Source: Frondihabitans australicus
Lineage (GTDB): Bacteria; Actinomycetota; Actinomycetes; Actinomycetales; Microbacteriaceae
Direction of reading: 5' to 3'
Assembly (NCBI RefSeq): GCF_003634555.1
Contig: NZ_RBKS01000001.1
Location: 2,542,001 to 2,606,000, forward strand
Length of the DNA stretch: 64,000 nucleotides
This document shows positions 1-64,000 of the stretch, piece by piece. Made by a program: the position numbers and the translations under genes. Every line of letters begins with the position of its first letter. Position 1 is the stretch's first letter. Under the pieces are notes generated by a model that ran no database searches, was not told the origin of the DNA, and saw only the letters and a program-made list of their open reading frames with translations.

Positions 1-390
1 CCACGCCAACGAGCCAACGAAGACGATGGTGCCGCCGACCATCCACGGGCGACGGCGACCCCAGCGGGTGCGCGTGCGGTCGGAGAGGGCGCCGGCGAGC
101 GGGTTGGCGAAGAGGGCGCCGAACGCGCCGACCGAGAGCACCGAGCCGACGATCGACGACGGGTCGTTCGGGGCGATCTGCTGCGCTTTGAGCGACAGGC
201 TCACGTAGATCGGCGCCAGCAGGGCGAAGAAGAGCCCGAACTGGGCGAGTGCTAGTGCGAACAGGTACAGCTTCGTGACCTTCCGCGTGGCCACGGGCTG
301 CGTGATGCCCTCGTCCAGCAGCGCGGAGGGAATCGTGCCGGAGGTCGCAAGACCTTCAGCGGGGTTTTCCATTGACGTCGGTGTCGACAT
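1..390 (-). CDS. MFS transporter, N-terminal part (truncated by the window edge)
   Basis: The 130 visible residues start at an ATG preceded by a strong GAGGAGG-type ribosome site. The C-terminal part lies outside the window. A polar N-terminus of about 40 residues is followed by a hydrophobic segment (about 41-66), a second (about 80-100), then the classical MFS loop motif SDRTRTRWGRRRP at 103-115 and the start of a third membrane segment. The RxGRRRPW form is common in sugar-cation symporters of the GPH type and related sugar facilitators, so a sugar or glycoside substrate is plausible but not shown. It is divergent from a TetR gene, with a palindrome between them, which suggests control of the transporter by that regulator. 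Confidence 0.8.
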   Translation of the reverse strand, partial: MSTPTSMENPAEGLATSGTIPSALLDEGITQPVATRKVTKLYLFALALAQFGLFFALLAPIYVSLSLKAQQIAPNDPSSIVGSVLSVGAFGALFANPLAGALSDRTRTRWGRRRPWMVGGTIVFVGSLAW

Positions 391-474
391 GACTCCTCCT
401 CGAGCCACAGGGGGCGACTCTCGCCCGATCTGGTCCCCTGGCGATGCCAGGCTCAGGAGGAGACGCTAGCACCG

Positions 475-496
475 AAAACCTCCAAGTGGAAGTTTT
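475..496. promoter_or_regulatory. Palindromic operator candidate between MFS and TetR genes
   Basis: Two 10-bp arms, AAAACCTCCA and TGGAAGTTTT, are separated by two bases and match at 9 of 10 positions. The site sits in the 158-bp gap between the divergent MFS transporter and TetR genes, the usual place for a TetR operator. The A/T-rich arms stand out from the GC-rich surroundings. Confidence 0.5.
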
Positions 497-548
497 GAGA
501 AGAGATTCTTCGGCGGCTCTCCGGAGAGCCCGGGGTAGTGTTCCCTCG

Positions 549-1133
549 ATGACCAACGACACCGCCGCCGGCACTCGCGGTCCGTACGCCAAGGGCGTGC
601 GACGGCGACGCGAGATCCTCGACAAGACGCTCGACGTCGTGGCGTCTCGCGGCATCGACGGGACGTCGCTCCGAGCGATCGGCGAGGCGATCGGGGTGTC
701 GCACGCCGCTCTGACCCACTACTTCGACTCGCGCGAGGCGCTCCTGGTCGAGGTGCTGCGCGAGCGAGACGTCGAGTCGACCCGACGGGTTCAGGGCATC
801 GACGGCGTCCTCGAGCGCATGACCGCGGCGGCCGACGACAACGCGAAGGTCCCCGGCCTCGTCACGCTCTACACGAACATGCTGGCCACCGCCGTCGAGC
901 CCGGCAACGACGTGTCGCGCGAGTTCTTCGTCGAGCGCTTCGAGTCCGGTCGCGCAACCCTGGCACGCGAGCTCCGTGAGCAGCTCGAAGCCTCGGGCCG
1001 GCACTCCGACACCGACCTCGAGCTCGTCGGGTCGCTCATCATGGCCGCTTTCGACGGCCTCCAGGTGCAGTGGCTCCTGGACCGCCGGATCGACATCGCC
1101 GGCACGCTCGCGCTCCTGCAAAGGCTCCTCTAG
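549..1133 (+). CDS. TetR family transcriptional regulator, divergent from the MFS transporter
   Basis: A 194-residue protein with a TetR-type DNA-binding domain at about residues 18-65, including the helix-turn-helix TSLRAIGEAIGVSHAALTHYFDS. The rest is an all-helical ligand-binding region without a recognisable subfamily signature. I chose the ATG at 549 because the hexamer TAGTGT (536-541) lies seven bases upstream, as in leaderless actinobacterial genes, and there is no Shine-Dalgarno. An in-frame upstream start at 444 would run across the palindrome and promoter. The divergent MFS gene is the likely target, and autoregulation is likely because both promoters share the palindrome at 475-496. 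The inducer is unknown. Confidence 0.85.
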   Translation: MTNDTAAGTRGPYAKGVRRRREILDKTLDVVASRGIDGTSLRAIGEAIGVSHAALTHYFDSREALLVEVLRERDVESTRRVQGIDGVLERMTAAADDNAKVPGLVTLYTNMLATAVEPGNDVSREFFVERFESGRATLARELREQLEASGRHSDTDLELVGSLIMAAFDGLQVQWLLDRRIDIAGTLALLQRLL

Positions 1134-1137
1134 CACC

Positions 1138-1773
1138 ATGGCCGTCCAGGCGAGAGCCGAGGAGACCCGACGACGCCTCATCGAGGCGGCGGCCGAGGTC
1201 CTGACCGAGCGCGGCTACCCGCAGACGACGCTCAACGACGTCGCGGCCCGCGCCGGCGTGACCAAGGGCGCGCTCTACCACCACTTCGCCTCGAAGCAGG
1301 AGCTCGCGAACGCGGTCATCGCCCTCCAGTTCGACATCGCTGCCGCGTCGACCGTGGCCGCCGTCGACCGCGGCACCACGGCGTACGAGAAGCTCGTCTG
1401 GATGAGCCGCGCCTTCGCCGAGCAGATGCGCGACGAGGTCGTCGTGCGCGCCGGGGTCCGCCTCACGACGGAGACCGGTGCCCGCGAGCTCGAGCAGCAG
1501 GCGCCGTACGACGGCTGGATCGCCTCGGTGACGCCCCTCATCGCCGCCGCCATCGCCGAGGGCTCGTTCCGCTCCGACCTCGACGCCGGCGTGGTGGCGT
1601 CGATGCTGATCCCCGCCTACTCGGGCGTGCAGATGGTCTCCGACATCCGCACCGGCCACGCCGACCTGCTCGAGCAGGTCCTGAACCTGTGGGAGGTGCT
1701 GCTCGCACCGGCCCTCGTGGCGCCCGATCGGCGTGCAGAGCTATCCGGCGTGCCGGCGTCCATCCTGAGCTGA
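1138..1773 (+). CDS. TetR family regulator, ScbR/gamma-butyrolactone-receptor-like N-terminus
   Basis: A 211-residue TetR protein starting only four bases after the preceding TetR gene, so the two are probably cotranscribed. The helix-turn-helix is TTLNDVAARAGVTKGALYHHFASK at about residues 29-52. The N-terminus (RRRLIEAAAEVLTERGYPQTTLNDVA...KGALYHHF) resembles the ScbR/ArpA autoregulator-receptor subgroup, but I cannot align it, so the subgroup is an inference. Two tandem TetR genes of different subfamilies are unusual. One may control the MFS gene and the other a distant target. The last 33 bases overlap the 3' end of the convergent winged-helix gene. Confidence 0.85.
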   Translation: MAVQARAEETRRRLIEAAAEVLTERGYPQTTLNDVAARAGVTKGALYHHFASKQELANAVIALQFDIAAASTVAAVDRGTTAYEKLVWMSRAFAEQMRDEVVVRAGVRLTTETGARELEQQAPYDGWIASVTPLIAAAIAEGSFRSDLDAGVVASMLIPAYSGVQMVSDIRTGHADLLEQVLNLWEVLLAPALVAPDRRAELSGVPASILS

Positions 1774-2073
1774 GACGGCGCCGCAGACCGGGCAGGTGCC
1801 GTGCGAGGCGCCGACGTCGACCACGTAGGTGCCGGATCCCGAGCGCACCTCGACCATGCCGAGCACCTCCAGCACGGTGAGGGCGTTCCTCACCGCCGAC
1901 TCGGTCACCCCGAGCTGCGCGGCCAGCTCGGCGCGTGACGCGAGGCGCCCGCCTGCGCCCGCCGCGGCTCCTGCGGCCCGGATCGCCTCGGCCAGCTCGA
2001 GAGCGGCCAGCGCCGCGACCGAGACCCGACCCCGGTGTGGCTCGACGAGCAGCCTCTCCCCCGATGCGCCCAT
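1741..2073 (-). CDS. Small GntR-type winged-helix protein with C-terminal CPVCG motif
   Basis: A 110-residue protein. Residues about 15-87 form a GntR-type winged helix (LASRAELAAQLGVTESAVR, then a wing GSGTYVVD). There is no effector domain. Instead it ends in a short tail with one CPVCG pair, half of a zinc ribbon. The gene starts three bases after the SDR stop and is the last gene of the sugar operon that begins at 7,766. Its 3' end overlaps the convergent TetR gene by 33 bases. It may be a local regulator or a partner of one. The single CxxC could bind metal in a dimer, which is inference. Truncation of a longer GntR regulator is possible, but the frame ends cleanly. Confidence 0.7.
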   Translation of the reverse strand: MGASGERLLVEPHRGRVSVAALAALELAEAIRAAGAAAGAGGRLASRAELAAQLGVTESAVRNALTVLEVLGMVEVRSGSGTYVVDVGASHGTCPVCGAVSAQDGRRHAG

Positions 2074-2076
2074 GGC

Positions 2077-2859
2077 TCAGAGGCTCGTCATGCCGCCGTC
2101 GACGCGGAAGATCGCCCCGGTGGCGAAGCCCGCCTCGTCGCTCGCGAGGTAGGTCATGATGCCGGTGACGTCGGAGGGTGCCCCGGGCCGTCCGAGCGGA
2201 GTGCGCGAGACGATGCCGGCGCGAGCCTCGGCGTCGCCCGAGATCGTGGTGACGAGGCCGGTCTCCGTGTAGCCCGGCACGACCGTGTTGACGCGTATGC
2301 CGTCCGCGGCATACGCCATCGCGGTCGCGCGCACGAGCGAGTGGATGCCGCCCTTGCTCGACGAGTAGGCGGCGAAATCCGCTCCCTCGCCGTTGAGACC
2401 GGTCGGGCTGCCCGTGCACACGATCGAGCCGCGCGAGCCTGAGGCGAGGAAGGTCCGCACGGCGTGCTTCACCGTGAGGAACGTGCCCGTGAGGTTCACG
2501 TCGATCGTCGATCGCCACGCCTCGAGCGAGACGTCGGCGGTCTTGGCGTCGCGCCCGAACAGCTGCACTCCGGCGTTCGCCACCACCACGTCGGGCGTGA
2601 ACCCGGCGCCGACGGCCGACGCGAACGCGGCCTCGACCTGTGCCTCGTCCGCGATGTCCACCGCCACGGCGAGAGTCGAACCCGTGGTCGCAGGAGCAGC
2701 GGCACCCGCCGCCGAGGCCGCCGCCGACGCCGCCTCGAAGTCCCGGTCCGCGTACACGACGCGGGCGCCCTCGGAGGCGAAGGCGTCCGCGATGGCTCGA
2801 CCGATCCCGGATCCTGCGCCCGTCACCAGCGCCGTCTTGCCGGTGAGCCGCCCCGTCAC
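2077..2859 (-). CDS. Short-chain dehydrogenase/reductase (SDR, classical)
   Basis: A 260-residue classical SDR. It has the cofactor motif TGAGSGIG near residue 13, the NAG motif in VVANAGVQ, and the catalytic Ser-Tyr-Lys set in GSPTGLNGEGADFAAYSSSKGG. An acidic residue after beta-2 (YADRD) suggests NAD(H) rather than NADP(H). The start is a GTG that overlaps the TGA of the upstream hydrolase gene (GTGA), typical of translational coupling. Position in a sugar-uptake operon suggests oxidation of a sugar, polyol or lactone released by the neighbouring hydrolase. The substrate cannot be read from sequence. Confidence 0.88.
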   Translation of the reverse strand: MTGRLTGKTALVTGAGSGIGRAIADAFASEGARVVYADRDFEAASAAASAAGAAAPATTGSTLAVAVDIADEAQVEAAFASAVGAGFTPDVVVANAGVQLFGRDAKTADVSLEAWRSTIDVNLTGTFLTVKHAVRTFLASGSRGSIVCTGSPTGLNGEGADFAAYSSSKGGIHSLVRATAMAYAADGIRVNTVVPGYTETGLVTTISGDAEARAGIVSRTPLGRPGAPSDVTGIMTYLASDEAGFATGAIFRVDGGMTSL

Positions 2860-4631
2860 TCGCCGGCCCCGGTGTCGACGCGGGTCAGCCGGACGGCCAT
2901 GTAGGCGCGCGCGGGCAGGTCGACGACGAAGCGGCCGGAGGCGGTGCCCGGCAGCTCGTCGACGGTCATGTTCCAGGTGTCGATGACCTCCACCCTCCAG
3001 GCGAACTGCGGGTCGTGGAAGAAGCGACGGAACCGCGGCCTGCCGAACCCGAAGTAGTAGAGGTACTGCTCGCCGGGTCGGCCGGCGACGGTGGCGTCCC
3101 ACTCGGTCTCGAGGGGCTCGAGCACGCCGGCCGGGCTCTCCTCGATGAAGCGGGTGAGGAACCCGATGCGCGCCGGGCTCTCGCCGTGCAGCTCGCCGCC
3201 CTTTGCCCACCAGAGGATCTCGTCGGGGTCGACGTAGGTCTCGCCGTGGCCGACGTACCCGCCGCGCAGCGCCCCCTCCCAGAATCGCCGGGTCATCTCC
3301 TCGCCGGAGATGTTGCCCCAGCCCTGGTCGATGTCGCCCTCGTAGGCGGCCTCGTCGACGACGACCGGCTTGCCCCAGGTGCGGCGCCACTCTGTCGTCA
3401 TCTCCGACGTCTTGTACATGTCGGTCCGCTGCATGCTCACGTGGGTGATCCACGGGCGGGACTGGTCGTAGACGATGCGGCAGTTGTGGATCGAGCGCGG
3501 GTGCTGTGCGGCGTCCCAGGTCTCGATGATCTGCGCCCAGCGCTCCCAGTCGGCCTCGGACTTGTCGAAGAGCAGGTCGAACTCGTTGGCGAGCGACCAC
3601 CACAGGTTGCGGAACGCACCCAGCCTCGCCACGGCGTAGCGGACGTAGCGGTCGTCCGAGGCGGCGTCCATCGTCGAGAATCCCCAGCGGTCGTAGGCGT
3701 GGAAGAGGATGAGGTCGGCCTCGACGCCGAGCTCGGCCAGCTGGTCGATCCGGTGCTCCAGTCGGCGCCAGTAGTCGACGTCGAACGCCTCGAGGTCGAA
3801 CGCCCCGTCGTCGCGCCGGTCGAACGGGAAGCGCTCGGGCTCGTTGCTGTTGAACGTGTACGACTTCGGGAACACGCACATGCGGAGCTTGTTGAACGGC
3901 GACTCGGCGAGCGTGCGCAGGGTGGTGTCCTGCAGCTCGTCGGGTTGATGGGTCCAGGCGTAGCTCGTGGTGCCGATCGGCAGGTACCGACGCCCCGACG
4001 CGTAGGCGAAGTGGTATTTGTCGGCGACGCGGACGGGGCCGTCGGAGGTGGCGGGCGTCACGGTGAAACCTCCGCGGATCCTGCTCAGCGACCGGGCGTT
4101 GCTCGCCGTCTCGAAGCGCCATGACCCCTCGACGTCGGGCAGCAGGCGCACCACGTACGACCCGTCGCCGTCGTAGAAGCCGAGCACGTCGCGCACCTCG
4201 TCGCCCGGCCCGAAGAAGCGGGCCGTGAGCTCGACGTCGACGAACGGGTTGCCGTGCGACGGCCCCGCGAGGCGGATCTCGAAGCGGGTCCACCGGGCGA
4301 CAGACTCGTCGTGCGTGACTCTGGCCGACCCGATCGCCACGTCGTCGGCCTCGTAGTCCTGCGACGGCGGCACGGGAGGGGTCCTGCCCGCGATCTCGGC
4401 GACGGGCGCCTTGATGGTCTCGAGTTCACGCAGGATCGCCTCCCGGTCGCTCGCCGTCAGCGAGTCCTCGGTCTCGAGCACGAGCCCGAGCGGCTGCGCG
4501 TGGAAGGTGTGGAGCAGCGTGGACTCGACGATCGACGGGGCGTGACGGCGCAGGACGCCGGCGGCCTCGTGGTCGCGGAGCACGTCGAAGAGAGCTGATC
4601 CCGCGTGGAATCGGCTGGTCGGGGAGGTCAT
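2856..4631 (-). CDS. DUF5060/DUF4038/DUF5605-type glycoside hydrolase-like protein
   Basis: A 591-residue cytoplasmic protein without signal peptide. After an N-terminal region of about 115 residues there is a DUF5060-like beta-domain (WTRFEIRLAGPSHGNPFVDVELTARF), a TIM-barrel-like middle (PIGTTSYAWTHQ, SPFNKLRMCVFPK, ADLILFHAYDRWG), and a DUF5605-like beta C-terminus. Two acidic candidates fit clan-A glycosidases: the Glu in WSLANEFD, and the Glu in VVVDEAAYEG as possible nucleophile. The gene sits three bases after the permease and overlaps the SDR. Together they suggest intracellular cleavage of an imported oligosaccharide. The family has few characterised members, so the substrate is unknown. 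Confidence 0.8.
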   Translation of the reverse strand: MTSPTSRFHAGSALFDVLRDHEAAGVLRRHAPSIVESTLLHTFHAQPLGLVLETEDSLTASDREAILRELETIKAPVAEIAGRTPPVPPSQDYEADDVAIGSARVTHDESVARWTRFEIRLAGPSHGNPFVDVELTARFFGPGDEVRDVLGFYDGDGSYVVRLLPDVEGSWRFETASNARSLSRIRGGFTVTPATSDGPVRVADKYHFAYASGRRYLPIGTTSYAWTHQPDELQDTTLRTLAESPFNKLRMCVFPKSYTFNSNEPERFPFDRRDDGAFDLEAFDVDYWRRLEHRIDQLAELGVEADLILFHAYDRWGFSTMDAASDDRYVRYAVARLGAFRNLWWSLANEFDLLFDKSEADWERWAQIIETWDAAQHPRSIHNCRIVYDQSRPWITHVSMQRTDMYKTSEMTTEWRRTWGKPVVVDEAAYEGDIDQGWGNISGEEMTRRFWEGALRGGYVGHGETYVDPDEILWWAKGGELHGESPARIGFLTRFIEESPAGVLEPLETEWDATVAGRPGEQYLYYFGFGRPRFRRFFHDPQFAWRVEVIDTWNMTVDELPGTASGRFVVDLPARAYMAVRLTRVDTGAGE

Positions 4632-4634
4632 GGG

Positions 4635-5543
4635 TCAGCCTTTCACGGCGCCGGCGAGGGCTCCGCGGACGAAGTATCTCTGGAACATGAGGTAGACGAT
4701 CAGGACGGGGAAGATCGACATGATGATGTACGCGTTCAACTGCGGGTAGTTGGACCCGTACTGGGTTTGGAAGTTCGTGATGCCGAGGGGGATCGTGAAC
4801 TCGTTCGTGGTCTGCAGCAGCGTCAACGCCATCGGGTACTCGTTCCACGTCGCGACGAAGTCGAGGATGAACAGGGCGGCGAGGGCCGGTTTCGCCAGCG
4901 GCAGGATGACCTGCCAGAACAGGCGCCAGTTCGAGGCGCCGTCGATGCGGGCGGCTTCGTCGAGGTCTTCGGGGATCGCTTTGAAGAACCCGTAGAGGAT
5001 GAAGATCTGGTACGAGATGCCGAACGCGAGGTACGGCAGCATCAGCCCGAGTTTCGTGTTCAACAGGTTCAGGTTCAGCATCGTGGAGAACAGCGGGCCC
5101 AACGCGACCTGGACGGGGATGAGGGCGCCGAGCGCGATGACACCGAGCAGGCCCTGCTGCCACCGGAACTTCAACCGGGACATCGAGAACGCGGCAAGCG
5201 CGGCGATGAACAGGCCCAGCGGCACCTTGATGACGGAGATGATGAGGCTGTTCAGCCCGGACTGCCAGATGTTGCCGGTCGCGGCGGCCGCGGCGTAGTT
5301 ACCCCACTCCCAGTGCGACGGCAGCGCCCACGGGGCGAGGTTGGAGACGTCCGCCTGGCTCTTCACACTGGTGAGGAACATGAACAGGAACGGGATGATC
5401 CAGATGATCGCCGCGATCACCAGGCCGATCCACAGGCCCACGAGGCCCCACTGCGTCTTCCGCCGGTTCGGCGTGGCGACGGTGGCCGTGGTGTGCGGGC
5501 GCTGATCGGTGATGACGGGCACGGACTCGAGAGCGGAGCTCAT
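4635..5543 (-). CDS. Carbohydrate ABC transporter permease, MalG type
   Basis: A 302-residue inner-membrane permease with six predicted helices and the EAA loop near the C-terminus (EDLDEAARIDGASNWRLFWQVILPLAKPAL), which docks the ATPase. The N-terminal cytoplasmic stretch is about 30 residues. The ATG overlaps the TGA of the upstream permease (ATGA). No ATP-binding subunit is encoded in this operon. Actinobacteria commonly share one MsiK-type ATPase among many CUT1 transporters, so the missing subunit is probably encoded elsewhere. It pairs with the 5,540-6,475 permease and the 6,483-7,766 lipoprotein. Confidence 0.92.
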   Translation of the reverse strand: MSSALESVPVITDQRPHTTATVATPNRRKTQWGLVGLWIGLVIAAIIWIIPFLFMFLTSVKSQADVSNLAPWALPSHWEWGNYAAAAATGNIWQSGLNSLIISVIKVPLGLFIAALAAFSMSRLKFRWQQGLLGVIALGALIPVQVALGPLFSTMLNLNLLNTKLGLMLPYLAFGISYQIFILYGFFKAIPEDLDEAARIDGASNWRLFWQVILPLAKPALAALFILDFVATWNEYPMALTLLQTTNEFTIPLGITNFQTQYGSNYPQLNAYIIMSIFPVLIVYLMFQRYFVRGALAGAVKG

Positions 5544-6475
5544 TGTTTGTCTCCCTTGAAGGTCCAGAGCATGTAGGGCACGACGAGGACCAGGCTGACG
5601 GCGAACAGGACGGTCGCGATCGCGTTGCCGAGCCCGAACTCGTGGTTCGAGAACGACTGCTGATACGACCACAGCGCCAGCACCTGGGTGGACTGAGCGG
5701 GGCCGCCGCCGGTGGTGCCGACGATGAGGTCGAACACCTTCAGCGACGAGATCATCGTCAACACCACGACGATGATCGTCGTCGGGCGCAGCGCCGGCCA
5801 GGTCACGGCGCGGAAGATCTGGAACTTCCCCGCACCGTCGAGTTTCGCGGCCTCGACCAACTCGTCGGGGACGTTCTGCAGGCCCGCCATGTAGAGCACC
5901 ATGTTGAACCCGGCGGTCTGCCACACGAACGCGACGAAGATCGCATACAGGGCCACGTGCGCGTCGCCGAGCCAGTCGTGGGCGAGGGAACCCAGGCCGA
6001 CCTGGTGCAGGACCCCGTCGATGAGGCCGGACTGCGGGTTGTACAGCCACACCCACATCGTCGCGACCGCGATCGACGCGAGCACGGCGGGGATGTAGAA
6101 CGCGCTGCGGAGCAGGTTCCGGCCGAACAGCTTCTGGTTCAAGCCCAGCGCGAGCAGGAGACCGAGGGTCGTCGGGACGAGCAGCGAGAGCACGACCCAG
6201 ATGACGGTGTTGCGGAACGCGGGCCAGAACACCGGATCCTGCGTGAAGATCCTGACGTAGTTCGAGATGCCGACGAAGACGGGGGAGGTGGTGATGAACC
6301 CGTTCCAGGAGAAGAAGCTCATCACCACGGTGTCGACCATCGGATAGACGAGGAACACCAGGAACAGCAGCAGCGCGGGCACCACGAACAGGAACGCGGC
6401 CCACCCGGGGGCGAGGCGCCCCCCGCGCCGCGGCGTGGTGCCGCGACGCGGAGAGCTCGACTTCAGAACAGTCAC
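5540..6475 (-). CDS. Carbohydrate ABC transporter permease, MalF/UgpA type
   Basis: A 311-residue permease with six membrane segments and an EAA motif (DELVEAAKLDGAGKFQIFRAVTWPALRP). I place the start at the GTG seven bases after the binding-protein stop. An in-frame ATG at 6,535 would overlap that gene by about 50 bases and add an arginine-rich, unlikely leader. No clear ribosome site is visible, so coupling to the upstream gene is likely and the start is uncertain. It forms the heterodimeric channel with the MalG-type permease that follows. Confidence 0.88.
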   Translation of the reverse strand: MTVLKSSSPRRGTTPRRGGRLAPGWAAFLFVVPALLLFLVFLVYPMVDTVVMSFFSWNGFITTSPVFVGISNYVRIFTQDPVFWPAFRNTVIWVVLSLLVPTTLGLLLALGLNQKLFGRNLLRSAFYIPAVLASIAVATMWVWLYNPQSGLIDGVLHQVGLGSLAHDWLGDAHVALYAIFVAFVWQTAGFNMVLYMAGLQNVPDELVEAAKLDGAGKFQIFRAVTWPALRPTTIIVVVLTMISSLKVFDLIVGTTGGGPAQSTQVLALWSYQQSFSNHEFGLGNAIATVLFAVSLVLVVPYMLWTFKGDKQ

Positions 6476-6482
6476 GACAGGC

Positions 6483-7766
6483 TCAGTTCGACGACGAACG
6501 GTTCTTGATGAACGTCTGCATCTGCTTACCCGCATCCGCCGGCGCGATCGACCCCGTCGCCACCCCGTTCATGATCCGCCAGTACTCCGTCGTCACATCC
6601 AGAGGCAACGTCTGATCGTTGTTCTGGAACTGACCGGTCGCCTTGCCTGCGAGCGCCACGAAGTCCTTCGTGATGCCGACGCCGTTGTCGCCGACCTTCG
6701 CACCGTTCACCACGGGGATCTGCGAGAAGTCGCCGGCGTACTTGTTCTGCACGCTCACGCTCATCCAGTAGTTGAGGAACTTCGCGGCGGCGTCGGGGTT
6801 CTTCGACGTCTTCGAGATGTAGTTCGCCTGCTGGAGGCCGTAGATGCGGCCGGTGCCGGTCGGGAACGGGAACACCCCGAGGTCAGAGGTCGGGCTGAAG
6901 TTCGCCTGCTTGAGGAAGCCGCCGAACCAGTCGCCCTCGAGCGCCATGGCCGCCTTCTTCTGGTAGAAGACCGTCTGGCCCTGGGCGTCGGTGTCGCTCA
7001 CCCAGCCGGGGTTGAAGTAGTTCGTCGCCCAGGTCTTGAGCTGCGCGAACGACTCGGTCACGCACGACTCGGTGCCCCAGTTGCCCTTGAGCGCGGTCAG
7101 CTTGTCGAACGTCGCCGACCCGCACTTCGTCTCCAGCAGGTTGTCCAGCAGACGCATCACGTACCAGTTCACACTGCCGCCGAACTCGATCGGAGTGATC
7201 CCGGCCGACTTCAGCTTCGCCGCATCCGCTACCAACTCGTCATAGGTCGTCGGCGTCGACGTGATGCCCGCCTTGGCGAAGAGCGCCTTGTTGTAGACGA
7301 TCGCCTCGACGTCGGCCGTGTACGGCACCCCGTGGTAGTCGCCGTACTGCGTGACGCTGGCGAGTGCGGTCTTCGTGAAGCGAGAGGTCCAGCCGTACTG
7401 CTTGTAGTACTTGGTGAGGTCGAGGTCGACGCCCTGCTTCACGTAGGTGCCGCCGAGGCCGAGGCCAGACCACTGGAAGTAGATGTCCGGCATCGCAGGC
7501 GTGCCGGCCGCCTGGCGCAGGGCGGTCTTGAGGTTGTCGGTGCTCTTCTCGGTGACGTTGACGGTGATGTTCGGGTACTTCTTCTCGAACCCGGCAACCA
7601 TCGACTTGAGCCCGGTCTCGGCCGGCCCCTGCTGCGTCGTGGTCCAGTAGCTCAGCTCGACCTTGCCGTTGCTGCCGCCGCCGCTCGAACCCGAGCAGCC
7701 GCTGAGCACGAGAGCGATGGCCGCCGCGGTGGCGGCGATCGCCACGCCTGCGCGCTTGCGAATCAT
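6483..7766 (-). CDS. Sugar-binding lipoprotein of a CUT1 ABC transporter
   Basis: A 427-residue extracellular binding protein. Residues 1-24 are a lipoprotein signal (MIRKRAG, hydrophobic stretch, lipobox LSGC with Cys24), followed by a Ser/Gly linker. The mature part has the family-1 binding-protein pattern (ELSYWTTTQQGP, FEKKYPNITVNV, YGVPYT-like segment, YNKALFAKAGI). The start is an ATG with the site AAAGGAGATGAC. It is the first gene of a six-gene operon and is divergent from a LacI regulator. The substrate is probably an oligosaccharide cleaved by the DUF5060-type hydrolase encoded in the same operon. Confidence 0.93.
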   Translation of the reverse strand: MIRKRAGVAIAATAAAIALVLSGCSGSSGGGSNGKVELSYWTTTQQGPAETGLKSMVAGFEKKYPNITVNVTEKSTDNLKTALRQAAGTPAMPDIYFQWSGLGLGGTYVKQGVDLDLTKYYKQYGWTSRFTKTALASVTQYGDYHGVPYTADVEAIVYNKALFAKAGITSTPTTYDELVADAAKLKSAGITPIEFGGSVNWYVMRLLDNLLETKCGSATFDKLTALKGNWGTESCVTESFAQLKTWATNYFNPGWVSDTDAQGQTVFYQKKAAMALEGDWFGGFLKQANFSPTSDLGVFPFPTGTGRIYGLQQANYISKTSKNPDAAAKFLNYWMSVSVQNKYAGDFSQIPVVNGAKVGDNGVGITKDFVALAGKATGQFQNNDQTLPLDVTTEYWRIMNGVATGSIAPADAGKQMQTFIKNRSSSN

Positions 7767-7818
7767 GTCATCTCCTTTGATGGGGGCGGGGAATGGACCC
7801 CGGAAGTGTGTGCTGTGT

Positions 7819-7850
7819 GTTACGCATAACAGAACTGCGTTATGGATAAC
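7819..7850. promoter_or_regulatory. Two GTTA-N4-TAAC operators (LacI-type) at the operon promoter
   Basis: GTTACGCATAAC (7,819-7,830) and GTTATGGATAAC (7,839-7,850) are 12-bp dyads whose centres are 20 bp apart, about two helical turns. One overlaps the -10 and the other lies just downstream of the expected transcript start. This geometry fits repression by the divergent LacI regulator at 7,976. Confidence 0.6.
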
Positions 7851-7876
7851 ATAGAGCGCGGCTAACCGGTTGACAA
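7848..7876 (-). promoter_or_regulatory. Promoter of the binding-protein operon
   Basis: On the minus strand TTGTCA (7,871-7,876) and TATGTT (7,848-7,853) are separated by exactly 17 bases, giving five and four matches to the vegetative -35 and -10 consensus. The -10 overlaps the upstream GTTA-N4-TAAC operator. Confidence 0.6.
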
Positions 7877-7937
7877 GTAGTCGCCGAAAAAATTCCGACG
7901 GGTATGCGCAGGATCCGAGTGCCTGCGCCTCCTGCGT

Positions 7938-7943
7938 TATGAT
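7938..7943 (+). promoter_or_regulatory. -10 hexamer of the LacI regulator gene
   Basis: TATGAT matches the consensus at five of six positions. It lies about 20 bases before the GAAGGAGG ribosome site of the gene starting at 7,976. No convincing -35 is visible. The adjoining GTTATGATCGCG contains one half-site of the operator type seen at 7,819-7,850, so autoregulation is possible. Confidence 0.4.
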
Positions 7944-7975
7944 CGCGAAAATCGACCCCCGCCGAAGGAGGCCCC

Positions 7976-9013
7976 GTGGCGACCGAACGCCCCAGACGGC
8001 GGCCCAGCATGGCCGATGTCGGCCGCGCCAGCGGCGTCTCCGCGCAGACCGTGTCGCGCTACTACACCGGCGGCTACGTCTCCCCCGCGACCCGCGACCT
8101 CATCGAGCGCGCCGTCGGCGAGCTGGGCTACCAGCACAACAAGCTGCCGAGCATCCTCCGCGCCCAGCACACCGACGCGATCGGCTTCCTGTCGATGGGG
8201 CCGCTGAACTACGGCAACTCGGGCATCCTCACCGGCATCAGCCGGGCGGCGAGGGCCGAGGGCCAGACCCTTCTCACGACGCAGCTCGACCTCGATCCTG
8301 AGTCCCCTTCGTCGCAGCGCGAGTTCACGCGCACCCTCGAGAGCTTCCTCTCCGTGCGGGTCGACGGCATCGTCGTCGGCACCCCCTACGTCGGCCTCGA
8401 GAAGCTGCTCGAGGCGGTCGGCCGCACGGTGCCGATCGTGTCGCTCTCGGAGGTGACGTACGAGGGCATCGACACCGTGCACGCCGACTCGTACGGGGCG
8501 GCTCGCCTGGCGGTGCGGCACCTGATCGAGCTGGGGCACCGCCGGATCCTGCATCTGGCCGGCCCCGGCAACCGCAACGAGTCGGGCGAGCGCGTGCGCG
8601 GCTACCGCGACGAGCTTTCGGCGGCGGGCATCGCCGAGCTGCCGATCGTCCGGTGCGACGAGTGGGACGCCGTCTCGGGCGCGAGCGGGGCCGAGCGGGC
8701 CGACCCGTCGACGTTCACGGCCGTCTTCTCGGCGAACGACGAGCTCGCCCTCGGCTTCATGAGCGTCATGCGCTCGCGCGGGCTCGTCGCGCCGCGCGAC
8801 TACTCCATCGCAGGAGTCGACGACATGCCCGAGGCGCGCTTCTTCGCCCCGTCTCTGACCTCCGCCCGCCTCGACTTCGAGGAGCTCGGCGAGACCGCTC
8901 TGCGGATGATCCTCGGCCGGATCCACGACGTCGAGCAGACGCCGCGCGAGGTGATCCCGGCCGTGCTCTCGGTCCGCGAGTCGACTGGCGCTCCCGCGGC
9001 CGCGACGACCTAG
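7976..9013 (+). CDS. LacI family regulator of the divergent sugar operon
   Basis: A 345-residue LacI/GalR regulator. The helix-turn-helix is at about residues 11-32 (SMADVGRASGVSAQTVSRYY). The hinge reads YQHNKLPSILRAQ, lacking the usual YRPNxxAR. The effector domain follows, with IGFLSMGPLNYGN, the HADSYGAARLAVRHLIELGHRRILHLAGP core and VDDMPEARFFAPSLTS. GTG start with GAAGGAGG site. It is divergent from the 7,766 operon, whose promoter carries two palindromes suited to this family. The C-terminal end overlaps the convergent oxidoreductase by four bases. The inducer is presumably the transported sugar. Confidence 0.9.
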   Translation: MATERPRRRPSMADVGRASGVSAQTVSRYYTGGYVSPATRDLIERAVGELGYQHNKLPSILRAQHTDAIGFLSMGPLNYGNSGILTGISRAARAEGQTLLTTQLDLDPESPSSQREFTRTLESFLSVRVDGIVVGTPYVGLEKLLEAVGRTVPIVSLSEVTYEGIDTVHADSYGAARLAVRHLIELGHRRILHLAGPGNRNESGERVRGYRDELSAAGIAELPIVRCDEWDAVSGASGAERADPSTFTAVFSANDELALGFMSVMRSRGLVAPRDYSIAGVDDMPEARFFAPSLTSARLDFEELGETALRMILGRIHDVEQTPREVIPAVLSVRESTGAPAAATT

Positions 9014-10356
9014 AGGCGCACGCCGAGGCCGAGCTCGTCGACTGTGACGGCCCGGCCGTCCTGCAGCGAACGGTTACCCGCGATGCCGACGGCGACCGAC
9101 CGCACGCCGTCCGCCCACGTCGCCGCGCGCCCGAGCGGATCGCCGCCGGGCCCACGGAACACGTCGTTCATGAGCAGCGCGTCTCCCCCGCCGTGGCCGC
9201 CGGCACCCGACTCGATCGGCACCTCGCGCGCCGCCTCCCACAGCCGCTGCACGACCAGCCGCTCGCCGACTCGGCGCGCCGCCGCCGCCGCAACTCCCCC
9301 GTCGTCGGCGACGGCACTGGGGTCGATGGCGCGCTCCCCGTCGAGCAGCACCGCCGCCCGCTCGACCACGTCGAGCTCGGCCCGGCCCTCCGTGCCCGTG
9401 ATCGCGACGCGGTAGCCCTCCCAGGGCGCATACGTCGTCAGCGAGTACGACATGCTCGCGCCACCCGTGTAGTCGACCACCGCAGACAGGGTGTCCTCGA
9501 CGTCGATGCCGGCCGAGAACACGTCGCGATCGCGGAGGTACCCGTCGAGCGGCTCGGCGTCGAGATAGAGGGCTCGGAGGCGCGGATCCTGCCGCAGATC
9601 CAGCTGGAACGGGTCGGTCGGGCCGTCGTGGGTGCCCCGGGCCGGCCTCTCGCCGAGCCCCCGGCGCGCGGCGTTCGCGTCGCCGTAGAACCGCAGCCCG
9701 CCCGAGAGGAAGACGCGGCGGGGCGAGTCGCCGAGCCACCAGTTCACGAGGTCGAAGTGGTGCGACGCCTTGTGCAGCTGCAGGCCGCCGGAGTGCTCCC
9801 GCTCGCGATGCCAGCGCCGGAAGTAGTCGGCGCCGTGCATCGAGTCGAGCACCCACTCGAAGTGCACGGCCGTCGGGGTGCCGATCGCGCCCGACGCGAC
9901 GACGCTCTTGAGCGCGGCATTGCGCGGCGAGTAGCGGTAGTTGAACGTCACGACGACTTCGCGACCGGTCTCCGCCACGGCTCGCGCGATCGTGCGCACT
10001 CCCTCGGCGTCGATGGTGAGGGGCTTCTCGACGACCACGTCGGCTCCGGCCCGCAGGGCCAGGTCGATGTAGTGCGCGTGCCGGAAGTCGGGCGTCGTGG
10101 CGATCACACGGTCGATCGCCTCGCGCTCGATCACCCCGGCCAGATCGTCGGGCCTGACGAATCGGGCCGCAGGAGCCGCGTCACCCAGCCTCGCCAGATG
10201 CCACCGGGCGCGCGCCTCGTTGCAGTCCGACACCGCCACGAGCTCTGCCACATCGGACTGCGACCCCGTGATCGCGTCGAGCCAGGTCTGCGCCCGACTC
10301 CCGGCTCCGACGAGGGCGTAGCGGCGGCGGGGCGGGGTCTGAGCGGCGGCGGTCAT
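9010..10356 (-). CDS. Gfo/Idh/MocA family oxidoreductase (long form)
   Basis: A 448-residue NAD(P)-dependent oxidoreductase. A Rossmann N-terminus (RYALVGAGSRAQTWLDAI) is followed by the EKP motif in VVVEKPLTID and by a C-terminal domain containing HKASHHFDLVNWWLGD, which carries the conserved His of the family. It is longer than the usual 330-380 residues because of inserts in the second domain (residues about 215-285). It starts at an ATG with a GGAGG site. The 3' end overlaps the convergent LacI gene by four bases. It probably acts on a sugar or inositol derivative linked to the sugar operons on either side. The substrate is not inferable. Confidence 0.88.
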   Translation of the reverse strand: MTAAAQTPPRRRYALVGAGSRAQTWLDAITGSQSDVAELVAVSDCNEARARWHLARLGDAAPAARFVRPDDLAGVIEREAIDRVIATTPDFRHAHYIDLALRAGADVVVEKPLTIDAEGVRTIARAVAETGREVVVTFNYRYSPRNAALKSVVASGAIGTPTAVHFEWVLDSMHGADYFRRWHREREHSGGLQLHKASHHFDLVNWWLGDSPRRVFLSGGLRFYGDANAARRGLGERPARGTHDGPTDPFQLDLRQDPRLRALYLDAEPLDGYLRDRDVFSAGIDVEDTLSAVVDYTGGASMSYSLTTYAPWEGYRVAITGTEGRAELDVVERAAVLLDGERAIDPSAVADDGGVAAAAARRVGERLVVQRLWEAAREVPIESGAGGHGGGDALLMNDVFRGPGGDPLGRAATWADGVRSVAVGIAGNRSLQDGRAVTVDELGLGVRL

Positions 10357-10409
10357 GCCTCCGGTCTACTCGCCGGGCGCGGCGACCCGTCAGGGCGCAG
10401 GATCGGCGC

Positions 10410-10760
10410 ATGCCCCTCCCGCAAGGCCCCGACGGCCTCGACATCGTCGCCTTCGCCTCCGTCGGCGAGCTGCGATCGTGGCTGACGCAGGCGGGGCCCA
10501 CTCACGCCGCCGTGTGGGTGAGGGTGTTCACGGGGAGGGCGGACGTGCCCAGCGTCACGTTCGCCGAGCTCCTGGAGGAGGGCATCGCGTTCGGCTGGAG
10601 CGAGAGCACGCGCAAGTCGTACGACGAGGTCTCGTACCTGCAGCGCTTCGGTCCGCGCCGGTCGCGCGGCACGGCGTCGCCGCGCAATGTGGCCATCGCA
10701 GAACGGCTGGACGTCGAGGGGCGCCTCACCGACCAGGGGCGACGTGCGCTGGGGTGGTGA
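10410..10760 (+). CDS. YdeI/OmpD-associated-like small protein
   Basis: A 116-residue protein with the YdeI-type core: an N-terminal FASVGELRSWL segment, the AVWVRVFTG strand, the helix FAELLEEGIAFGWSES and the basic stretch FGPRRSRG...NVAIAERL. Family members are usually near 190 residues with a C-terminal helical part that is absent here, so this is a short form. The family is loosely connected to envelope stress and bacteriocin protection, but its biochemical role is unclear. It is divergent from the oxidoreductase at 10,356, with a 53-bp gap. Confidence 0.65.
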   Translation: MPLPQGPDGLDIVAFASVGELRSWLTQAGPTHAAVWVRVFTGRADVPSVTFAELLEEGIAFGWSESTRKSYDEVSYLQRFGPRRSRGTASPRNVAIAERLDVEGRLTDQGRRALGW

Positions 10761-10791
10761 CGCGCCAGAGTCGCCGACGAGTCGGCGGAGC

Positions 10792-10804
10792 GACCATGAT
10801 GGTC
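10792..10804. promoter_or_regulatory. 13-bp palindrome upstream of the second LacI gene
   Basis: GACCATGATGGTC has perfect six-base arms around one central base and lies 13 bases before the GTG of the LacI gene, overlapping its probable promoter and leader. It may be an autoregulatory operator. A second dyad, CGCCGA..TCGGCG at 10,772-10,787, lies just upstream. Confidence 0.35.
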
Positions 10805-10817
10805 ACGGGAGGTCTTC

Positions 10818-11831
10818 GTGGCGGTCAGCATGGGCGACGTGGCGGCGCACGCCGGCGTCTCGCAGCGCACCGTGTCGAACGTCGTGAACCGCTCCGCGAA
10901 CGTCGCGCCCGCAACTCGAGCCCGCGTCGAAGCGAGTCTCGCGGCTCTCGGCTACCGGCCGAACGCCGCCGCTCGCAAGCTCCGCAGCGGCCGGACGGGT
11001 GCGATCACGCTCGCCCTCCCCGGCTTCGACGAGCGGTACTTCGCCGACCTCGCCGAGGCGGTGATCCGGCACGCGCGCGACCTCGGGGTGGACGTGCTGG
11101 TCGAGACCACGGGCGGTGACCACGAGCGCGAGTTGGCGATCCTGCGAGGCCGTCAGGGGCTTCTCACCGACGGCGTGATCATGTCGGCGGTGACCATCGG
11201 CTCGGCCGACGAGAGCGTGCAGCGCGCACCGTATCCGCTCGTGCTCGTCGGCGACCACGAGTTCGAGGGGCCGGTCGACCACGTCGGGATCCCGAACCGC
11301 AAGGCCGCGCGTGCCGCCGTCGAGCATCTCTTCGCCACGGGCAGGAGGCGCGTCGCCCTCGTCGGCGAGAACGACGAGTCGCTCGACTCGGCGTCGCTCC
11401 GCAAGCAGGGGTACTTCGCGGCGCTCGAGCATCGTGGCGTCCCCGCGAGCGAGGCTATCGTCGTTGCGGCGCCCTGGCAGTACGAGGCCGGGGAGGCCGT
11501 CGTGGCCGCACTCCTCGCCCGCGACGAGATGCCCGACGGCATCTTCGCGATGAACGACTCCCTGGCGCTCGGCGTGATATCAGCGCTGCTACGCGCAGGC
11601 GTCCGGGTGCCGCAGGACTGCGCCGTCGTCGGCTTCGACGACACCCTCGAGGCCCGCCACGGGTTCCCCACGCTGACGTCCGTCGCCCCGTCGCTCGACG
11701 AGATCGCGGCCAATGCGCTGGACATGCTCCGCGCCCAGTTCATCGACGCCGGCGCCGAGCGGGCGAGCGTCGAGCGTCGCCACGTGGCGTTCGAGCTCCG
11801 CGTGCGGGAGTCGAGCGCCCCCGCCGAATAA
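10818..11831 (+). CDS. LacI family regulator of the second sugar operon
   Basis: A 337-residue LacI/GalR protein. The helix-turn-helix lies at residues 4-26 (SMGDVAAHAGVSQRTVSNVV), followed by a canonical hinge (YRPNAAARKLRSGRTG). The periplasmic-binding-protein-like effector domain includes DHVGIPNRKAARAAVEHLFATGRRRVALVG and VVGFDDTLEARHGFPTLTSV. GTG start with GGGAGG five to six bases upstream; an ATG four codons later is an alternative. It is codirectional with the operon at 11,945 and 113 bp upstream, and two ACGT-centred operators in the gap are its likely targets. Confidence 0.9.
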   Translation: MAVSMGDVAAHAGVSQRTVSNVVNRSANVAPATRARVEASLAALGYRPNAAARKLRSGRTGAITLALPGFDERYFADLAEAVIRHARDLGVDVLVETTGGDHERELAILRGRQGLLTDGVIMSAVTIGSADESVQRAPYPLVLVGDHEFEGPVDHVGIPNRKAARAAVEHLFATGRRRVALVGENDESLDSASLRKQGYFAALEHRGVPASEAIVVAAPWQYEAGEAVVAALLARDEMPDGIFAMNDSLALGVISALLRAGVRVPQDCAVVGFDDTLEARHGFPTLTSVAPSLDEIAANALDMLRAQFIDAGAERASVERRHVAFELRVRESSAPAE

Positions 11832-11835
11832 CCCC

Positions 11836-11896
11836 TTGCGCGTGCGCGCGAGCGTCTCTACACTCCCAATTGCTACGTCGCATTGCTACGTGGCAA
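11836..11896 (+). promoter_or_regulatory. Promoter and tandem ACGT-centred operators of the second sugar operon
   Basis: TTGCGC (11,836-11,841) and TACACT (11,859-11,864) are spaced by 17 bases. Immediately downstream, TTGCTACGTCGCAT (11,870-11,883) and TTGCTACGTGGCAA (11,883-11,896) are tandem near-palindromes with central ACGT, 13 bp apart. The second has fully complementary TTGC/GCAA arms. Placement at the expected transcript start fits repression by a LacI-family protein. Confidence 0.55.
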
Positions 11897-11944
11897 TTTC
11901 GCACACCGACGGCTCCGCCGCCGTGATCCACGAAGGAGTGGACG

Positions 11945-13300
11945 ATGCAACGAACCCCCTCACCACCCGCCGGCGGCCTCGGCCGTCGCACGTTCCTGCT
12001 CGGCGCACTGGGTGCGCTCGGTGCCGCAGGAGCCACGGTCGGCGTCGTCGCCGATCCTCTCGCCGGCCCCGCCGATGCCGCCACCCGCCGAATGCAGCTC
12101 CAGTTCTGGCACCTGCTCGGCGGCGCCGACGGCGAGAACATGAACACGATCCTGGGCCGCGTCAACCGGATCGACCCGAAGGCGACCGTCCGGCAGACGG
12201 TGCTCGCCTGGGGCACGCCGTATTACACCAAGCTCGCCATGGCCGCGGCGGGAGGCCGTCCACCGGACCTCGCGATCTCCCACCTGTCGCGCCTCGAGGG
12301 CTACGCCCCCGGCGGCCTCTTCGACGAGTGGGACATCTCGCGCTTCGCGAAGTACGGCATCAGCGCCGACGACTTCACGAAGCCGACGTTCAAGCGGATG
12401 CACGTGAACGGCAAGCTCTACGCGATCGCCCTCGACTCCCACTCGTTCGTCCGCTTCTTCAACCACGACATCGCGAAGAAGGCCGGAGTCCTCGCCGCCG
12501 ACGGCACCCTCCAGCCCACGACGACCGTGGCCGAGTTCCTCGACCAGGCGAAGGCGATGAAGTCGGTGACCGGCAAGCTCGGTCTGTCGTACGGGTATCT
12601 CGGCGATCCTGCGAACATGTGGCGGCTGTTCTGGACCTTCTACAGCCAGCTCGGCGCGACCATGTCGGCGACGAAGTCGAAGCTCGTGTTCGATCGCTCG
12701 GCGTTCAGCGAGGCGCTCGGGACGATGAAGAAGCTGCTCTCCTCGAGCGTCTCCGAGCAGCAGGCGAGCGACGGATTCTCGTTCTCGACCTTCACCGCGA
12801 AGCAGTCGGGCGAGATGTTCACCGGCGTCTGGGACCTCTCGGGCCTCAAGGCCTCCGGGATCGCACTCGACGCCTCGCCGATCCCGAACCTGTTCGGCAC
12901 CGGCATCGACGCCGTCTGGGGCGACTCGCACTCGTTCGTGCTGCCGCATCAGGACGACCTCGACGAGGCTCGTCGCGAGGCCAGCTACCAGGCCGTCGCC
13001 CTCGTGCTCAAGAACTCGCTCACCTGGGCCAAGGGCGGCCACACGCCCGCCTACCAGCCGGTCGTCCACTCGTCGGCGTTCTCGAAGCTCGAGCCGAACG
13101 GCCACTACGCGAAGACCGCCACGTTCCTGCACTACGACCCGCAGCTCGCCTTCGCCGGCTCGGGCTCGAACTGGCAGAACGACTTCGGCCAGACCGTCCA
13201 GTCGGCACTCATGGGCGCCGGATCCGTGAAGGCCGCCCGCGACGAGTTCACCTCGATGAGCAACCAGTACGTCCAGCACGCGGTGCCGACCGATGACTAG
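11945..13300 (+). CDS. ABC sugar-binding protein with Tat signal (no lipobox)
   Basis: A 451-residue family-1-type binding protein. The N-terminus has a twin-arginine signal (GLGRRTFLLGALGALG, Arg14-Arg15) and a probable cleavage site after ADA near residue 46. No lipobox cysteine is present. The mature part includes LQFWHLLGGADGENM, KLAMAAAGGRPPDLAI and LAYGGLF-like segments. The start is an ATG with GAAGGAGTG. An untethered Tat-exported binding protein is unusual for a Gram-positive importer, where lipoprotein anchoring is the rule. It heads an operon with two permeases, a dehydrogenase and an oxidoreductase. Confidence 0.88.
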   Translation: MQRTPSPPAGGLGRRTFLLGALGALGAAGATVGVVADPLAGPADAATRRMQLQFWHLLGGADGENMNTILGRVNRIDPKATVRQTVLAWGTPYYTKLAMAAAGGRPPDLAISHLSRLEGYAPGGLFDEWDISRFAKYGISADDFTKPTFKRMHVNGKLYAIALDSHSFVRFFNHDIAKKAGVLAADGTLQPTTTVAEFLDQAKAMKSVTGKLGLSYGYLGDPANMWRLFWTFYSQLGATMSATKSKLVFDRSAFSEALGTMKKLLSSSVSEQQASDGFSFSTFTAKQSGEMFTGVWDLSGLKASGIALDASPIPNLFGTGIDAVWGDSHSFVLPHQDDLDEARREASYQAVALVLKNSLTWAKGGHTPAYQPVVHSSAFSKLEPNGHYAKTATFLHYDPQLAFAGSGSNWQNDFGQTVQSALMGAGSVKAARDEFTSMSNQYVQHAVPTDD

Positions 13301-13325
13301 TCCGTCCACTTCGAAGGGGTCACCG

Positions 13326-14294
13326 ATGACCACGCGAAAGAGCCGATCGACCTCGGCGAACCTGCTCTACGTCCTCCCGTTCTTCGTCCTGTTCGCCGTG
13401 TTCTTCGCGTGGCCGACGGTCTACGGCCTCTACCTGAGCTTCACCGACCGCAACCTGGCCGCGGCGAAGGGCCCGAGCCTCGTCGGCTTCGCGAACTACC
13501 TGGAGGCGTTCAGCGACCCGTCGATGTGGAGCTCGCTGGCGAACACGCTCTGGTTCACCGTGATCACGACGATCCCGCTCGTGATCCTGGCGCTGGTCGT
13601 CGCGCTCCTCATCAACATGAACCTGCGCGGCACCTGGTTCTGGCGCCTCTCGGTGTTCATGCCCTACCTGTTCGCGTCGACCGTCGTCAGCCTGATCTGG
13701 GTGTGGCTGTTCGATCCGAACCTCGGTCTCGTGAACACCCTGCTGAGCCACCTCGGCATCACCGGGCCGGCCTGGCTGCAGGATCCCGGCACGGCCATGT
13801 CAGGCGTCGCGGTCGCCACGGTCTGGTGGACGATCGGGTTCAACTTCCTGCTCTACCTCTCGGCGCTGCAGAACATCCCGCAGCAGCTCTACGAGGCGGC
13901 TGCGGTCGACGGGGCGACGAAGTGGCGCCAGGTGAGGTCCATCACGCTGCCGCTCCTCGGCCGGACGACGGGGCTCGTGGTGGCGCTCCAGATCCTGGCG
14001 TCCCTCAAGGTCTTCGACCAGATCTACCAGATGACCGGCGGCGGCCCGAACGGGGCGACGCGATCGATCCTCGAGTACGTCTACGACACCGGGTTCTCGA
14101 ACTACCGACTCGGCTACGCCTCCGCCATCTCGTACGTGTTCTTCGCGATCATCCTCATCCTGAGCATCGCGCAGTTCTCGATCTTCAACCGTCGCGGCTC
14201 GGCCGGCGCAGACGCGTCGCGGGTCGCGGTCCCCGAACCCGCAGAAGCGCCGACGCCCGCGCTTCGCCCCCTCACCCCGGAGGCAGCACGATGA
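13326..14294 (+). CDS. Carbohydrate ABC transporter permease, MalF/UgpA type
   Basis: A 322-residue permease with six membrane segments, the family EAA loop (QQLYEAAAVDGATKWRQVRSITLPLLG) and a hydrophilic Pro/Ala-rich tail of about 35 residues. I chose the ATG at 13,326 because GAAGGGG lies eight bases upstream. An ATG at 13,293 in the same frame overlaps the binding-protein stop and would add eleven residues. It pairs with the following permease. As in the first system, no ATPase gene is present. Confidence 0.9.
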   Translation: MTTRKSRSTSANLLYVLPFFVLFAVFFAWPTVYGLYLSFTDRNLAAAKGPSLVGFANYLEAFSDPSMWSSLANTLWFTVITTIPLVILALVVALLINMNLRGTWFWRLSVFMPYLFASTVVSLIWVWLFDPNLGLVNTLLSHLGITGPAWLQDPGTAMSGVAVATVWWTIGFNFLLYLSALQNIPQQLYEAAAVDGATKWRQVRSITLPLLGRTTGLVVALQILASLKVFDQIYQMTGGGPNGATRSILEYVYDTGFSNYRLGYASAISYVFFAIILILSIAQFSIFNRRGSAGADASRVAVPEPAEAPTPALRPLTPEAAR

Positions 14295-15199
14295 GCGCCG
14301 TTCTCGTCCCCTCGCACACCGAACCCCAGCGGCGATCCGCTCAGGGCGCAGGATCGCCGACACCTCACCGGAGACACGTCACCGCCGGCACCGTGCTGTC
14401 GTACGTGGCCGTCGCCGTCCTCGCCGTGATCTGGCTGGTCCCGCTCTTCTGGGCGGTCAACACCGCCTTCAAGTCCGAGACCGACGCCTCCGCGAGCCCC
14501 GTCCACGTGTTGCCGGCGCACGGCTACACGGTCGACGCCTTCCGGCTCATCTTCCAGTCGGGCCGGGTGCAGGTGTGGCTCGGCAACAGCGTGATCGTCG
14601 CCGTCGCCGTCACGGCGATCACGCTCGTCGTCTCGACGCTCTGCGCCTACGCGTTCGCGCGGCTGGACTTCCCGTTCCGCCGCGTGCTCTACACGATCAC
14701 GGTGGGGTCGATCCTGGTGCCGACCCAGATCTTCATCGTGCCGCTGTACGACGAGCTGCGGAGCCTTCACATGATCGACACGTACTGGGCGATCATCCTG
14801 CCCCAGACCATCGCGCCCGTGATGGTGTTCGTGCTCAAGCGGTTCTTCGACGAGATCCCGCGCGAGCTCGAGGAGGCGGCGCTCGTCGACGGAGCCTCGC
14901 GCCTGCGGATCTTCGGTCAGATCGTCCTGCCGCTGAGCCGGCCGATCATCGCGGCGGTGTCGATCTTCGTGTTCATCGGCGCCTGGAACAACTTCCTCCT
15001 GCCGTTCATCGTCACGAACAACCCGAACCTGATGACGCTGCCGGTCGGCCTGCAGACGGTGACGCCCGGCTACGGCGTGACCTACGCCCTGCAGATGGCC
15101 GAGGCGGTGTTCGCGGCGCTCCCCCTGATCGTCGTGTTCGTGCTGTTCCAGCGGCAGATCATCCGCGGCATCGCGACCACCGGCATCGCCGGTCAATGA
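14291..15199 (+). CDS. Carbohydrate ABC transporter permease, MalG type
   Basis: A 302-residue permease with six helices and the EAA motif (RELEEAALVDGASRLRIFGQIVLPLSRPII). The ATG overlaps the upstream TGA (ATGA). An N-terminal cytoplasmic tail of about 35 residues precedes the first membrane segment. The GCAGGATC octamer occurs inside the tail at 14,348. It completes the CUT1 channel for the Tat-exported binding protein. Confidence 0.92.
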   Translation: MSAVLVPSHTEPQRRSAQGAGSPTPHRRHVTAGTVLSYVAVAVLAVIWLVPLFWAVNTAFKSETDASASPVHVLPAHGYTVDAFRLIFQSGRVQVWLGNSVIVAVAVTAITLVVSTLCAYAFARLDFPFRRVLYTITVGSILVPTQIFIVPLYDELRSLHMIDTYWAIILPQTIAPVMVFVLKRFFDEIPRELEEAALVDGASRLRIFGQIVLPLSRPIIAAVSIFVFIGAWNNFLLPFIVTNNPNLMTLPVGLQTVTPGYGVTYALQMAEAVFAALPLIVVFVLFQRQIIRGIATTGIAGQ

Positions 15200-15290
15200 C
15201 CGCTCGGGGCGCGGACCACCTCCTCAGCTCGGCCCGCGCCCCGGGCACTCCCCTTCTCCTCGCTCCATCCCACGCCAGAAAGAGACGCCG

Positions 15291-16319
15291 ATGCACACCC
15301 TCACCACCGCTCGAGCACCGTTCTTCCGCCCGGGCGGCCGCATCGAGTTCCGCGACCACGAGTACCCTGAGCCCGGGCCCGGCGAGCTGCTGCTGCGCCC
15401 GCGCGCGAACGCGGTGTGCGGCACCGATCGCGCGTTCTGGAACGCGGGCGCCGATCACGTGCCAGGTCACGAGACCTCGGGCGTCGTCATCGAGGCAGGA
15501 TCCGACACGACCACGGCGATCGGAACCCGCGGCGTCGTGTTCCTCATGGACTACTGCGGCCGCTGCCGCAGCTGCCTCCTCGGGGCGACGAACCAGTGCC
15601 TCGACAAGCGCGCCGACCGGGGCATCGCACAGGACGGCGGGTACGGGCCCCTCGAGATCGTCTCGGAGAGCCAGTTCTTCCCGATCCCCGACGACGTCGG
15701 CTTCGTCACCGCCACGATGCTGCTCGACGTCATGGGCACGTCCGGCCACGCGATCGGCCGGGCCCGTCTCGTGCGGCCCGACATCGAGTCGGTCTACATC
15801 GCCGGAGCCGGCCCGATCGGCCTGGGCCTCTTGGTCATGTCGCGCCTCGTGCTCGGCACGGACATCCCGGTGCACATCAGCGACGTGTCCGCTTGGCGCC
15901 GGGACTTCGCGGCGACGCTCGGCGGGATCCCCGTCGACGCCTCGGATCCTGCCGCCATGGGGTCGGTGGGCACGCCCGACGTCGCCTTCGACTCGTCGGG
16001 CAAGGAGGTCGCGCGCAGGGCAGCCCTCGACGTGCTCGGGCAGCGCGGCGCTCTCGTCTGCGTGGGGCACGGCGAGACCGTGACGCTCGACGTCTCGCGC
16101 GACCTGCTCGCGCCGGAGCACGCCGTGCTCGGCTCGGAGTACTTCCGCTTCGACGAGCTGCCCGGCAACCTCGAGCTGCTCCGGGCGAATCTCGACTACG
16201 TGGGCAGCGTCGTCACGGACGTCGTGCCGGTCGAGGAGATCGACCGCGCCTTCGAGCTCTTCCTGGGCGGCGAGACGGGTAAGGTCGTCGTCGTCCAGGG
16301 CGACGAGGAGGCAGCGTGA
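15291..16319 (+). CDS. Zinc-dependent medium-chain dehydrogenase (MDR)
   Basis: A 342-residue alcohol/polyol dehydrogenase. The catalytic-zinc region has CGTDR (Cys near 43) and GHETSG. The structural-zinc loop is complete (CGRCRSCLLGATNQC). The Rossmann motif is GAGPIGLGLL near residue 170. Likely reaction: oxidation of a secondary alcohol of a sugar, polyol or inositol with NAD(P). It lies 91 bp after the permease, with AAAGAGACG before the ATG, and its 3' end overlaps the next gene. With the binding protein and the following oxidoreductase it suggests a short catabolic path for an imported sugar or cyclitol. Confidence 0.88.
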   Translation: MHTLTTARAPFFRPGGRIEFRDHEYPEPGPGELLLRPRANAVCGTDRAFWNAGADHVPGHETSGVVIEAGSDTTTAIGTRGVVFLMDYCGRCRSCLLGATNQCLDKRADRGIAQDGGYGPLEIVSESQFFPIPDDVGFVTATMLLDVMGTSGHAIGRARLVRPDIESVYIAGAGPIGLGLLVMSRLVLGTDIPVHISDVSAWRRDFAATLGGIPVDASDPAAMGSVGTPDVAFDSSGKEVARRAALDVLGQRGALVCVGHGETVTLDVSRDLLAPEHAVLGSEYFRFDELPGNLELLRANLDYVGSVVTDVVPVEEIDRAFELFLGGETGKVVVVQGDEEAA

Positions 16320-17305
16320 GCGATGGCCCGCCTCCGCTTCGCGTCGTCGTCGTCGGCCCGGGCGGTTGGGGGCAGCAGCACACGCGCGTCTTCGCCGGGC
16401 GGCCCGACACGTCGCTCGCCGGCATCGTCGGGCGCGACGCCTCACGGACGACGGCACGGGCGGCGGACCTCGGCACGACCGGCTACACCGACCTCGACCG
16501 CATGCTCGACGAGGCGCGGCCCGATCTCATCACGGTGTCGCTGCCGAACGAGGAGCACTTCGAGCCGACCCTGCGCCTGCTCGAGACCGGGATCCCCCTT
16601 CTCGTCGAGAAGCCGCTCGTGTTCGACCTCGACGAGGCGGACGCGCTTCTCGCCGCTGCCGCCGCTTCCGCGTCGTTCTTTGCGATCGACTTCAACCACC
16701 GGTACGCCGAGCCGGTCCAGCGCACCCGGCGGGCTCTGGACGAGGGCAGGATCGGCGATCCTGTGTTCGCCACCTGGCGATTCGGCGGCGAGCCGAACCT
16801 CGGCGCCACGCCCCACAAGAACCTCATCGAGACGCAGTGCCACGCGTTCGACATGCTCGAGCACCTGCTCGGCCCGATCTCGTCGGTGGTGTCGCAGTCG
16901 GCGTCGTTCTCCGGCACGGGGTCGACCGTCGCACTGGCCCTCTCGTTCGCGAACGGCGCCGTCGGCACGCTGCTCGGATCGTACGACTCGTCCTATGCCT
17001 ACCCGGGCACGCATCTTCTCGAGGTGAACGGCACCTCGGGGAGAGCCGTCGTCGTCGACACCGTGCAGCGGTTCGAGCTGTCGCGAGTCGGCGACACCGA
17101 CACGACCGTCTGGCAGGCGGGGTACTTCGACGACTCGGCTCGGTCGTTCGCAGCGACGTTCGATCGCTACGTCGACGACCTGCTGCGAGCGCTCCGGGCA
17201 GGATCGCCGCCGCCCGTCCCCGCGACCGCCGGGCGCCGGGCGCTGTTCCTGGCGCGGTGCGCGATCGAGTCGGCGGAGTCCGGTCGGCGCGTCGCGACGA
17301 CGTGA
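16316..17305 (+). CDS. Gfo/Idh/MocA family oxidoreductase
   Basis: A 329-residue NAD(P)-dependent oxidoreductase with VVVVGPGGWGQQH at the N-terminus, the EKP motif in LLVEKPLVFD, and the conserved His in ETQCHAFDMLEHLLGP. GTG start overlapping the dehydrogenase TGA (GTGA). Length is normal for the family. As the last gene of the operon it likely acts after the zinc dehydrogenase on the same substrate. It ends six bases before the convergent amidohydrolase. Confidence 0.9.
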   Translation: MSDGPPPLRVVVVGPGGWGQQHTRVFAGRPDTSLAGIVGRDASRTTARAADLGTTGYTDLDRMLDEARPDLITVSLPNEEHFEPTLRLLETGIPLLVEKPLVFDLDEADALLAAAAASASFFAIDFNHRYAEPVQRTRRALDEGRIGDPVFATWRFGGEPNLGATPHKNLIETQCHAFDMLEHLLGPISSVVSQSASFSGTGSTVALALSFANGAVGTLLGSYDSSYAYPGTHLLEVNGTSGRAVVVDTVQRFELSRVGDTDTTVWQAGYFDDSARSFAATFDRYVDDLLRALRAGSPPPVPATAGRRALFLARCAIESAESGRRVATT

Positions 17306-17311
17306 CCCGCG

Positions 17312-18289
17312 TCAGGAGATCGCGAAGAGACGCGCCGCGTTGCCCCCGAGGAACGCCGCGCGGCTGTCGTCGTCGGGGAACCCGGTGAGGAACTCGTCGA
17401 TCTCGCCGGAGGTGGGCCGCTGGAACGGGAAGTCCGTCGAGAACATCAGGCGGTCGACGCTCGTCGCCGCGAGCGCGTGCTGGAGGAGCGCCGGCGACAG
17501 CATGCCCGAACTGGTGATGTGCATGTTCGACCGGACGTAGTCGGAGGCCCGGCGTTCGAGGCCTGCGACCCGTGACAGGCCGTCGATCCGGTCGAGCCAG
17601 AAGAGCAGGAGCTCGCCCCAGTGCCCGAGAACCACCTGCAGGTCGGGGTGGCGATCGAACGCGCCCGAGACGATGAGCCGAAGCGCTGCGGTCGCCGCCT
17701 CGACGTGCCACCCCCAGCCGAAGGTCGACAGCGCCAGCGAGGTGAGGTCGTCGAAGCCCGAGTACGCGGCCTCGCGGAGGGCGCGTGAGGGGATCTGCGG
17801 GTGGATGAACACCGGGGTGCCGAGCGCCGCTGCGGCGCCGAGGACGTCGTAGTACGCCGGGTCGTCGAGCGGCCGGTCGCCGGTGCGGCCGTAGACCATG
17901 ACTCCGACGGCACCGAGGCCCCGCGCCCGTTCGAGCTCGCTCGCGGCCGCTCCCGGCTCGCTGAGGGGAAGGGTGGCGAAGGCACGGAAGCGGTCGGGGT
18001 GCCGGGCGACGGCCGCGAAGGCCTGGTCGTTCAGGTCGCGGCTGAAGGCCACGGCGTCGGGCCCCGAGAGCGGCCCGGTGGCGGGAGGGGCCAGCGACAG
18101 GATCTGCACGTCGACGCCCTGGGCGTCCATCATCGCCAGGCGGGTCTCGCCGAGGTCGTGCAGCAGGTCGAGGTTGTCTCCCATGTCGTTGAGGGGGAGG
18201 CTGTCGTCGCGGCGATCGGCGGGGAGGGCGCGCAGGGCGTCTGCCAGCTCCTGCGTCGTCCAGTGCTCTTCGATGGCGATGGTCGTCAT
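17312..18289 (-). CDS. Amidohydrolase-2 family protein (ACMSD / resorcylate-decarboxylase type)
   Basis: A 325-residue TIM-barrel protein of the amidohydrolase-2 group. Metal-site motifs are IEEHW near residue 6 (EEHF/EEHW in decarboxylases of this group), FIHPQIP, LGHWGELLLFWLDRID and STDFPFQ. This set is shared with aromatic-acid decarboxylases and 2-pyrone-4,6-dicarboxylate-type hydrolases, so activity on a carboxylated aromatic or enol substrate is the best guess. The ATG has GGAG nine bases upstream. It is divergent from a TetR gene, and a long dyad lies between them. Confidence 0.85.
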   Translation of the reverse strand: MTTIAIEEHWTTQELADALRALPADRRDDSLPLNDMGDNLDLLHDLGETRLAMMDAQGVDVQILSLAPPATGPLSGPDAVAFSRDLNDQAFAAVARHPDRFRAFATLPLSEPGAAASELERARGLGAVGVMVYGRTGDRPLDDPAYYDVLGAAAALGTPVFIHPQIPSRALREAAYSGFDDLTSLALSTFGWGWHVEAATAALRLIVSGAFDRHPDLQVVLGHWGELLLFWLDRIDGLSRVAGLERRASDYVRSNMHITSSGMLSPALLQHALAATSVDRLMFSTDFPFQRPTSGEIDEFLTGFPDDDSRAAFLGGNAARLFAIS

Positions 18290-18302
18290 GGTGGTCTCCG
18301 GT

Positions 18303-18362
18303 TTCACTAAACACATGTTCATCGAGCACGCTAGCACCTTCGGTGAACGCTTGTAGAGTGAA
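18303..18362. promoter_or_regulatory. Extended dyad between amidohydrolase and TetR genes
   Basis: Two nested inverted repeats share one centre near 18,332: TTCACTAAACA (18,303-18,313) with TGTAGAGTGAA (18,352-18,362), and TGTTCATCG (18,316-18,324) with CGGTGAACG (18,341-18,349). Over 22-base arms 16 positions pair. The dyad covers the TetR -10 (TAGAGT) and the presumed amidohydrolase promoter, as expected for a TetR operator controlling both genes. Confidence 0.5.
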
Positions 18363-18365
18363 CTC

Positions 18366-18905
18366 ATGGCCGGGACGATGCGAGACGCGAAGCGCGCCGA
18401 GTCGTCGCGTCGCATTCTCGAGGCGGCTCGGGCGGAGTTCGCCGAGGCCGGGTTCGAGGCGGCGACGATCCGCTCGATCGCCGGGCGCGCAGGAGTGACG
18501 GCCGGGCTGGTCATGCAGCACTACGGCTCGAAGGAGGCGCTGTTCCGATCGGCGGCGCGCCTGCCGGCCGACGACCGCGACACGGCGTCCGAGCACGTGC
18601 GGGACGTCCTCGACGCGCGGCTCGGCGATCTGCCGCCCGAGACTCTCGCGCTCCTGCGGTCGATGCTGACCGTGCCCGAGGCGGCCGACGCCATTCGGGC
18701 GCATCTCGACGAGCGCATCGACAACCTCACCGCCTCGCTGGGCGGCGAGGATGCGCGCGCCCGCGCGACGGTCGCCGTGACCGGCATTCTCGGGCTCACG
18801 ATCGCGCGGCAACTCCTGCGCCTCCGGGCCTTCGACGAGGTGTCGCGCGAGGCGATCGTCGACGCGGCGGAGCGGGGCCTCGGCGCGGTCGGCGGCGGCG
18901 AGTAG
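18366..18905 (+). CDS. TetR family regulator, divergent from amidohydrolase
   Basis: A 179-residue TetR protein with helix-turn-helix TIRSIAGRAGVTAGLVMQHYGSKEA at about residues 38-62. The C-terminal domain is short and of the TetR_C type (ARATVAVTGILGLTIARQLLRL). TAGAGT (18,354-18,359) lies six bases before the ATG with no ribosome site, so the transcript is probably leaderless. The shared intergenic dyad suggests that it represses itself and the amidohydrolase. Confidence 0.87.
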   Translation: MAGTMRDAKRAESSRRILEAARAEFAEAGFEAATIRSIAGRAGVTAGLVMQHYGSKEALFRSAARLPADDRDTASEHVRDVLDARLGDLPPETLALLRSMLTVPEAADAIRAHLDERIDNLTASLGGEDARARATVAVTGILGLTIARQLLRLRAFDEVSREAIVDAAERGLGAVGGGE

Positions 18906-18929
18906 TCGGGCGGCGGGTCTGCCGCGTCG

Positions 18930-19001
18930 TGCCCCTGGAGGGACTCGAACCCCCAACCCTTTCCTTAGGACGGAACTGCTCTTCCATTGAGCTACAGAGG
19001 C
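18930..19001 (-). tRNA. tRNA-Arg (anticodon CCU)
   Basis: The minus strand folds into a full cloverleaf: acceptor GCCTCTG/CAGGGGC, D-arm GCTC/GAGC, anticodon loop GTCCTAA (anticodon CCT), T-arm with TTCGAGT, discriminator A. One mismatch closes the anticodon stem. The 3' CCA is not encoded. It decodes AGG. Confidence 0.93.
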
Positions 19002-19130
19002 TGACCCGGCAAGCCTACCGAACCCTCGGGCGGCGCACCGCTTCGCGAAATCAGCAAGGCTTCGCGAGATCGCGCGAAGCAACACCGAATCCGCGAAGCG
19101 ACCCTCGCGGCAAGCCCGCGACAAACCTAG
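19002..19130. repeat. Cluster of GCTTCGCG-type short repeats next to tRNA-Arg
   Basis: Four copies of GCTTCGCG or its complement fall within about 65 bases (from 19,039). They include a perfect hairpin GCTTCGCG..CGCGAAGC at 19,059-19,080. The stretch is otherwise gene-free. Similar units recur near tRNA-Gln at 55.57-55.76 kb. Confidence 0.45.
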
Positions 19131-19157
19131 GTGAGCGCTCACAACGAGGGCTATCGT
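19131..19157 (+). promoter_or_regulatory. Perfect GTGAGCGCTCAC operator and -10 of the isomerase operon
   Basis: GTGAGCGCTCAC (19,131-19,142) is a perfect 12-bp palindrome identical to the core of the symmetric lac operator. The -10-like TATCGT (19,152-19,157) lies seven bases before the ATG at 19,165. A repressor bound here would cover the promoter. No LacI gene is adjacent. Confidence 0.6.
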
Positions 19158-19164
19158 GAGAGTC

Positions 19165-20148
19165 ATGCCTCTCACCGCCGAGACCTGGCCCATCGCCGCG
19201 GCACTCCTCCCCTTCCCCGCGACCACCCGCACCGGACAAAGCGTCCAAGACGCCGACCCCGACGTCTGGCGCGCGACGCTGCAGGAGGTGAAAGACGCTG
19301 GCTTCCGCGACGTCGACCTCACCGACGGCTACCTGCGCGTCGGCGACCTCGACGACGCCCGCCTGCGCGACCTCCAAGACACAGCGCAGGATGTCGGCAT
19401 CGGCACCCCGGCGATCTCGCTCATCCGCCGCAGCGTCATCGACGCCCGGCACGGCGACGACAACCTCGCCTACAGCCACCGCGCCCTCGACGCGGCCGCG
19501 GCCCTCGGGGCGAACACGGTGAGCGTCGGCCTCCACCAAGCCCTCACGGAGGCCCAGAAAGAGCAGCTCTGGTTCTGGACGGTCGAGGGCTACAAAGACC
19601 CTGACGACGCCGACGTGCGAAAGACCGCCACCGCACGGCTGCGCGAGCTGGGCGATCACGCGGCAAGCCTCGGAATCCTGCTCTCCCTCGAGATGTACGA
19701 GGACACCTATCTCGGCACCGGCGACTCGGCGGTGCAGCTGGTCACCGACATCGACCGGCCGAACGTCGGTCTGAACCCCGACATCGGCAATCTCGTGCGC
19801 CTGCACCGCCCGATCGAGAGCTGGCAGGAGCTTCTCGTGAAGACGCTCCCCTACGCCAACTACTGGCACGTCAAGAACTACCTGCGCGACGAGCACCGCG
19901 CGACGAACTCGTACTTCGCCGCGCCCGCACCGCTCGAGACCGGCGTCATCAGCTACCGGGAGGCCGTCGCGGTCGCGATCGAGAACGGCTACCAGGGCGC
20001 CTTCTGCTGCGAGCACTACGGCGGCGACGGCCTGAGCGTCTCGGCGACCAACGAGCGCTTCCTCCGCGAGCGCCTCCTGCCGAAGACCGAGACTTACGAC
20101 CTCGGCACCAGCCGCGTCACCCAACCGAGCAGAGAGGCTCACTCATGA
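19165..20148 (+). CDS. Sugar-phosphate isomerase/epimerase (xylose-isomerase-like TIM barrel)
   Basis: A 327-residue protein of the AP-endonuclease-2/xylose-isomerase-like fold. Metal-site residues appear in LSLEMYEDTYLGT (Glu), VGLNPDIGNL (Asp), YWHVKNYLRDE (His and Asp) and FCCEHYGGDG (Glu-His). ATG 19,165 is chosen because TATCGT lies seven bases upstream (leaderless); a GTG at 19,156 overlaps the -10 and is less likely. It overlaps the next gene by four bases. The pair probably forms a short catabolic path for a sugar acid or cyclitol. Specific substrate unknown. Confidence 0.82.
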   Translation: MPLTAETWPIAAALLPFPATTRTGQSVQDADPDVWRATLQEVKDAGFRDVDLTDGYLRVGDLDDARLRDLQDTAQDVGIGTPAISLIRRSVIDARHGDDNLAYSHRALDAAAALGANTVSVGLHQALTEAQKEQLWFWTVEGYKDPDDADVRKTATARLRELGDHAASLGILLSLEMYEDTYLGTGDSAVQLVTDIDRPNVGLNPDIGNLVRLHRPIESWQELLVKTLPYANYWHVKNYLRDEHRATNSYFAAPAPLETGVISYREAVAVAIENGYQGAFCCEHYGGDGLSVSATNERFLRERLLPKTETYDLGTSRVTQPSREAHS

Positions 20149-21128
20149 CCGCAGGATCCGACACCCCTCGTTCCTATGCTGTGATCGGCAGCGGATACAT
20201 GGGCGGCGGCATCGCCCAGGTCCTGGCGCTGAGCGGGGCGAGCGTGGCCATTGCCGACGTCTCCGCCGACGTCGCCGCGGCCAGCTACGAGCGCCTGCTG
20301 AAGGAGTCCGACGACTTCGTGCGGGACGACCTCTTCCCGGCGGGAGCCACGGCCGTCCTGGAGGCGAACCTTCGGCCCGCGAAGTCCATCGAGGAGGCCG
20401 TCGAGGGGGCGACGTTCGTCGAGGAGGCCGTGCCCGAGGTGGTCGACATCAAGGGGCCGACGCTCGCTCGCGTGTCGGCGGCCGCCTCCCCCGAGGCGGT
20501 GATCGGCAGCAACACCTCGACGATCTCGATCGGGCTGCTCGCCGGGTACGTGACCGAGCCGTCGCGGTTTCTCGGGGTGCACTTCTCGAATCCTGCGCCC
20601 TTCATCCCCGGCGTCGAGCTGATCGCGCACGCGCACGAGAACGGCGCGACGTCGCCCGCGACCATCGACACGGCCGAACGGATCGTTCGCGCGACGGGCA
20701 AGCAGACGGCCCGCGTCGGCGACCGGACGGGCTTCGTGCTCAACCGCCTCCAGTACGCGCTGTTCGCCGAGGCGACGCAGCTCGTTGACGAGGGCGTCGC
20801 CACCGTCGAGGACATCGACACGGTCGTGCGCACGACCTTCGGGTTCCGCCTGCCGTTCTTCGGGCCGTTCGCGATCGCCGACATGGCCGGCCTCGACGTC
20901 TACAAGTTCTGCTATGAGTCGATGCAGGGCACGTTCCCGGAGCGCTTCGCGACGCCCGCCAGCCTCACGGCGCTCGTCGACGCCGGGCACCTCGGCACGA
21001 AGTCGGGCGGCGGCTACCTCGACGTGCCCGCCGAGCGCACGCCCGAGCTCGTCGCCTACCGGAACCGCGCCTACGTCGCGATGCAGAAGCTGCTCGACGA
21101 ACTGGGGCCGGCACCGCTCGACTACTGA
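20145..21128 (+). CDS. 3-hydroxyacyl-CoA dehydrogenase family NAD-dependent oxidoreductase
   Basis: A 327-residue two-domain dehydrogenase with AVIGSGYMGGGIAQVLALSG (NAD site), the SNTSTISI strand, GVHFSNPAPFIPGVELI with the catalytic-region His, and C-terminal domain TGFVLNRLQYALFAEA. Besides beta-oxidation enzymes the family includes L-gulonate 3-dehydrogenases. Coupling (ATGA) to a sugar isomerase makes a sugar-acid substrate at least as likely as an acyl-CoA. GCAGGATC lies a few bases after the start codon. I see no other beta-oxidation gene nearby. Confidence 0.8.
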   Translation: MTAGSDTPRSYAVIGSGYMGGGIAQVLALSGASVAIADVSADVAAASYERLLKESDDFVRDDLFPAGATAVLEANLRPAKSIEEAVEGATFVEEAVPEVVDIKGPTLARVSAAASPEAVIGSNTSTISIGLLAGYVTEPSRFLGVHFSNPAPFIPGVELIAHAHENGATSPATIDTAERIVRATGKQTARVGDRTGFVLNRLQYALFAEATQLVDEGVATVEDIDTVVRTTFGFRLPFFGPFAIADMAGLDVYKFCYESMQGTFPERFATPASLTALVDAGHLGTKSGGGYLDVPAERTPELVAYRNRAYVAMQKLLDELGPAPLDY

Positions 21129-21140
21129 GCCCCTACGGCG

Positions 21141-21638
21141 TCAGGCGGCAGGAGCCAGGTACTCGTCCCACACGGGCTGCGGCTGCTCGACGCCACGCAC
21201 AACCCACCCGACGCCGTGAGGCGCCTTCGGGGCGAAGCGCAGGGTCCAGTTCATCTCGGCCGGTGTGCGGTCGCTCTTGATGTTGTTGCACTTGAGGCAG
21301 CACGCCACGAGGTTCTCCCACGTGTCCATGCCGCCGCGGGAGCGCGGCTGCACGTGGTCGATCGTCGACGCCGCCTTGCCGCAGTACGCGCACCGGTGCG
21401 AGTCGCGACGCAGCACGCCCCGGCGCGACACCGGGATCTGACGTTGGTGCGGCAGCCTCACGTAGCGCGTCAGCACGATGACGCTCGGCCGATCGAACGC
21501 CGCCGTGGCGGCGAGCACGGGGTGCTCGGCGTCGGCCGCGAGAACCGTCGCCTTCTGCGTCATCACGAGCACCAGGGCTCGCCTGAACGACACCACGGCG
21601 AGCGGCTCGTAGCCGGCGTTGAGAACAAGAGTGCGCAT
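21141..21638 (-). CDS. HNH endonuclease (actinobacterial McrA-like)
   Basis: A 165-residue protein. The C-terminal half has a zinc-finger HNH domain: YCGK (first Cys pair with the preceding RCAYC), STIDHVQPRSRGG (His of HNH), WENLVACCLKCNNIKSDRTPAEM (Asn and second Cys pair). The N-terminal VLNAGYEPLAVVSFRRALVLV region is common to this widespread actinobacterial family. Role unknown; a nonspecific or modification-dependent nuclease is likely. The ATG at 21,638 follows AAAGGGAAGCA; earlier in-frame starts would run into the probable terminator upstream. Confidence 0.85.
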   Translation of the reverse strand: MRTLVLNAGYEPLAVVSFRRALVLVMTQKATVLAADAEHPVLAATAAFDRPSVIVLTRYVRLPHQRQIPVSRRGVLRRDSHRCAYCGKAASTIDHVQPRSRGGMDTWENLVACCLKCNNIKSDRTPAEMNWTLRFAPKAPHGVGWVVRGVEQPQPVWDEYLAPAA

Positions 21639-21727
21639 TGCTTCCCTTTCGAAACGGCCTAGACGGCTTCCAGGCATTCGAGTCCTCGGGCCTCGCACTC
21701 GAGGGAGGTTGCTCCGCGAAACGAAAG

Positions 21728-21870
21728 AAGCACCGTCACGACGTGACGGTGCTTCAGGCGTTCGAGGGGCCTTGCTGTATGGCACAGCTCAGCAGTGCAC
21801 CCATGGTGCGGGTGACTCCTGTGCGTGACATGCGGCTCTCCCAGGTGTGGTCGGCTCCGAGAACATCAGA
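21728..21870 (-). ncRNA. Candidate small RNA ending in an intrinsic terminator
   Basis: In the 333-bp gap between the HNH and NlpC genes the minus strand has a -10-like TAATCT near 21,870, a stretch with several short dyads, and a perfect 12-bp hairpin GAAGCACCGTCAC..GTGACGGTGCTTC (21,728-21,754) followed by TTTCGTTTC. No gene upstream needs this terminator, because the NlpC gene already has its own hairpin at 21,883-21,905. I do not recognise it as SRP, 6S, RNase P or tmRNA. Confidence 0.3.
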
Positions 21871-21882
21871 TTAACCCACGAA

Positions 21883-21905
21883 CCGCCCTGCACCTAGCAG
21901 GGCGG
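21883..21905 (-). terminator. Hairpin downstream of the NlpC/P60 gene
   Basis: CCGCCCTGC and GCAGGGCGG are perfect nine-base arms around ACCTA, 67 bases after the NlpC/P60 stop. No long T-run follows. Confidence 0.55.
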
Positions 21906-21971
21906 CTCATGGTTTACAGAGCGTTCACGCGCTTCCGGGCCTCGCGAGGGGCGCAGGAGCCGCGGCAGGGC

Positions 21972-22874
21972 CTACTTGCTGATGCCGAGCCGCACGAAGT
22001 GGTGAGCCTGGTTCCAGATCGGGCGGACGCTCACGACGCCGCCGGGCTTCGGCGCATCGAGGATCATCCCGTTGCCGGCGTAGAAGCCGTCGTGCGCCTC
22101 GTTGTCGAAGACGACGAGGTCGCCGGGCTCCGCGTCGGCCTGCGAGATGGTCACGCCGGCGGCGTCCTCGAGCGGCACGGAGTGCTGCAGCGAGATGCCG
22201 AACTGAGCGTAGACGTACATGACGAAGCCGGAGCAGTCGAAGCCGGCCGGCGTCGCGCCGCCGAAGACGTACGGGGTGCCCTGGTACTTGAGCGCCGTCT
22301 GGTAGACCGCGGCGAGGCTGAACGCCGGGTGGGACGGGTTGGCGAGGTAGTCGGCCGCCGTCTCGCCCGAGTAGGCGGTGCTGGCGCTGAAGGCGGCACG
22401 CTGGGCGGCGGCCTGGGTGGCCTGCGCCGCGGTGAGGGTCGTCGACACGGTCTTGGTGACGGGGACGCTCGCGGTGTAGTTGTCGCGCGACACGTCGGTC
22501 GCCGCGGCGTTGTTCGCGACCTGGACGTTCTGGGCGCCGTTGGCGCGCTCCGAGGCGATCTGCGCCGCGGACTGCGAGCCGGCGGCGGTGGTCTGGCTGT
22601 GCGCGAACGCCGGGAGGGCCATGGTGCCGAAGAGGCCCGCGATGATTCCCATCACGGCGACCGAGACGGCGGTCTTCTTCACGCCGCGGCGCTTCGACTT
22701 CGCACTGGCGGCGCGCTGCTCGGCGACGACGGCCTCGCGGGCGGCCCGGCGGGTGGCAGGTGCGGCGGCGGTCTTGACCGTGTCGATCGGGCCGGTGCGG
22801 ATGGGGTCGGTGCGCATCGTGCGACGCGTGATGCCCCGGGGCGCGTTCGACGAGGGAATGATGCCAGTGGTCAA
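21972..22874 (-). CDS. NlpC/P60 cell-wall hydrolase
   Basis: A 300-residue secreted peptidoglycan hydrolase. A long basic N-terminus (about 65 residues, RRGVKK before the hydrophobic core) leads into the signal segment TAVSVAVMGIIAGLFGTMALPAFA, cleaved after AFA. A variable Ala/Gln/Thr-rich region follows, then an NlpC/P60 domain from about residue 190 with GFDCSGFVMYVY (catalytic Cys) and EAHDGFYAGNGMILDAP (His). It likely cleaves D-Glu-meso-DAP-type bonds. TTG start with GGAGAG eight bases upstream. A 219-bp leader with three hairpins precedes it. Confidence 0.88.
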   Translation of the reverse strand: MTTGIIPSSNAPRGITRRTMRTDPIRTGPIDTVKTAAAPATRRAAREAVVAEQRAASAKSKRRGVKKTAVSVAVMGIIAGLFGTMALPAFAHSQTTAAGSQSAAQIASERANGAQNVQVANNAAATDVSRDNYTASVPVTKTVSTTLTAAQATQAAAQRAAFSASTAYSGETAADYLANPSHPAFSLAAVYQTALKYQGTPYVFGGATPAGFDCSGFVMYVYAQFGISLQHSVPLEDAAGVTISQADAEPGDLVVFDNEAHDGFYAGNGMILDAPKPGGVVSVRPIWNQAHHFVRLGISK

Positions 22875-23093
22875 GAGTGGGTCTCTCCTGCGTCTCGACA
22901 GTCTGCGGACTGCCCTCGCCCCGTTCGTCGGATCAACGACTCACGGCAGGAGACGAGGGAAGAGACGTCCTGCCACGGGCCCGACGACCGGCCTTCCTGG
23001 TCGAACGGACCCTGCGAGCGTACCGGAGGAGGACCGCGATGTCATCCTTCAGGCTGATCTTTGTAACGAAAAGGTAAAGAACCGGCCAGAAAA
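22875..23093 (-). promoter_or_regulatory. Long structured leader of the NlpC/P60 gene
   Basis: The 219-bp gap carries three hairpins on the transcript strand: GGCAGGA/TCCTGCC (22,945-22,974), GTCG/CGAC (22,927-22,940) and CAGTC/GACTG (22,899-22,912). Cell-wall hydrolase genes of actinobacteria often have regulated leaders. The sequence lacks the conserved boxes of the ydaO c-di-AMP riboswitch. Confidence 0.35.
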
Positions 23094-23786
23094 TCAGATC
23101 GAGAGGTAGATGTGCGACGCGACGTCGGGAGCGAGCTCGATCGCCTCGTCGTACCCCTCGACGTGGATCGAGATGTACGATCCTGCCGCCGACACGGTGG
23201 CGGTCCGCCCCGGCTGTACCCCGGAATCGTGCAGCTGCTGCAGGAATTCGGGCTCGAACTGCACGGGCTCGGCGAGGCGGCGAATCGTTCCTGACTTTCC
23301 GCTGGGATTCTTCGACGCGACCTCGACGATCGACACGACACCGTCGAGGAAGCGCCCCGCGGGCGAGTCGCCGAGCTCGTCGAGACCCGGGATCGGGTTG
23401 CCGTAGGGCGACTCGGTCGGGTGGTCGAGCATGTCGAGCAGGCGCCGCTCGACCTGCTCGCTCATCACGTGCTCCCACCGGCAGGCCTCGTCGTGCACGT
23501 AGGCCCAGTCCAGTCCGATCACGTCGGCCAGCAGGCGCTCGGCGAGACGGTGCTTGCGGATCACGTGCGTCGCCTTGGTCCGGCCGGCCTCGGTCAGCTC
23601 GAGGTGACGGTCGCCCGAGACGATCACGAGGCCGTCACGCTCCATACGCGCCACGGTCTGCGACACCGTCGGCCCCGAATGCCCGAGACGCTCGGAGATA
23701 CGAGCGCGCAGAGGCACGATGTTCTCCTCCTCGAGGTCGAGGATCGTGCGCAGGTACATCTCTGTGGTGTCGACGAGATCGGTCAA
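23094..23786 (-). CDS. IdeR/DtxR family iron-dependent repressor
   Basis: A 230-residue metalloregulator. With the TTG at 23,786 as start the numbering fits DtxR exactly: Met10, His79, Glu83, His98, Cys102, Glu105 and His106 are all present in place. GGGAGG lies five bases before that TTG, while the longer ATG start at 23,819 has no site. Residues 1-75 are the winged helix (LRARISERLGHSGPTVSQTVARMERDGL), 76-140 the dimer and metal domain, and the C-terminus an SH3-like FeoA-type domain (GRTATVSAAGSYISIHVEGYDEAIEL). It probably represses siderophore and iron-uptake genes with Fe(II). Confidence 0.93.
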   Translation of the reverse strand: MTDLVDTTEMYLRTILDLEEENIVPLRARISERLGHSGPTVSQTVARMERDGLVIVSGDRHLELTEAGRTKATHVIRKHRLAERLLADVIGLDWAYVHDEACRWEHVMSEQVERRLLDMLDHPTESPYGNPIPGLDELGDSPAGRFLDGVVSIVEVASKNPSGKSGTIRRLAEPVQFEPEFLQQLHDSGVQPGRTATVSAAGSYISIHVEGYDEAIELAPDVASHIYLSI

Positions 23787-23894
23787 CTGTTCCTCCCGGT
23801 GAGCGCTCGAAAACCGCACGGCGCGTCACGGATCAGCCTACTGGCTGACTCCTTACGGCACCCCTTAGGGCCGCTTCACCTGCGCGTCTTCTGA

Positions 23895-25058
<1,164 letters not shown>

Positions 25059-25074
25059 TCGTCGCGCCTACGCG

Positions 25075-25698
25075 CTACTCCTCGTCGTCGGCGTCGCCGT
25101 CGAGCGCGGCTTCGGCCTCCTCGACGTCGACGCCGTCGTACTCCTCGTCGTCGTCGAAATCGTCGTCGTCTTCGTCGTCGTCGATGTCGTCATCGTCGTC
25201 CGACTCGTCGTCGATGTCGTCATCGTCGTCCGACTCGTCGTCGTCATCGTCGTCGTCCGACTCGTCGTCGTCATCGTCGTCGTCCGACTCGTCATCATCG
25301 TCGTCCGACTCGTCATCGTCGTCGTCGTCCGACTCGTCGTCGTCCGACTCGTCGTCACCGTCGTGCTCGCCCTCGGCGGCGTGCAGTGCCTCCTGCGACG
25401 CCTCGTACTCGGCCAGGCGCTCCGCCCACGGCACCCAGTCGGGCGCGAGGAGGGATCCGTCGCCGGGCACGAGCTCGGTCTCGAGCACGGTGGGGTCCTC
25501 GCCGTCTACCTCGGCGACGCTGACGGTCCACTTCCAGCCGGGGTAGCCCGGCAGCGTGTTGGCGAATCGGACGGTCGCGGTGCCGTCGGCCTCGTCGACG
25601 ACCTCGAGCGGCTCGCCCAGGGTGTCGTCGCGAGTGATCTCGAGCAGCGCCTCGCGGGCGAGGGCGAAGTAGATCTCGTCGCGCGACGCGTCAGGCAT
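25075..25698 (-). CDS. DUF3027 protein with long acidic repeat tail
   Basis: A 207-residue protein. Residues about 5-100 are a DUF3027 domain with the signature LPGYPGWKWTVSVAE and LLAPDWVPWAERLAEYE. Residues about 115-200 are almost only Asp, Glu and Ser in units such as DESDDDDDD and DIDDESDDDDD, encoded by reiterated GAC/GAG/TCG codons (25,130-25,370). The ATG overlaps the stop of the cold-shock gene by eight bases, the usual pairing in actinobacteria. Function unknown. The tail is exceptionally long and probably disordered, and its DNA is prone to slippage. Confidence 0.85.
   Translation of the reverse strand: MPDASRDEIYFALAREALLEITRDDTLGEPLEVVDEADGTATVRFANTLPGYPGWKWTVSVAEVDGEDPTVLETELVPGDGSLLAPDWVPWAERLAEYEASQEALHAAEGEHDGDDESDDDESDDDDDDESDDDDDESDDDDDDDESDDDDDDDESDDDDDIDDESDDDDDIDDDEDDDDFDDDEEYDGVDVEEAEAALDGDADDEE
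25130..25370. repeat. Trinucleotide-type repeat encoding the acidic tail
   Basis: About 240 bases of imperfect GTC/ATC/CGA trinucleotide repeats with larger units of about 27 bases (CGACTCGTCGTCGTC with interspersed ATC). They encode the Asp/Ser tail of the DUF3027 gene on the minus strand and are not CRISPR-like. Confidence 0.8.
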
Positions 25699-26068
25699 CG
25701 AGCTGGTCCGCGATCCGGCGGAGCACTGCCGCGACCTGGGCGCCGTTCTCGGGGTAGCGGCCACGGCGGAGCTTGTTGCCGACGCCGTCGAGCATCTTCA
25801 CGAGGTCCTCGACGATGACCGCCATGTCCTCCGCGGAGCGGCGGTTGCGCTCGACGAGGCTCGGCGCCTTCTCGAGCACGCGAACGGACAGCGCCTGGGC
25901 GCCCTTCTTGCCGTCGGCGATGCCGAACTCGAGCCGCGTACCCGGCTTGATCCCGGTGGTACCCGCGGGCAGGGCCGACGCGTGGAGGAAGACCTGCTGG
26001 CCGTCATCGCTCGAGATGAAGCCGAAGCCCTTCTCGTCGTCGTAGAACTTGACCTTGCCGGTGGGCAT
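25691..26068 (-). CDS. Cold-shock domain protein with C-terminal extension
   Basis: A 125-residue protein. Residues 1-66 are a cold-shock domain with RNP-like motifs KGFGFISSDD and QQVFLHASAL. The rest is a helical extension (NRRSAEDMAVIVEDLVKMLDGVGNKLRRGRYPENGAQVAAVLRRIADQLDA) typical of the long actinobacterial CspB-like form. It likely binds single-stranded RNA or DNA. ATG preceded by AAGGAGTTC. It is the first gene of a two-gene unit with the DUF3027 gene. Confidence 0.9.
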   Translation of the reverse strand: MPTGKVKFYDDEKGFGFISSDDGQQVFLHASALPAGTTGIKPGTRLEFGIADGKKGAQALSVRVLEKAPSLVERNRRSAEDMAVIVEDLVKMLDGVGNKLRRGRYPENGAQVAAVLRRIADQLDA

Positions 26069-26133
26069 GACTGAACTCCTTGGTTGTGGGGCGGGTCAAG
26101 CATATGGCCCCGCACCGTCACGGGCCCACCCGG

Positions 26134-26139
26134 TACGCT
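26134..26139 (+). promoter_or_regulatory. -10 hexamer of a leaderless small membrane gene
   Basis: TACGCT lies six bases before the GTG at 26,146, with no ribosome site. This defines the start and places the promoter in the gap that also serves the divergent cold-shock gene. Confidence 0.5.
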
Positions 26140-26145
26140 GTGCTC

Positions 26146-26445
26146 GTGGCCAACTCTCGCGGTACTTCGCCGACCTCCGACTCGGCGCCGGCGCGCACGC
26201 CGATCCGGCGCGTCGAGCGAGCCCTCCTGTTCGCGTTCCCGACCGTCATCGCCCTCGGCGTCGTCTGCATCGTCATCGTCATCGTGGTCGGCGTCTCCGG
26301 CGGCCAGATCACGTCGACCGGCATCGGGCCGACCATCGTCCTACTTCCCGAGATCGCGTTCCCCATCGCCATCCTCCTCGTCATCGCCTACGTGGTCGTC
26401 AGCGCGATCCGTCGCAGCCGCGAGGCCCGAGGCGGCGCACGCTAG
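26146..26445 (+). CDS. Small two-helix membrane protein
   Basis: A 99-residue protein with a basic cytoplasmic N-terminus (ARTPIRRVERAL) and two hydrophobic segments at about residues 28-47 and 62-88, ending in a short basic tail. I recognise no family; related small multidrug-like or accessory proteins cannot be told apart at this length. The leaderless GTG (TACGCT six bases upstream) is preferred to an upstream start at 26,080, which would run through the divergent promoter. Confidence 0.6.
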   Translation: MANSRGTSPTSDSAPARTPIRRVERALLFAFPTVIALGVVCIVIVIVVGVSGGQITSTGIGPTIVLLPEIAFPIAILLVIAYVVVSAIRRSREARGGAR

Positions 26446-26478
26446 CCCGGGCATGGCGAGTCGGTCAGGGGCGCACCC

Positions 26479-28368
26479 GTGGCTAGCACCCTCGACCTCG
26501 CCGGCCTGCTGCGCTCCCTGAGTCGCGACGACCTGGCGGTCCGCGTCGGCGAGCGGGTCGTGTCCCGTCCGGCGCAGGTCCGCGACGCGTTCGACCTCGC
26601 CGAGGCGCTCCTCGAGCCCGCCTCCGTCCGAGAGGCGCTGAGCCGGCTCGACCGCGTCGGCCTGCTCCTCGTGCAGGCGGCTCGCGAGCCCGGAGACGCC
26701 GCCGCCCTGCTCGAGCGCGCGGCTCCTGCGTTCTCGGTCGGCGCCGAGCAGGCGACTGCAGCCCTCGAGCGCGCCGCCGAGCGACTCGTCTTGCGTCTCG
26801 ATCCCGCGACCGGCGAGGCGTCGACCTTCGACGCGGTCGGTGCCGTGCTCGACGACGATCCCGCCCTCTCGCTCGCCACCCTTGCCGGCGTCCTCCCGCC
26901 GGCGGTCCTCGAAGCCGTCGCCCCGATCGGCCACGGGTCGCAGGAGCAGCGGGGCACCGAGCGCCTCTACGCTCTCGTCGTCGAGATGGCCGAGATCGTC
27001 CGCGCCCTCGAGGCGTCGCCGGCGCGCGAGCTCGCCAAGGGCGGCCTCGCCCTGCCGGAGAGCCGTCGTCTGGCGGAAGCCGCCCGGATCGACGTCGACG
27101 ACGTGATGGTGCTGCTCGGCGCTGCGCAGAACGCCGGCCTGGCCCGTCAGGGGCGCGACGGCTGGGAGCCCGGGCCCTCGGCGGACGACTGGCTGGCGCT
27201 CTCCTGGGCGGATCGCTGGTCGTCGATCGTCGACGCGTGGCTCGCGAGCGTCAGACCCGAGGTCCGGACCGTGCTCGACGAGCGCGCCGAGACGTCCTGG
27301 CGCGAGCCGCTCCGCGCGTTCACGGACTGGTTCTTCCCGGCCGGCTCCGCCTGGGTGCCCGAGCGTCTGGCCGTCTTCGCGCACACCGCCGACCTCTTCG
27401 GCCTCACGGTCGAGGGGCGGCCGACGGGCGTGGCCGCCGCACTACTGCGGGGCGGTCGCGAAGCCGCGCGCGACCTGGTGGCCGAGCTGATGCCGTCGCC
27501 GATCACGACGGTCTACCTGCAGCACGATCTGACGGCTGTCGCGCCGGGGCCGCTGGCTCCTGCGCTCGATGCCCGGCTGCGGTCGATCGCCGACGTCGAG
27601 AGCGCCGGTCTCGCCGCCACGTACCGCATCAGCGAGGCGAAGCTGCAGAGCGCCCTGATCGAGGGTGAAACCGCCGAGAGTCTGCGCGACTTCCTCACCG
27701 GGCTGTCGTCGACGGGCATCCCCCAGCCCGTCGACTATCTGCTGCGCGAGACCGCTCAGCGTCACGGGCGCTACCGGGTCGCGCCGTTCGCCCCCGGCTC
27801 GAGCCCGCGCACGGGCGACGACGAGGCGGTGCGCTTCGGCGCGGTCAGCCGCCTGCGAGCCGACGACCCGGCGTACCTCGACATGGTGGAGGTCGACCAG
27901 TCGCTCGGGCCGCTGGGCCTGCGCCGACTCGGCCCGACGACGATGGTGAGCCGCTTCGACCCCGAGACCGTCTACTGGGCGCTCAGCGAGGCCCGGTACC
28001 CGATCGTCGTCGAGGGTGCGGACGGCTCGCCGCTGCGGCCGCCGGCCCGCCGGGTTCCGCGTCGTTCCGCCCAGCCCTCCACCGCGCCGGATGCACGTGC
28101 CGACATGCTCGACCGGGTCGCCGAGGCCTCGGGCGCAGGATCCGACGACACCGACCGTGCCTGGATCGCGCGTCAGCTCGACGCCGCCGTCAAGGCCCGG
28201 CTGACCGTCGTCGTGACGGTCGCGATGCCCGACGGAACGACGACCGAGCTCCAGATGGAGCCGACGGGCGTCGGCGGAGGCCGTGTGCGCGGCCGCGACC
28301 GGAAGTCCGACATCGAGCGCACCCTGCCCCTGTCGAGCATCGTCGCCGTCGAGACGCCGCCGCGCTAG
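26479..28368 (+). CDS. Helicase-associated (XPB/Ssl2 helicase-C-like) protein
   Basis: A 629-residue protein similar to the actinobacterial helicase-C-like partner encoded beside bacterial XPB. It lacks Walker motifs. The N-terminal two thirds are alpha-helical repeats (LARDDLAVRVGERV, LDRVGLLLVQAAREPG), and the C-terminal third has the conserved block TTVYLQHDLTAVAPGPLAPALDARLRSIADVESAGLAATYRISEAKLQSAL. GTG start. It lies 35 bases before the XPB gene. A role with XPB in repair or transcription-coupled processes is inferred only from conserved neighbourhood. Confidence 0.82.
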   Translation: MASTLDLAGLLRSLSRDDLAVRVGERVVSRPAQVRDAFDLAEALLEPASVREALSRLDRVGLLLVQAAREPGDAAALLERAAPAFSVGAEQATAALERAAERLVLRLDPATGEASTFDAVGAVLDDDPALSLATLAGVLPPAVLEAVAPIGHGSQEQRGTERLYALVVEMAEIVRALEASPARELAKGGLALPESRRLAEAARIDVDDVMVLLGAAQNAGLARQGRDGWEPGPSADDWLALSWADRWSSIVDAWLASVRPEVRTVLDERAETSWREPLRAFTDWFFPAGSAWVPERLAVFAHTADLFGLTVEGRPTGVAAALLRGGREAARDLVAELMPSPITTVYLQHDLTAVAPGPLAPALDARLRSIADVESAGLAATYRISEAKLQSALIEGETAESLRDFLTGLSSTGIPQPVDYLLRETAQRHGRYRVAPFAPGSSPRTGDDEAVRFGAVSRLRADDPAYLDMVEVDQSLGPLGLRRLGPTTMVSRFDPETVYWALSEARYPIVVEGADGSPLRPPARRVPRRSAQPSTAPDARADMLDRVAEASGAGSDDTDRAWIARQLDAAVKARLTVVVTVAMPDGTTTELQMEPTGVGGGRVRGRDRKSDIERTLPLSSIVAVETPPR

Positions 28369-28390
28369 CCCGGCGCCCAGCCCCGCCGCC

Positions 28391-28396
28391 TAGAGT
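28391..28396 (+). promoter_or_regulatory. -10 hexamer of the XPB gene
   Basis: TAGAGT lies seven bases before the ATG at 28,404 and no ribosome site is present, so XPB probably has its own leaderless promoter despite the adjacent partner gene. Confidence 0.5.
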
Positions 28397-28403
28397 GGGC
28401 AGG

Positions 28404-30038
28404 ATGAACGGACCCCTGATCGTGCAGAGCGACCGCACGGTGCTCCTCGAGGTCGCGCACCCCGACGCCGAAGACGCTCGCCACGATCTGTCCGTGTTCG
28501 CCGAGCTCGAGCGCGCCCCCGAGCACGTCCACACGTACCGCATCACGCGCCTCGGCCTCTGGAACGCCCGTGCCGCCGGCCACTCGGCCGACGACATGCT
28601 GGCCACGCTCGAGAAGTACTCGAAGTTCCCGGTGCCGCAGAGCGTGAGCGTCGACATCGCCGAGACGGTCGGGCGCTACGGGCGCATCTCGATCGAGCGC
28701 GACGGCGATCAGCTGCTCCTGCGCGGTGCCGACTCGGCCGTGCTGCGCGAGGTGACGCGCGCGAAGAAGGTGGGCGAGCTCCTCGGCGTGAAGCTCCGCG
28801 ACGACCTGTGGGAGCTCCAGCCGTGGGCCCGCGGCGAGGTCAAGCAGCAGCTCATCAAGCTGGGCTGGCCCGCCGAGGACCACGCCGGCTACACGCCGGG
28901 CACCCCGCACGAGATCGACCTCGACACCGCCGAGTGGCACCTCCGCGACTACCAGCGGAAGGCTGTCGACAACTTCTTCGAGGGCGGGTCCGGTGTCGTC
29001 GTGCTCCCCTGCGGGGCGGGGAAGACCCTCGTCGGGGCCGGGGCGATGGCCCAGGCCAAGACGAACACCCTGATCCTGGTCACCAACACGGTGAGCGCCC
29101 GCCAGTGGCGCGACGAGCTGCTGCGGCGGACGACGCTGACCGAGGACGAGATCGGCGAGTACTCCGGCCAGGTCAAGGAGATCAAGCCGGTCACCATCGC
29201 CACGTACCAGATCCTCACGGCACGCCGGGCCGGCAAGTACACCCACCTGTCGCTCCTCGACGCGCTCGACTGGGGGCTCGTGGTCTACGACGAGGTGCAC
29301 CTGCTGCCCGCGCCGGTCTTCAAGCTCACCGCCGAACTGCAGGCCCGTCGCCGCCTCGGCCTCACCGCGACCCTCGTCCGCGAGGACGGCCGCGAGGGCG
29401 ACGTCTTCAGCCTCATCGGCCCGAAGCGCTTCGACGCCCCCTGGAAGGAGATCGAGGCCCAGGGCTTCATCTCCCCCGCGTCGTGCTTCGAGGTGCGCGT
29501 CGACCTCCCGCAGGAGGAACGCCTGGAGTACGCCGCCTCGCCCGATGACGAGCGGTACCGGCTGGCGGCGACGGCCCCGATCAAGCTGAACGTGGTGAGA
29601 GAGCTCGTCGCGAAGCACGAGGGCGAGCAGATCCTGGTGATCGGCCAGTACCTCGACCAGATCGACGAGCTGGCCGATGCCCTGAAAGCGCCGAAGCTCA
29701 CCGGCGCCACTCCGGTCGACGAGCGCGAACGCCTCTACCAGGCGTTCCGCGACGGCGAGGTGAAAGTGCTCGTGGTCTCGAAGGTGGCGAACTTTTCGGT
29801 CGACCTGCCCGAGGCGACTGTGGCGATCCAGGTCTCAGGATCCTACGGTTCCCGGCAAGAAGAGGCTCAGCGACTGGGCCGCCTCCTGCGCCCGAAGAAG
29901 AGCGGGATCCCGGCGTCGTTCTACACGCTCGTGACCCGCGACACCGTCGACCAGGACTTCGCGCAGAACCGCCAGAGGTTCCTCGCCGAGCAGGGGTACA
30001 GCTACACGATCCTCGATTCCGACGCTCTCGCCGCGTGA
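28404..30038 (+). CDS. DNA repair helicase XPB (bacterial type)
   Basis: A 544-residue superfamily-2 DNA helicase. An N-terminal damage-recognition-like region of about 160 residues precedes DYQRKAVDNFF, Walker A GCGAGKTLVG, DEVH box in VVYDEVHLLP, motif III RLGLTATLVREDG, the RED-like motif REDGREGD, and a C-terminal lobe with VGQYLDQIDELADAL-type and QRLGRLLRPK (motif VI) segments. Function: ATP-driven 3' to 5' unwinding in nucleotide excision repair-like processes. It follows the helicase-C-like partner. Confidence 0.93.
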   Translation: MNGPLIVQSDRTVLLEVAHPDAEDARHDLSVFAELERAPEHVHTYRITRLGLWNARAAGHSADDMLATLEKYSKFPVPQSVSVDIAETVGRYGRISIERDGDQLLLRGADSAVLREVTRAKKVGELLGVKLRDDLWELQPWARGEVKQQLIKLGWPAEDHAGYTPGTPHEIDLDTAEWHLRDYQRKAVDNFFEGGSGVVVLPCGAGKTLVGAGAMAQAKTNTLILVTNTVSARQWRDELLRRTTLTEDEIGEYSGQVKEIKPVTIATYQILTARRAGKYTHLSLLDALDWGLVVYDEVHLLPAPVFKLTAELQARRRLGLTATLVREDGREGDVFSLIGPKRFDAPWKEIEAQGFISPASCFEVRVDLPQEERLEYAASPDDERYRLAATAPIKLNVVRELVAKHEGEQILVIGQYLDQIDELADALKAPKLTGATPVDERERLYQAFRDGEVKVLVVSKVANFSVDLPEATVAIQVSGSYGSRQEEAQRLGRLLRPKKSGIPASFYTLVTRDTVDQDFAQNRQRFLAEQGYSYTILDSDALAA

Positions 30039-30119
30039 TCGTGCCGCGGCCAGGCCGCTGACGGGCCGCGCACCAGATGCTCCCAGGAAACGCTTAGACC
30101 GCGCGCAGATACTGGGACC

Positions 30120-30812
30120 ATGAGCGATGGCCCCAAGATCCTGATCGTCGACGACGAGCCCAACATCCGCGATCTCCTCACGACGAGCCTCCGGTTCGCC
30201 GGATTCGCCGTCCGCGCGGTCGGCAACGGCGCGCAGGCGATCTCCGCCGTTCTCGAGGAGGAGCCCGACCTCATTATCCTCGACGTCATGCTCCCCGACA
30301 TGAACGGCTTCGGCGTGACCAAGCGCCTCCGCTCGTCGGGCTACACCTCGCCGATCCTCTTCCTCACGGCGAAGGACGACACCGAAGACAAGATCACCGG
30401 CCTGACCGTCGGCGGCGACGACTACGTCACCAAGCCCTTCAGCCTCGACGAGATCGTCGCCCGCATCAAGGCGATCCTCCGTCGCACCATGAACGAGGAC
30501 GAAGACGCGGTCATCCGCACCGGCGAGCTCACGATGGACCAGGACACCCACGAGGTCACCATCGGCGACACCGCGATCGAGCTGAGCCCGACCGAGTTCA
30601 AGCTGCTCCGCTACCTCATGCTCAACCCCAACCGCGTGCTGTCGAAGGCCCAGATCCTCGACCACGTGTGGGAGTACGACTTCAACGGCGACGCCGGCAT
30701 CGTCGAGAGCTACATCTCGTACCTGCGCCGCAAGCTCGACCAGTTCTCGGCCGAGCCGATCATCCAGACCAAGCGTGGCTTCGGCTACATGCTCAAGGCC
30801 GCCAAGGCCTGA
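30120..30812 (+). CDS. OmpR-family response regulator
   Basis: A 230-residue response regulator. The receiver domain (1-120) has the acidic pocket DDE near 11-13, phospho-acceptor Asp in LIILDVMLPDM near 54, Thr in FLTAKDD and Lys in YVTKPF. The winged-helix effector domain (about 130-228) has LSPTEFKLLRYLMLN and VESYISYLRRKLD. A GATACT hexamer lies six bases before the ATG and no ribosome site is seen. It is codirectional with the sensor kinase 83 bp downstream. The pair resembles PhoP/TcrA-type actinobacterial systems; the signal is unknown. Confidence 0.93.
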   Translation: MSDGPKILIVDDEPNIRDLLTTSLRFAGFAVRAVGNGAQAISAVLEEEPDLIILDVMLPDMNGFGVTKRLRSSGYTSPILFLTAKDDTEDKITGLTVGGDDYVTKPFSLDEIVARIKAILRRTMNEDEDAVIRTGELTMDQDTHEVTIGDTAIELSPTEFKLLRYLMLNPNRVLSKAQILDHVWEYDFNGDAGIVESYISYLRRKLDQFSAEPIIQTKRGFGYMLKAAKA

Positions 30813-30895
30813 CACCGGGCACAGCACTGACCCCATCCCGCTCCCCGGCCGGGCCGACGCCGTCGCCCAGCCGGGCCCGGTAGTCTCGGCGACCT

Positions 30896-32593
30896 ATGCA
30901 CAAGCGTCTCTCGCAGTGGTGGAACGAGATCTCCATCCGCACCAAGATCACCGGCATCACGGTGGCCCTCGTGACGCTCGGGCTGCTGGTCGCCGGCCTC
31001 GGCACGATGACCGTGCTGAGCACCTACCTGTACGCGCAGGTGAACTCGAACCTCGAGACGGCGGCGACCAGCACGACGAACATCCAGAAGTCGGGCGACT
31101 ACTGCATCGCGCAGTTCGGCTACGAGTCGTCGAGCTACCTCGCCATCATCGCTCCCGACGGAACGCTCTACTGCGACAACCGTCGCGACCTCGACGACGG
31201 CACCTACCCCTACCTCCCCGGATTCACGAGCACCGTGGCCGCAACGCACAAGGTCGCCTTCACGTCCTACAACAAGGCTCACACGCAGGAGTGGCGGCTC
31301 TTCGCCACCGAGCGCAACGTCTTCGACCAGACGACCGGCACGTCGGGCACCTACACCGTGGTCGCGGGCACCAACCTTGCGCAGACCAACAACACGATCG
31401 CGCGCTTCACCTACATCTTCCTGGGGTTCGGCCTGTCGGTGGTGGTCCTCGGTGCGGCGATCACGCGGCTCCTGGTCTCCTCCACCTTCGCCCCGCTGCG
31501 CGACGTCGAAGACACCGCGGCGCGCTTCGCCGACGGCGACTACAGCCAGCGCCTCGACGCGACGTCGCCCAACACCGAGGTCGGCCGGCTCAACCGATCG
31601 CTCAACTCGATGCTCTCGCGCATCGACTCGGCGTTCGACGACCGCGCGAAGACCATCGACCAGATGCGTCGGTTCGTGGGCGACGCCAGCCACGAGCTCC
31701 GCACGCCGCTGGTCTCGCTGCGCGGCTACGCCGAGCTCTACCGCATGGGCGCGCTGACGAAGCCCGAAGACGTCGCCCAGGCGATGGACCGCATCGAGAA
31801 AGAGGCCATCCGCATGGGCGGCCTCGTCCAAGACCTCCTGGCGCTCGCACGCCTCGACGAGTCGAAGCCGCTCGAGGTCGGGCCCGTCGACCTCGTGCAG
31901 ATCGCGCGTGACTCGGCCCTCGACACGATGGCGTCGAACACCGACCGCGAGATCCGCGTGATCGTGCGCGAGCCCGTCGACCCGGGCGACGAGCGCATCG
32001 AAGAGTACGTCGTGCCGAGTCCTCAGGGCGCAGGAGCAGCGGCGAACGTCACCGGCCCGATCCGCTTCGCCGGCGCGACCCTCGCCCGGCTGCGCCAGCG
32101 CCGCGCGCGGGCGAGTGCTGCGGGCATGACCCCGCCCGGCGACCTCCCCCGCCTCGACGCCGCCACCGAGCGCAAGATCAGCCCTGTGGTGCTCGGCGAG
32201 GAGAACAAGATTCGCCAGGTCGTGACCAACCTCATGGGCAACGCGATGCGGTTCACCGACTTCGACGCCCCCATCGAGCTCGCCGTGCAGGCCGACCCGG
32301 GGCGCGGCATGGCCACGCTCGACGTGATCGACCACGGCGAGGGCATCCCGCCGCAGATCCGCGAGAAGATCTTCCAGCGCTTCTGGCGAGCCGACACGTC
32401 CCGCACGCGCGACACCGGCGGCTCCGGCCTGGGGCTCGCGATCGTCTCGGGGATCGTCGCGGCCCACCGCGGTGAGGTCGACGTGTTCGACACCCCGGGC
32501 GGCGGCGCGACCTTCCGGGTGTCGCTGCCCCTCATGCCCGAGCCCGCCGCGCCGACGGGCGCCCCCGTGCCCCTCCCCGCCCCCTCCGCCTAG
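30896..32593 (+). CDS. Sensor histidine kinase
   Basis: A 565-residue membrane kinase. TM1 is at about 20-42. An extracytoplasmic domain (43-170) contains two cysteines (Cys70, Cys93) that could pair. TM2 is at about 171-193, then HAMP (194-250), HisKA with His266 in VGDASHELRTPL, and the HATPase domain from about 435 (RQVVTNLMGNAMRF, DHGEGIPPQIREKIFQRFWR, GSGLGLAIVSGI). About 70 residues (360-430), rich in Ala/Arg/Pro, are inserted between the first HATPase strand region and the N-box. ATG with TAGTCT nine bases upstream. It phosphorylates the preceding regulator. Confidence 0.92.
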   Translation: MHKRLSQWWNEISIRTKITGITVALVTLGLLVAGLGTMTVLSTYLYAQVNSNLETAATSTTNIQKSGDYCIAQFGYESSSYLAIIAPDGTLYCDNRRDLDDGTYPYLPGFTSTVAATHKVAFTSYNKAHTQEWRLFATERNVFDQTTGTSGTYTVVAGTNLAQTNNTIARFTYIFLGFGLSVVVLGAAITRLLVSSTFAPLRDVEDTAARFADGDYSQRLDATSPNTEVGRLNRSLNSMLSRIDSAFDDRAKTIDQMRRFVGDASHELRTPLVSLRGYAELYRMGALTKPEDVAQAMDRIEKEAIRMGGLVQDLLALARLDESKPLEVGPVDLVQIARDSALDTMASNTDREIRVIVREPVDPGDERIEEYVVPSPQGAGAAANVTGPIRFAGATLARLRQRRARASAAGMTPPGDLPRLDAATERKISPVVLGEENKIRQVVTNLMGNAMRFTDFDAPIELAVQADPGRGMATLDVIDHGEGIPPQIREKIFQRFWRADTSRTRDTGGSGLGLAIVSGIVAAHRGEVDVFDTPGGGATFRVSLPLMPEPAAPTGAPVPLPAPSA

Positions 32594-32727
32594 GCGTAGG
32601 CCGGGGAGTTCACACGCCGCCAGGCCACCCGGGTCGAGCAGTCCCGCACGGCCGGCGGCGCATCGCCGTCAGATGTTGGCGCCGGAGGCAGCGCCGCAGG
32701 GGCGGCGGCGCAGCCCCCGGACACGGC

Positions 32728-32760
32728 AAGAGCCGACCACCCGAAGGGCGGCCGGCTCTT
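32728..32760 (-). terminator. Terminator of groEL
   Basis: AAGAGCCG and CGGCTCTT are perfect arms, extended inward by GC pairs to a TTCG-type loop, 19 bases after the groEL stop. No T-run follows, as is common in high-GC genomes. The rest of the 185-bp gap 32,594-32,778 holds no gene. Confidence 0.65.
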
Positions 32761-32778
32761 GGCGCGTCTGGCAGAGAC

Positions 32779-34419
<1,641 letters not shown>

Positions 34420-34435
34420 CTATGAAGCAGTAGCT

Positions 34436-34495
34436 TTGGCACTCCCTATTGGGGAGTGCCAGTCGATTCTGGCACTCTGAGGAAGCGAGTGCAAG
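34436..34495 (-). promoter_or_regulatory. Two CIRCE elements and promoter of groEL
   Basis: TTGGCACTC-N9-GAGTGCCAG (34,436-34,462) and CTGGCACTC-N9-GAGTGCAAG (34,469-34,495) match the HrcA operator TTAGCACTC-N9-GAGTGCTAA. On the minus strand a promoter TTGCAC (34,489-34,494), 17 bases, CAGAAT (34,466-34,471) lies inside the upstream CIRCE, and the other CIRCE covers the transcript start and leader. Confidence 0.85.
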
Positions 34496-34545
34496 CGGCG
34501 TCGGGGCACTCGCAGGGGACCCTTCGCCTGCTCCTGCGCCCGACG

Positions 34546-34582
34546 GAAAAAGGCGCCGCCCCCACGAGGGGAGCGGCGCCTT
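34546..34582 (-). terminator. Intrinsic terminator of the cold-shock gene
   Basis: On the minus strand AAGGCGCCGC and GCGGCGCCTT form perfect ten-base arms around a short loop, followed by TTTTT. It ends the cspA-like transcript 16 bases after its stop and just upstream of the groEL promoter. Confidence 0.85.
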
Positions 34583-34597
34583 CTCGAGCTTCGAGGC

Positions 34598-34801
34598 TCA
34601 GGCGAGACGGACCGCCTCGGCCTGCGGCCCCTTGTTGCCGGTGCCGACCTCGAACGTCACGGCCTGGCCCTCCTCGAGGACCTTGTAGCCGGACATGTCG
34701 ATCGCCGAGTAGTGAACGAAGACGTCCTGCCCGCCCCCCTCGACGGTGATGAAACCGTAGCCCTTTTCGGCATTGAACCATTTGACGGTTCCGTTGGCCA
34801 T
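34598..34801 (-). CDS. cspA: Cold-shock protein, CspA type
   Basis: A 67-residue single cold-shock domain ([34 protein letters not shown]) with both RNP motifs, KGYGFITV and DVFVHY. It binds single-stranded nucleic acid and acts as an RNA chaperone. ATG preceded by AGGAGTACGA. A leader of about 100-150 bases rich in A/T lies upstream, as in cold-regulated csp genes. It ends in a strong terminator. Confidence 0.96.
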
Positions 34802-34970
34802 TTCGTACTCCTAGCTGTGTTCCGCTCGCCACCAGCCCTAGTGCTCAGACGACGACTGAATCCAGATAGTAATGAAGAAAGAGGACGAAAAGTGTACCCC
34901 GACGGCAGAAAACCCGCTGTTATGGCGCCCTGCGCGCGAGTGTTAACACGGCCGTAACGTAAGCCGTCAT
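34802..34970 (-). promoter_or_regulatory. Leader and promoter region of the cold-shock gene
   Basis: This gene-free stretch is unusually A/T-rich for the window. On the minus strand it contains candidate -10 hexamers TACACT and TACTAT and no open reading frame, consistent with a long cold-inducible 5' leader. The promoter itself is not resolved. Confidence 0.4.
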
Positions 34971-34990
34971 CGCCCGTTACGTAGCGGGCG
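34971..34990 (-). terminator. Hairpin after the LytR_C gene
   Basis: CGCCCG and CGGGCG are perfect six-base arms around an eight-base loop, starting eight bases downstream of the stop at 34,999. A probable terminator without a T-run. Confidence 0.5.
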
Positions 34991-34998
34991 CCGTGACG

Positions 34999-35610
34999 CT
35001 ATTTCTTGACGTAGTCCGGGCCGAGCACGACGGTGATCGTGGAGTTCGGGAAGGCGCTCGATTGGGCGACGTTCGAGATGCCGAGCTTCTGCGCGATGCC
35101 GAGGGCGATCGCGGCGTTGTCGGTCGCCGAGTTCGTGTAATAGACGGTCGACGAGCTCGCCGCGCTGGTCGTGTCGCCCGTTCCTTTGACCACGTAGCCG
35201 GCGCTGGTGAGCGCGCTCGAGGCGTTCGCGGCGAGGCCTGCGGTCTGCGTCGAGTTCAGGACGGTGATCGACGTCACCGACGAGTCGATCTGCGACGGGC
35301 CGATCGTCGTGGGCGTCTGCGTCGCCGTCGGGGCCTGCGTCGTGGTCTTGGACGGCGAGGCGCTGCTGCTGGCCGTGCCGGTGGCCGTCGCGGGCGCAGT
35401 GGCCGCCGACGTCGAGGTGTCGTGGAACTGGTTGCTCTGGTCGACGTACTTCAGCACGCCGATGCCCGCCGCGACGAGAACGCCGCAGGCCAGCGCCGCC
35501 CAGGCGAACACGACCCAGCCGGTGTGGCGCTTCGTGCCCGATCGGTGCGCGCCGACGCGCAGGGGCGATTCGGGGACCCCGTCGAAACGGTCGGGCGGGA
35601 ACTTGGGCAT
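34999..35610 (-). CDS. LytR C-terminal-domain envelope protein
   Basis: A 203-residue membrane-anchored protein: cytoplasmic basic N-terminus (about 1-30), one membrane helix (VVFAWAALACGVLVAAGIGVL, about 33-53), a Thr/Ser/Ala-rich linker to about 108, and a LytR_C domain (SITVLNSTQTAGLAANASSALTSAGYVV...). The family is linked to LCP-type cell-wall ligase systems, often as stand-alone anchors. The extracellular part is small and low complexity. ATG without a clear ribosome site. A DUF3263 gene lies 30 bases upstream in the same direction. Confidence 0.85.
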   Translation of the reverse strand: MPKFPPDRFDGVPESPLRVGAHRSGTKRHTGWVVFAWAALACGVLVAAGIGVLKYVDQSNQFHDTSTSAATAPATATGTASSSASPSKTTTQAPTATQTPTTIGPSQIDSSVTSITVLNSTQTAGLAANASSALTSAGYVVKGTGDTTSAASSSTVYYTNSATDNAAIALGIAQKLGISNVAQSSAFPNSTITVVLGPDYVKK

Positions 35611-35640
35611 GGAGTGAGGGCTTCCGTCGGGGTCGGCGAG

Positions 35641-35904
35641 TCAGCGACCGAAGGTCCGGGCGCTGCGCGCGGCTTCACGCGAGTCGCGCAGGCGGAGGAG
35701 CCTCGCGACCAGCATCGGCGCGTAGGCCAGTGCACCGGGTTTTTCTATGAGAGAGCCGAGCAGTTGCTGGTACCGGGCGCCGGACAGGCCGAATTCGGCG
35801 CGCACGGCGGCCTCCTTGCGAGCGCCCACGGTCGGCGCGTGCTGCTCGAAGTCGAGGATCATCCGATCCCGCTCCGTCAGCCCGCTCACCAGGTCGTCGT
35901 GCAT
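35641..35904 (-). CDS. DUF3263 protein
   Basis: An 87-residue helical protein with the DUF3263 pattern LTERDRMILDFEQHAPTVGARKEAAVRAEFGLSGARYQQLL, which looks like a sigma-region-4-like helix-turn-helix. Found across actinobacteria, usually beside the LytR_C gene as here. Function unknown; DNA binding is plausible. ATG with AGGACGG upstream. Confidence 0.88.
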   Translation of the reverse strand: MHDDLVSGLTERDRMILDFEQHAPTVGARKEAAVRAEFGLSGARYQQLLGSLIEKPGALAYAPMLVARLLRLRDSREAARSARTFGR

Positions 35905-35949
35905 GCCCCGTCCTTACAGTCCCTGGCATCCTAGGGCGGCGCGGCGGGC

Positions 35950-36975
35950 CTACGACGGCGACTCGCCCGGCTCTCGATCGATCACGCGCAGGCGGGTGCC
36001 GTGGGCGTCGCCGAGGGCGATCGCGCGGCCGTCGAGAGCGAGCGTCGCGAACCACCCCGAGGCGAGCGCAGGATCGGGGATCGTCGCGTGCACTCCCGTG
36101 AGAATGCCCGTCTTCTCGTACGAGATCCACCGCACGCCGAGCTCCCGCACCCGGTCGACGAAGGCCTGGCGACGGGCTCCCGGCAGGTAGACGAGGGTCC
36201 CCGAGGTCACCACGACGGGCCGCGTGCCGGGCGGAGCCAGGCCGACGAGAGCATCCAGCCCGTCGACGGCGTCGCCGGTCAGCAGGGTGGGCGGGTCGGC
36301 GGCGGCGACGGCGCACGCGGCGCGCAGCAGGGCGACCCGGTCGTCCTGGCCCGGCCAGAGCAGCGTCTCGAGCCAGAGCCGGTCGTCCGCCCGCGTGACG
36401 TCGACGGGTGCCAGGTCGAGGCCGCCGCGGTACGCGATCGGCGGCAGGGCGGCCGGGGTGGCCGAGTGGTCGTCCGGCGCATCGACGGCGACCGACACCG
36501 CCACCCCGCTCGCGCTGTCGCCGAGCCGGGCGGGCCCGATCGCTAGGTCGTATCGGTCGGGGTAGAGGCCGAGCCCCGCGGAGGCGCCGACCTCGAGCAG
36601 GGCGACCGGCCTCGGCTCCTGCGACCCCTGCGAGCCATCGGTCGACGAGCGCAGGAGCCTCGTCAGGGCCACGGCGACCGGCCCCACCCTGCGCACGTCG
36701 TTCGTCTGCGTGAACCGGCGGTCGAGCTCGGTCACGAAGCCGTCGGCGTGGCTGGTGAGCCACGCGCGAAGCCCCTCGAACGACCCCGTCTCGGCACCGA
36801 GCCACCGTGCGACCGCGAAGACGAGCACGGGCTGCCGCTGGGTCGGCCACGCGCGGTCGACGATCGCGAGGAGGTCGGGCGATGCGGCCATGCCGGCCGC
36901 CCACTCGGCGTAGACGGGCGAGCCACCGTCGGCGGCAGCGCGGGCGAAGTCGGCGAAGCGCTGGGCGGTGTCCAC
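35950..36975 (-). CDS. DUF2332 protein
   Basis: A 341-residue cytosolic protein with the DUF2332 pattern: an N-terminal FADFARAAADGGSPVYAEWAAGMAAS, ALLEVGASAGLGLYPDRYDL and YLPGARRQAFVDRVRELGVRWISYE. The GASAGL segment resembles a methyltransferase SAM site, and the family is sometimes viewed as Rossmann-like, but its activity is unknown. GTG start with TAGTCT (36,982-36,987 on the complementary strand) six bases upstream, so leaderless. Confidence 0.82.
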   Translation of the reverse strand: MDTAQRFADFARAAADGGSPVYAEWAAGMAASPDLLAIVDRAWPTQRQPVLVFAVARWLGAETGSFEGLRAWLTSHADGFVTELDRRFTQTNDVRRVGPVAVALTRLLRSSTDGSQGSQEPRPVALLEVGASAGLGLYPDRYDLAIGPARLGDSASGVAVSVAVDAPDDHSATPAALPPIAYRGGLDLAPVDVTRADDRLWLETLLWPGQDDRVALLRAACAVAAADPPTLLTGDAVDGLDALVGLAPPGTRPVVVTSGTLVYLPGARRQAFVDRVRELGVRWISYEKTGILTGVHATIPDPALASGWFATLALDGRAIALGDAHGTRLRVIDREPGESPS

Positions 36976-37101
36976 ACGGCGAGACTACGGCCCGCTCTCG
37001 GGCGACGCACCGCCGCCTCACGGAATGGCGACAGGGCGGAGAGTGTTGAATGCAGTGGATCGCGAATCCACGCGAGTCCAGCCCGAACGAAGGAGAACCC
37101 C

Positions 37102-37506
37102 GTGGAGTACAAGGTCGAGAAGTCCGACGCCGAGTGGCGCGAGCAGCTCAGCGCCGAGGAGTTCGCCGTGCTGCGCCAGGCCGCCACCGAGCGCCCGTGG
37201 ACGGGCGAGCTGCTGGACGAGTCGCGCGCCGGTCTCTACACGTGTGCCGCGTGTAACGCCGAGCTGTTCAAGAGCGGCACCAAGTTCGACTCGGGCTGCG
37301 GTTGGCCGTCGTTCTACGAGTCGGTCCGCCCCGAGGCGGTCGAGCTCGACGAGGACAACTCGCTGGGCATGGTCCGCACCGAGGTCCGCTGCGCGAACTG
37401 CGGTTCGCACCTGGGTCACGTGTTCCCCGACGGCTTCGGCACGCCGACCGGCGACCGCTACTGCATGAACAGCCTGTCGCTGAACTTCGAGCCCGCAGCG
37501 GAGTGA
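37102..37506 (+). CDS. msrB: Peptide-methionine (R)-S-oxide reductase
   Basis: A 134-residue cytosolic MsrB that reduces methionine-R-sulfoxide in proteins. Both zinc CxxC pairs are present (CAAC and CANC), as are GWPSFYE and the catalytic motif GDRYCMNS with the active Cys. GTG start with GAAGGAG upstream. It overlaps the next gene by four bases, linking repair of oxidised methionine with a nitroreductase. Confidence 0.96.
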   Translation: MEYKVEKSDAEWREQLSAEEFAVLRQAATERPWTGELLDESRAGLYTCAACNAELFKSGTKFDSGCGWPSFYESVRPEAVELDEDNSLGMVRTEVRCANCGSHLGHVFPDGFGTPTGDRYCMNSLSLNFEPAAE

Positions 37507-38099
37507 GTTCATCCGCTGAACATCGAGTCGGGGCGCAGACGAGCCGAGTGACCGAAGCACCGGTCCGAGCGGCGGCCTCGCGCCGCCGCTCCGTCTCGAA
37601 GGTGACCGACTCCGCCCCGTCGCACGGCGAACTCGTCGAGCTCGTCGGGGCGGCGAGCTCCGTCGCCGACCACTCGGGTCTTCGCCCCTGGCGGATCATC
37701 GAGATCCGCGGCGACGCCCGGCTCGACGTCGGCCGTGCCATCGCCCGAGCCGGCGGCGCCGAGGGCGAGGCCTTCGACAAGCTGGCGCAGAAGCCCCTGC
37801 GAGCGCCGCTGCTCGTGGCGGTCGTGGTGTCGCGGCGCGAGTCGCGCAAGGTTCCCGCATGGGAGCAGGAGGCGACGGCCGCGGGTGTGGCCCACCTCCT
37901 GAGCCTGCTGCTCCACGAGGCCGGCTGGGGCGTGATGTGGCGGACGGGCGTCTGGACGCGGTCGCCGGAGGTCGCGGAGGCGCATCGCCTCGCGCCCGAG
38001 GAGGACCTGCTCGGCTGGCTCTACGTCGGCGAGCCCGCGGGCGACGACGACAGGGAGCGGAAGCCGGTCGACGCCGAGGCGCTGATCAGCTCGCTCTGA
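37503..38099 (+). CDS. Nitroreductase-family protein
   Basis: A 198-residue FMN-binding nitroreductase-fold protein. The FMN-contact segment is RRRSVSKVTD near residue 27, followed by SVADHSGLRPWRIIEIRGDA and the C-terminal LLHEAGWGVMWRTGVWTRSPEV and GWLYVGEPAG. I list the GTG at 37,503, which overlaps the msrB stop; a GTG at 37,548 would remove 15 residues of nonconserved sequence. Substrate unknown; NAD(P)H-dependent reduction of nitro- or quinone-type compounds is usual. Confidence 0.82.
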   Translation: MSSSAEHRVGAQTSRVTEAPVRAAASRRRSVSKVTDSAPSHGELVELVGAASSVADHSGLRPWRIIEIRGDARLDVGRAIARAGGAEGEAFDKLAQKPLRAPLLVAVVVSRRESRKVPAWEQEATAAGVAHLLSLLLHEAGWGVMWRTGVWTRSPEVAEAHRLAPEEDLLGWLYVGEPAGDDDRERKPVDAEALISSL

Positions 38100-38111
38100 C
38101 GCGGCGAGGGG

Positions 38112-38297
38112 CTACCAGCTGCGGTTGCTGCGCCCGATGAACGTCATCGGGATGAAGAGCGACGCGGTGCAGGCGAGGATGCCGCCGAGGAAGGTGAGGT
38201 AGCGCCATGCCTCGGGCACCTGGAAGGCGAAGCCGAAGCAGAGGAGGCCGAAGATGAACAGCGCAATGGCGAGCACGGCGATGACGATGTTGGACAA
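38112..38297 (-). CDS. Small two-helix membrane protein
   Basis: A 61-residue protein with two hydrophobic segments, about 4-26 and 33-55, and a short basic tail. TTG start, supported by GAGGAG five bases upstream; no ATG or GTG is available. No family recognised. It is convergent with the nitroreductase. Confidence 0.65.
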   Translation of the reverse strand: MSNIVIAVLAIALFIFGLLCFGFAFQVPEAWRYLTFLGGILACTASLFIPMTFIGRSNRSW

Positions 38298-38404
38298 CGG
38301 GACTCCTCGAGAACTTCGGTTGCTTCGTCCAGCCTAAGCCCTCGGGAGTGGTTCTCTCGCATCGCGCACGCTGGCGGCGGGGACGCCAGCGTCAACAAGC
38401 ACAG

Positions 38405-38477
38405 GGCCGACTGCGGGACTTGAACCCGCAACCTGCTGTTTACAAGACAGCTGCGCTACCAATTGCGCCAAGTCGGC
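38405..38477 (-). tRNA. tRNA-Thr (anticodon UGU)
   Basis: A full cloverleaf on the minus strand: acceptor GCCGACT/AGTCGGC, D-arm GCGC/GCGC, anticodon loop CTTGTAA (anticodon TGT), T-loop TTCAAGT. The 3' CCA is not encoded. Confidence 0.93.
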
Positions 38478-38591
38478 AAGTGGGCTTCATCCTACCGAAG
38501 TGCGTGCAACCCGCCACGCCGCGATCCCCCCGGACTGGGGCGACCACCTCTGGGGGCAGATCATCCTCAAGGATGATGCGAGCCTCGAAGC

Positions 38592-39224
38592 ATGGATCAG
38601 TTCGGCACTCACTCTCACACTGCGCCCACGCCTCACCAGCCGCTGGCACTCTCTCGTCGCAGCCTCCTCCTCGGTGGCGCTGCCGCCCTGTCGGGGCTCC
38701 TGATCGGAGCGGAGGCCCTCGAGGCCGCCGCCCCGGCACATGCTGCCGAAACTCTCGCCTGGGGCGGCTACACCAACGGCCGCATCCCCCTCGGCGCGAT
38801 GACGCGCATGCCCGACGGCACCTACCTCCGCCGTGACGCCGCCACCGCGGCCACGCGTTTCAACTCCGCCTTCCACGCCGCCTTCGGCACCGGGGCGATC
38901 CGCACGCAGGCCTACCGCACGTTCCCCAGCCAGCTCGGCATCTTCGTGAAGCGCTACGTCCCGCACAAGGAGAAGTCGTCGGGCGGCGAGTACTGGCGCG
39001 GCAACTACTGGGTGAAGAAGCCCGACGTCGCGGTCGCAGCCATCCCCGGCACCTCCAACCACGGCTGGGGCCTGGCCATCGACTTCTCCTCCGGCATCGA
39101 GAAGGCCGGCAGCCCGCAGAAGAAGTGGGCCGACGTCAACGGGCCGAAGTTCGCCTGGTACCCGGTCGGCAACGACTTCGGTGAGCCGTGGCACTTCGAG
39201 TTCCACCCGGGCGGTCTCAAGTAG
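38592..39224 (+). CDS. D-alanyl-D-alanine carboxypeptidase-like (VanY/M15)
   Basis: A 210-residue exported zinc peptidase. The N-terminus is a Tat-type signal (LSRRSLLLGGAAALSG), cleaved near AHA at residue 51. The M15 zinc motifs are GTSNHGWGLAIDF (His and Asp ligands) and EPWHFEFH (catalytic Glu-x-x-His). It likely trims D-Ala from peptidoglycan stems. A hairpin ATCATCC/GGATGAT (38,560-38,577) lies just upstream. No ribosome site is obvious. Confidence 0.85.
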   Translation: MDQFGTHSHTAPTPHQPLALSRRSLLLGGAAALSGLLIGAEALEAAAPAHAAETLAWGGYTNGRIPLGAMTRMPDGTYLRRDAATAATRFNSAFHAAFGTGAIRTQAYRTFPSQLGIFVKRYVPHKEKSSGGEYWRGNYWVKKPDVAVAAIPGTSNHGWGLAIDFSSGIEKAGSPQKKWADVNGPKFAWYPVGNDFGEPWHFEFHPGGLK

Positions 39225-39230
39225 GCGACG

Positions 39231-39254
39231 GGGAGGGGGCGCTCGCCCCCTCCC
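39231..39254 (+). terminator. Hairpin after the carboxypeptidase gene
   Basis: GGGAGGGGGC and GCCCCCTCCC are perfect ten-base arms around GCTC, six bases after the carboxypeptidase stop. No T-run. Confidence 0.6.
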
Positions 39255-39347
39255 GCCCGCTGTCCACCTGGGTCTTCCACAGGTGAACCGGTCGTAAACT
39301 CGGGTCGGCACTCAGCCGCAGACCACGACAATTCGACAGGGAGACCC

Positions 39348-40370
39348 TTGGACGGCAATGCGACAACGAGGCACGAGAACGTCGCCCTCCTCTCGGTGAC
39401 CTCGACCCTCGCCGACCGGGTCACCACGTCCGACGAACTCGACCGACTCCTGCAGCCCGTCCTCAAGCGTCTCAAGCTCCCGAAGGGTCTCCTGCAGCGC
39501 GTCGCGGGCGTCTTCGAGCGCCGCAACTGGAGCGAGACGCAGACGTTCGAGCAGGCCGCGATCGACGCCGGCCGCCGCGCCCTGGCCGAGGCCGGAATCC
39601 GCCCCGATCAGGTGGGGCTGCTCATCAACACGTCGATCACGCGGCGCAACCTCGAGCCCAGCGTCGCGGTCCACCTCCACGACGGTCTGGGCCTCGGCTC
39701 CGCCGCCCTCAACTTCGACATCGCGAACGCCTGCCTCGGCTTCGTCAACGGCATGAACCTGGCGGCGTCGCTCATCGACGCCGGCCAGGTCGACTACGCC
39801 ATCATCATCGACGGCGAGGACTTCGACGACGTGCAGGCCAACACGGTCGACCGCCTCCTGCACAGCGACATCGCGCGCAAGGACTTCATGAGCGAGTTCG
39901 CGAGCCTCACGCTCGGCTCGGGCGCCGCGGCGGCGGTGCTCGGCCGGGCAGACCTGCACCCCGAGGGCCACCGGATCCTGGGCGGCATCACCCGCTCCGC
40001 CAGCCAGTACAACGACCTGTGCGTGGGCACCGTCAACGGCATGTTCACCGACGCCAAGGGCCTGCTCAAGCACGGCATGGAGCTCGTGGTGCAGGCCTGG
40101 CGCGACGCGAAGTGCGACTGGGACTGGGCGCACATGGACCGCTACGTGATGCATCAGGTCTCCGACATCCACACGGCCGACTTCGTCAAGGCGGCCGACA
40201 TCGACCGCGCTCTCGTGCCCGTGACCTACCCGACCCTCGGCAACGTCGGGTCGGCGTCGATCCCGATCACCCTGGCCGGAGAGAAGGCGACGCTGTCGAA
40301 GGGCGACCGCGTCCTGCTCATGGGGGTCGGGTCGGGCATCAACACGGCCATGACCGAGCTGGCCTGGTGA
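39348..40370 (+). CDS. oleA: OleA, acyl-CoA head-to-head condensing enzyme
   Basis: A 340-residue thiolase-fold protein. The catalytic Cys is in DIANACLGFVNG (Cys129). The OleA Glu near TSITRRNLEPS is present, as are the His/Asn region (YVMHQVSDIH) and GNVGSASIPITL. OleA joins two fatty acyl-CoAs to a 2-alkyl-3-ketoacid. TTG start with AGGGAG upstream; the stop overlaps the GTG of oleBC. It is followed by oleBC and oleD, the complete set for long-chain olefin synthesis as in Micrococcus. Confidence 0.92.
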   Translation: MDGNATTRHENVALLSVTSTLADRVTTSDELDRLLQPVLKRLKLPKGLLQRVAGVFERRNWSETQTFEQAAIDAGRRALAEAGIRPDQVGLLINTSITRRNLEPSVAVHLHDGLGLGSAALNFDIANACLGFVNGMNLAASLIDAGQVDYAIIIDGEDFDDVQANTVDRLLHSDIARKDFMSEFASLTLGSGAAAAVLGRADLHPEGHRILGGITRSASQYNDLCVGTVNGMFTDAKGLLKHGMELVVQAWRDAKCDWDWAHMDRYVMHQVSDIHTADFVKAADIDRALVPVTYPTLGNVGSASIPITLAGEKATLSKGDRVLLMGVGSGINTAMTELAW

Positions 40371-43072
40371 CCTCCCGCCTGCCCGCCGTCGCCCTGTCGG
40401 CCCGGCCGGCCGGTCTTCCCCCCGCGGGCCTGCCCGGGCTCGATCCGCGCTGGTCGCGACTGGTCGAGGCCGCCGGCCGCACGTGGCATGTGTTGGACAA
40501 CGCCGAGGTGCTCGCCGAGGCGGGCCGCGCGGCCGTGGGCACGGTCCTGTGCGTGCACGGCAACCCGACGTGGTCGTATCTCTGGCGCTCGGTCGTGACG
40601 GCGGCGACCGATCAGGCGCTGGCGGGCGGAGAGGCCTGGCGTGTCGTCGCCGTCGACCAGCTCGACATGGGCTTCTCCGAGCGCACCGGCGTCGCACGCG
40701 ATCTGCCGATGCGGGTGAACGACCTCGCCGACCTCACCGACGAGCTCGCTCTCACGGGGCCCGTCGTCACCTTCGGCCACGACTGGGGCGGCATCGTCTC
40801 GCTCGGCTGGGCGGTCGCGCACCGCGAGCAGCTCGCCGGCGTGATGCTGCTGAACACAGCCGTCCATCAGCCGTCGTCGTCGGCGATCCCCGCACCGCTG
40901 CGGCTCGCCCTCGGCCGTGGCGTGCTCGGCCGGGCGACGGTGTCGACGCCGGCCTTCCTCGAGACCACTCTCGCCCTGGCGCACCCGTCGCTCGAGCCAC
41001 GCGTGGCCGACGCCTACCGCGCCCCCTACCGCGGCGCAGCGCGACGGGGAGGGATCGGCGCGTTCGTCGCCGACATCCCCACCGGCCCGGGCCATCCGTC
41101 CGAGCCCGAGCGGCGTCGCATCGCCGAGGCCGTGCGCGAGCTCGACGTCCCGGCGCTCCTGCTCTGGGGTCCTCGCGACCCGATCTTCAGCGACCGCTAC
41201 CTCGACGACCTCCTCGGCCGCCTTCCGCACGCGGACGTGCACCGCTTCGAGGGCTCTGGCCACCTGCTCGCCGACGACGTCGACGTCGCGACCCCTGCCC
41301 TCACGTGGCTCGGCGACCGGGTATCCGGAGGCGTCTCGAGCCCCATCGGCGAGGGCATCGGGGCGCAGGATCCCGACGCCGCCCGTCCCAACACCTCCTC
41401 GCCGCGCCTGTGGTCGCACCTCGACGACCGCCGCGACTCGACCGAGACGGCGCTGGTCGAGATGGCTCCCCGGGGCGGCGACGGCCCGCGCGTGGTGACG
41501 TGGCGGGCGCTCGCTCGTCGCGTCGACCGGCTCGCCGCGGGGCTCTCGGCGGTCGGGGTCCGCCGCGGCGACCGGGTCTCGCTCCTCATCCCGCCCGGCG
41601 CCGACCTCACCGCCGTGCTCTACGCCTGCCTCCGCATCGGCGCGATCGTGGTGGTGGCCGACGCGGGGCTCGGAGTGCGCGGGCTCACGAGGGCGGTCCG
41701 CGGCTCCTGGCCCCATCACCTGATCGGCGAGGTGCCGGGGCTGAGCGCCGCACGTGCGCTCGGCTGGCCGGGGCGGCGCATCTCCGCGCGCACTCTGGCG
41801 CCCGCCCTGCAGCGCGCTCTCGGTGTGTCGCACTCGCTGCCCGAGCTCGCCTCGCTCGGGGCGGCATCGCGGCATCGACTTCCCGAGCCGCCGTCGCGCG
41901 ACGACCTCGCGGCGATCCTGTTCACCTCGGGTTCGACAGGGCCCGCGAAGGGCGTCGCGTACCGGCACGCGCAGCTCGAGGCCGTGCGTGACGCCCTCGC
42001 GTCGCAGTTCCGGGTGGGCCCCGACACCGGTCTCGTCGCGGGCTTCGCGCCGTTCGCGCTGCTCGGCCCGGCTCTGGGCGCCCGCTCGGCGACGCCCGAC
42101 ATGGACATCACGCACCCGTCCACGCTGACCGCGCGCGCCGTGGCCGACGCCCTGCGCGCGGTCGACGCCACCGTCGTGTTCCTCTCTCCCGCGGCCGTCG
42201 CCAACGTGGTGAAGACGCAGGGCGCTCTCACGACCGACGATCACGCCGCGCTCGGGCGCGTGCAGGCCTTCCTCTCGGCCGGTGCACCCGTCTCGCCGCA
42301 CTTGCTGGAGCGCATCTCGGCTCTTATGCCGCAGGCGGAATCCCATACCCCGTACGGCATGACCGAGTGCCTGATCGTCGCGGACATCGCGCTCGACGGC
42401 GTCCGCGAGGCCGCGCTCGACTCCGAAGCCCGGGGCGCCGGCGGTGTCTGCGTCGGGCGCCCCGGGCCCGGGGTCCGCATCCGGATCAGCGCGCTCGATG
42501 CGGACGGCTCAGCGACCGGCTCCATCGCGCAGGAGCCCGCGCCAGGCGTCGTCGGCGAGATCGTCATCGGCGCCCCGCACCTCTTCGACCACTACGACCG
42601 CCTCCGGCTGACCGATCGGGCCGCCCGCACGGTCGACGGAGCCTCCGCCGGCGAGCGCTGGCACCGCACCGGCGACGTCGGCCACGTCGACGCCTCCGGC
42701 AGGCTCTGGGTCGAGGGCAGGCTCCCCCACGTGATTGTCACCGCGGAGGGCGTGGTGACACCGGTGGGCGTCGAGCTCGAGGCCGAGGCGGTGCCCCCGA
42801 TCCTGCGAGCGGCAGCCGTCGGGATCGGCCCGCGCGGCGCCCAGGTCGTCGCCGTCGTCGCCGAGACAGAGCCCGCTGCCACGAAAGTCCGGCTCGCCGA
42901 TGCGGGCCTCACCGCGACCGTGCGCAGCGCCGTCGGCACGAGCGTCGCCGCGGTGATCGTCGTGCCCGCGCTGCCGACCGACATCCGGCACGACTCCAAG
43001 ATCGACCGGAGCGCGCTCTCCGACTGGGCCTCGAAGCTGCTCGCCGGCGAGCGGGTCGGGCGGCCGGCGTGA
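40367..43072 (+). CDS. oleBC: OleBC fusion: beta-lactone decarboxylase and beta-lactone synthetase
   Basis: A 901-residue two-enzyme fusion. Residues 1-320 are the OleB alpha/beta hydrolase: CVHGNPTWSYLWRSVV oxyanion region, nucleophile Asp139 in TFGHDWGGIVSLGWAV, catalytic His in GSGHLL. From about 335 on is the OleC acyl-AMP-ligase domain: P-loop AILFTSGSTGPAKGVAYRHAQLE near 518-540, ESHTPYGMTECLIVADI, and a C-terminal lobe ending KIDRSALSDWASKLL. OleC forms the beta-lactone from the 2-alkyl-3-hydroxyacid and OleB decarboxylates it to a cis-olefin. GTG start coupled to oleA (GTGA). Confidence 0.93.
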   Translation: MTSRLPAVALSARPAGLPPAGLPGLDPRWSRLVEAAGRTWHVLDNAEVLAEAGRAAVGTVLCVHGNPTWSYLWRSVVTAATDQALAGGEAWRVVAVDQLDMGFSERTGVARDLPMRVNDLADLTDELALTGPVVTFGHDWGGIVSLGWAVAHREQLAGVMLLNTAVHQPSSSAIPAPLRLALGRGVLGRATVSTPAFLETTLALAHPSLEPRVADAYRAPYRGAARRGGIGAFVADIPTGPGHPSEPERRRIAEAVRELDVPALLLWGPRDPIFSDRYLDDLLGRLPHADVHRFEGSGHLLADDVDVATPALTWLGDRVSGGVSSPIGEGIGAQDPDAARPNTSSPRLWSHLDDRRDSTETALVEMAPRGGDGPRVVTWRALARRVDRLAAGLSAVGVRRGDRVSLLIPPGADLTAVLYACLRIGAIVVVADAGLGVRGLTRAVRGSWPHHLIGEVPGLSAARALGWPGRRISARTLAPALQRALGVSHSLPELASLGAASRHRLPEPPSRDDLAAILFTSGSTGPAKGVAYRHAQLEAVRDALASQFRVGPDTGLVAGFAPFALLGPALGARSATPDMDITHPSTLTARAVADALRAVDATVVFLSPAAVANVVKTQGALTTDDHAALGRVQAFLSAGAPVSPHLLERISALMPQAESHTPYGMTECLIVADIALDGVREAALDSEARGAGGVCVGRPGPGVRIRISALDADGSATGSIAQEPAPGVVGEIVIGAPHLFDHYDRLRLTDRAARTVDGASAGERWHRTGDVGHVDASGRLWVEGRLPHVIVTAEGVVTPVGVELEAEAVPPILRAAAVGIGPRGAQVVAVVAETEPAATKVRLADAGLTATVRSAVGTSVAAVIVVPALPTDIRHDSKIDRSALSDWASKLLAGERVGRPA

Positions 43073-44073
43073 CCACGCTCGTCACCGGCGCCAGCGGCCT
43101 CCTCGGGCGCGCCGTCGCCGCCGAGCTGGTGCGCCGGGGCCGCGAAGTCCGGACGTTCCAGCGGCGACCGTCGGGCGTGCCCGGTGTGCAGGACGTCACC
43201 GGCGACGTCACGCGCGCGTCGGACGTCGCTCGTGCACTCGACGGTGTCGCCGAGATCGTGCACCTGGCGGCCAAGGTGTCGCTGGCCGGCGATCCCCGGG
43301 ACTTCGACCGGGTCAACGTCGGCGGCACGCGCGCACTGGTGGCTTCCGCTCGAGAAGTCGGCGCCTCGCGCTTCGTCGTCGTGTCGTCTCCGTCGGTGGC
43401 CCACGCGGGCGACTCGCTGGCGGGCACGGGTGCGGGTCCCGCCGATCCGGAGAGGGCCCGCGGCGAGTACGCGCGATCGAAGGCGGCGGCGGAGCTCCTG
43501 GCTCTGGCGGCCGACGAACCGGGATTCGCCGTGGTCGCCGTGCGCCCGCACCTGGTCTGGGGACCGGGCGACACCCAGCTCGTCGAGCGCATCGTCGACC
43601 GTGCTCGCGCCGGTCGGCTCCCGCTGCTCGACCACGGCCGGGCGCTCATCGACACGCTCTTCGTCGACAACGCGGCGACCGGCATCGCGCAGGCTCTCGA
43701 GCGCGCAGACGCCCCGGAGGTGCACGGGAACTCCTACGTGCTCACGAACGGCGAGCCGCGCACGGTGGCCGAGATCCTGACCTCGGTCTGCCTCGCCGCC
43801 GGCGTCGCACCTCCCTCGCGATCCGTGCCTGCGGGGCTGGCGCGAGCCGCCGGCGCGCTGATCGAGCGGGCCTGGCGCGTGCGGCCCGGCGTCGACGAGC
43901 CGCCGATGACGCGCTTCCTGGCCGAGCAGCTCTCCACCGCGCACTGGTTCGACCAGCGGCGGACGCGAGCCGACCTGCAGTGGCGGCCCGACGTCTCGCT
44001 CGACGAGGGCTTCCGTCGGCTCGCGGCCTGGTACGCCGCCCGCGGGAGCGTGACGGAGCCCTCTCGGCGCTGA
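43069..44073 (+). CDS. oleD: OleD, NADPH-dependent 2-alkyl-3-ketoacid reductase
   Basis: A 334-residue extended SDR. TGASGLLGRAVAAELVRRG is the NAD(P) site, with HLAAKVSL, the Ser in VSSPSVAH and the catalytic YARSKAAAE (Tyr-x-x-x-Lys). OleD reduces the OleA product to the 3-hydroxyacid. GTG start coupled to oleBC. The last three bases overlap the palindrome that precedes the next LacI gene. Confidence 0.9.
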   Translation: MTTLVTGASGLLGRAVAAELVRRGREVRTFQRRPSGVPGVQDVTGDVTRASDVARALDGVAEIVHLAAKVSLAGDPRDFDRVNVGGTRALVASAREVGASRFVVVSSPSVAHAGDSLAGTGAGPADPERARGEYARSKAAAELLALAADEPGFAVVAVRPHLVWGPGDTQLVERIVDRARAGRLPLLDHGRALIDTLFVDNAATGIAQALERADAPEVHGNSYVLTNGEPRTVAEILTSVCLAAGVAPPSRSVPAGLARAAGALIERAWRVRPGVDEPPMTRFLAEQLSTAHWFDQRRTRADLQWRPDVSLDEGFRRLAAWYAARGSVTEPSRR

Positions 44074-44109
44074 ACCGGTTCAGCCGCTCATGGCCCGATG
44101 GCGTATCCT
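44069..44109 (+). promoter_or_regulatory. Perfect 16-bp palindrome and -10 of the third LacI gene
   Basis: GCTGAACCGGTTCAGC (44,069-44,084) is a perfect dyad with the central CG usual for LacI operators. TATCCT (44,104-44,109) lies eight bases before the ATG at 44,118. The palindrome would place a repressor about 20 bases upstream of the -10, fitting autoregulation. Confidence 0.6.
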
Positions 44110-44117
44110 CTGCGACC

Positions 44118-45146
44118 ATGGCCCAGGAGCAGATCGGCATCCGCACGGTCGCCGAGGCGGCCGGGGTCTCGGTCACCACCGTGTCGCACGCCCTCTCGGG
44201 TCGCGGCAAGGTCAGCCCCGAGACGCGCGTCCGCGTGCAGCAGATCGCGGCCGAGCTGGGCTACGCGCCGAATCGCATCGCGAGGGCGCTCCGCTCGCGC
44301 CGCTCGAACCTCCTCGGCTTCGTGAGCGAGGAGATCGCGACGACCCCGTACGCCGGCCAGATCCTCGTCGGGGCGCAGGAGGCCGCGACCGAGCTCGGGC
44401 TCATGCTGCTCATCGTCAACGTGAACCGCGACACCTACGACGATCCCCAGATCGACGCTCTGCTCGCGCAGCAGGTCGACGGACTCATCTTCGCGTCGTC
44501 GTCGCACCGGGTGATCTCGACCCCGGCCAAGCTCGACCTCGACCGGACGATCCTCGTCGACGCCTACGACCCCCGGTCGACGAACCCGACCGTCGTGCCG
44601 GACGAGGTCGGCATCGGACGACTGGCCACGCAGCACCTCGTCGACGCCGGGCACCGCCACATCCTGCACCTGACCGTCGACGAGGACGTCCCGGCGGCGC
44701 ACGGCCGCGAGCGCGGCTACCGCGACGTCATGCGCGACCACGACCTCGACGCGCGGGTGGTGCGGGTGCCGGGGCCTGCCGATGCGGTCGCAGGAGGCGC
44801 CGCGACGCGTGTCGCCGATCCTGCGAACTCGGGCGCCACGGCCGTCTTCACCTTCAACGACCAGATGGCGATGGGCGTGTACCAGGAGCTGACCTACACC
44901 GACCACGTGGCGATCCCCGCGGGTATCTCGGTGGTCGGCGTGGACGACCTGCGGCTCGTCGCCGCGGCCCTCCGCCCGGGGCTCACGACGGTCGCGCTGC
45001 CCCACGCCGCGATGGGCCGGCGCGCGGTCGAACTCGCCGTCCGCGCCGCGGAGGACCGCGGATCCGGGCCGCTGGTCGAGCGCCTGCCCGGCACCCTGAT
45101 CTCGCGCGGCTCGGTGGCGCCGCCGAGCATCGTTACCGTTCCGTAA
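44118..45146 (+). CDS. LacI family regulator of the alpha-galactoside operon
   Basis: A 342-residue LacI/GalR protein: helix-turn-helix TVAEAAGVSVTTVSHALSGRG at residues 10-30, hinge YAPNRIARALRSRRSNLLGF, effector domain with VDGLIFASSSHR, DEVGIGRLATQHLVDAGHRHILHLTV and VVGVDDLRLVAAALRPGLTTV. Leaderless ATG (TATCCT eight bases upstream). It is codirectional with the AglEFG-type operon 101 bp downstream, its probable target. Confidence 0.92.
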   Translation: MAQEQIGIRTVAEAAGVSVTTVSHALSGRGKVSPETRVRVQQIAAELGYAPNRIARALRSRRSNLLGFVSEEIATTPYAGQILVGAQEAATELGLMLLIVNVNRDTYDDPQIDALLAQQVDGLIFASSSHRVISTPAKLDLDRTILVDAYDPRSTNPTVVPDEVGIGRLATQHLVDAGHRHILHLTVDEDVPAAHGRERGYRDVMRDHDLDARVVRVPGPADAVAGGAATRVADPANSGATAVFTFNDQMAMGVYQELTYTDHVAIPAGISVVGVDDLRLVAAALRPGLTTVALPHAAMGRRAVELAVRAAEDRGSGPLVERLPGTLISRGSVAPPSIVTVP

Positions 45147-45208
45147 CGCATTCGGGGGTGGCGGAAACGATTTTCCCGGCGTACTGTCACGCCCAGCGAA
45201 AACGTTTT
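45131..45208 (+). promoter_or_regulatory. Promoter and operator region of the alpha-galactoside operon
   Basis: The gap holds a hairpin CGTTAC/GTAACG (45,131-45,148, also the end of the LacI gene), GGAAACGATTTTCC (45,163-45,176), a -10 candidate TACTGT (45,182-45,187), and the perfect palindrome AAAACGTTTT (45,199-45,208) with central CG. The last is the best LacI-operator candidate. No good -35 is visible. Confidence 0.5.
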
Positions 45209-45247
45209 GGTTTCGCATTCTCTTTCAGCGTCGAAAGGAATAACGCA

Positions 45248-46573
45248 GTGAAACTCTCACGGAAGATCACGGCGGCGATCGCCGTCGCCGCCGGTGCCGC
45301 CATCGCCCTCTCAGGGTGCTCGGGCAGCTCGGGGGGCAACTCCGGCAGCACCACCGTCACCATCTCGGGCGCCTTCACCGGCGCTCAGGCCACGGCCTTC
45401 CAGGCCGACGTCTCCGCCTGGGCTAAGACCCAGGGCCTCACGGTCAAGTACAACGGCAGCAACAGCTTCCAGACCGGCATCGTCACGCAGGTGAAGGGCG
45501 GTCAGGCACCCGATGTCGCGATCTTCCCGCAGCCGGGCGTGCTGAAGTCGCTGATCTCGAACAACATGGTGCCGCTGGACGACCTCATCAACGTCAAGTC
45601 GGTCACCTCCGACGAGGCGCAGGGCATCCCCGACATCGCGAAGGTCAACGGCAAGACGTACGGTCTGCCGTACTCGATCAACGTGAAGTCGCTGGTCTGG
45701 TACGACCCGGCGGCGTTCAAGGCGGCCGGCTACACCGTGCCGACCACCGACGCCGAGCTCATGGCTCTGCAGAACAAGATCATCTCGTCGGGCTCCGGCT
45801 ACCCGTGGTGCGTCGGCATCGCCTCGCAGGGCTCGAACGGCTGGCCGATGACCGACTGGCTCGAGGAGTACGTGCTCCGCTACGGCGGCCTGACCCAGTA
45901 CAACGACTGGATCACGCATAAGGTGAAGTTCGACTCGCCGCTCGTCAAGAAGGCCGCGGCCAAGGTCGAGTCGATGATCTTCGCCAACGGCGCGGTCGAC
46001 GGCGGCGGCAAGGCGATGGCCTCCACCGACTTCGGTGCGGCGGGCAACAACCTGTTCATCACCGGCGGCAAGGCCAAGGGCCAGTGCTTCATGATGCGCC
46101 AGGGCACGTTCATCACGGGCTTCTTCCCGAAGGACATCCAGGCGCAGATCGCGAAGAACGACACCACGAACGTGAACGCGTTCACGCTGCCGACCCCGTC
46201 TGACGCGACCACGTCGGGCACCCTCGGTGGTGGCGACCTGGTGGCGGCCTTCCACAACACGCCCGCCGTCAAGAAGGTCGTCAACTACCTGGTCGGCAAG
46301 GAGTTCGGCACGCACGGCTACGCCAAGCAGTGGACGGCGTACCTGTCGGCCCACAACACCTTCCCCGAGGCGCAGTACGCGAGCCCCTTCCAGAAGGTCG
46401 CTCAGAACGCCGTGAAGCAGTCGAAGGTGTTCGGCTTCGACGCGTCCGACCAGATGCCGGGTGCCGTCGGCGCCGGTACCGAGTGGACGAACCTCACCCA
46501 GTGGACAGCAGGCCAAGAGAGTCTCGACGACGCGCTGAAAGCCATCGACGCGTCCTGGCCCGCTACGAACTGA
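45248..46573 (+). CDS. Alpha-galactoside/alpha-glucoside-binding lipoprotein (AglE type)
   Basis: A 441-residue binding protein. The lipoprotein signal ends in LSGC (Cys24), followed by a Ser/Gly linker. The mature part has VTISGAFTGAQATAFQADV, GGQAPDVAIFPQPG and GLPYSINVKSLVWYDP, a pattern shared with AglE-type alpha-glucoside transporters. GTG start with AAAGGAAT upstream. It is followed by a strong hairpin (46,585-46,620) that likely reduces read-through into the permease genes, giving excess binding protein. Substrate proposed from the downstream enzymes: raffinose-type sugars. Confidence 0.9.
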   Translation: MKLSRKITAAIAVAAGAAIALSGCSGSSGGNSGSTTVTISGAFTGAQATAFQADVSAWAKTQGLTVKYNGSNSFQTGIVTQVKGGQAPDVAIFPQPGVLKSLISNNMVPLDDLINVKSVTSDEAQGIPDIAKVNGKTYGLPYSINVKSLVWYDPAAFKAAGYTVPTTDAELMALQNKIISSGSGYPWCVGIASQGSNGWPMTDWLEEYVLRYGGLTQYNDWITHKVKFDSPLVKKAAAKVESMIFANGAVDGGGKAMASTDFGAAGNNLFITGGKAKGQCFMMRQGTFITGFFPKDIQAQIAKNDTTNVNAFTLPTPSDATTSGTLGGGDLVAAFHNTPAVKKVVNYLVGKEFGTHGYAKQWTAYLSAHNTFPEAQYASPFQKVAQNAVKQSKVFGFDASDQMPGAVGAGTEWTNLTQWTAGQESLDDALKAIDASWPATN

Positions 46574-46584
46574 TCCGCACCAGG

Positions 46585-46620
46585 CTGCCGGCGACCGTGC
46601 CCGAACACGGTCGCCGGCAG
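46585..46620 (+). terminator. Intra-operon attenuating hairpin
   Basis: CTGCCGGCGACCGTG and CACGGTCGCCGGCAG form perfect 15-base arms around a six-base loop, 12 bases after the binding-protein stop. A partial terminator or 3' stabiliser at this place is common in binding-protein operons. Confidence 0.75.
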
Positions 46621-46664
46621 CCCCTTCCCCTCCCCCTCCTCACAACGTCGTCAGGTGGTTCGAA

Positions 46665-47654
46665 ATGCAGATCCTCAGTGTCTTCATCTCCGTCGTAGGC
46701 GGCCTCGCCGTCTCGTTCCTCATCTACCTGGGCCTCAACTTCATCGTCTCCAAGACGAACACGAGGTGGAACGCGCGGCTGCTGCCGTACGTGTTCCTCG
46801 GCCCGGTCCTGCTCCTCATCGCCGTCTTCCTCATCGTGCCGACGGTGCTCACCGTGTACCAGAGCCTGCTGAAGACCGACCAGTACGGTCTCCAGTCGTT
46901 CGGCGGTCTCACGAACTACGTCTCGCTCTTCACGACCGGTTCGTTCCTCCAGACGCTGCTCAACAACCTGCTCTGGATCATCGTCGTGCCGGCTCTGACG
47001 GTCATCGTCGGCCTGGCCGTCGCGACGCTCGCCGACCGCATGGGCCCGAAGCGCGAGAAGACGTTCAAGTCGATCATCTTCCTGCCGATGGCCATCAGCG
47101 CCATCGCGGCCTCGTCGATCTGGAAGTTCGTCTACTACTACAGCGCCCCGGGGCAGCCGCAGGTCGGCCTCCTCAACGGCATCTGGACCGGCCTGACGCA
47201 CGCCCAGCCGGTGTCGTGGCTCCTGAACGACACGGCCCACCTCAACAGCTTCCTGCTCATGGTGGTCGTGATCTGGCTGAACGCCGGATACGCGATGGTG
47301 CTGCTGTCGGCCGCGATCAAGGCGGTGCCGGAAGAGACCATCGAGGCCGCCAGGATCGACGGAGCGAACGAGCGGCAGGCGTTCTTCCGCGTCATCGCGC
47401 CGCAGATCCGCACCACCATCGTCGCCGTCTTCATCACCGTGCTCATCACGGTCATGAAGCTCTTCGACATCGTCTTCGCGATGACGAACGGGCAGTTCAA
47501 CACGAACGTGCTCGGCATGGAGTTCTACAACCAGTTCTTCTCGTTCAACAACCCCGGGAAGGCGTCCGCCGTGGTCGTCATCCTGATCCTCGCGGTCGTC
47601 CCGGTCATCGTGTACCAGGTCCGCACCTATCGTGAGCAGGAGGCTCTCCGATGA
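46665..47654 (+). CDS. ABC transporter permease, AglF type
   Basis: A 329-residue permease. An extra N-terminal helix (ILSVFISVVGGLAVSFLIYLGL, about 3-24) is typical of AglF, then the six core helices with EAA loop (EETIEAARIDGANERQAFFRVIAPQIRTTI). Start ATG with AGGTGG upstream. It partners the AglG-type permease, which overlaps by four bases. Confidence 0.92.
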   Translation: MQILSVFISVVGGLAVSFLIYLGLNFIVSKTNTRWNARLLPYVFLGPVLLLIAVFLIVPTVLTVYQSLLKTDQYGLQSFGGLTNYVSLFTTGSFLQTLLNNLLWIIVVPALTVIVGLAVATLADRMGPKREKTFKSIIFLPMAISAIAASSIWKFVYYYSAPGQPQVGLLNGIWTGLTHAQPVSWLLNDTAHLNSFLLMVVVIWLNAGYAMVLLSAAIKAVPEETIEAARIDGANERQAFFRVIAPQIRTTIVAVFITVLITVMKLFDIVFAMTNGQFNTNVLGMEFYNQFFSFNNPGKASAVVVILILAVVPVIVYQVRTYREQEALR

Positions 47655-48598
47655 CCGAGATCGTTCCCACCATCGCCAAGACGAAGGGCGCTGTCTCGAC
47701 CAAGGCCGAGACCATCACCAAGACGACCGTCCCGAAGAAGCGGCCGACCCTCACGATCATCCTCGGCCTCGTGGCCGTGCTCTGGATGGTGCCGGCGATC
47801 GGCCTGTTCGTCACGAGCTTCCGCTCGACGACGGACGCGCAGACGACGGGCTGGTGGGTCGCGCTGCTCCACCCGTTCCAGGCCGCGTGGACGTTCTCCA
47901 ACTACACCAACGCGTTCACGGGCGCCGGCGGAGCCGGGACGGGCACGAGCCTGGGCAGCGAGTTCCTGAACAGCATCGCCGTGGCGATCCCCGCCACGGT
48001 CCTGCCGATCATGTTCGCCGCGTTCGCCGCCTACGCGTTCACGTTCCTGGAGTTCAAGGGCAAGGAGTTCTTCTTCGCCGTGATCGTCGGCCTCCTCGTG
48101 GTCCCCGTGCAGATCGCGCTGATCCCGGTTCTTCAGGTCTACAAGGCGGTCACGGCCGCGACCGGCATCCAGATCACGGGCACGTACCCGGCGGCCTGGA
48201 TCGTCCACTCGGCCTTCGCCCTGCCGCTGTGCATCTTCATCCTGCGCAACTACATGTCGACCCTGCCGAACGCCCTGATCGAAGCGGCCCGCGTCGACGG
48301 CGCGAGCCACTTCCAGATCTTCTGGCGGCTCGTCATGCCGATGTCGGTGCCGGCGCTCGCCTCGTTCGCGATCTTCCAGTTCCTCTGGGTGTGGAACGAC
48401 TTCCTGGTCGCCTACATCTTCCTGGGCAACGGAGCGCCCGTGCTGCAACAGGGCCTGCTCAGCCTCCTGGGCCAGTACGGCCAGGGCTGGAACCTCGTGG
48501 CGGCCGGCGCGTTCATCGTGCTGGTGGTCCCGCTCATCGTGTTCCTGTCGCTCCAGCGCTTCTTCGTGCGCGGCCTCACGGCCGGCTCCGTGAAGTAG
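47651..48598 (+). CDS. ABC transporter permease, AglG type
   Basis: A 315-residue permease with six helices and EAA loop (NALIEAARVDGASHFQIFWRLVMPMSVPAL). The ATG overlaps the upstream TGA. A basic N-terminal tail of about 35 residues precedes the first helix. No ATP-binding gene follows; a shared MsiK-type ATPase is expected. Confidence 0.92.
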   Translation: MTEIVPTIAKTKGAVSTKAETITKTTVPKKRPTLTIILGLVAVLWMVPAIGLFVTSFRSTTDAQTTGWWVALLHPFQAAWTFSNYTNAFTGAGGAGTGTSLGSEFLNSIAVAIPATVLPIMFAAFAAYAFTFLEFKGKEFFFAVIVGLLVVPVQIALIPVLQVYKAVTAATGIQITGTYPAAWIVHSAFALPLCIFILRNYMSTLPNALIEAARVDGASHFQIFWRLVMPMSVPALASFAIFQFLWVWNDFLVAYIFLGNGAPVLQQGLLSLLGQYGQGWNLVAAGAFIVLVVPLIVFLSLQRFFVRGLTAGSVK

Positions 48599-50752
48599 GT
48601 GGCGCAGCAGAACACCCTGCATCTCCGAGGCGGCGGCACCAGTGTGCTCGTCGACCGCACGACACCGGGCGTCCCGGCGATCGTGCACTGGGGCCCCGAC
48701 CTCGGAGACCTGGCCGACGACGTCCTCGACGACATCGCCCGCGGCGTCCGCCCTCAGCGGGTCTCGGGCGGACTCGACGAGACGGGGCGACTGACCCTCC
48801 TCCCGCAGGAGGCGTTCGGCTGGCAGGGCACTCCCGCGCTCCTGGGCTCCAGGCTGTCGGGCGGCACGGCGGGGTCCGACTTCTCGTCGGCGCTCGTCAT
48901 GACGGCTCTCGAGGCGACCGCGTCCGCTCTGCGGCTGACGGCTCAGGACCCCGCCACCCGGCTCCGCCTCGACCTGGAGGTCGACGTGACACCCACCGGC
49001 CTGGTCGCCGTTCGCGCCACCCTCACCAACGAGGGCGACGCCGACTACGAGGTGCAGGATCTGGGGCTCACCCTGCCCCTCCCCGCCTCGGCCCGCGAGG
49101 TCGCCGACACCACCGGGCGACACCTCCGCGAGCGACACCCGCAGCGCCACCCCCTCTCCGTCGGCCGGTACGTCCGCGAGTCCCGTCGCGGACGTCCCGG
49201 CTCCGACGCCACGCTCCTCCTGCTGGCCGGCGAACCCGGCTTCGGGTTCGAGCGCGGGCTCGTGCACGGCGTCCACCTCGCCTGGAGCGGCAACCACTCG
49301 CTGAGCGTCGAGCGGAGCCAGAACGCGCCGAGCGCCCTGCGTGCCGCCGAGCTGCTCGCGCCGGGTGAGGTCGTGCTGCGGCCCGGGGCGAGCTACTCGA
49401 CTCCTGTGGCATTCGGATCCTGGGGCCGCGGCCTGAACGAGCTCTCGTCGCGCTTTCACGAGCACCTGCGCCGTCGGCCGCAGCACCCGAGCGCCGACCG
49501 GCCGGTGACCCTCAACACGTGGGAAGCCGTCTACTTCGAGCAGGATCTCGCGCACCTCACCCGGCTGGCCGACCTGGCCGCCCGCGTCGGCGTCGAGCGC
49601 TTCGTCCTCGACGACGGCTGGTTCTCGTCACGGCGCGACGACACGGCGGGCCTCGGCGACTGGACGGTGTCGCCGGAGGTCTGGCCGGACGGCCTGGCTC
49701 CGCTCGTCGACCACGTCACCGGGCTCGGCATGCAGTTCGGCCTCTGGGTGGAGCCCGAGATGGTGAACCCCGACTCCGACCTGGCCCGAGCCCACCCGGA
49801 CTGGATCCTGCAGGCCCGAGGGGTCTGGCCCGCGAGCGCGCGGCAGCAGCAGGTGCTCGACCTCTCGAACGAGGAGGCGTTCGACCACATCCTGCGAGCG
49901 CTGGACGCCCTGCTGGGCGAGTACGCGATCTCGTACCTCAAGTGGGATCACAACCGCGATCTCGTCGAGGGCGGGTCGACCGTCACCGGGCGGAGCGCCG
50001 TGCACGAGAACACCCTCGCGGTGTACCGGCTCATGGACGAGCTGAAGCGCCGCCACCCCGGGCTCGAGATCGAGAGCTGCGCCTCGGGCGGCTCGCGCGT
50101 CGACCTCGGTGTCATCGAGCACACCGACCGGGTGTGGGCGAGCGACACGAACGACCCGCTGGAACGTCTCACGATCCAGAAGTACACGGGCCTGCTGCTG
50201 CCGCCCGAGCTGATCGGAGCCCACATCGGTGCACCGCACGCGCACACGACGGGACGGCACCACACGCTGCCGTTCCGCGCGGGCGTGGCGCTCTTCGGGC
50301 ACCTCGGCGTCGAGTGGGACCTCGCGTCGGCGAGCGCCGACGAGCTCGGCGACCTGACGGCCTGGATCTCGCTCTACAGGGAGTGGCGCGACGACATCGC
50401 GACGGGCGCGCTCGTGCACGCGGACCTCGCCGACGACACGATGGACCTCCGGGGCGTCGTCGCGCGGGACGGCTCCCGTGCCCTCTTCGTCTACGCCCAG
50501 ACGGCGTCCGCGCAGTCGCACCCCACCGGCCGCCTGACCTTCCCCGGTCTCGACGCGGCCGCGACCTACCGCGTCGAGCCGCTCGCGCACCCGGCGAGCG
50601 CCACGGGCGTCGGGCAGTCACCGCTCGGGTGGCGCGACGGCGTGGTCTCGACCGGCGCGGCGCTGCACGAGATCGGGCTGCAGGCTCCCGTGCTCCTGCC
50701 CGAGACGCTCGCTGTCATCACCGTGACCCGGGTCGGCGAGGCGACACCGTGA
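48599..50752 (+). CDS. Alpha-galactosidase, GH36
   Basis: A 717-residue cytosolic GH36 enzyme: N-terminal beta-sandwich, central TIM barrel and C-terminal beta domain. The nucleophile is the Asp in SYLKWDHNRD (near 447) and the acid/base is the Asp in WASDTNDPLERL (near 515). YFEQDLAHLTRLADLAARVGVERFVLDDGWF and FGLWVEPEMVNPDSDL are also characteristic. It removes alpha-1,6-galactosyl residues, for example from raffinose, leaving sucrose. The GTG directly follows the permease TAG, so it is coupled. Confidence 0.94.
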   Translation: MAQQNTLHLRGGGTSVLVDRTTPGVPAIVHWGPDLGDLADDVLDDIARGVRPQRVSGGLDETGRLTLLPQEAFGWQGTPALLGSRLSGGTAGSDFSSALVMTALEATASALRLTAQDPATRLRLDLEVDVTPTGLVAVRATLTNEGDADYEVQDLGLTLPLPASAREVADTTGRHLRERHPQRHPLSVGRYVRESRRGRPGSDATLLLLAGEPGFGFERGLVHGVHLAWSGNHSLSVERSQNAPSALRAAELLAPGEVVLRPGASYSTPVAFGSWGRGLNELSSRFHEHLRRRPQHPSADRPVTLNTWEAVYFEQDLAHLTRLADLAARVGVERFVLDDGWFSSRRDDTAGLGDWTVSPEVWPDGLAPLVDHVTGLGMQFGLWVEPEMVNPDSDLARAHPDWILQARGVWPASARQQQVLDLSNEEAFDHILRALDALLGEYAISYLKWDHNRDLVEGGSTVTGRSAVHENTLAVYRLMDELKRRHPGLEIESCASGGSRVDLGVIEHTDRVWASDTNDPLERLTIQKYTGLLLPPELIGAHIGAPHAHTTGRHHTLPFRAGVALFGHLGVEWDLASASADELGDLTAWISLYREWRDDIATGALVHADLADDTMDLRGVVARDGSRALFVYAQTASAQSHPTGRLTFPGLDAAATYRVEPLAHPASATGVGQSPLGWRDGVVSTGAALHEIGLQAPVLLPETLAVITVTRVGEATP

Positions 50753-52593
50753 CCGCCCTCCACCGCGCCACCGCCACCGACCGTCACCGCTTCGACGAGC
50801 GGGTGAGGGTGCAGGAGCCGCGCCTCGTCGACCTCCTCCACCGCCTGTACGGCGACGACCCCCGCCTGGCCGGGGTGCTGGAGTGCCTGCGCCGCGACAT
50901 CGAGCACGCCTGGGAGACCCGCCCCCACGACCTCCGCATGCTCGACGATCGGCGCGACGTCGACCCGGCGTGGTTCCAGTCGAACCGGATGCTCGCCGGC
51001 GTCTGCTACGTCGACCGCTACGCCGGCACCTTCGCGCAGCTCGCCGAGCACATCCCGTACTTCCAGGAGCTCGGGCTCACGGTGCTGCACCTCATGCCGG
51101 TCTACGACTGCCCCGAGCCGAATTCCGACGGCGGCTACGCGGTGTCGAGCTACCGGCGCACGAAGGCGGCCCTCGGCACGATGAACGACCTGCAGCACCT
51201 CGCGGCGAAGCTACGCGCGGCCGGGATCTCGCTCACCCTCGACTTCGTCTTCAACCACACGTCGAACGAGCACGAGTGGGCGCGCCGAGCCCTCGCCGGC
51301 GAGCGCGAGTTCGTCGACTACTACTGGATCTCCGACGACCGCGAGCTGCCCGACGCGTTCGAGGCGACGACGCGAGAGATCTTCCCCGACGACCATCCGG
51401 GGTCCTTCACGCGGCTGCCGGACGGGCGCTGGATCTGGACGACGTTCCACACCTTCCAGTGGGACCTCAACTACGCGAACCCCGAGGTGTTCCGCGCGAT
51501 GGCGGGCGAGATGCTGTTCCTCGCGAACCAGGGCGTCGAGATCCTGCGGATGGACGCCGTCGCCTTCATCTGGAAGCAGCTCGGCACGTCGTCCGAGAAC
51601 CTGCCGCAGGCGCACCTCCTGCTACAGGCGTTCAACGCGGTGCTCAGGATGGCGGCCCCGGCGGTCCTCTTCCTCTCGGAGGCGATCGTCCACCCGGACG
51701 ACGTGGTGAGCTACATCTCGCCCGAAGAGTGCGAGCTCAGCTACAACCCGCTGCAGATGGCGCTCGTCTGGTCGACGCTCGCGACCCGCGACGTCGGGCT
51801 CCTGTCGCAGGCGCTGGAGACGAGGCACGCGCTGCCGAAAGGGACCGCCTGGGTCGACTACATCCGCAGCCACGACGACATCGGCTGGACCTTCGCCGAC
51901 GAGGACGCCCGCGCGCTCGGCATCGACCCCGAGGCGCACCGCCGATTCCTCAACCGCTTCTTCGTCGGCGACCACCCCGGCAGCTTCGCGCGCGGCGCGC
52001 CGTTCCAGACGAACCCGAAGACGGGCGACAGCCGGGTGGCGGGAGCGACCGCGTCGTTGGCGGGGCTCACGGCGGGCGACGACCGGGCGGTCCGCCGGAT
52101 CCTGCTCGCGCAGTCCCTCAGCCTGTCGACCGGGGGCATCCCCCTGCTGTACCTGGGCGACGAGGTGGGGCAGCAGAACGACGACGGCTACCTCGACGAC
52201 GAGGGCAAGCGCGGCGATGCCCGGTGGGCCGGGAGGCCGCCGTACCCGGCGGGGCTCTACGCGTCACGGCACGACCCCGCGACATCGGCGGGCGCGCTCT
52301 ACGAGGGGCTGCGCGACCTCCTGCGGGTGCGGGCGACCCTGCCCGCGTTCAGCGGGGGCGACCTGATCCCGTTCCACACCCACGACCGGCACGTGCTCGG
52401 CTTCCAGCGGCCGGCCGGGAGCGGCGCGACGGTGCTCGTGCTGGCGAACTTCGGCGATCTCCCCGCCACGATCGACCCGCTGACCCTCTCGGGGCTGCCG
52501 CCGATCGCCGTCGACGCCGTCACCGAGGGGTTCGTCGATCTGCGCGAACCCCTGACGCTCGAGGCGCTGGGATTCGTCTGGCTGCTGGTCTAG
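50749..52593 (+). CDS. Amylosucrase/sucrose hydrolase-like GH13 (subfamily 4)
   Basis: A 614-residue GH13 enzyme of the amylosucrase group. N-terminal helical part (about 1-80), then the barrel: nucleophile Asp in EILRMDAVAF (near 266), acid/base Glu in LFLSEAIVHP (near 309) and stabiliser Asp in IRSHDDIGW (near 373). The catalytic and B-domain features (YDCPEPNSDGGYAVSSYR, TLDFVFNHTSNEHEW) match the group. It either hydrolyses sucrose or transfers glucose to make alpha-glucan; the balance cannot be read from sequence. Coupled to GH36 by GTGA, fitting sucrose as the product passed on. Confidence 0.88.
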   Translation: MTALHRATATDRHRFDERVRVQEPRLVDLLHRLYGDDPRLAGVLECLRRDIEHAWETRPHDLRMLDDRRDVDPAWFQSNRMLAGVCYVDRYAGTFAQLAEHIPYFQELGLTVLHLMPVYDCPEPNSDGGYAVSSYRRTKAALGTMNDLQHLAAKLRAAGISLTLDFVFNHTSNEHEWARRALAGEREFVDYYWISDDRELPDAFEATTREIFPDDHPGSFTRLPDGRWIWTTFHTFQWDLNYANPEVFRAMAGEMLFLANQGVEILRMDAVAFIWKQLGTSSENLPQAHLLLQAFNAVLRMAAPAVLFLSEAIVHPDDVVSYISPEECELSYNPLQMALVWSTLATRDVGLLSQALETRHALPKGTAWVDYIRSHDDIGWTFADEDARALGIDPEAHRRFLNRFFVGDHPGSFARGAPFQTNPKTGDSRVAGATASLAGLTAGDDRAVRRILLAQSLSLSTGGIPLLYLGDEVGQQNDDGYLDDEGKRGDARWAGRPPYPAGLYASRHDPATSAGALYEGLRDLLRVRATLPAFSGGDLIPFHTHDRHVLGFQRPAGSGATVLVLANFGDLPATIDPLTLSGLPPIAVDAVTEGFVDLREPLTLEALGFVWLLV

Positions 52594-52604
52594 CCTGACT
52601 CGCC

Positions 52605-53201
52605 ATGACCTGGTCTCCGACGCCGCCGCCCCGCGCGACGAGACCCGGTGACGTCCCGCCGGCGCACGCCGCACCGTCGGCCACCGCCCCGTCGGTGCCG
52701 ATCCGGCGGCGCAGGATCCGACTCGCCCTCGTGGCCCTCGCTCTCGTCGCCGCCCTCGCCCTCGCCTTCACCGCCGGCGGCCAATTCGAGCGGCAGACCT
52801 CCGCGCGCTCGGGAGCCGCGACGCTCACCGCCCGCGAGCGGGCCTCCGACATCGGCACGGCCCTCGACCGTCCGCGCCGCGCGGCAGACCTCCCGGTCGG
52901 ATACCAGGCCGGCCCCGACCTGCCCTACCCCGGCGACTCGTACCGGCTGCTCTACGACGAGTCGCCCCACGCCGCCGCCGACGCCCCGCGCTGGCGGGTG
53001 TGGGTGGGCGAGGGCGTCGACGCCTCGCAGCTGTGCGTCGTCGCCGCCTACACCGAGGTGCAGGAGCTCGTGGACTGCTACCCGGCGGCCCAGCTCTACA
53101 CCGGCACGTTCACCGTGGCGAGCCCCGTCGGCAGTGCCCCGCTCGCGATCAACGTCGTGTCCGGCGACGTGATCGTGAACGGTCACGCCGTCCGCCGGTG
53201 A
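52605..53201 (+). CDS. Hypothetical single-pass membrane protein
   Basis: A 198-residue protein: Pro/Ala/Thr-rich cytoplasmic part (1-37), one membrane helix (about 39-58, LALVALALVAALALAFTAGG), and a 140-residue exported domain with two cysteines (LCVVAAYTEVQELVDCYPA). No family recognised; the C-terminal domain has a small beta-rich look. Leaderless ATG (TAGCCT eight bases upstream, sharing the TAG stop of the GH13 gene). Confidence 0.65.
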   Translation: MTWSPTPPPRATRPGDVPPAHAAPSATAPSVPIRRRRIRLALVALALVAALALAFTAGGQFERQTSARSGAATLTARERASDIGTALDRPRRAADLPVGYQAGPDLPYPGDSYRLLYDESPHAAADAPRWRVWVGEGVDASQLCVVAAYTEVQELVDCYPAAQLYTGTFTVASPVGSAPLAINVVSGDVIVNGHAVRR

Positions 53202-53214
53202 TAGCGTCGCGACC

Positions 53215-53904
53215 ATGACCTCGACCTTCGTCATCGTCGGGTACGGTCCCGGCATCTCGCACGCGGTCGCCGAGCGCGCTGGCGCCGACGGCCACCGGCT
53301 CGCTCTGGTCGGCCGCACCGAGTCCCGTCTCGGGGAGGGCGTCGCGGCCCTCGCGCAGGCGGGCATCGACGCGGCCGCCTACCCCGCCGACGCCTCCGAC
53401 CCCGCGTCGCTCGGCGAGGCGCTGGCCCGCATCACCGCCGACGCCGAGAGCGTCGCCGGCGTGCTGTGGACGGCGTTCCGGGGTGGGAACGTCACCGACG
53501 TGCTGGCTGCCGATCCTGCGACCCTCGGCGACGTGTTCGGCGTGGGGGTGCGCGGGCTGCTCACGACCGTGCAGGCTCTGCGCGAGCCCCTCGTCGCGAG
53601 CGGAGGCGTGGTGCTCGTCGCCAACGGCGCGCTCGGCGAGGCGAGCGAGCAGATGGACGCGGTCTCGCAGATGCTGGGCGCCGACGGCACCGCCCTCGAG
53701 TGCGCGGCGAAGTCGAAGCTCGTGGGCCTTCTCGCCGAGCGTCTGCGAGGCGACGGCGTCTACGTGGGGCAGATCACGGTCGCAGGATCAGTGAGCGGCA
53801 CGGCGACGGCGTCTCCGACCGCGATCTCCGCCGCCTCCATCGCGGAGCAGTTCTGGTCGATGGCGTCCGAGCGCTCCGAGACCCGCACCCGCATCGCCGA
53901 GTAG
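53215..53904 (+). CDS. SDR-like Rossmann protein without the catalytic Tyr-Lys motif
   Basis: A 229-residue protein with an SDR-type N-terminus (VIVGYGPGISHAVAERAGADGH and ALVGRTESRL). The usual Ser-Tyr-x-x-x-Lys block is replaced by SQMLGADGTALECAAKSKLVGLL, so the tyrosine is missing and dehydrogenase activity is doubtful. It may bind NAD(P) as a sensor or act on an unusual substrate. Leaderless ATG with TAGCGT seven bases upstream. Confidence 0.7.
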   Translation: MTSTFVIVGYGPGISHAVAERAGADGHRLALVGRTESRLGEGVAALAQAGIDAAAYPADASDPASLGEALARITADAESVAGVLWTAFRGGNVTDVLAADPATLGDVFGVGVRGLLTTVQALREPLVASGGVVLVANGALGEASEQMDAVSQMLGADGTALECAAKSKLVGLLAERLRGDGVYVGQITVAGSVSGTATASPTAISAASIAEQFWSMASERSETRTRIAE

Positions 53905-53908
53905 CCCG

Positions 53909-54952
53909 TCACCCGAGCAGCGCGAACGCCTCGTCCGCCCAGCCCACGCGATGGGCGAGCGCCAGGCCCCGCTGCCGGAAGAGATGCTCGGGCTCGGCCG
54001 GGCGGTGATAGGCCGAGTGGTTCGCGCCGCCCGCCGCACCGAGCAGGAGCGGAAGCAGCCAGATGTACTTCACGCACGACGCGACGAGGCCGAGCCGGGC
54101 GTCGCGCTCGCTGCCCGTCCAGCCCGCCTCGCGGAGGCCTCCGAGGTAGGCGGGCCAGCAGGCGGCCTCGAGCTCGGCGAGCCGTTCGGCCGGCCAGAAG
54201 AGGTCGAAGACCGCGTCGGGGAGGTAGTTGCCGAGGTCCTCTCCGACGGCCCCGTCGCCGGCGAACGCCCAGTCGACGAGCACGACCTCGCCCGACGGCC
54301 GCCGGATCACGTTGGCCACCCAGGCGTCGAGGTGGCACAGGGTCCGCGGTAGGCGCTCCATCACGGCGAAGAGGTCGTCCTGCCGCTGCAGGAGCCGCTG
54401 CCAGCCGTCACGCAGACCGCTCGGCCAGGTGTCGCGGATCAGCGGCTGATCCCAGGCCGCGTCGTCGTCGACAAGTGTGTAGTCGGCAGGCCGGCTCGTC
54501 GCGTAGGCGCGGAGGAACCCGCGCGAGGCCCACTCCGGCATCGGCTCGAGGGGTCGGGCCGGCCAACGGCCGAGACCGCTCGCGACGGCGACGTGGTCGT
54601 CGAGCGAGAAGTCGGGGCCGGCTGTGCCGTCGACGTCCTCGAGCCGCAGGTCGATCGTGTCGCCGTGCCGGACGACGTCGGCGCCCGGGAGCCCGAGACC
54701 CGTTCCGCGCAGCGATGCGCTAAATCGGGTGTCGCCGTAGACGTCCGCCTCGCGGATCCAGGAGTTCCAGTCGCTCGGCTCGGCGGACGACCGCCAGTGG
54801 GCGAGCGACTCGGTCACGGTGCCCGCCCGGCGCAGCCGCTTGACGACCCGCGTGGTGCCATCGGTGGCGCGGACGCGCTCGACGGTGGCGGTCGTGGCGT
54901 TGTTCGGGTTGAAGCGCAGGGTCTCGACGGTCTCGACAGTCTCGTCGCTCAT
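53909..54952 (-). CDS. Aminoglycoside-phosphotransferase/choline-kinase-fold protein
   Basis: A 347-residue kinase-fold protein. The catalytic loop LCHLDAWVANVIRR has the His-x-Asp-x5-Asn pattern and EVVLVDWAFAGDG the metal-binding Asp. The N-terminal lobe has a beta-rich ATP-site region (ERVRATDGTTRVVKRLRRAG). It probably phosphorylates a small alcohol or sugar; true antibiotic resistance is unsupported. The start overlaps the stop of the SGNH hydrolase (ATGA), so the two are one unit. Confidence 0.78.
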   Translation of the reverse strand: MSDETVETVETLRFNPNNATTATVERVRATDGTTRVVKRLRRAGTVTESLAHWRSSAEPSDWNSWIREADVYGDTRFSASLRGTGLGLPGADVVRHGDTIDLRLEDVDGTAGPDFSLDDHVAVASGLGRWPARPLEPMPEWASRGFLRAYATSRPADYTLVDDDAAWDQPLIRDTWPSGLRDGWQRLLQRQDDLFAVMERLPRTLCHLDAWVANVIRRPSGEVVLVDWAFAGDGAVGEDLGNYLPDAVFDLFWPAERLAELEAACWPAYLGGLREAGWTGSERDARLGLVASCVKYIWLLPLLLGAAGGANHSAYHRPAEPEHLFRQRGLALAHRVGWADEAFALLG

Positions 54953-55539
54953 GACCGGAGCCAGTCGAGGAGGGAGCGCTCGACGAGGGCCGCCAGCCGG
55001 GCGTAGCCGGCGGCGTCCGGGTGGAAGCCGTCGCCGTCGCGAGTCTCTCCTCGCCAGACCTCGTCGGCCGCCGTCGCGGCGTAGACGCCGACGAAGGGCA
55101 CGCCACGCTCGTCGCACCGGCGTGCGAACGCGCGGCTCAGCTCGTCGATCCGCTCGTTCTGCTCATCGTCGTCGACGGCCGGCGGCCCGACGACCAGCAG
55201 TCCGGCAGGCGCGATCGCGGCGATGATCCCCTCGAGCGCGATCAGCGATTCGTCGAGACTCGCGCGCCGCAGGCCGTCGACCTCGACGGTGTCGTTCACT
55301 CCGACGGAGAGCACGACTCGGGCGTCGGTGGCAGCTGCGAGTCGCGGCTCGATCTCGCGCAGGATCCGATCGCCGACCATGGCGGTCGTGTCCCCGCGCA
55401 CGCCCAGGTTGTACGTGGTGAACGGAATGCCTGCGGCTGTCGCTGCGTCTCCGATGCGCCCGACCCACCCCAGTCCGCTGGAGTCCCCCACGCCCACCAC
55501 GAGCGAGTCCCCCACGAAGCAGCAGCGAGTGTCCTTCAT
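54949..55539 (-). CDS. SGNH/GDSL hydrolase
   Basis: A 196-residue esterase-like hydrolase of the SGNH group: block I FVGDSLVVGVGD (Ser nucleophile in GDS), block II Gly in NLGVRGDTT, block III VLSVGVNDTVEV (Asn), block V DGFHPDAAGYARLA (Asp-x-x-His). Cytosolic, no signal peptide. Leaderless ATG (TACGGT six bases upstream). Transcribed with the kinase-like gene; substrate unknown. Confidence 0.85.
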   Translation of the reverse strand: MKDTRCCFVGDSLVVGVGDSSGLGWVGRIGDAATAAGIPFTTYNLGVRGDTTAMVGDRILREIEPRLAAATDARVVLSVGVNDTVEVDGLRRASLDESLIALEGIIAAIAPAGLLVVGPPAVDDDEQNERIDELSRAFARRCDERGVPFVGVYAATAADEVWRGETRDGDGFHPDAAGYARLAALVERSLLDWLRS

Positions 55540-55559
55540 CGACTCACCGTACTGTGCCC

Positions 55560-55770
55560 TCCCCCTCTGGCGAGCGCAGCGATGCCCCCACCTCGGGCGA
55601 GCGCAGCGATGCCCGGCGACGAGCGAAGCGATGTCGCACCCCTCCCGAGTAACAGCAGCGGCGGGTGAAAGTGTCACCGGAGAAGATTCGCCGCACGCCC
55701 GCGGAGCGGGCTAAACCAGCACGAACAGCCATTGAAGTCGAGTCGCGAAGCGACTCGACAGAGATCACCC
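55560..55770. repeat. Short tandem units and perfect hairpin next to tRNA-Gln
   Basis: GGCGAGCGCAGCGATGCCC occurs twice nearly unchanged (about 55,571 and 55,599), followed by a degenerate copy (GACGAGCGAAGCGATGTCG). Then GTCGAGTCGC/GCGACTCGAC with a GAA loop (55,737-55,759) forms a perfect hairpin. The stretch is gene-free. The hairpin is also the best terminator candidate for tRNA-Gln. Confidence 0.55.
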
Positions 55771-55773
55771 AAA

Positions 55774-55848
55774 TGGCTGGGGTACCTGGACTCGAACCAA
55801 GAACAACTGAACCAGAATCAGCCGTGTTGCCAATTACACCATACCCCA
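55774..55848 (-). tRNA. tRNA-Gln (anticodon CUG), CCA encoded
   Basis: A full cloverleaf on the minus strand: acceptor TGGGGTA/TACCCCA, D-arm GTGT/ACAC, anticodon loop TTCTGGT (anticodon CTG), T-loop TTCGAGT, discriminator G followed by an encoded CCA. The other two tRNA genes of the window do not encode CCA. Confidence 0.93.
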
Positions 55849-55916
55849 AAGATATATCGCTGAAGGCGTGAGCCGGGGCGCTACATCAGTGTCGGCCCGG
55901 AAACCGAACCGAGAAA

Positions 55917-56861
55917 CTACTGTACAGCATCGGCGAGGTCGCGAATGCCGCCCACCAGGTCGCGGTTGATGGTGGCGGCGGTTCGCGCGCCGGATCCTGC
56001 GGCCACGATGAGCTGCTGAGGGCCGGGCGCCGCCGACTCGCCGGCGACGTAGAGCCCCGCTATGGTCGTGCGACCGTGGCCGTCGTCGACGAGCAGGCCG
56101 TCTGCGTCGACGTCGGGATCGAGGTCGTCGAGGTAGTGGAGCTCGCTGGACCAGCCGGGGCGCACGAAGCCGCCGACGCGGTCGACGACGTCGCCGTCGG
56201 TCATCCTGATGCCGGTCACTCCGTCGCGGTCGCCGACGATGCCGGAGATGGTTCGCCGATCGACGGCGATGCCGCGAGCGTCGAGGGCGTCCTCTTCGAC
56301 CATGGTGACGACGTCGGCGCCGTTCGTGAACACGACGAGATCGTCGCTCCACTGCGACAGGAGCAGCGCGCGCTCGGCGAGGTCGGGGAACTCGCCGATC
56401 ACGGCGAGGGCCTGGTCGCGCTTGTCGTAGCCGTCGCACTCGATGCAGCTGTGGAAGGAGGTCCCGTAGAACGCCCGGAGGTTGTCGATCACGGGCAGCG
56501 TCTCGGTCAGACCCGTGGCGACCAGGACGGTGCGAGCCGTGGCCTCGCTGGCCTTGCCGCGCATCTCGCAGGCGATGTGGAAGCCGCCGTCGACGCGGGA
56601 GATGCGCTGCGCCAGCGTCATTCGGTGCTCGGCGCCCTCGTACGCGAGGAACTCGTCGCGGCCGAGCTTCCGTAGCTCCAGCGGCGAGATGCCGTCGCGA
56701 GTGAGGAATCCGTGCGCCACGAGCGTCGCCGAGTTGCGCGGGCGGTTGCTGTCGATCAGCAGGACCCGACGGCGCGCTCGCACGAGGTTCAGCGCAGCGC
56801 TGAGGCCGGCGGGCCCGCCGCCGACGACGGCGACGTCGTAGACAGCGGCGGCGTCGCTCAC
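55917..56861 (-). CDS. NAD(P)/FAD-dependent oxidoreductase with CxxC (thioredoxin-reductase-like)
   Basis: A 314-residue flavoprotein. [29 protein letters not shown] binds [26 protein letters not shown] is the second FAD motif. [10 protein letters not shown] carries a CxxC (Cys-Ile-Glu-Cys) in the place of the redox pair of thioredoxin reductases, but the family spacing ATCDG differs, so the partner may not be thioredoxin. GTG start overlaps the gltX stop (GTGA), suggesting cotranscription after gltX. Confidence 0.85.
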
Positions 56862-58348
56862 GCCCGCGCTGCCAGCTTCTCGAGCCGAGCCATTGTCGAG
56901 TCTCGGCCCAGGATCTCCATCGACTCGAACAGCGGCGGGCTCACTCGGCGGCCCGACACGGCCACTCGCAGCGGTCCGAACGCGAGCCGGGGCTTGAGCC
57001 CGAGACCGTCGACGAGTGCTGCGCGGAGGTACTCCTCGAGCGTGGCGTGAGACCACTCCTCCACCTGCGCGAGCGCGTCGATCGACGCACGCAGCACCTC
57101 GCCCGACGTGTCGCCGAGCGTGGCGAGGGCGTCGTCGTCGTAGACGAGGTCGTCATCGCCGGTGAACAGGAAGCCCAGCATGCCGGGCGCCTCGCCGAGC
57201 AGCTGCATGCGCTCCTGCACCAGTGGCGCCGCGGCATCGAGCACGGACTGCTGGGCGGCCGTCGGCGGGTTCTCGACCAGCCCCCCGAGATACGGCACGA
57301 GCCGAGCGCTGAAATCAGCCGGCAGGAGCCGACGGATGTGGTCGCCGTTGATCGACTCAGCCTTCTTCTCATCGAAGCGCGCCGGGTTGGGGTTGACATC
57401 GCTCACGTCGAACGCCGCTGTCATCTCGTCCATCGAGAACACGTCGCGGTCGTGGCTCAGCGACCAGCCGAGCAGCGCCAGGTAGTTGCCGAGACCCTCG
57501 GGCAGCATTCCGTGCTCGCGGTGGAGGAAGAGGTTCGACTCGGGGTCGCGCTTCGACAGCTTCTTGTTCTTGTCGCCCATGACGTAGGGCAGGTGACCGA
57601 AGCGCGGGATGTGCGTCGCGATGCCGATCTCGACCAGCGCCTCGTACAGGGCGATCTGTCGGGGCGTGGAGGACAGGATGTCCTCCCCCCGCAGCACGTG
57701 CGTGATGCCCATGATCGCGTCATCGACCGGGTTGACGAACGTGTACAGCGGGATGCCGTTGGGGCGCACGACGACGAAGTCGGTGAAGGAGCCCTCGGGG
57801 AACGTGATGGGGCCGCGCACGAGGTCGTCGAAGCTCAGGTCGCGGTCCGGGACGCGGAGGCGAAGAGCCGGGAGACGGCCCTCGGCGCGGAAGGCGTCCC
57901 GCTGCTCCTGCGACAGCTCGCGCTCGAAGTTGTCGTAGCCCTGCTTCGCGTCGCGACCGTTCGCGACGTTGCGGGCCTCCATCTCCTCCGGGGTGACGAA
58001 CGACTCGTATAGGAGCCCGCGCTCCTTCAGCTGCTCGATCACGCCCTGGTAGATGTCGTGTCGCTGCGACTGGCGGTACGGAGCGTGCGGCCCGCCGACC
58101 TCGACGCCTTCGTCCCAGTCGAGGTTCATCCAGCGCAGAGCCTCGATGATCTGCTCGTAGCTCTCCTCGCTGTCGCGGGCGGCATCGGTGTCTTCGATGC
58201 GGAAGATCAGCTTGCCGCCGGTGTGGCGCGCGTAGGCCCAGTTGAACAGGGCCGTGCGGATCAGGCCGACGTGAGGCGTGCCGGTGGGCGACGGACAGAA
58301 GCGAACGCGCACATCGGCGCCGGTCGCTGTGGTGAATGAGGCTGACAT
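56858..58348 (-). CDS. gltX: Glutamate-tRNA ligase
   Basis: A 496-residue class-I synthetase charging tRNA-Glu. HIGH-type motif in [21 protein letters not shown], the KMSKS-type KLSKR ([16 protein letters not shown]), and the C-terminal anticodon-binding domain. Leaderless ATG (TAGGAT eight bases upstream). The downstream flavoprotein overlaps its stop. It lies next to the rRNA operon terminator. Confidence 0.97.
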
Positions 58349-58400
58349 CGACGTCGATCCTACCGGTCGAACGTGCCGCTGACCTGGGCCTTAAACGCAG

Positions 58401-58428
58401 AAAAGCCACCCCGTGAGGGGTGGCTTTC
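58401..58428 (-). terminator. Intrinsic terminator of the rRNA operon
   Basis: On the minus strand GCCACCCC and GGGGTGGC (58,405-58,424) form an eight-base-arm hairpin followed by TTTTC, about 20 bases after the 5S gene. It closes the rRNA transcript before gltX. Confidence 0.85.
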
Positions 58429-58446
58429 CTGGTGTTGCGAAGTTGA

Positions 58447-58564
58447 GTCCGGCGGTGTCCTACTCTCCCACAAGGTCCCCCTTGCAGTACCATCGGCGCT
58501 GAGAGTCTTAGCTTCCGGGTTCGGAATGTGTCCGGGCGTTTCCCTCTCGCTATGGCCGCCGAAA
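58447..58564 (-). rRNA. rrf: 5S ribosomal RNA
   Basis: About 118 bases with the conserved GGCGGCCATAGC start, CCGAACCCGGAAGCTAAG centre and ACACCGCCGGAC end, whose CGGCGG/CCGCCG ends pair. Ends are approximate by a base or two. Confidence 0.93.
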
Positions 58565-58769
58565 CACTAGGTCAAGCTGTACACACGGTGCCCATCAGTG
58601 ATGGGGTGTGCCGGCTTGAAGATCATGTTTCAACCAAAGCTGGTTGTTCAATTATGTGTTTCCACGGTCCAGCAGGTGTGCTGGTCGACCGTTTTTTGGG
58701 AACCACAGAGTGGACGCGAGCATTCACTGCCACCCTTCATCCACACGATCGTGTGGGGGTGGTGTGTTG
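58565..58769 (-). other. 23S-5S spacer
   Basis: About 205 gene-free bases. AGTGGACGCGAGCAT (58,709-58,723) is the exact complement of 62,042-62,056 beyond the other end of the 23S gene, so the two form the 23S processing stem. Confidence 0.7.
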
Positions 58770-63898
<5,129 letters not shown>

Positions 63899-64000
63899 GA
63901 AAAACACAGAACGCATCGGAATAGACACGAACTGCAAGTTTGATGCTGACCAAACGACAACAATCTGACGATTAAGTTGTCCATTCAATCTCAAAGAAAC
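63899..64000 (-). other. rRNA leader (5' external spacer), truncated
   Basis: An A/T-rich stretch upstream of 16S on the minus strand with no coding capacity. It continues beyond the window, where the rRNA promoters should lie. Confidence 0.6.

Follow-up and report, generated by a model that had tools for sequence, protein, structure and literature searches.

The 64,000-nt stretch of Frondihabitans DNA analysed here (the window) raises a simple question: why does one octamer, GCAGGATC, recur along it on both strands? An earlier note on this DNA listed 30 copies. All 30 positions are correct but the total was too low, as three copies were overlooked. We count 33 exact copies, 17 on the plus and 16 on the minus strand, and 31 copies of a sister form, GCAGGAGC, which the note had also called frequent. 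The copies are as follows.

2810..2817, minus, GCAGGATC
4077..4084, minus, GCAGGATC, overlooked in the earlier note
4430..4437, plus, GCAGGATC
6235..6242, minus, GCAGGATC
7908..7915, plus, GCAGGATC
8545..8552, minus, GCAGGATC
9585..9592, minus, GCAGGATC
10397..10404, plus, GCAGGATC
11138..11145, minus, GCAGGATC
12605..12612, minus, GCAGGATC
13778..13785, plus, GCAGGATC
14348..14355, plus, GCAGGATC
15495..15502, plus, GCAGGATC
15945..15952, minus, GCAGGATC
16746..16753, plus, GCAGGATC
17198..17205, plus, GCAGGATC
20151..20158, plus, GCAGGATC
23179..23186, minus, GCAGGATC
28135..28142, plus, GCAGGATC
36068..36075, plus, GCAGGATC
41365..41372, plus, GCAGGATC
42799..42806, minus, GCAGGATC
44817..44824, minus, GCAGGATC
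49054..49061, plus, GCAGGATC, overlooked in the earlier note
49540..49547, plus, GCAGGATC, overlooked in the earlier note
49804..49811, minus, GCAGGATC
51540..51547, minus, GCAGGATC
52098..52105, minus, GCAGGATC
52711..52718, plus, GCAGGATC
53512..53519, minus, GCAGGATC
53782..53789, plus, GCAGGATC
55359..55366, plus, GCAGGATC
55993..56000, minus, GCAGGATC
1112..1119, minus, sister form GCAGGAGC
1296..1303, plus, sister form GCAGGAGC
1967..1974, minus, sister form GCAGGAGC
2690..2697, plus, sister form GCAGGAGC
10169..10176, plus, sister form GCAGGAGC
12026..12033, plus, sister form GCAGGAGC
17605..17612, plus, sister form GCAGGAGC
18247..18254, minus, sister form GCAGGAGC
18650..18657, minus, sister form GCAGGAGC
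19824..19831, plus, sister form GCAGGAGC
21148..21155, plus, sister form GCAGGAGC
21953..21960, plus, sister form GCAGGAGC
24423..24430, plus, sister form GCAGGAGC
26722..26729, minus, sister form GCAGGAGC
26940..26947, plus, sister form GCAGGAGC
27556..27563, minus, sister form GCAGGAGC
28715..28722, minus, sister form GCAGGAGC
32030..32037, plus, sister form GCAGGAGC
34530..34537, minus, sister form GCAGGAGC
36615..36622, minus, sister form GCAGGAGC, inverted pair with 36651
36651..36658, plus, sister form GCAGGAGC, inverted pair with 36615
41155..41162, minus, sister form GCAGGAGC
42529..42536, plus, sister form GCAGGAGC
50692..50699, minus, sister form GCAGGAGC
50811..50818, plus, sister form GCAGGAGC
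53060..53067, plus, sister form GCAGGAGC
54043..54050, plus, sister form GCAGGAGC
54388..54395, plus, sister form GCAGGAGC
57211..57218, minus, sister form GCAGGAGC
57322..57329, plus, sister form GCAGGAGC
57904..57911, minus, sister form GCAGGAGC

The rRNA operon (58447-63897) contains neither form; the final copy ahead of it is the GCAGGAGC at 57904. One hundred dinucleotide shuffles of the window gave on average 3.2 copies of GCAGGATC, and none of the 100 reached 33; for GCAGGAGC shuffling gave 4.8. Among the 16617 8-mers of the window (each word merged with its reverse complement), GCAGGATC had the highest second-order Markov z-score, with 33 observed against 3.6. The third-order expectation was 8.3, and a maximal-order model, which is built on the word's own 7-mers, returned 31.

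The excess extends well beyond the window, and neither of the refuting outcomes named in the earlier note was observed. The complete genome (G000; Frondihabitans, Microbacteriaceae, 4.04 Mb) contains 2135 copies, 1072 on one strand and 1063 on the other. A 464 kb sample held 253, compared with 62.5 under a third-order Markov model and 78 under a synonymous-codon shuffle; depending on the model, the excess in samples ranged from 3.2-fold to 9.6-fold, the latter being that over first-order expectation in this genome. One-mismatch neighbours lay near background at core positions: single changes at positions 2-6 occurred at 0-2.1 times expectation and those at the word ends at 0-3.8 times. At position 7, substitution by A gave 2.4-fold, by C 0.9-fold and by G 7.1-fold. 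The spelling used by this species is GCAGGAKC (K = T or G). Rare single deviations around a short core, a criterion for DNA uptake sequences (DUS), were found, the weakest word being that of G004.

Where the copies fall in genes bears on codon usage as a cause. Density in this genome is the same in coding (0.54/kb) and intergenic DNA (0.55/kb), and five of the six coding registers are well filled; in two congeners, G005 and G006, copies likewise occupy nearly all registers at matching intergenic density. The copies do use uncommon codons, as had been noticed: GCA makes up 5% of Ala codons and GGA 8% of Gly codons. The word stands 3.2-fold above a synonymous-codon shuffle, which retains the codons contributed by the motif itself. 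In the corresponding ranking the dialect word came first in five of the seven Frondihabitans samples; in G002 it took fifth place, and in G004 it ranked lower still. In pooled other genera, 32 of 45 coding copies of GCAGGATC lie in one register, GG-ATC-CTG, and intergenic density is 0.05/kb. Since nearly all registers are filled, intergenic density is equal and core mismatches are near background, the over-representation in the species' own genome is not codon usage.

How widely is the word shared? We compared seven Frondihabitans genomes, including the one described here, and GCAGGATC proved to be just one of several spellings used across the family. The other six congeners carry 844-3208 copies of it each, and 30 genomes from 30 other genera carry 41-686 (raw counts, uncorrected for genome size). 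The leading genome outside the genus, G019 at ~214/Mb, nearly equals G002 (~222/Mb), whose own word differs. About six spellings occur among the seven Frondihabitans, including GCAGGAKC, GCAGGATC, GCAGGAACT and GCAGGATGC, and CAGGA- or AGGA-type words rank at or near the top in all seven samples (third-order ranking). GCAGGAACT occurs 932 times in G002 and 34-61 times in each of the other six; a sample of G002 had 35 copies against 0.5 expected. Alternative spellings number from hundreds to thousands of copies in relatives: words of other genera include GGATGCC, CGGATCC and GGAGGCGC as well as GCAGGATC, and GGATGCC reaches 7364 copies in 3.9 Mb, up to one per 530 bp. The samples of G019 and G079 yielded no clear word, and in two small, GGATGCC-poor genomes (G015 and G020) no clear dialect was established. 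Individual sites are conserved between species less than random 8-mers (69/318 versus 35%).

The strand layout was even on the large scale and structured on the small. Across 21 stretches there was no strand polarity (chi2 6.8 on 21 df), in keeping with the balance already seen in the window, and a polar FtsK-type signal is disfavoured, as the earlier note had argued. Of 22 pairs less than 60 bp apart 21 were inverted, and pairs less than 150 bp apart comprised 53 on opposite strands and 7 on the same strand. Inverted-repeat pairs, a further DUS criterion, were found in this genome and in Microbacterium, and not in G005, G006 or pooled other genera, where same-strand avoidance was absent too. 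Neighbouring copies in Microbacterium were on opposite strands in 346 cases and on the same strand in 205 (p = 2e-9); such alternation was significant in only three of ten sets (this genome, Microbacterium and G085).

Three sampled stretches of Microbacterium phages and three atypical stretches of the species' own genome were poorer in these words. CGGATGCCG occurs at 0.53/kb in Microbacterium loci versus 0.07-0.10/kb in three phage stretches (two of them from near-identical phages), and GGATGCC stands at 1.6-2.2 times third-order expectation in phages versus 4.0 times in chromosomes. Three of 20 spaced stretches of the Frondihabitans genome were poor in the word, with a G+C content of 64.5-65.2% compared with 69.6% for the sample. 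One of the three carries a relaxase. Motif density showed no overall correlation with the GC3 of genes: G005 had no trend and G006 no clear one.

Competence, pilus and recombination genes were surveyed in the family, of which 85 genera were sampled. ComEC was found in all seven Frondihabitans and in 148 of 150 family genomes, the motif-poor G019 and G079 among them, and a search for com genes, as the earlier note had advised, placed comEA next to comEC in the species' own genome. Frondihabitans also carries type IVa and Tad pilus genes, including a Tad cluster. Neither PilB (type IVa pili) nor TadA copy number tracks the motif strictly: PilB was not found in the strong-motif genomes G085, G133, G153, G107 and G062. 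A second Tad system as the receptor was rejected, as G012, G071 and G142 are motif-rich, yet in each a single TadA and no PilB turned up. Natural transformation has been described in two other Microbacteriaceae, of a small-genome freshwater clade (PMC11577799).

The sharp specificity, the presence of copies between genes and in almost every register, the dialects, the strand balance, the local inverted pairs, the reduced density in the phages and islands sampled, and the comEA-comEC genes lead us to favour, with a probability of roughly 60%, the reading that GCAGGAKC is this species' version of a DNA uptake sequence shared, in dialects, across the family. In a competent cell, a type IV filament or other surface protein would bind extracellular DNA, recognise a GGA-centred core with species-specific flanks and hand the DNA on to ComEA and ComEC. 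Tagged DNA would be preferentially imported and recombined, so that tagged alleles would build up at thousands of places in any register, and a shift in receptor specificity would create a new dialect. We infer each of these parts: the function of the tag in uptake, the surface receptor that reads it and the transformation that drives its accumulation. Counting against the reading are the loose fit of PilB and TadA to the motif, ComEC in motif-poor genomes, the want of a clear dialect in the small genomes sampled (the transformable members being of a small-genome clade), alternation in only three of ten sets, the lower ranks in G002 and G004, the low conservation of sites between species, the GGATGCC excess that phages still show and the lack of correlation with GC3.

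The earlier note had left uptake-like, Chi-like and methyltransferase-linked readings side by side; the evidence favours the first and disfavours a RecBCD Chi. A Chi-like signal, read single-stranded by an actinobacterial helicase-nuclease such as AdnAB to regulate double-strand-break resection, would need regularly spaced copies on each strand. Same-strand avoidance and alternating orientation in some sets would suit reading of one strand; the mostly asymmetric words of 7-9 nt and the lower density in phages also speak for such a signal. No Chi is known for AdnAB. Beyond being an over-represented 8-mer the motif shares little with RecBCD Chi: RecC was found in none of the 150 genomes, with the E. 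coli control detected, which argues against it, and the 21 stretches lack the strong polarity of E. coli Chi. Spelling here changes within a genus, whereas candidate Chi motifs are described as well conserved across the Enterobacteriaceae (PMC8022716). We consider this explanation unlikely.

Binding sites for a chromosome-organising or nucleoid protein, needing many sites, often as inverted pairs, would account for the close inverted pairs, the wide distribution and the thousands of copies. The changed spelling between congeners, and the lack of a clear word in the samples of G019 and G079, would imply the rewriting of thousands of sites with no biased uptake to drive it, and we regard such binding sites as quite improbable. 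More doubtful again seems a motif tied to a methyltransferase or to repair, comparable to the cyanobacterial HIP1 palindrome, where mutation would be skewed toward the word by modification or mismatch repair. Word boundaries are sharp and the asymmetric words may resemble restriction-modification recognition sites, but dialect words differ at several positions and restriction-modification normally depletes its sites. Codon or codon-pair preference in a high-G+C genome can safely be set aside: it would fit the main register of GCAGGATC in other genera and the rankings of G002 and G004, where codon-like words stand above that of the dialect, but for the species' own word the synonymous shuffle and the register and intergenic placement contradict it.

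Among known systems, cyanobacterial HIP1 is likewise one octamer in genome-wide excess. HIP1 is a palindrome, whereas the words here are mostly asymmetric, with the exception of CGGATCCG (G062, L167). Parallels also exist with the DUS dialects of Neisseriaceae, whose reader is the minor pilin ComP and which are described as short, often intragenic words in hundreds to several thousand copies, with a conserved core, species-specific flanks, rare single deviations, inverted repeats and competence machinery (PMC3630211, PMC5031613). The sequences are unrelated, with a CTG core there and a GGA core here, and ours are 7-9 bp words of Gram-positive actinobacteria. The 9-nt Pasteurellaceae uptake signal sequence (USS), whose core spans 3-4 nt as reviewed in PMC5031613, shares the many copies and the dialects; it is unrelated in sequence and belongs to another phylum. 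Micrococcus luteus, whose natural transformation is reported to involve comEA/comEC and a Flp/Tad pilus (PMC6370729), has in common with Frondihabitans comEA, comEC and the Tad cluster; a term search of one M. luteus paper (PMC4322843) did not return 'uptake sequence'.

According to a 2016 review, sequence-specific uptake is known from only two families, Pasteurellaceae and Neisseriaceae (PMC5031613), and our searches turned up no earlier report of DNA uptake sequences in Actinobacteria. The words described here may represent a third, independently evolved self-DNA code, built on a GGA core and shared by many genera of a single Gram-positive family. It would be the first such code in Actinobacteria; its many dialects would act as barriers to gene exchange, and alternating strands may mean single-strand reading after ComEC import as well. 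We give this wider proposal even odds. If true, such an origin in Gram-positive bacteria, with its many spellings, would offer independent replicates of dialect change, a route to DNA receptors of a new class, a means of predicting gene-exchange partners and a practical handle for the transformation of Microbacteriaceae.

The window contains 33 copies of the octamer GCAGGATC, with 17 on the plus strand and 16 on the minus strand, where shuffled sequences give 3.2. An earlier note on this DNA had listed 30 copies; each of these is correctly placed, and three had been missed. By second-order Markov z-score GCAGGATC is first among the 16617 8-mers of the window, with ranks 2–5 held by overlapping or sister words, and the sister form GCAGGAGC is present in 31 copies. 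The note had named two outcomes that would speak against the motif: copies confined to the window, or a count close to the Markov or codon expectation. Instead, the whole genome of F. australicus holds 2135 copies of GCAGGATC (1072 vs. 1063 by strand; the reversed word is a poor control for whole-genome counts, since it includes CTAG). In a 464-kb sample of this genome, consisting of the window and 20 spaced 20-kb stretches, we observed 253 copies against 62.5 expected from a third-order Markov model and 78 after synonymous codon shuffling inside genes. Both expectations are conservative, because both models include the motif's own words or codons; a first-order model predicts 27 copies in 499 kb, where 261 are present. 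Among one-mismatch neighbors only GCAGGAGC is on par with GCAGGATC (268 vs. 261). Substitutions at positions 2–6 reach 0–2.1 times the first-order expectation and those at the word ends at most 3.8 times. The first-order and one-mismatch counts, like the pair distances below, take 6 kb of the genome twice, where two sampled stretches (L014 and L235) overlap. Since GCAGGAGC is the sole comparable neighbor and other changes lead to a sharp drop, we write the word of this genome as GCAGGAKC (K = T or G); its neighboring copies lie a mean of 845 bp apart in the sample.

Codon usage as the cause of this word is ruled out by the synonymous shuffle and by placement. The density of GCAGGATC is 0.54/kb in coding and 0.55/kb in intergenic DNA, and within genes five of the six registers are well filled; the sixth, by reading of the genetic code, would force Ser-Cys. 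In a pool of other genera, a single register holds 32 of the 45 coding copies and the intergenic density is 0.05/kb (three copies), an ordinary codon-pair background that agrees with the contribution of the favored pair ATC-CTG proposed in the note. Genes were called with a home-made caller covering 81–92% of the sequence, and register counts of three genomes to which it is unsuited (G029, G015, and G020) were left out.

The strand balance noted earlier, with its argument against a polar FtsK-type signal, holds beyond the window: none of 21 stretches of the genome is polar, which rules out FtsK-type polarity, and the balance is tighter than chance (χ2 = 6.8, 21 df, lower tail 0.0015). We used per-stretch balance only; a split by replichore had placed the origin at the beginning of the contig, of which the few first genes scanned there gave no sign. 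Of 22 neighbor pairs less than 60 bp apart, 21 are inverted, including four perfect 12-bp palindromes; five of the inverted pairs lie between genes. Among pairs separated by less than 150 bp, 7 are on the same strand and 53 on opposite strands, where ~45 of each are expected, so the effect is mainly an avoidance of same-strand neighbors. Opposite-strand neighbors exceed same-strand ones in F. australicus (284 vs. 199), in pooled Microbacterium loci (346 vs. 205, p = 2e-9), and in another family genome, G085 (70 vs. 39); the excess is not significant in the other seven of ten sets. Two of three control words had no orientation effect and one had the reverse effect. Inverted pairs at 15–60 bp are also enriched in Microbacterium (51 vs. 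20). Same-strand avoidance was absent from the Frondihabitans genomes G005 and G006 (8 same, 14 opposite below 150 bp, small numbers) and from the pooled other genera (33 same, 38 opposite below 100 bp).

The spelling of the word differs within the genus. Among seven Frondihabitans genomes, samples of G005 and G006 contain GCAGGATC without the G form (161 vs. 32 and 166 vs. 32 copies, respectively), with 3208 copies of GCAGGATC in the 3.7 Mb of G006. G001 uses CAGGAT[CG] forms, G003 GCAGGATGC together with GCAGGAGC, and G004 AGGATCCG forms, while the word of G002, GCAGGAACT, occurs 932 times in its whole genome against 34–61 times in the six others. When words were ranked by synonymous shuffle, the dialect word took first place in five of the seven samples; in G002 it was fifth and in G004 it stood lower, and because of this rank the G004 word is the least certain. 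Further repeated words resembling arrays or dispersed repeats (ATTGCATGA, 10 copies; AAATCGAAGG, 16; ACTCCTGA, 13) were seen among stretches L188/L189 (G037), L039–L048 (G005), and L113.

Dialects extend through the family. We pooled 21 Microbacterium loci fetched beside comEC (417 kb, one deposited as Planococcus sp.), excluding M. sorbitolivorans L167 because of its different word. GGATGCC occurs 573 times in this pool against a third-order expectation of 143, with a coding density of 1.31/kb, an intergenic density of 1.90/kb, and copies in all six registers; two of the 21 loci (L122 and L128) lack the enrichment. The record "Planococcus sp. APC 4015" (L124) carries a Microbacteriaceae-like comEC locus and GGATGCC, and its name looks wrong. 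Across 150 family genomes the density of GGATGCC ranges from ~79 per Mb (G079) to ~1888 per Mb (G085), with genome sizes rounded. Samples gave CGGATCC in G062 and L167, GGAGGCGC in G063 and Frigoribacterium, GCAGGATC again in G075, GGATGCCC in Subtercola, and CGGATGC in Cryobacterium; those of G019, G079, G008, and Naasia had no clear word. Aligned by eye, the family words have a common GGA core with variable flanks. CGGATGCC is found at ~20–150 per Mb in 111 genomes from 19 other families of the order; in the same search, six of the eight Microbacteriaceae genomes have ~630–950 per Mb. One 20-kb sample (L199) of G053, from another family of the order, holds 13 copies of GTATGCCG in all registers (0.7 expected), possibly a dialect outside Microbacteriaceae. 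In 40 kb (L203, L204) of the small-genome relative G015, CATCGGTG occurs 19 times in several registers (3.6 expected), a weak candidate word. In G020 (L201, L202), a set of overlapping words that includes GGCCGCACG and ACGTGAAAT (~19 copies, mostly outside ORFs) may form an array.

Individual sites do not seem to be kept in place. Among genus orthologs, 69 of 318 aligned sites are identical (22%) against 35% for random 8-mers, the comparisons being non-independent (overlapping words, both directions included); sites thus turn over faster than random 8-mers, ruling out conserved motif positions. At 31 of the 318 sites the partner has the word of its own dialect in the corresponding position, ~37 times as often as expected by chance; common descent accounts for part of this. 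It seems that sites are gained and lost and that density, not position, is what is kept. GCAGGAKC is scarce in three 20-kb stretches of F. australicus (L011, 4 copies; L018, 4; L004, 10) that have 64.5–65.2% G+C and many low-GC3 genes; L011 carries a relaxase. Genes with GC3 below 0.85 hold 0.38–0.69 copies/kb and genes above this value hold 1.0–1.3 copies/kb, with no overall correlation between GC3 and density in this genome; the low-GC3 deficit is absent in G005 and not clear in G006. We also examined three phage stretches; two of the three phages are near-identical, and their host species is absent from the Microbacterium pool. CGGATGCCG occurs at 0.07–0.10/kb in these stretches, where the Microbacterium loci have 0.53/kb, and GGATGCC reaches 1.6–2.2 times the third-order expectation in the phages compared with 4.0 times in the loci.

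ComEC was found in all seven Frondihabitans genomes and in 148 of 150 family genomes, both misses being fragmented assemblies. In G001 (L027, L028) the match falls in two adjoining pieces in different frames, owing to either gene disruption or misassembly. In F. australicus comEA adjoins comEC. All seven genus members have adjacent PilB-type and PilT-type ATPases plus a TadA-type ATPase. The T4a locus of F. australicus adjoins rpoBC and encodes PilM, a prepilin peptidase, a PilC-type protein, and four N_methyl proteins; the most divergent of its products is an N_methyl protein of 235 aa (34–51% identity to that of F. australicus), a divergence not decisive for fast-evolving pilus proteins as receptor candidates. 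A Tad cluster adjoins a topoisomerase-like gene (named from its first residues). Neither pilus type tracks the motif strictly across the family. T2SSE matches at E ≤ 1e-60 are present in 83 of 150 genomes, 78 at PilB strength and five at only 1e-66 to 1e-70, but none was found in G085, G133, G153, G107, and G062, which have a strong motif; a T4a pilus as universal reader was therefore rejected in the strict sense. Results from 14 genomes had pointed to a second type IV filament system as the reader. This was ruled out with 62 genomes (58 of the 67 without a T2SSE match, nine, mostly incomplete assemblies, being left out, and four further Microbacterium-like genomes, of which G261 has PilB), because the GGATGCC-rich genomes G009, G012, G024, G071, G117, G142, and G167 each gave a single TadA-type match and none for PilB. 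In addition, the motif-poor G019 and G123 carry the syntenic Tad cluster. At 26479–30038 the window holds two adjacent genes that both encode a Helicase_C_3 domain; the product of the second gene is an XPB-type helicase.

What, then, reads the word? We favor, at a probability of about 0.6, a candidate uptake tag that would work like a DNA uptake sequence (DUS) and be a putative member of that class; no receptor for it was found. A Chi-like signal acting through AdnAB is improbable, sites for a chromosome-binding protein somewhat more so, and a methyltransferase-linked motif, also offered by the note, the least probable of the three. The note's Chi-like option in its RecBCD form is ruled out, with RecC found in 0 of 150 family genomes and no polarity in 21 stretches. 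Two freshwater Microbacteriaceae are naturally transformable (PMC11577799), in a paper whose main text does not contain the term "uptake sequence"; a literature search covering few subscription journals found no earlier report of uptake sequences in Actinobacteria. A word that is exact, mostly asymmetric, strand-balanced, frame-independent, variable among congeners, and scarcer in the phage stretches needs a reader able to change its specificity, and also a force to rewrite thousands of sites after such a change. Under the uptake-sequence reading, biased uptake together with recombination could provide both.
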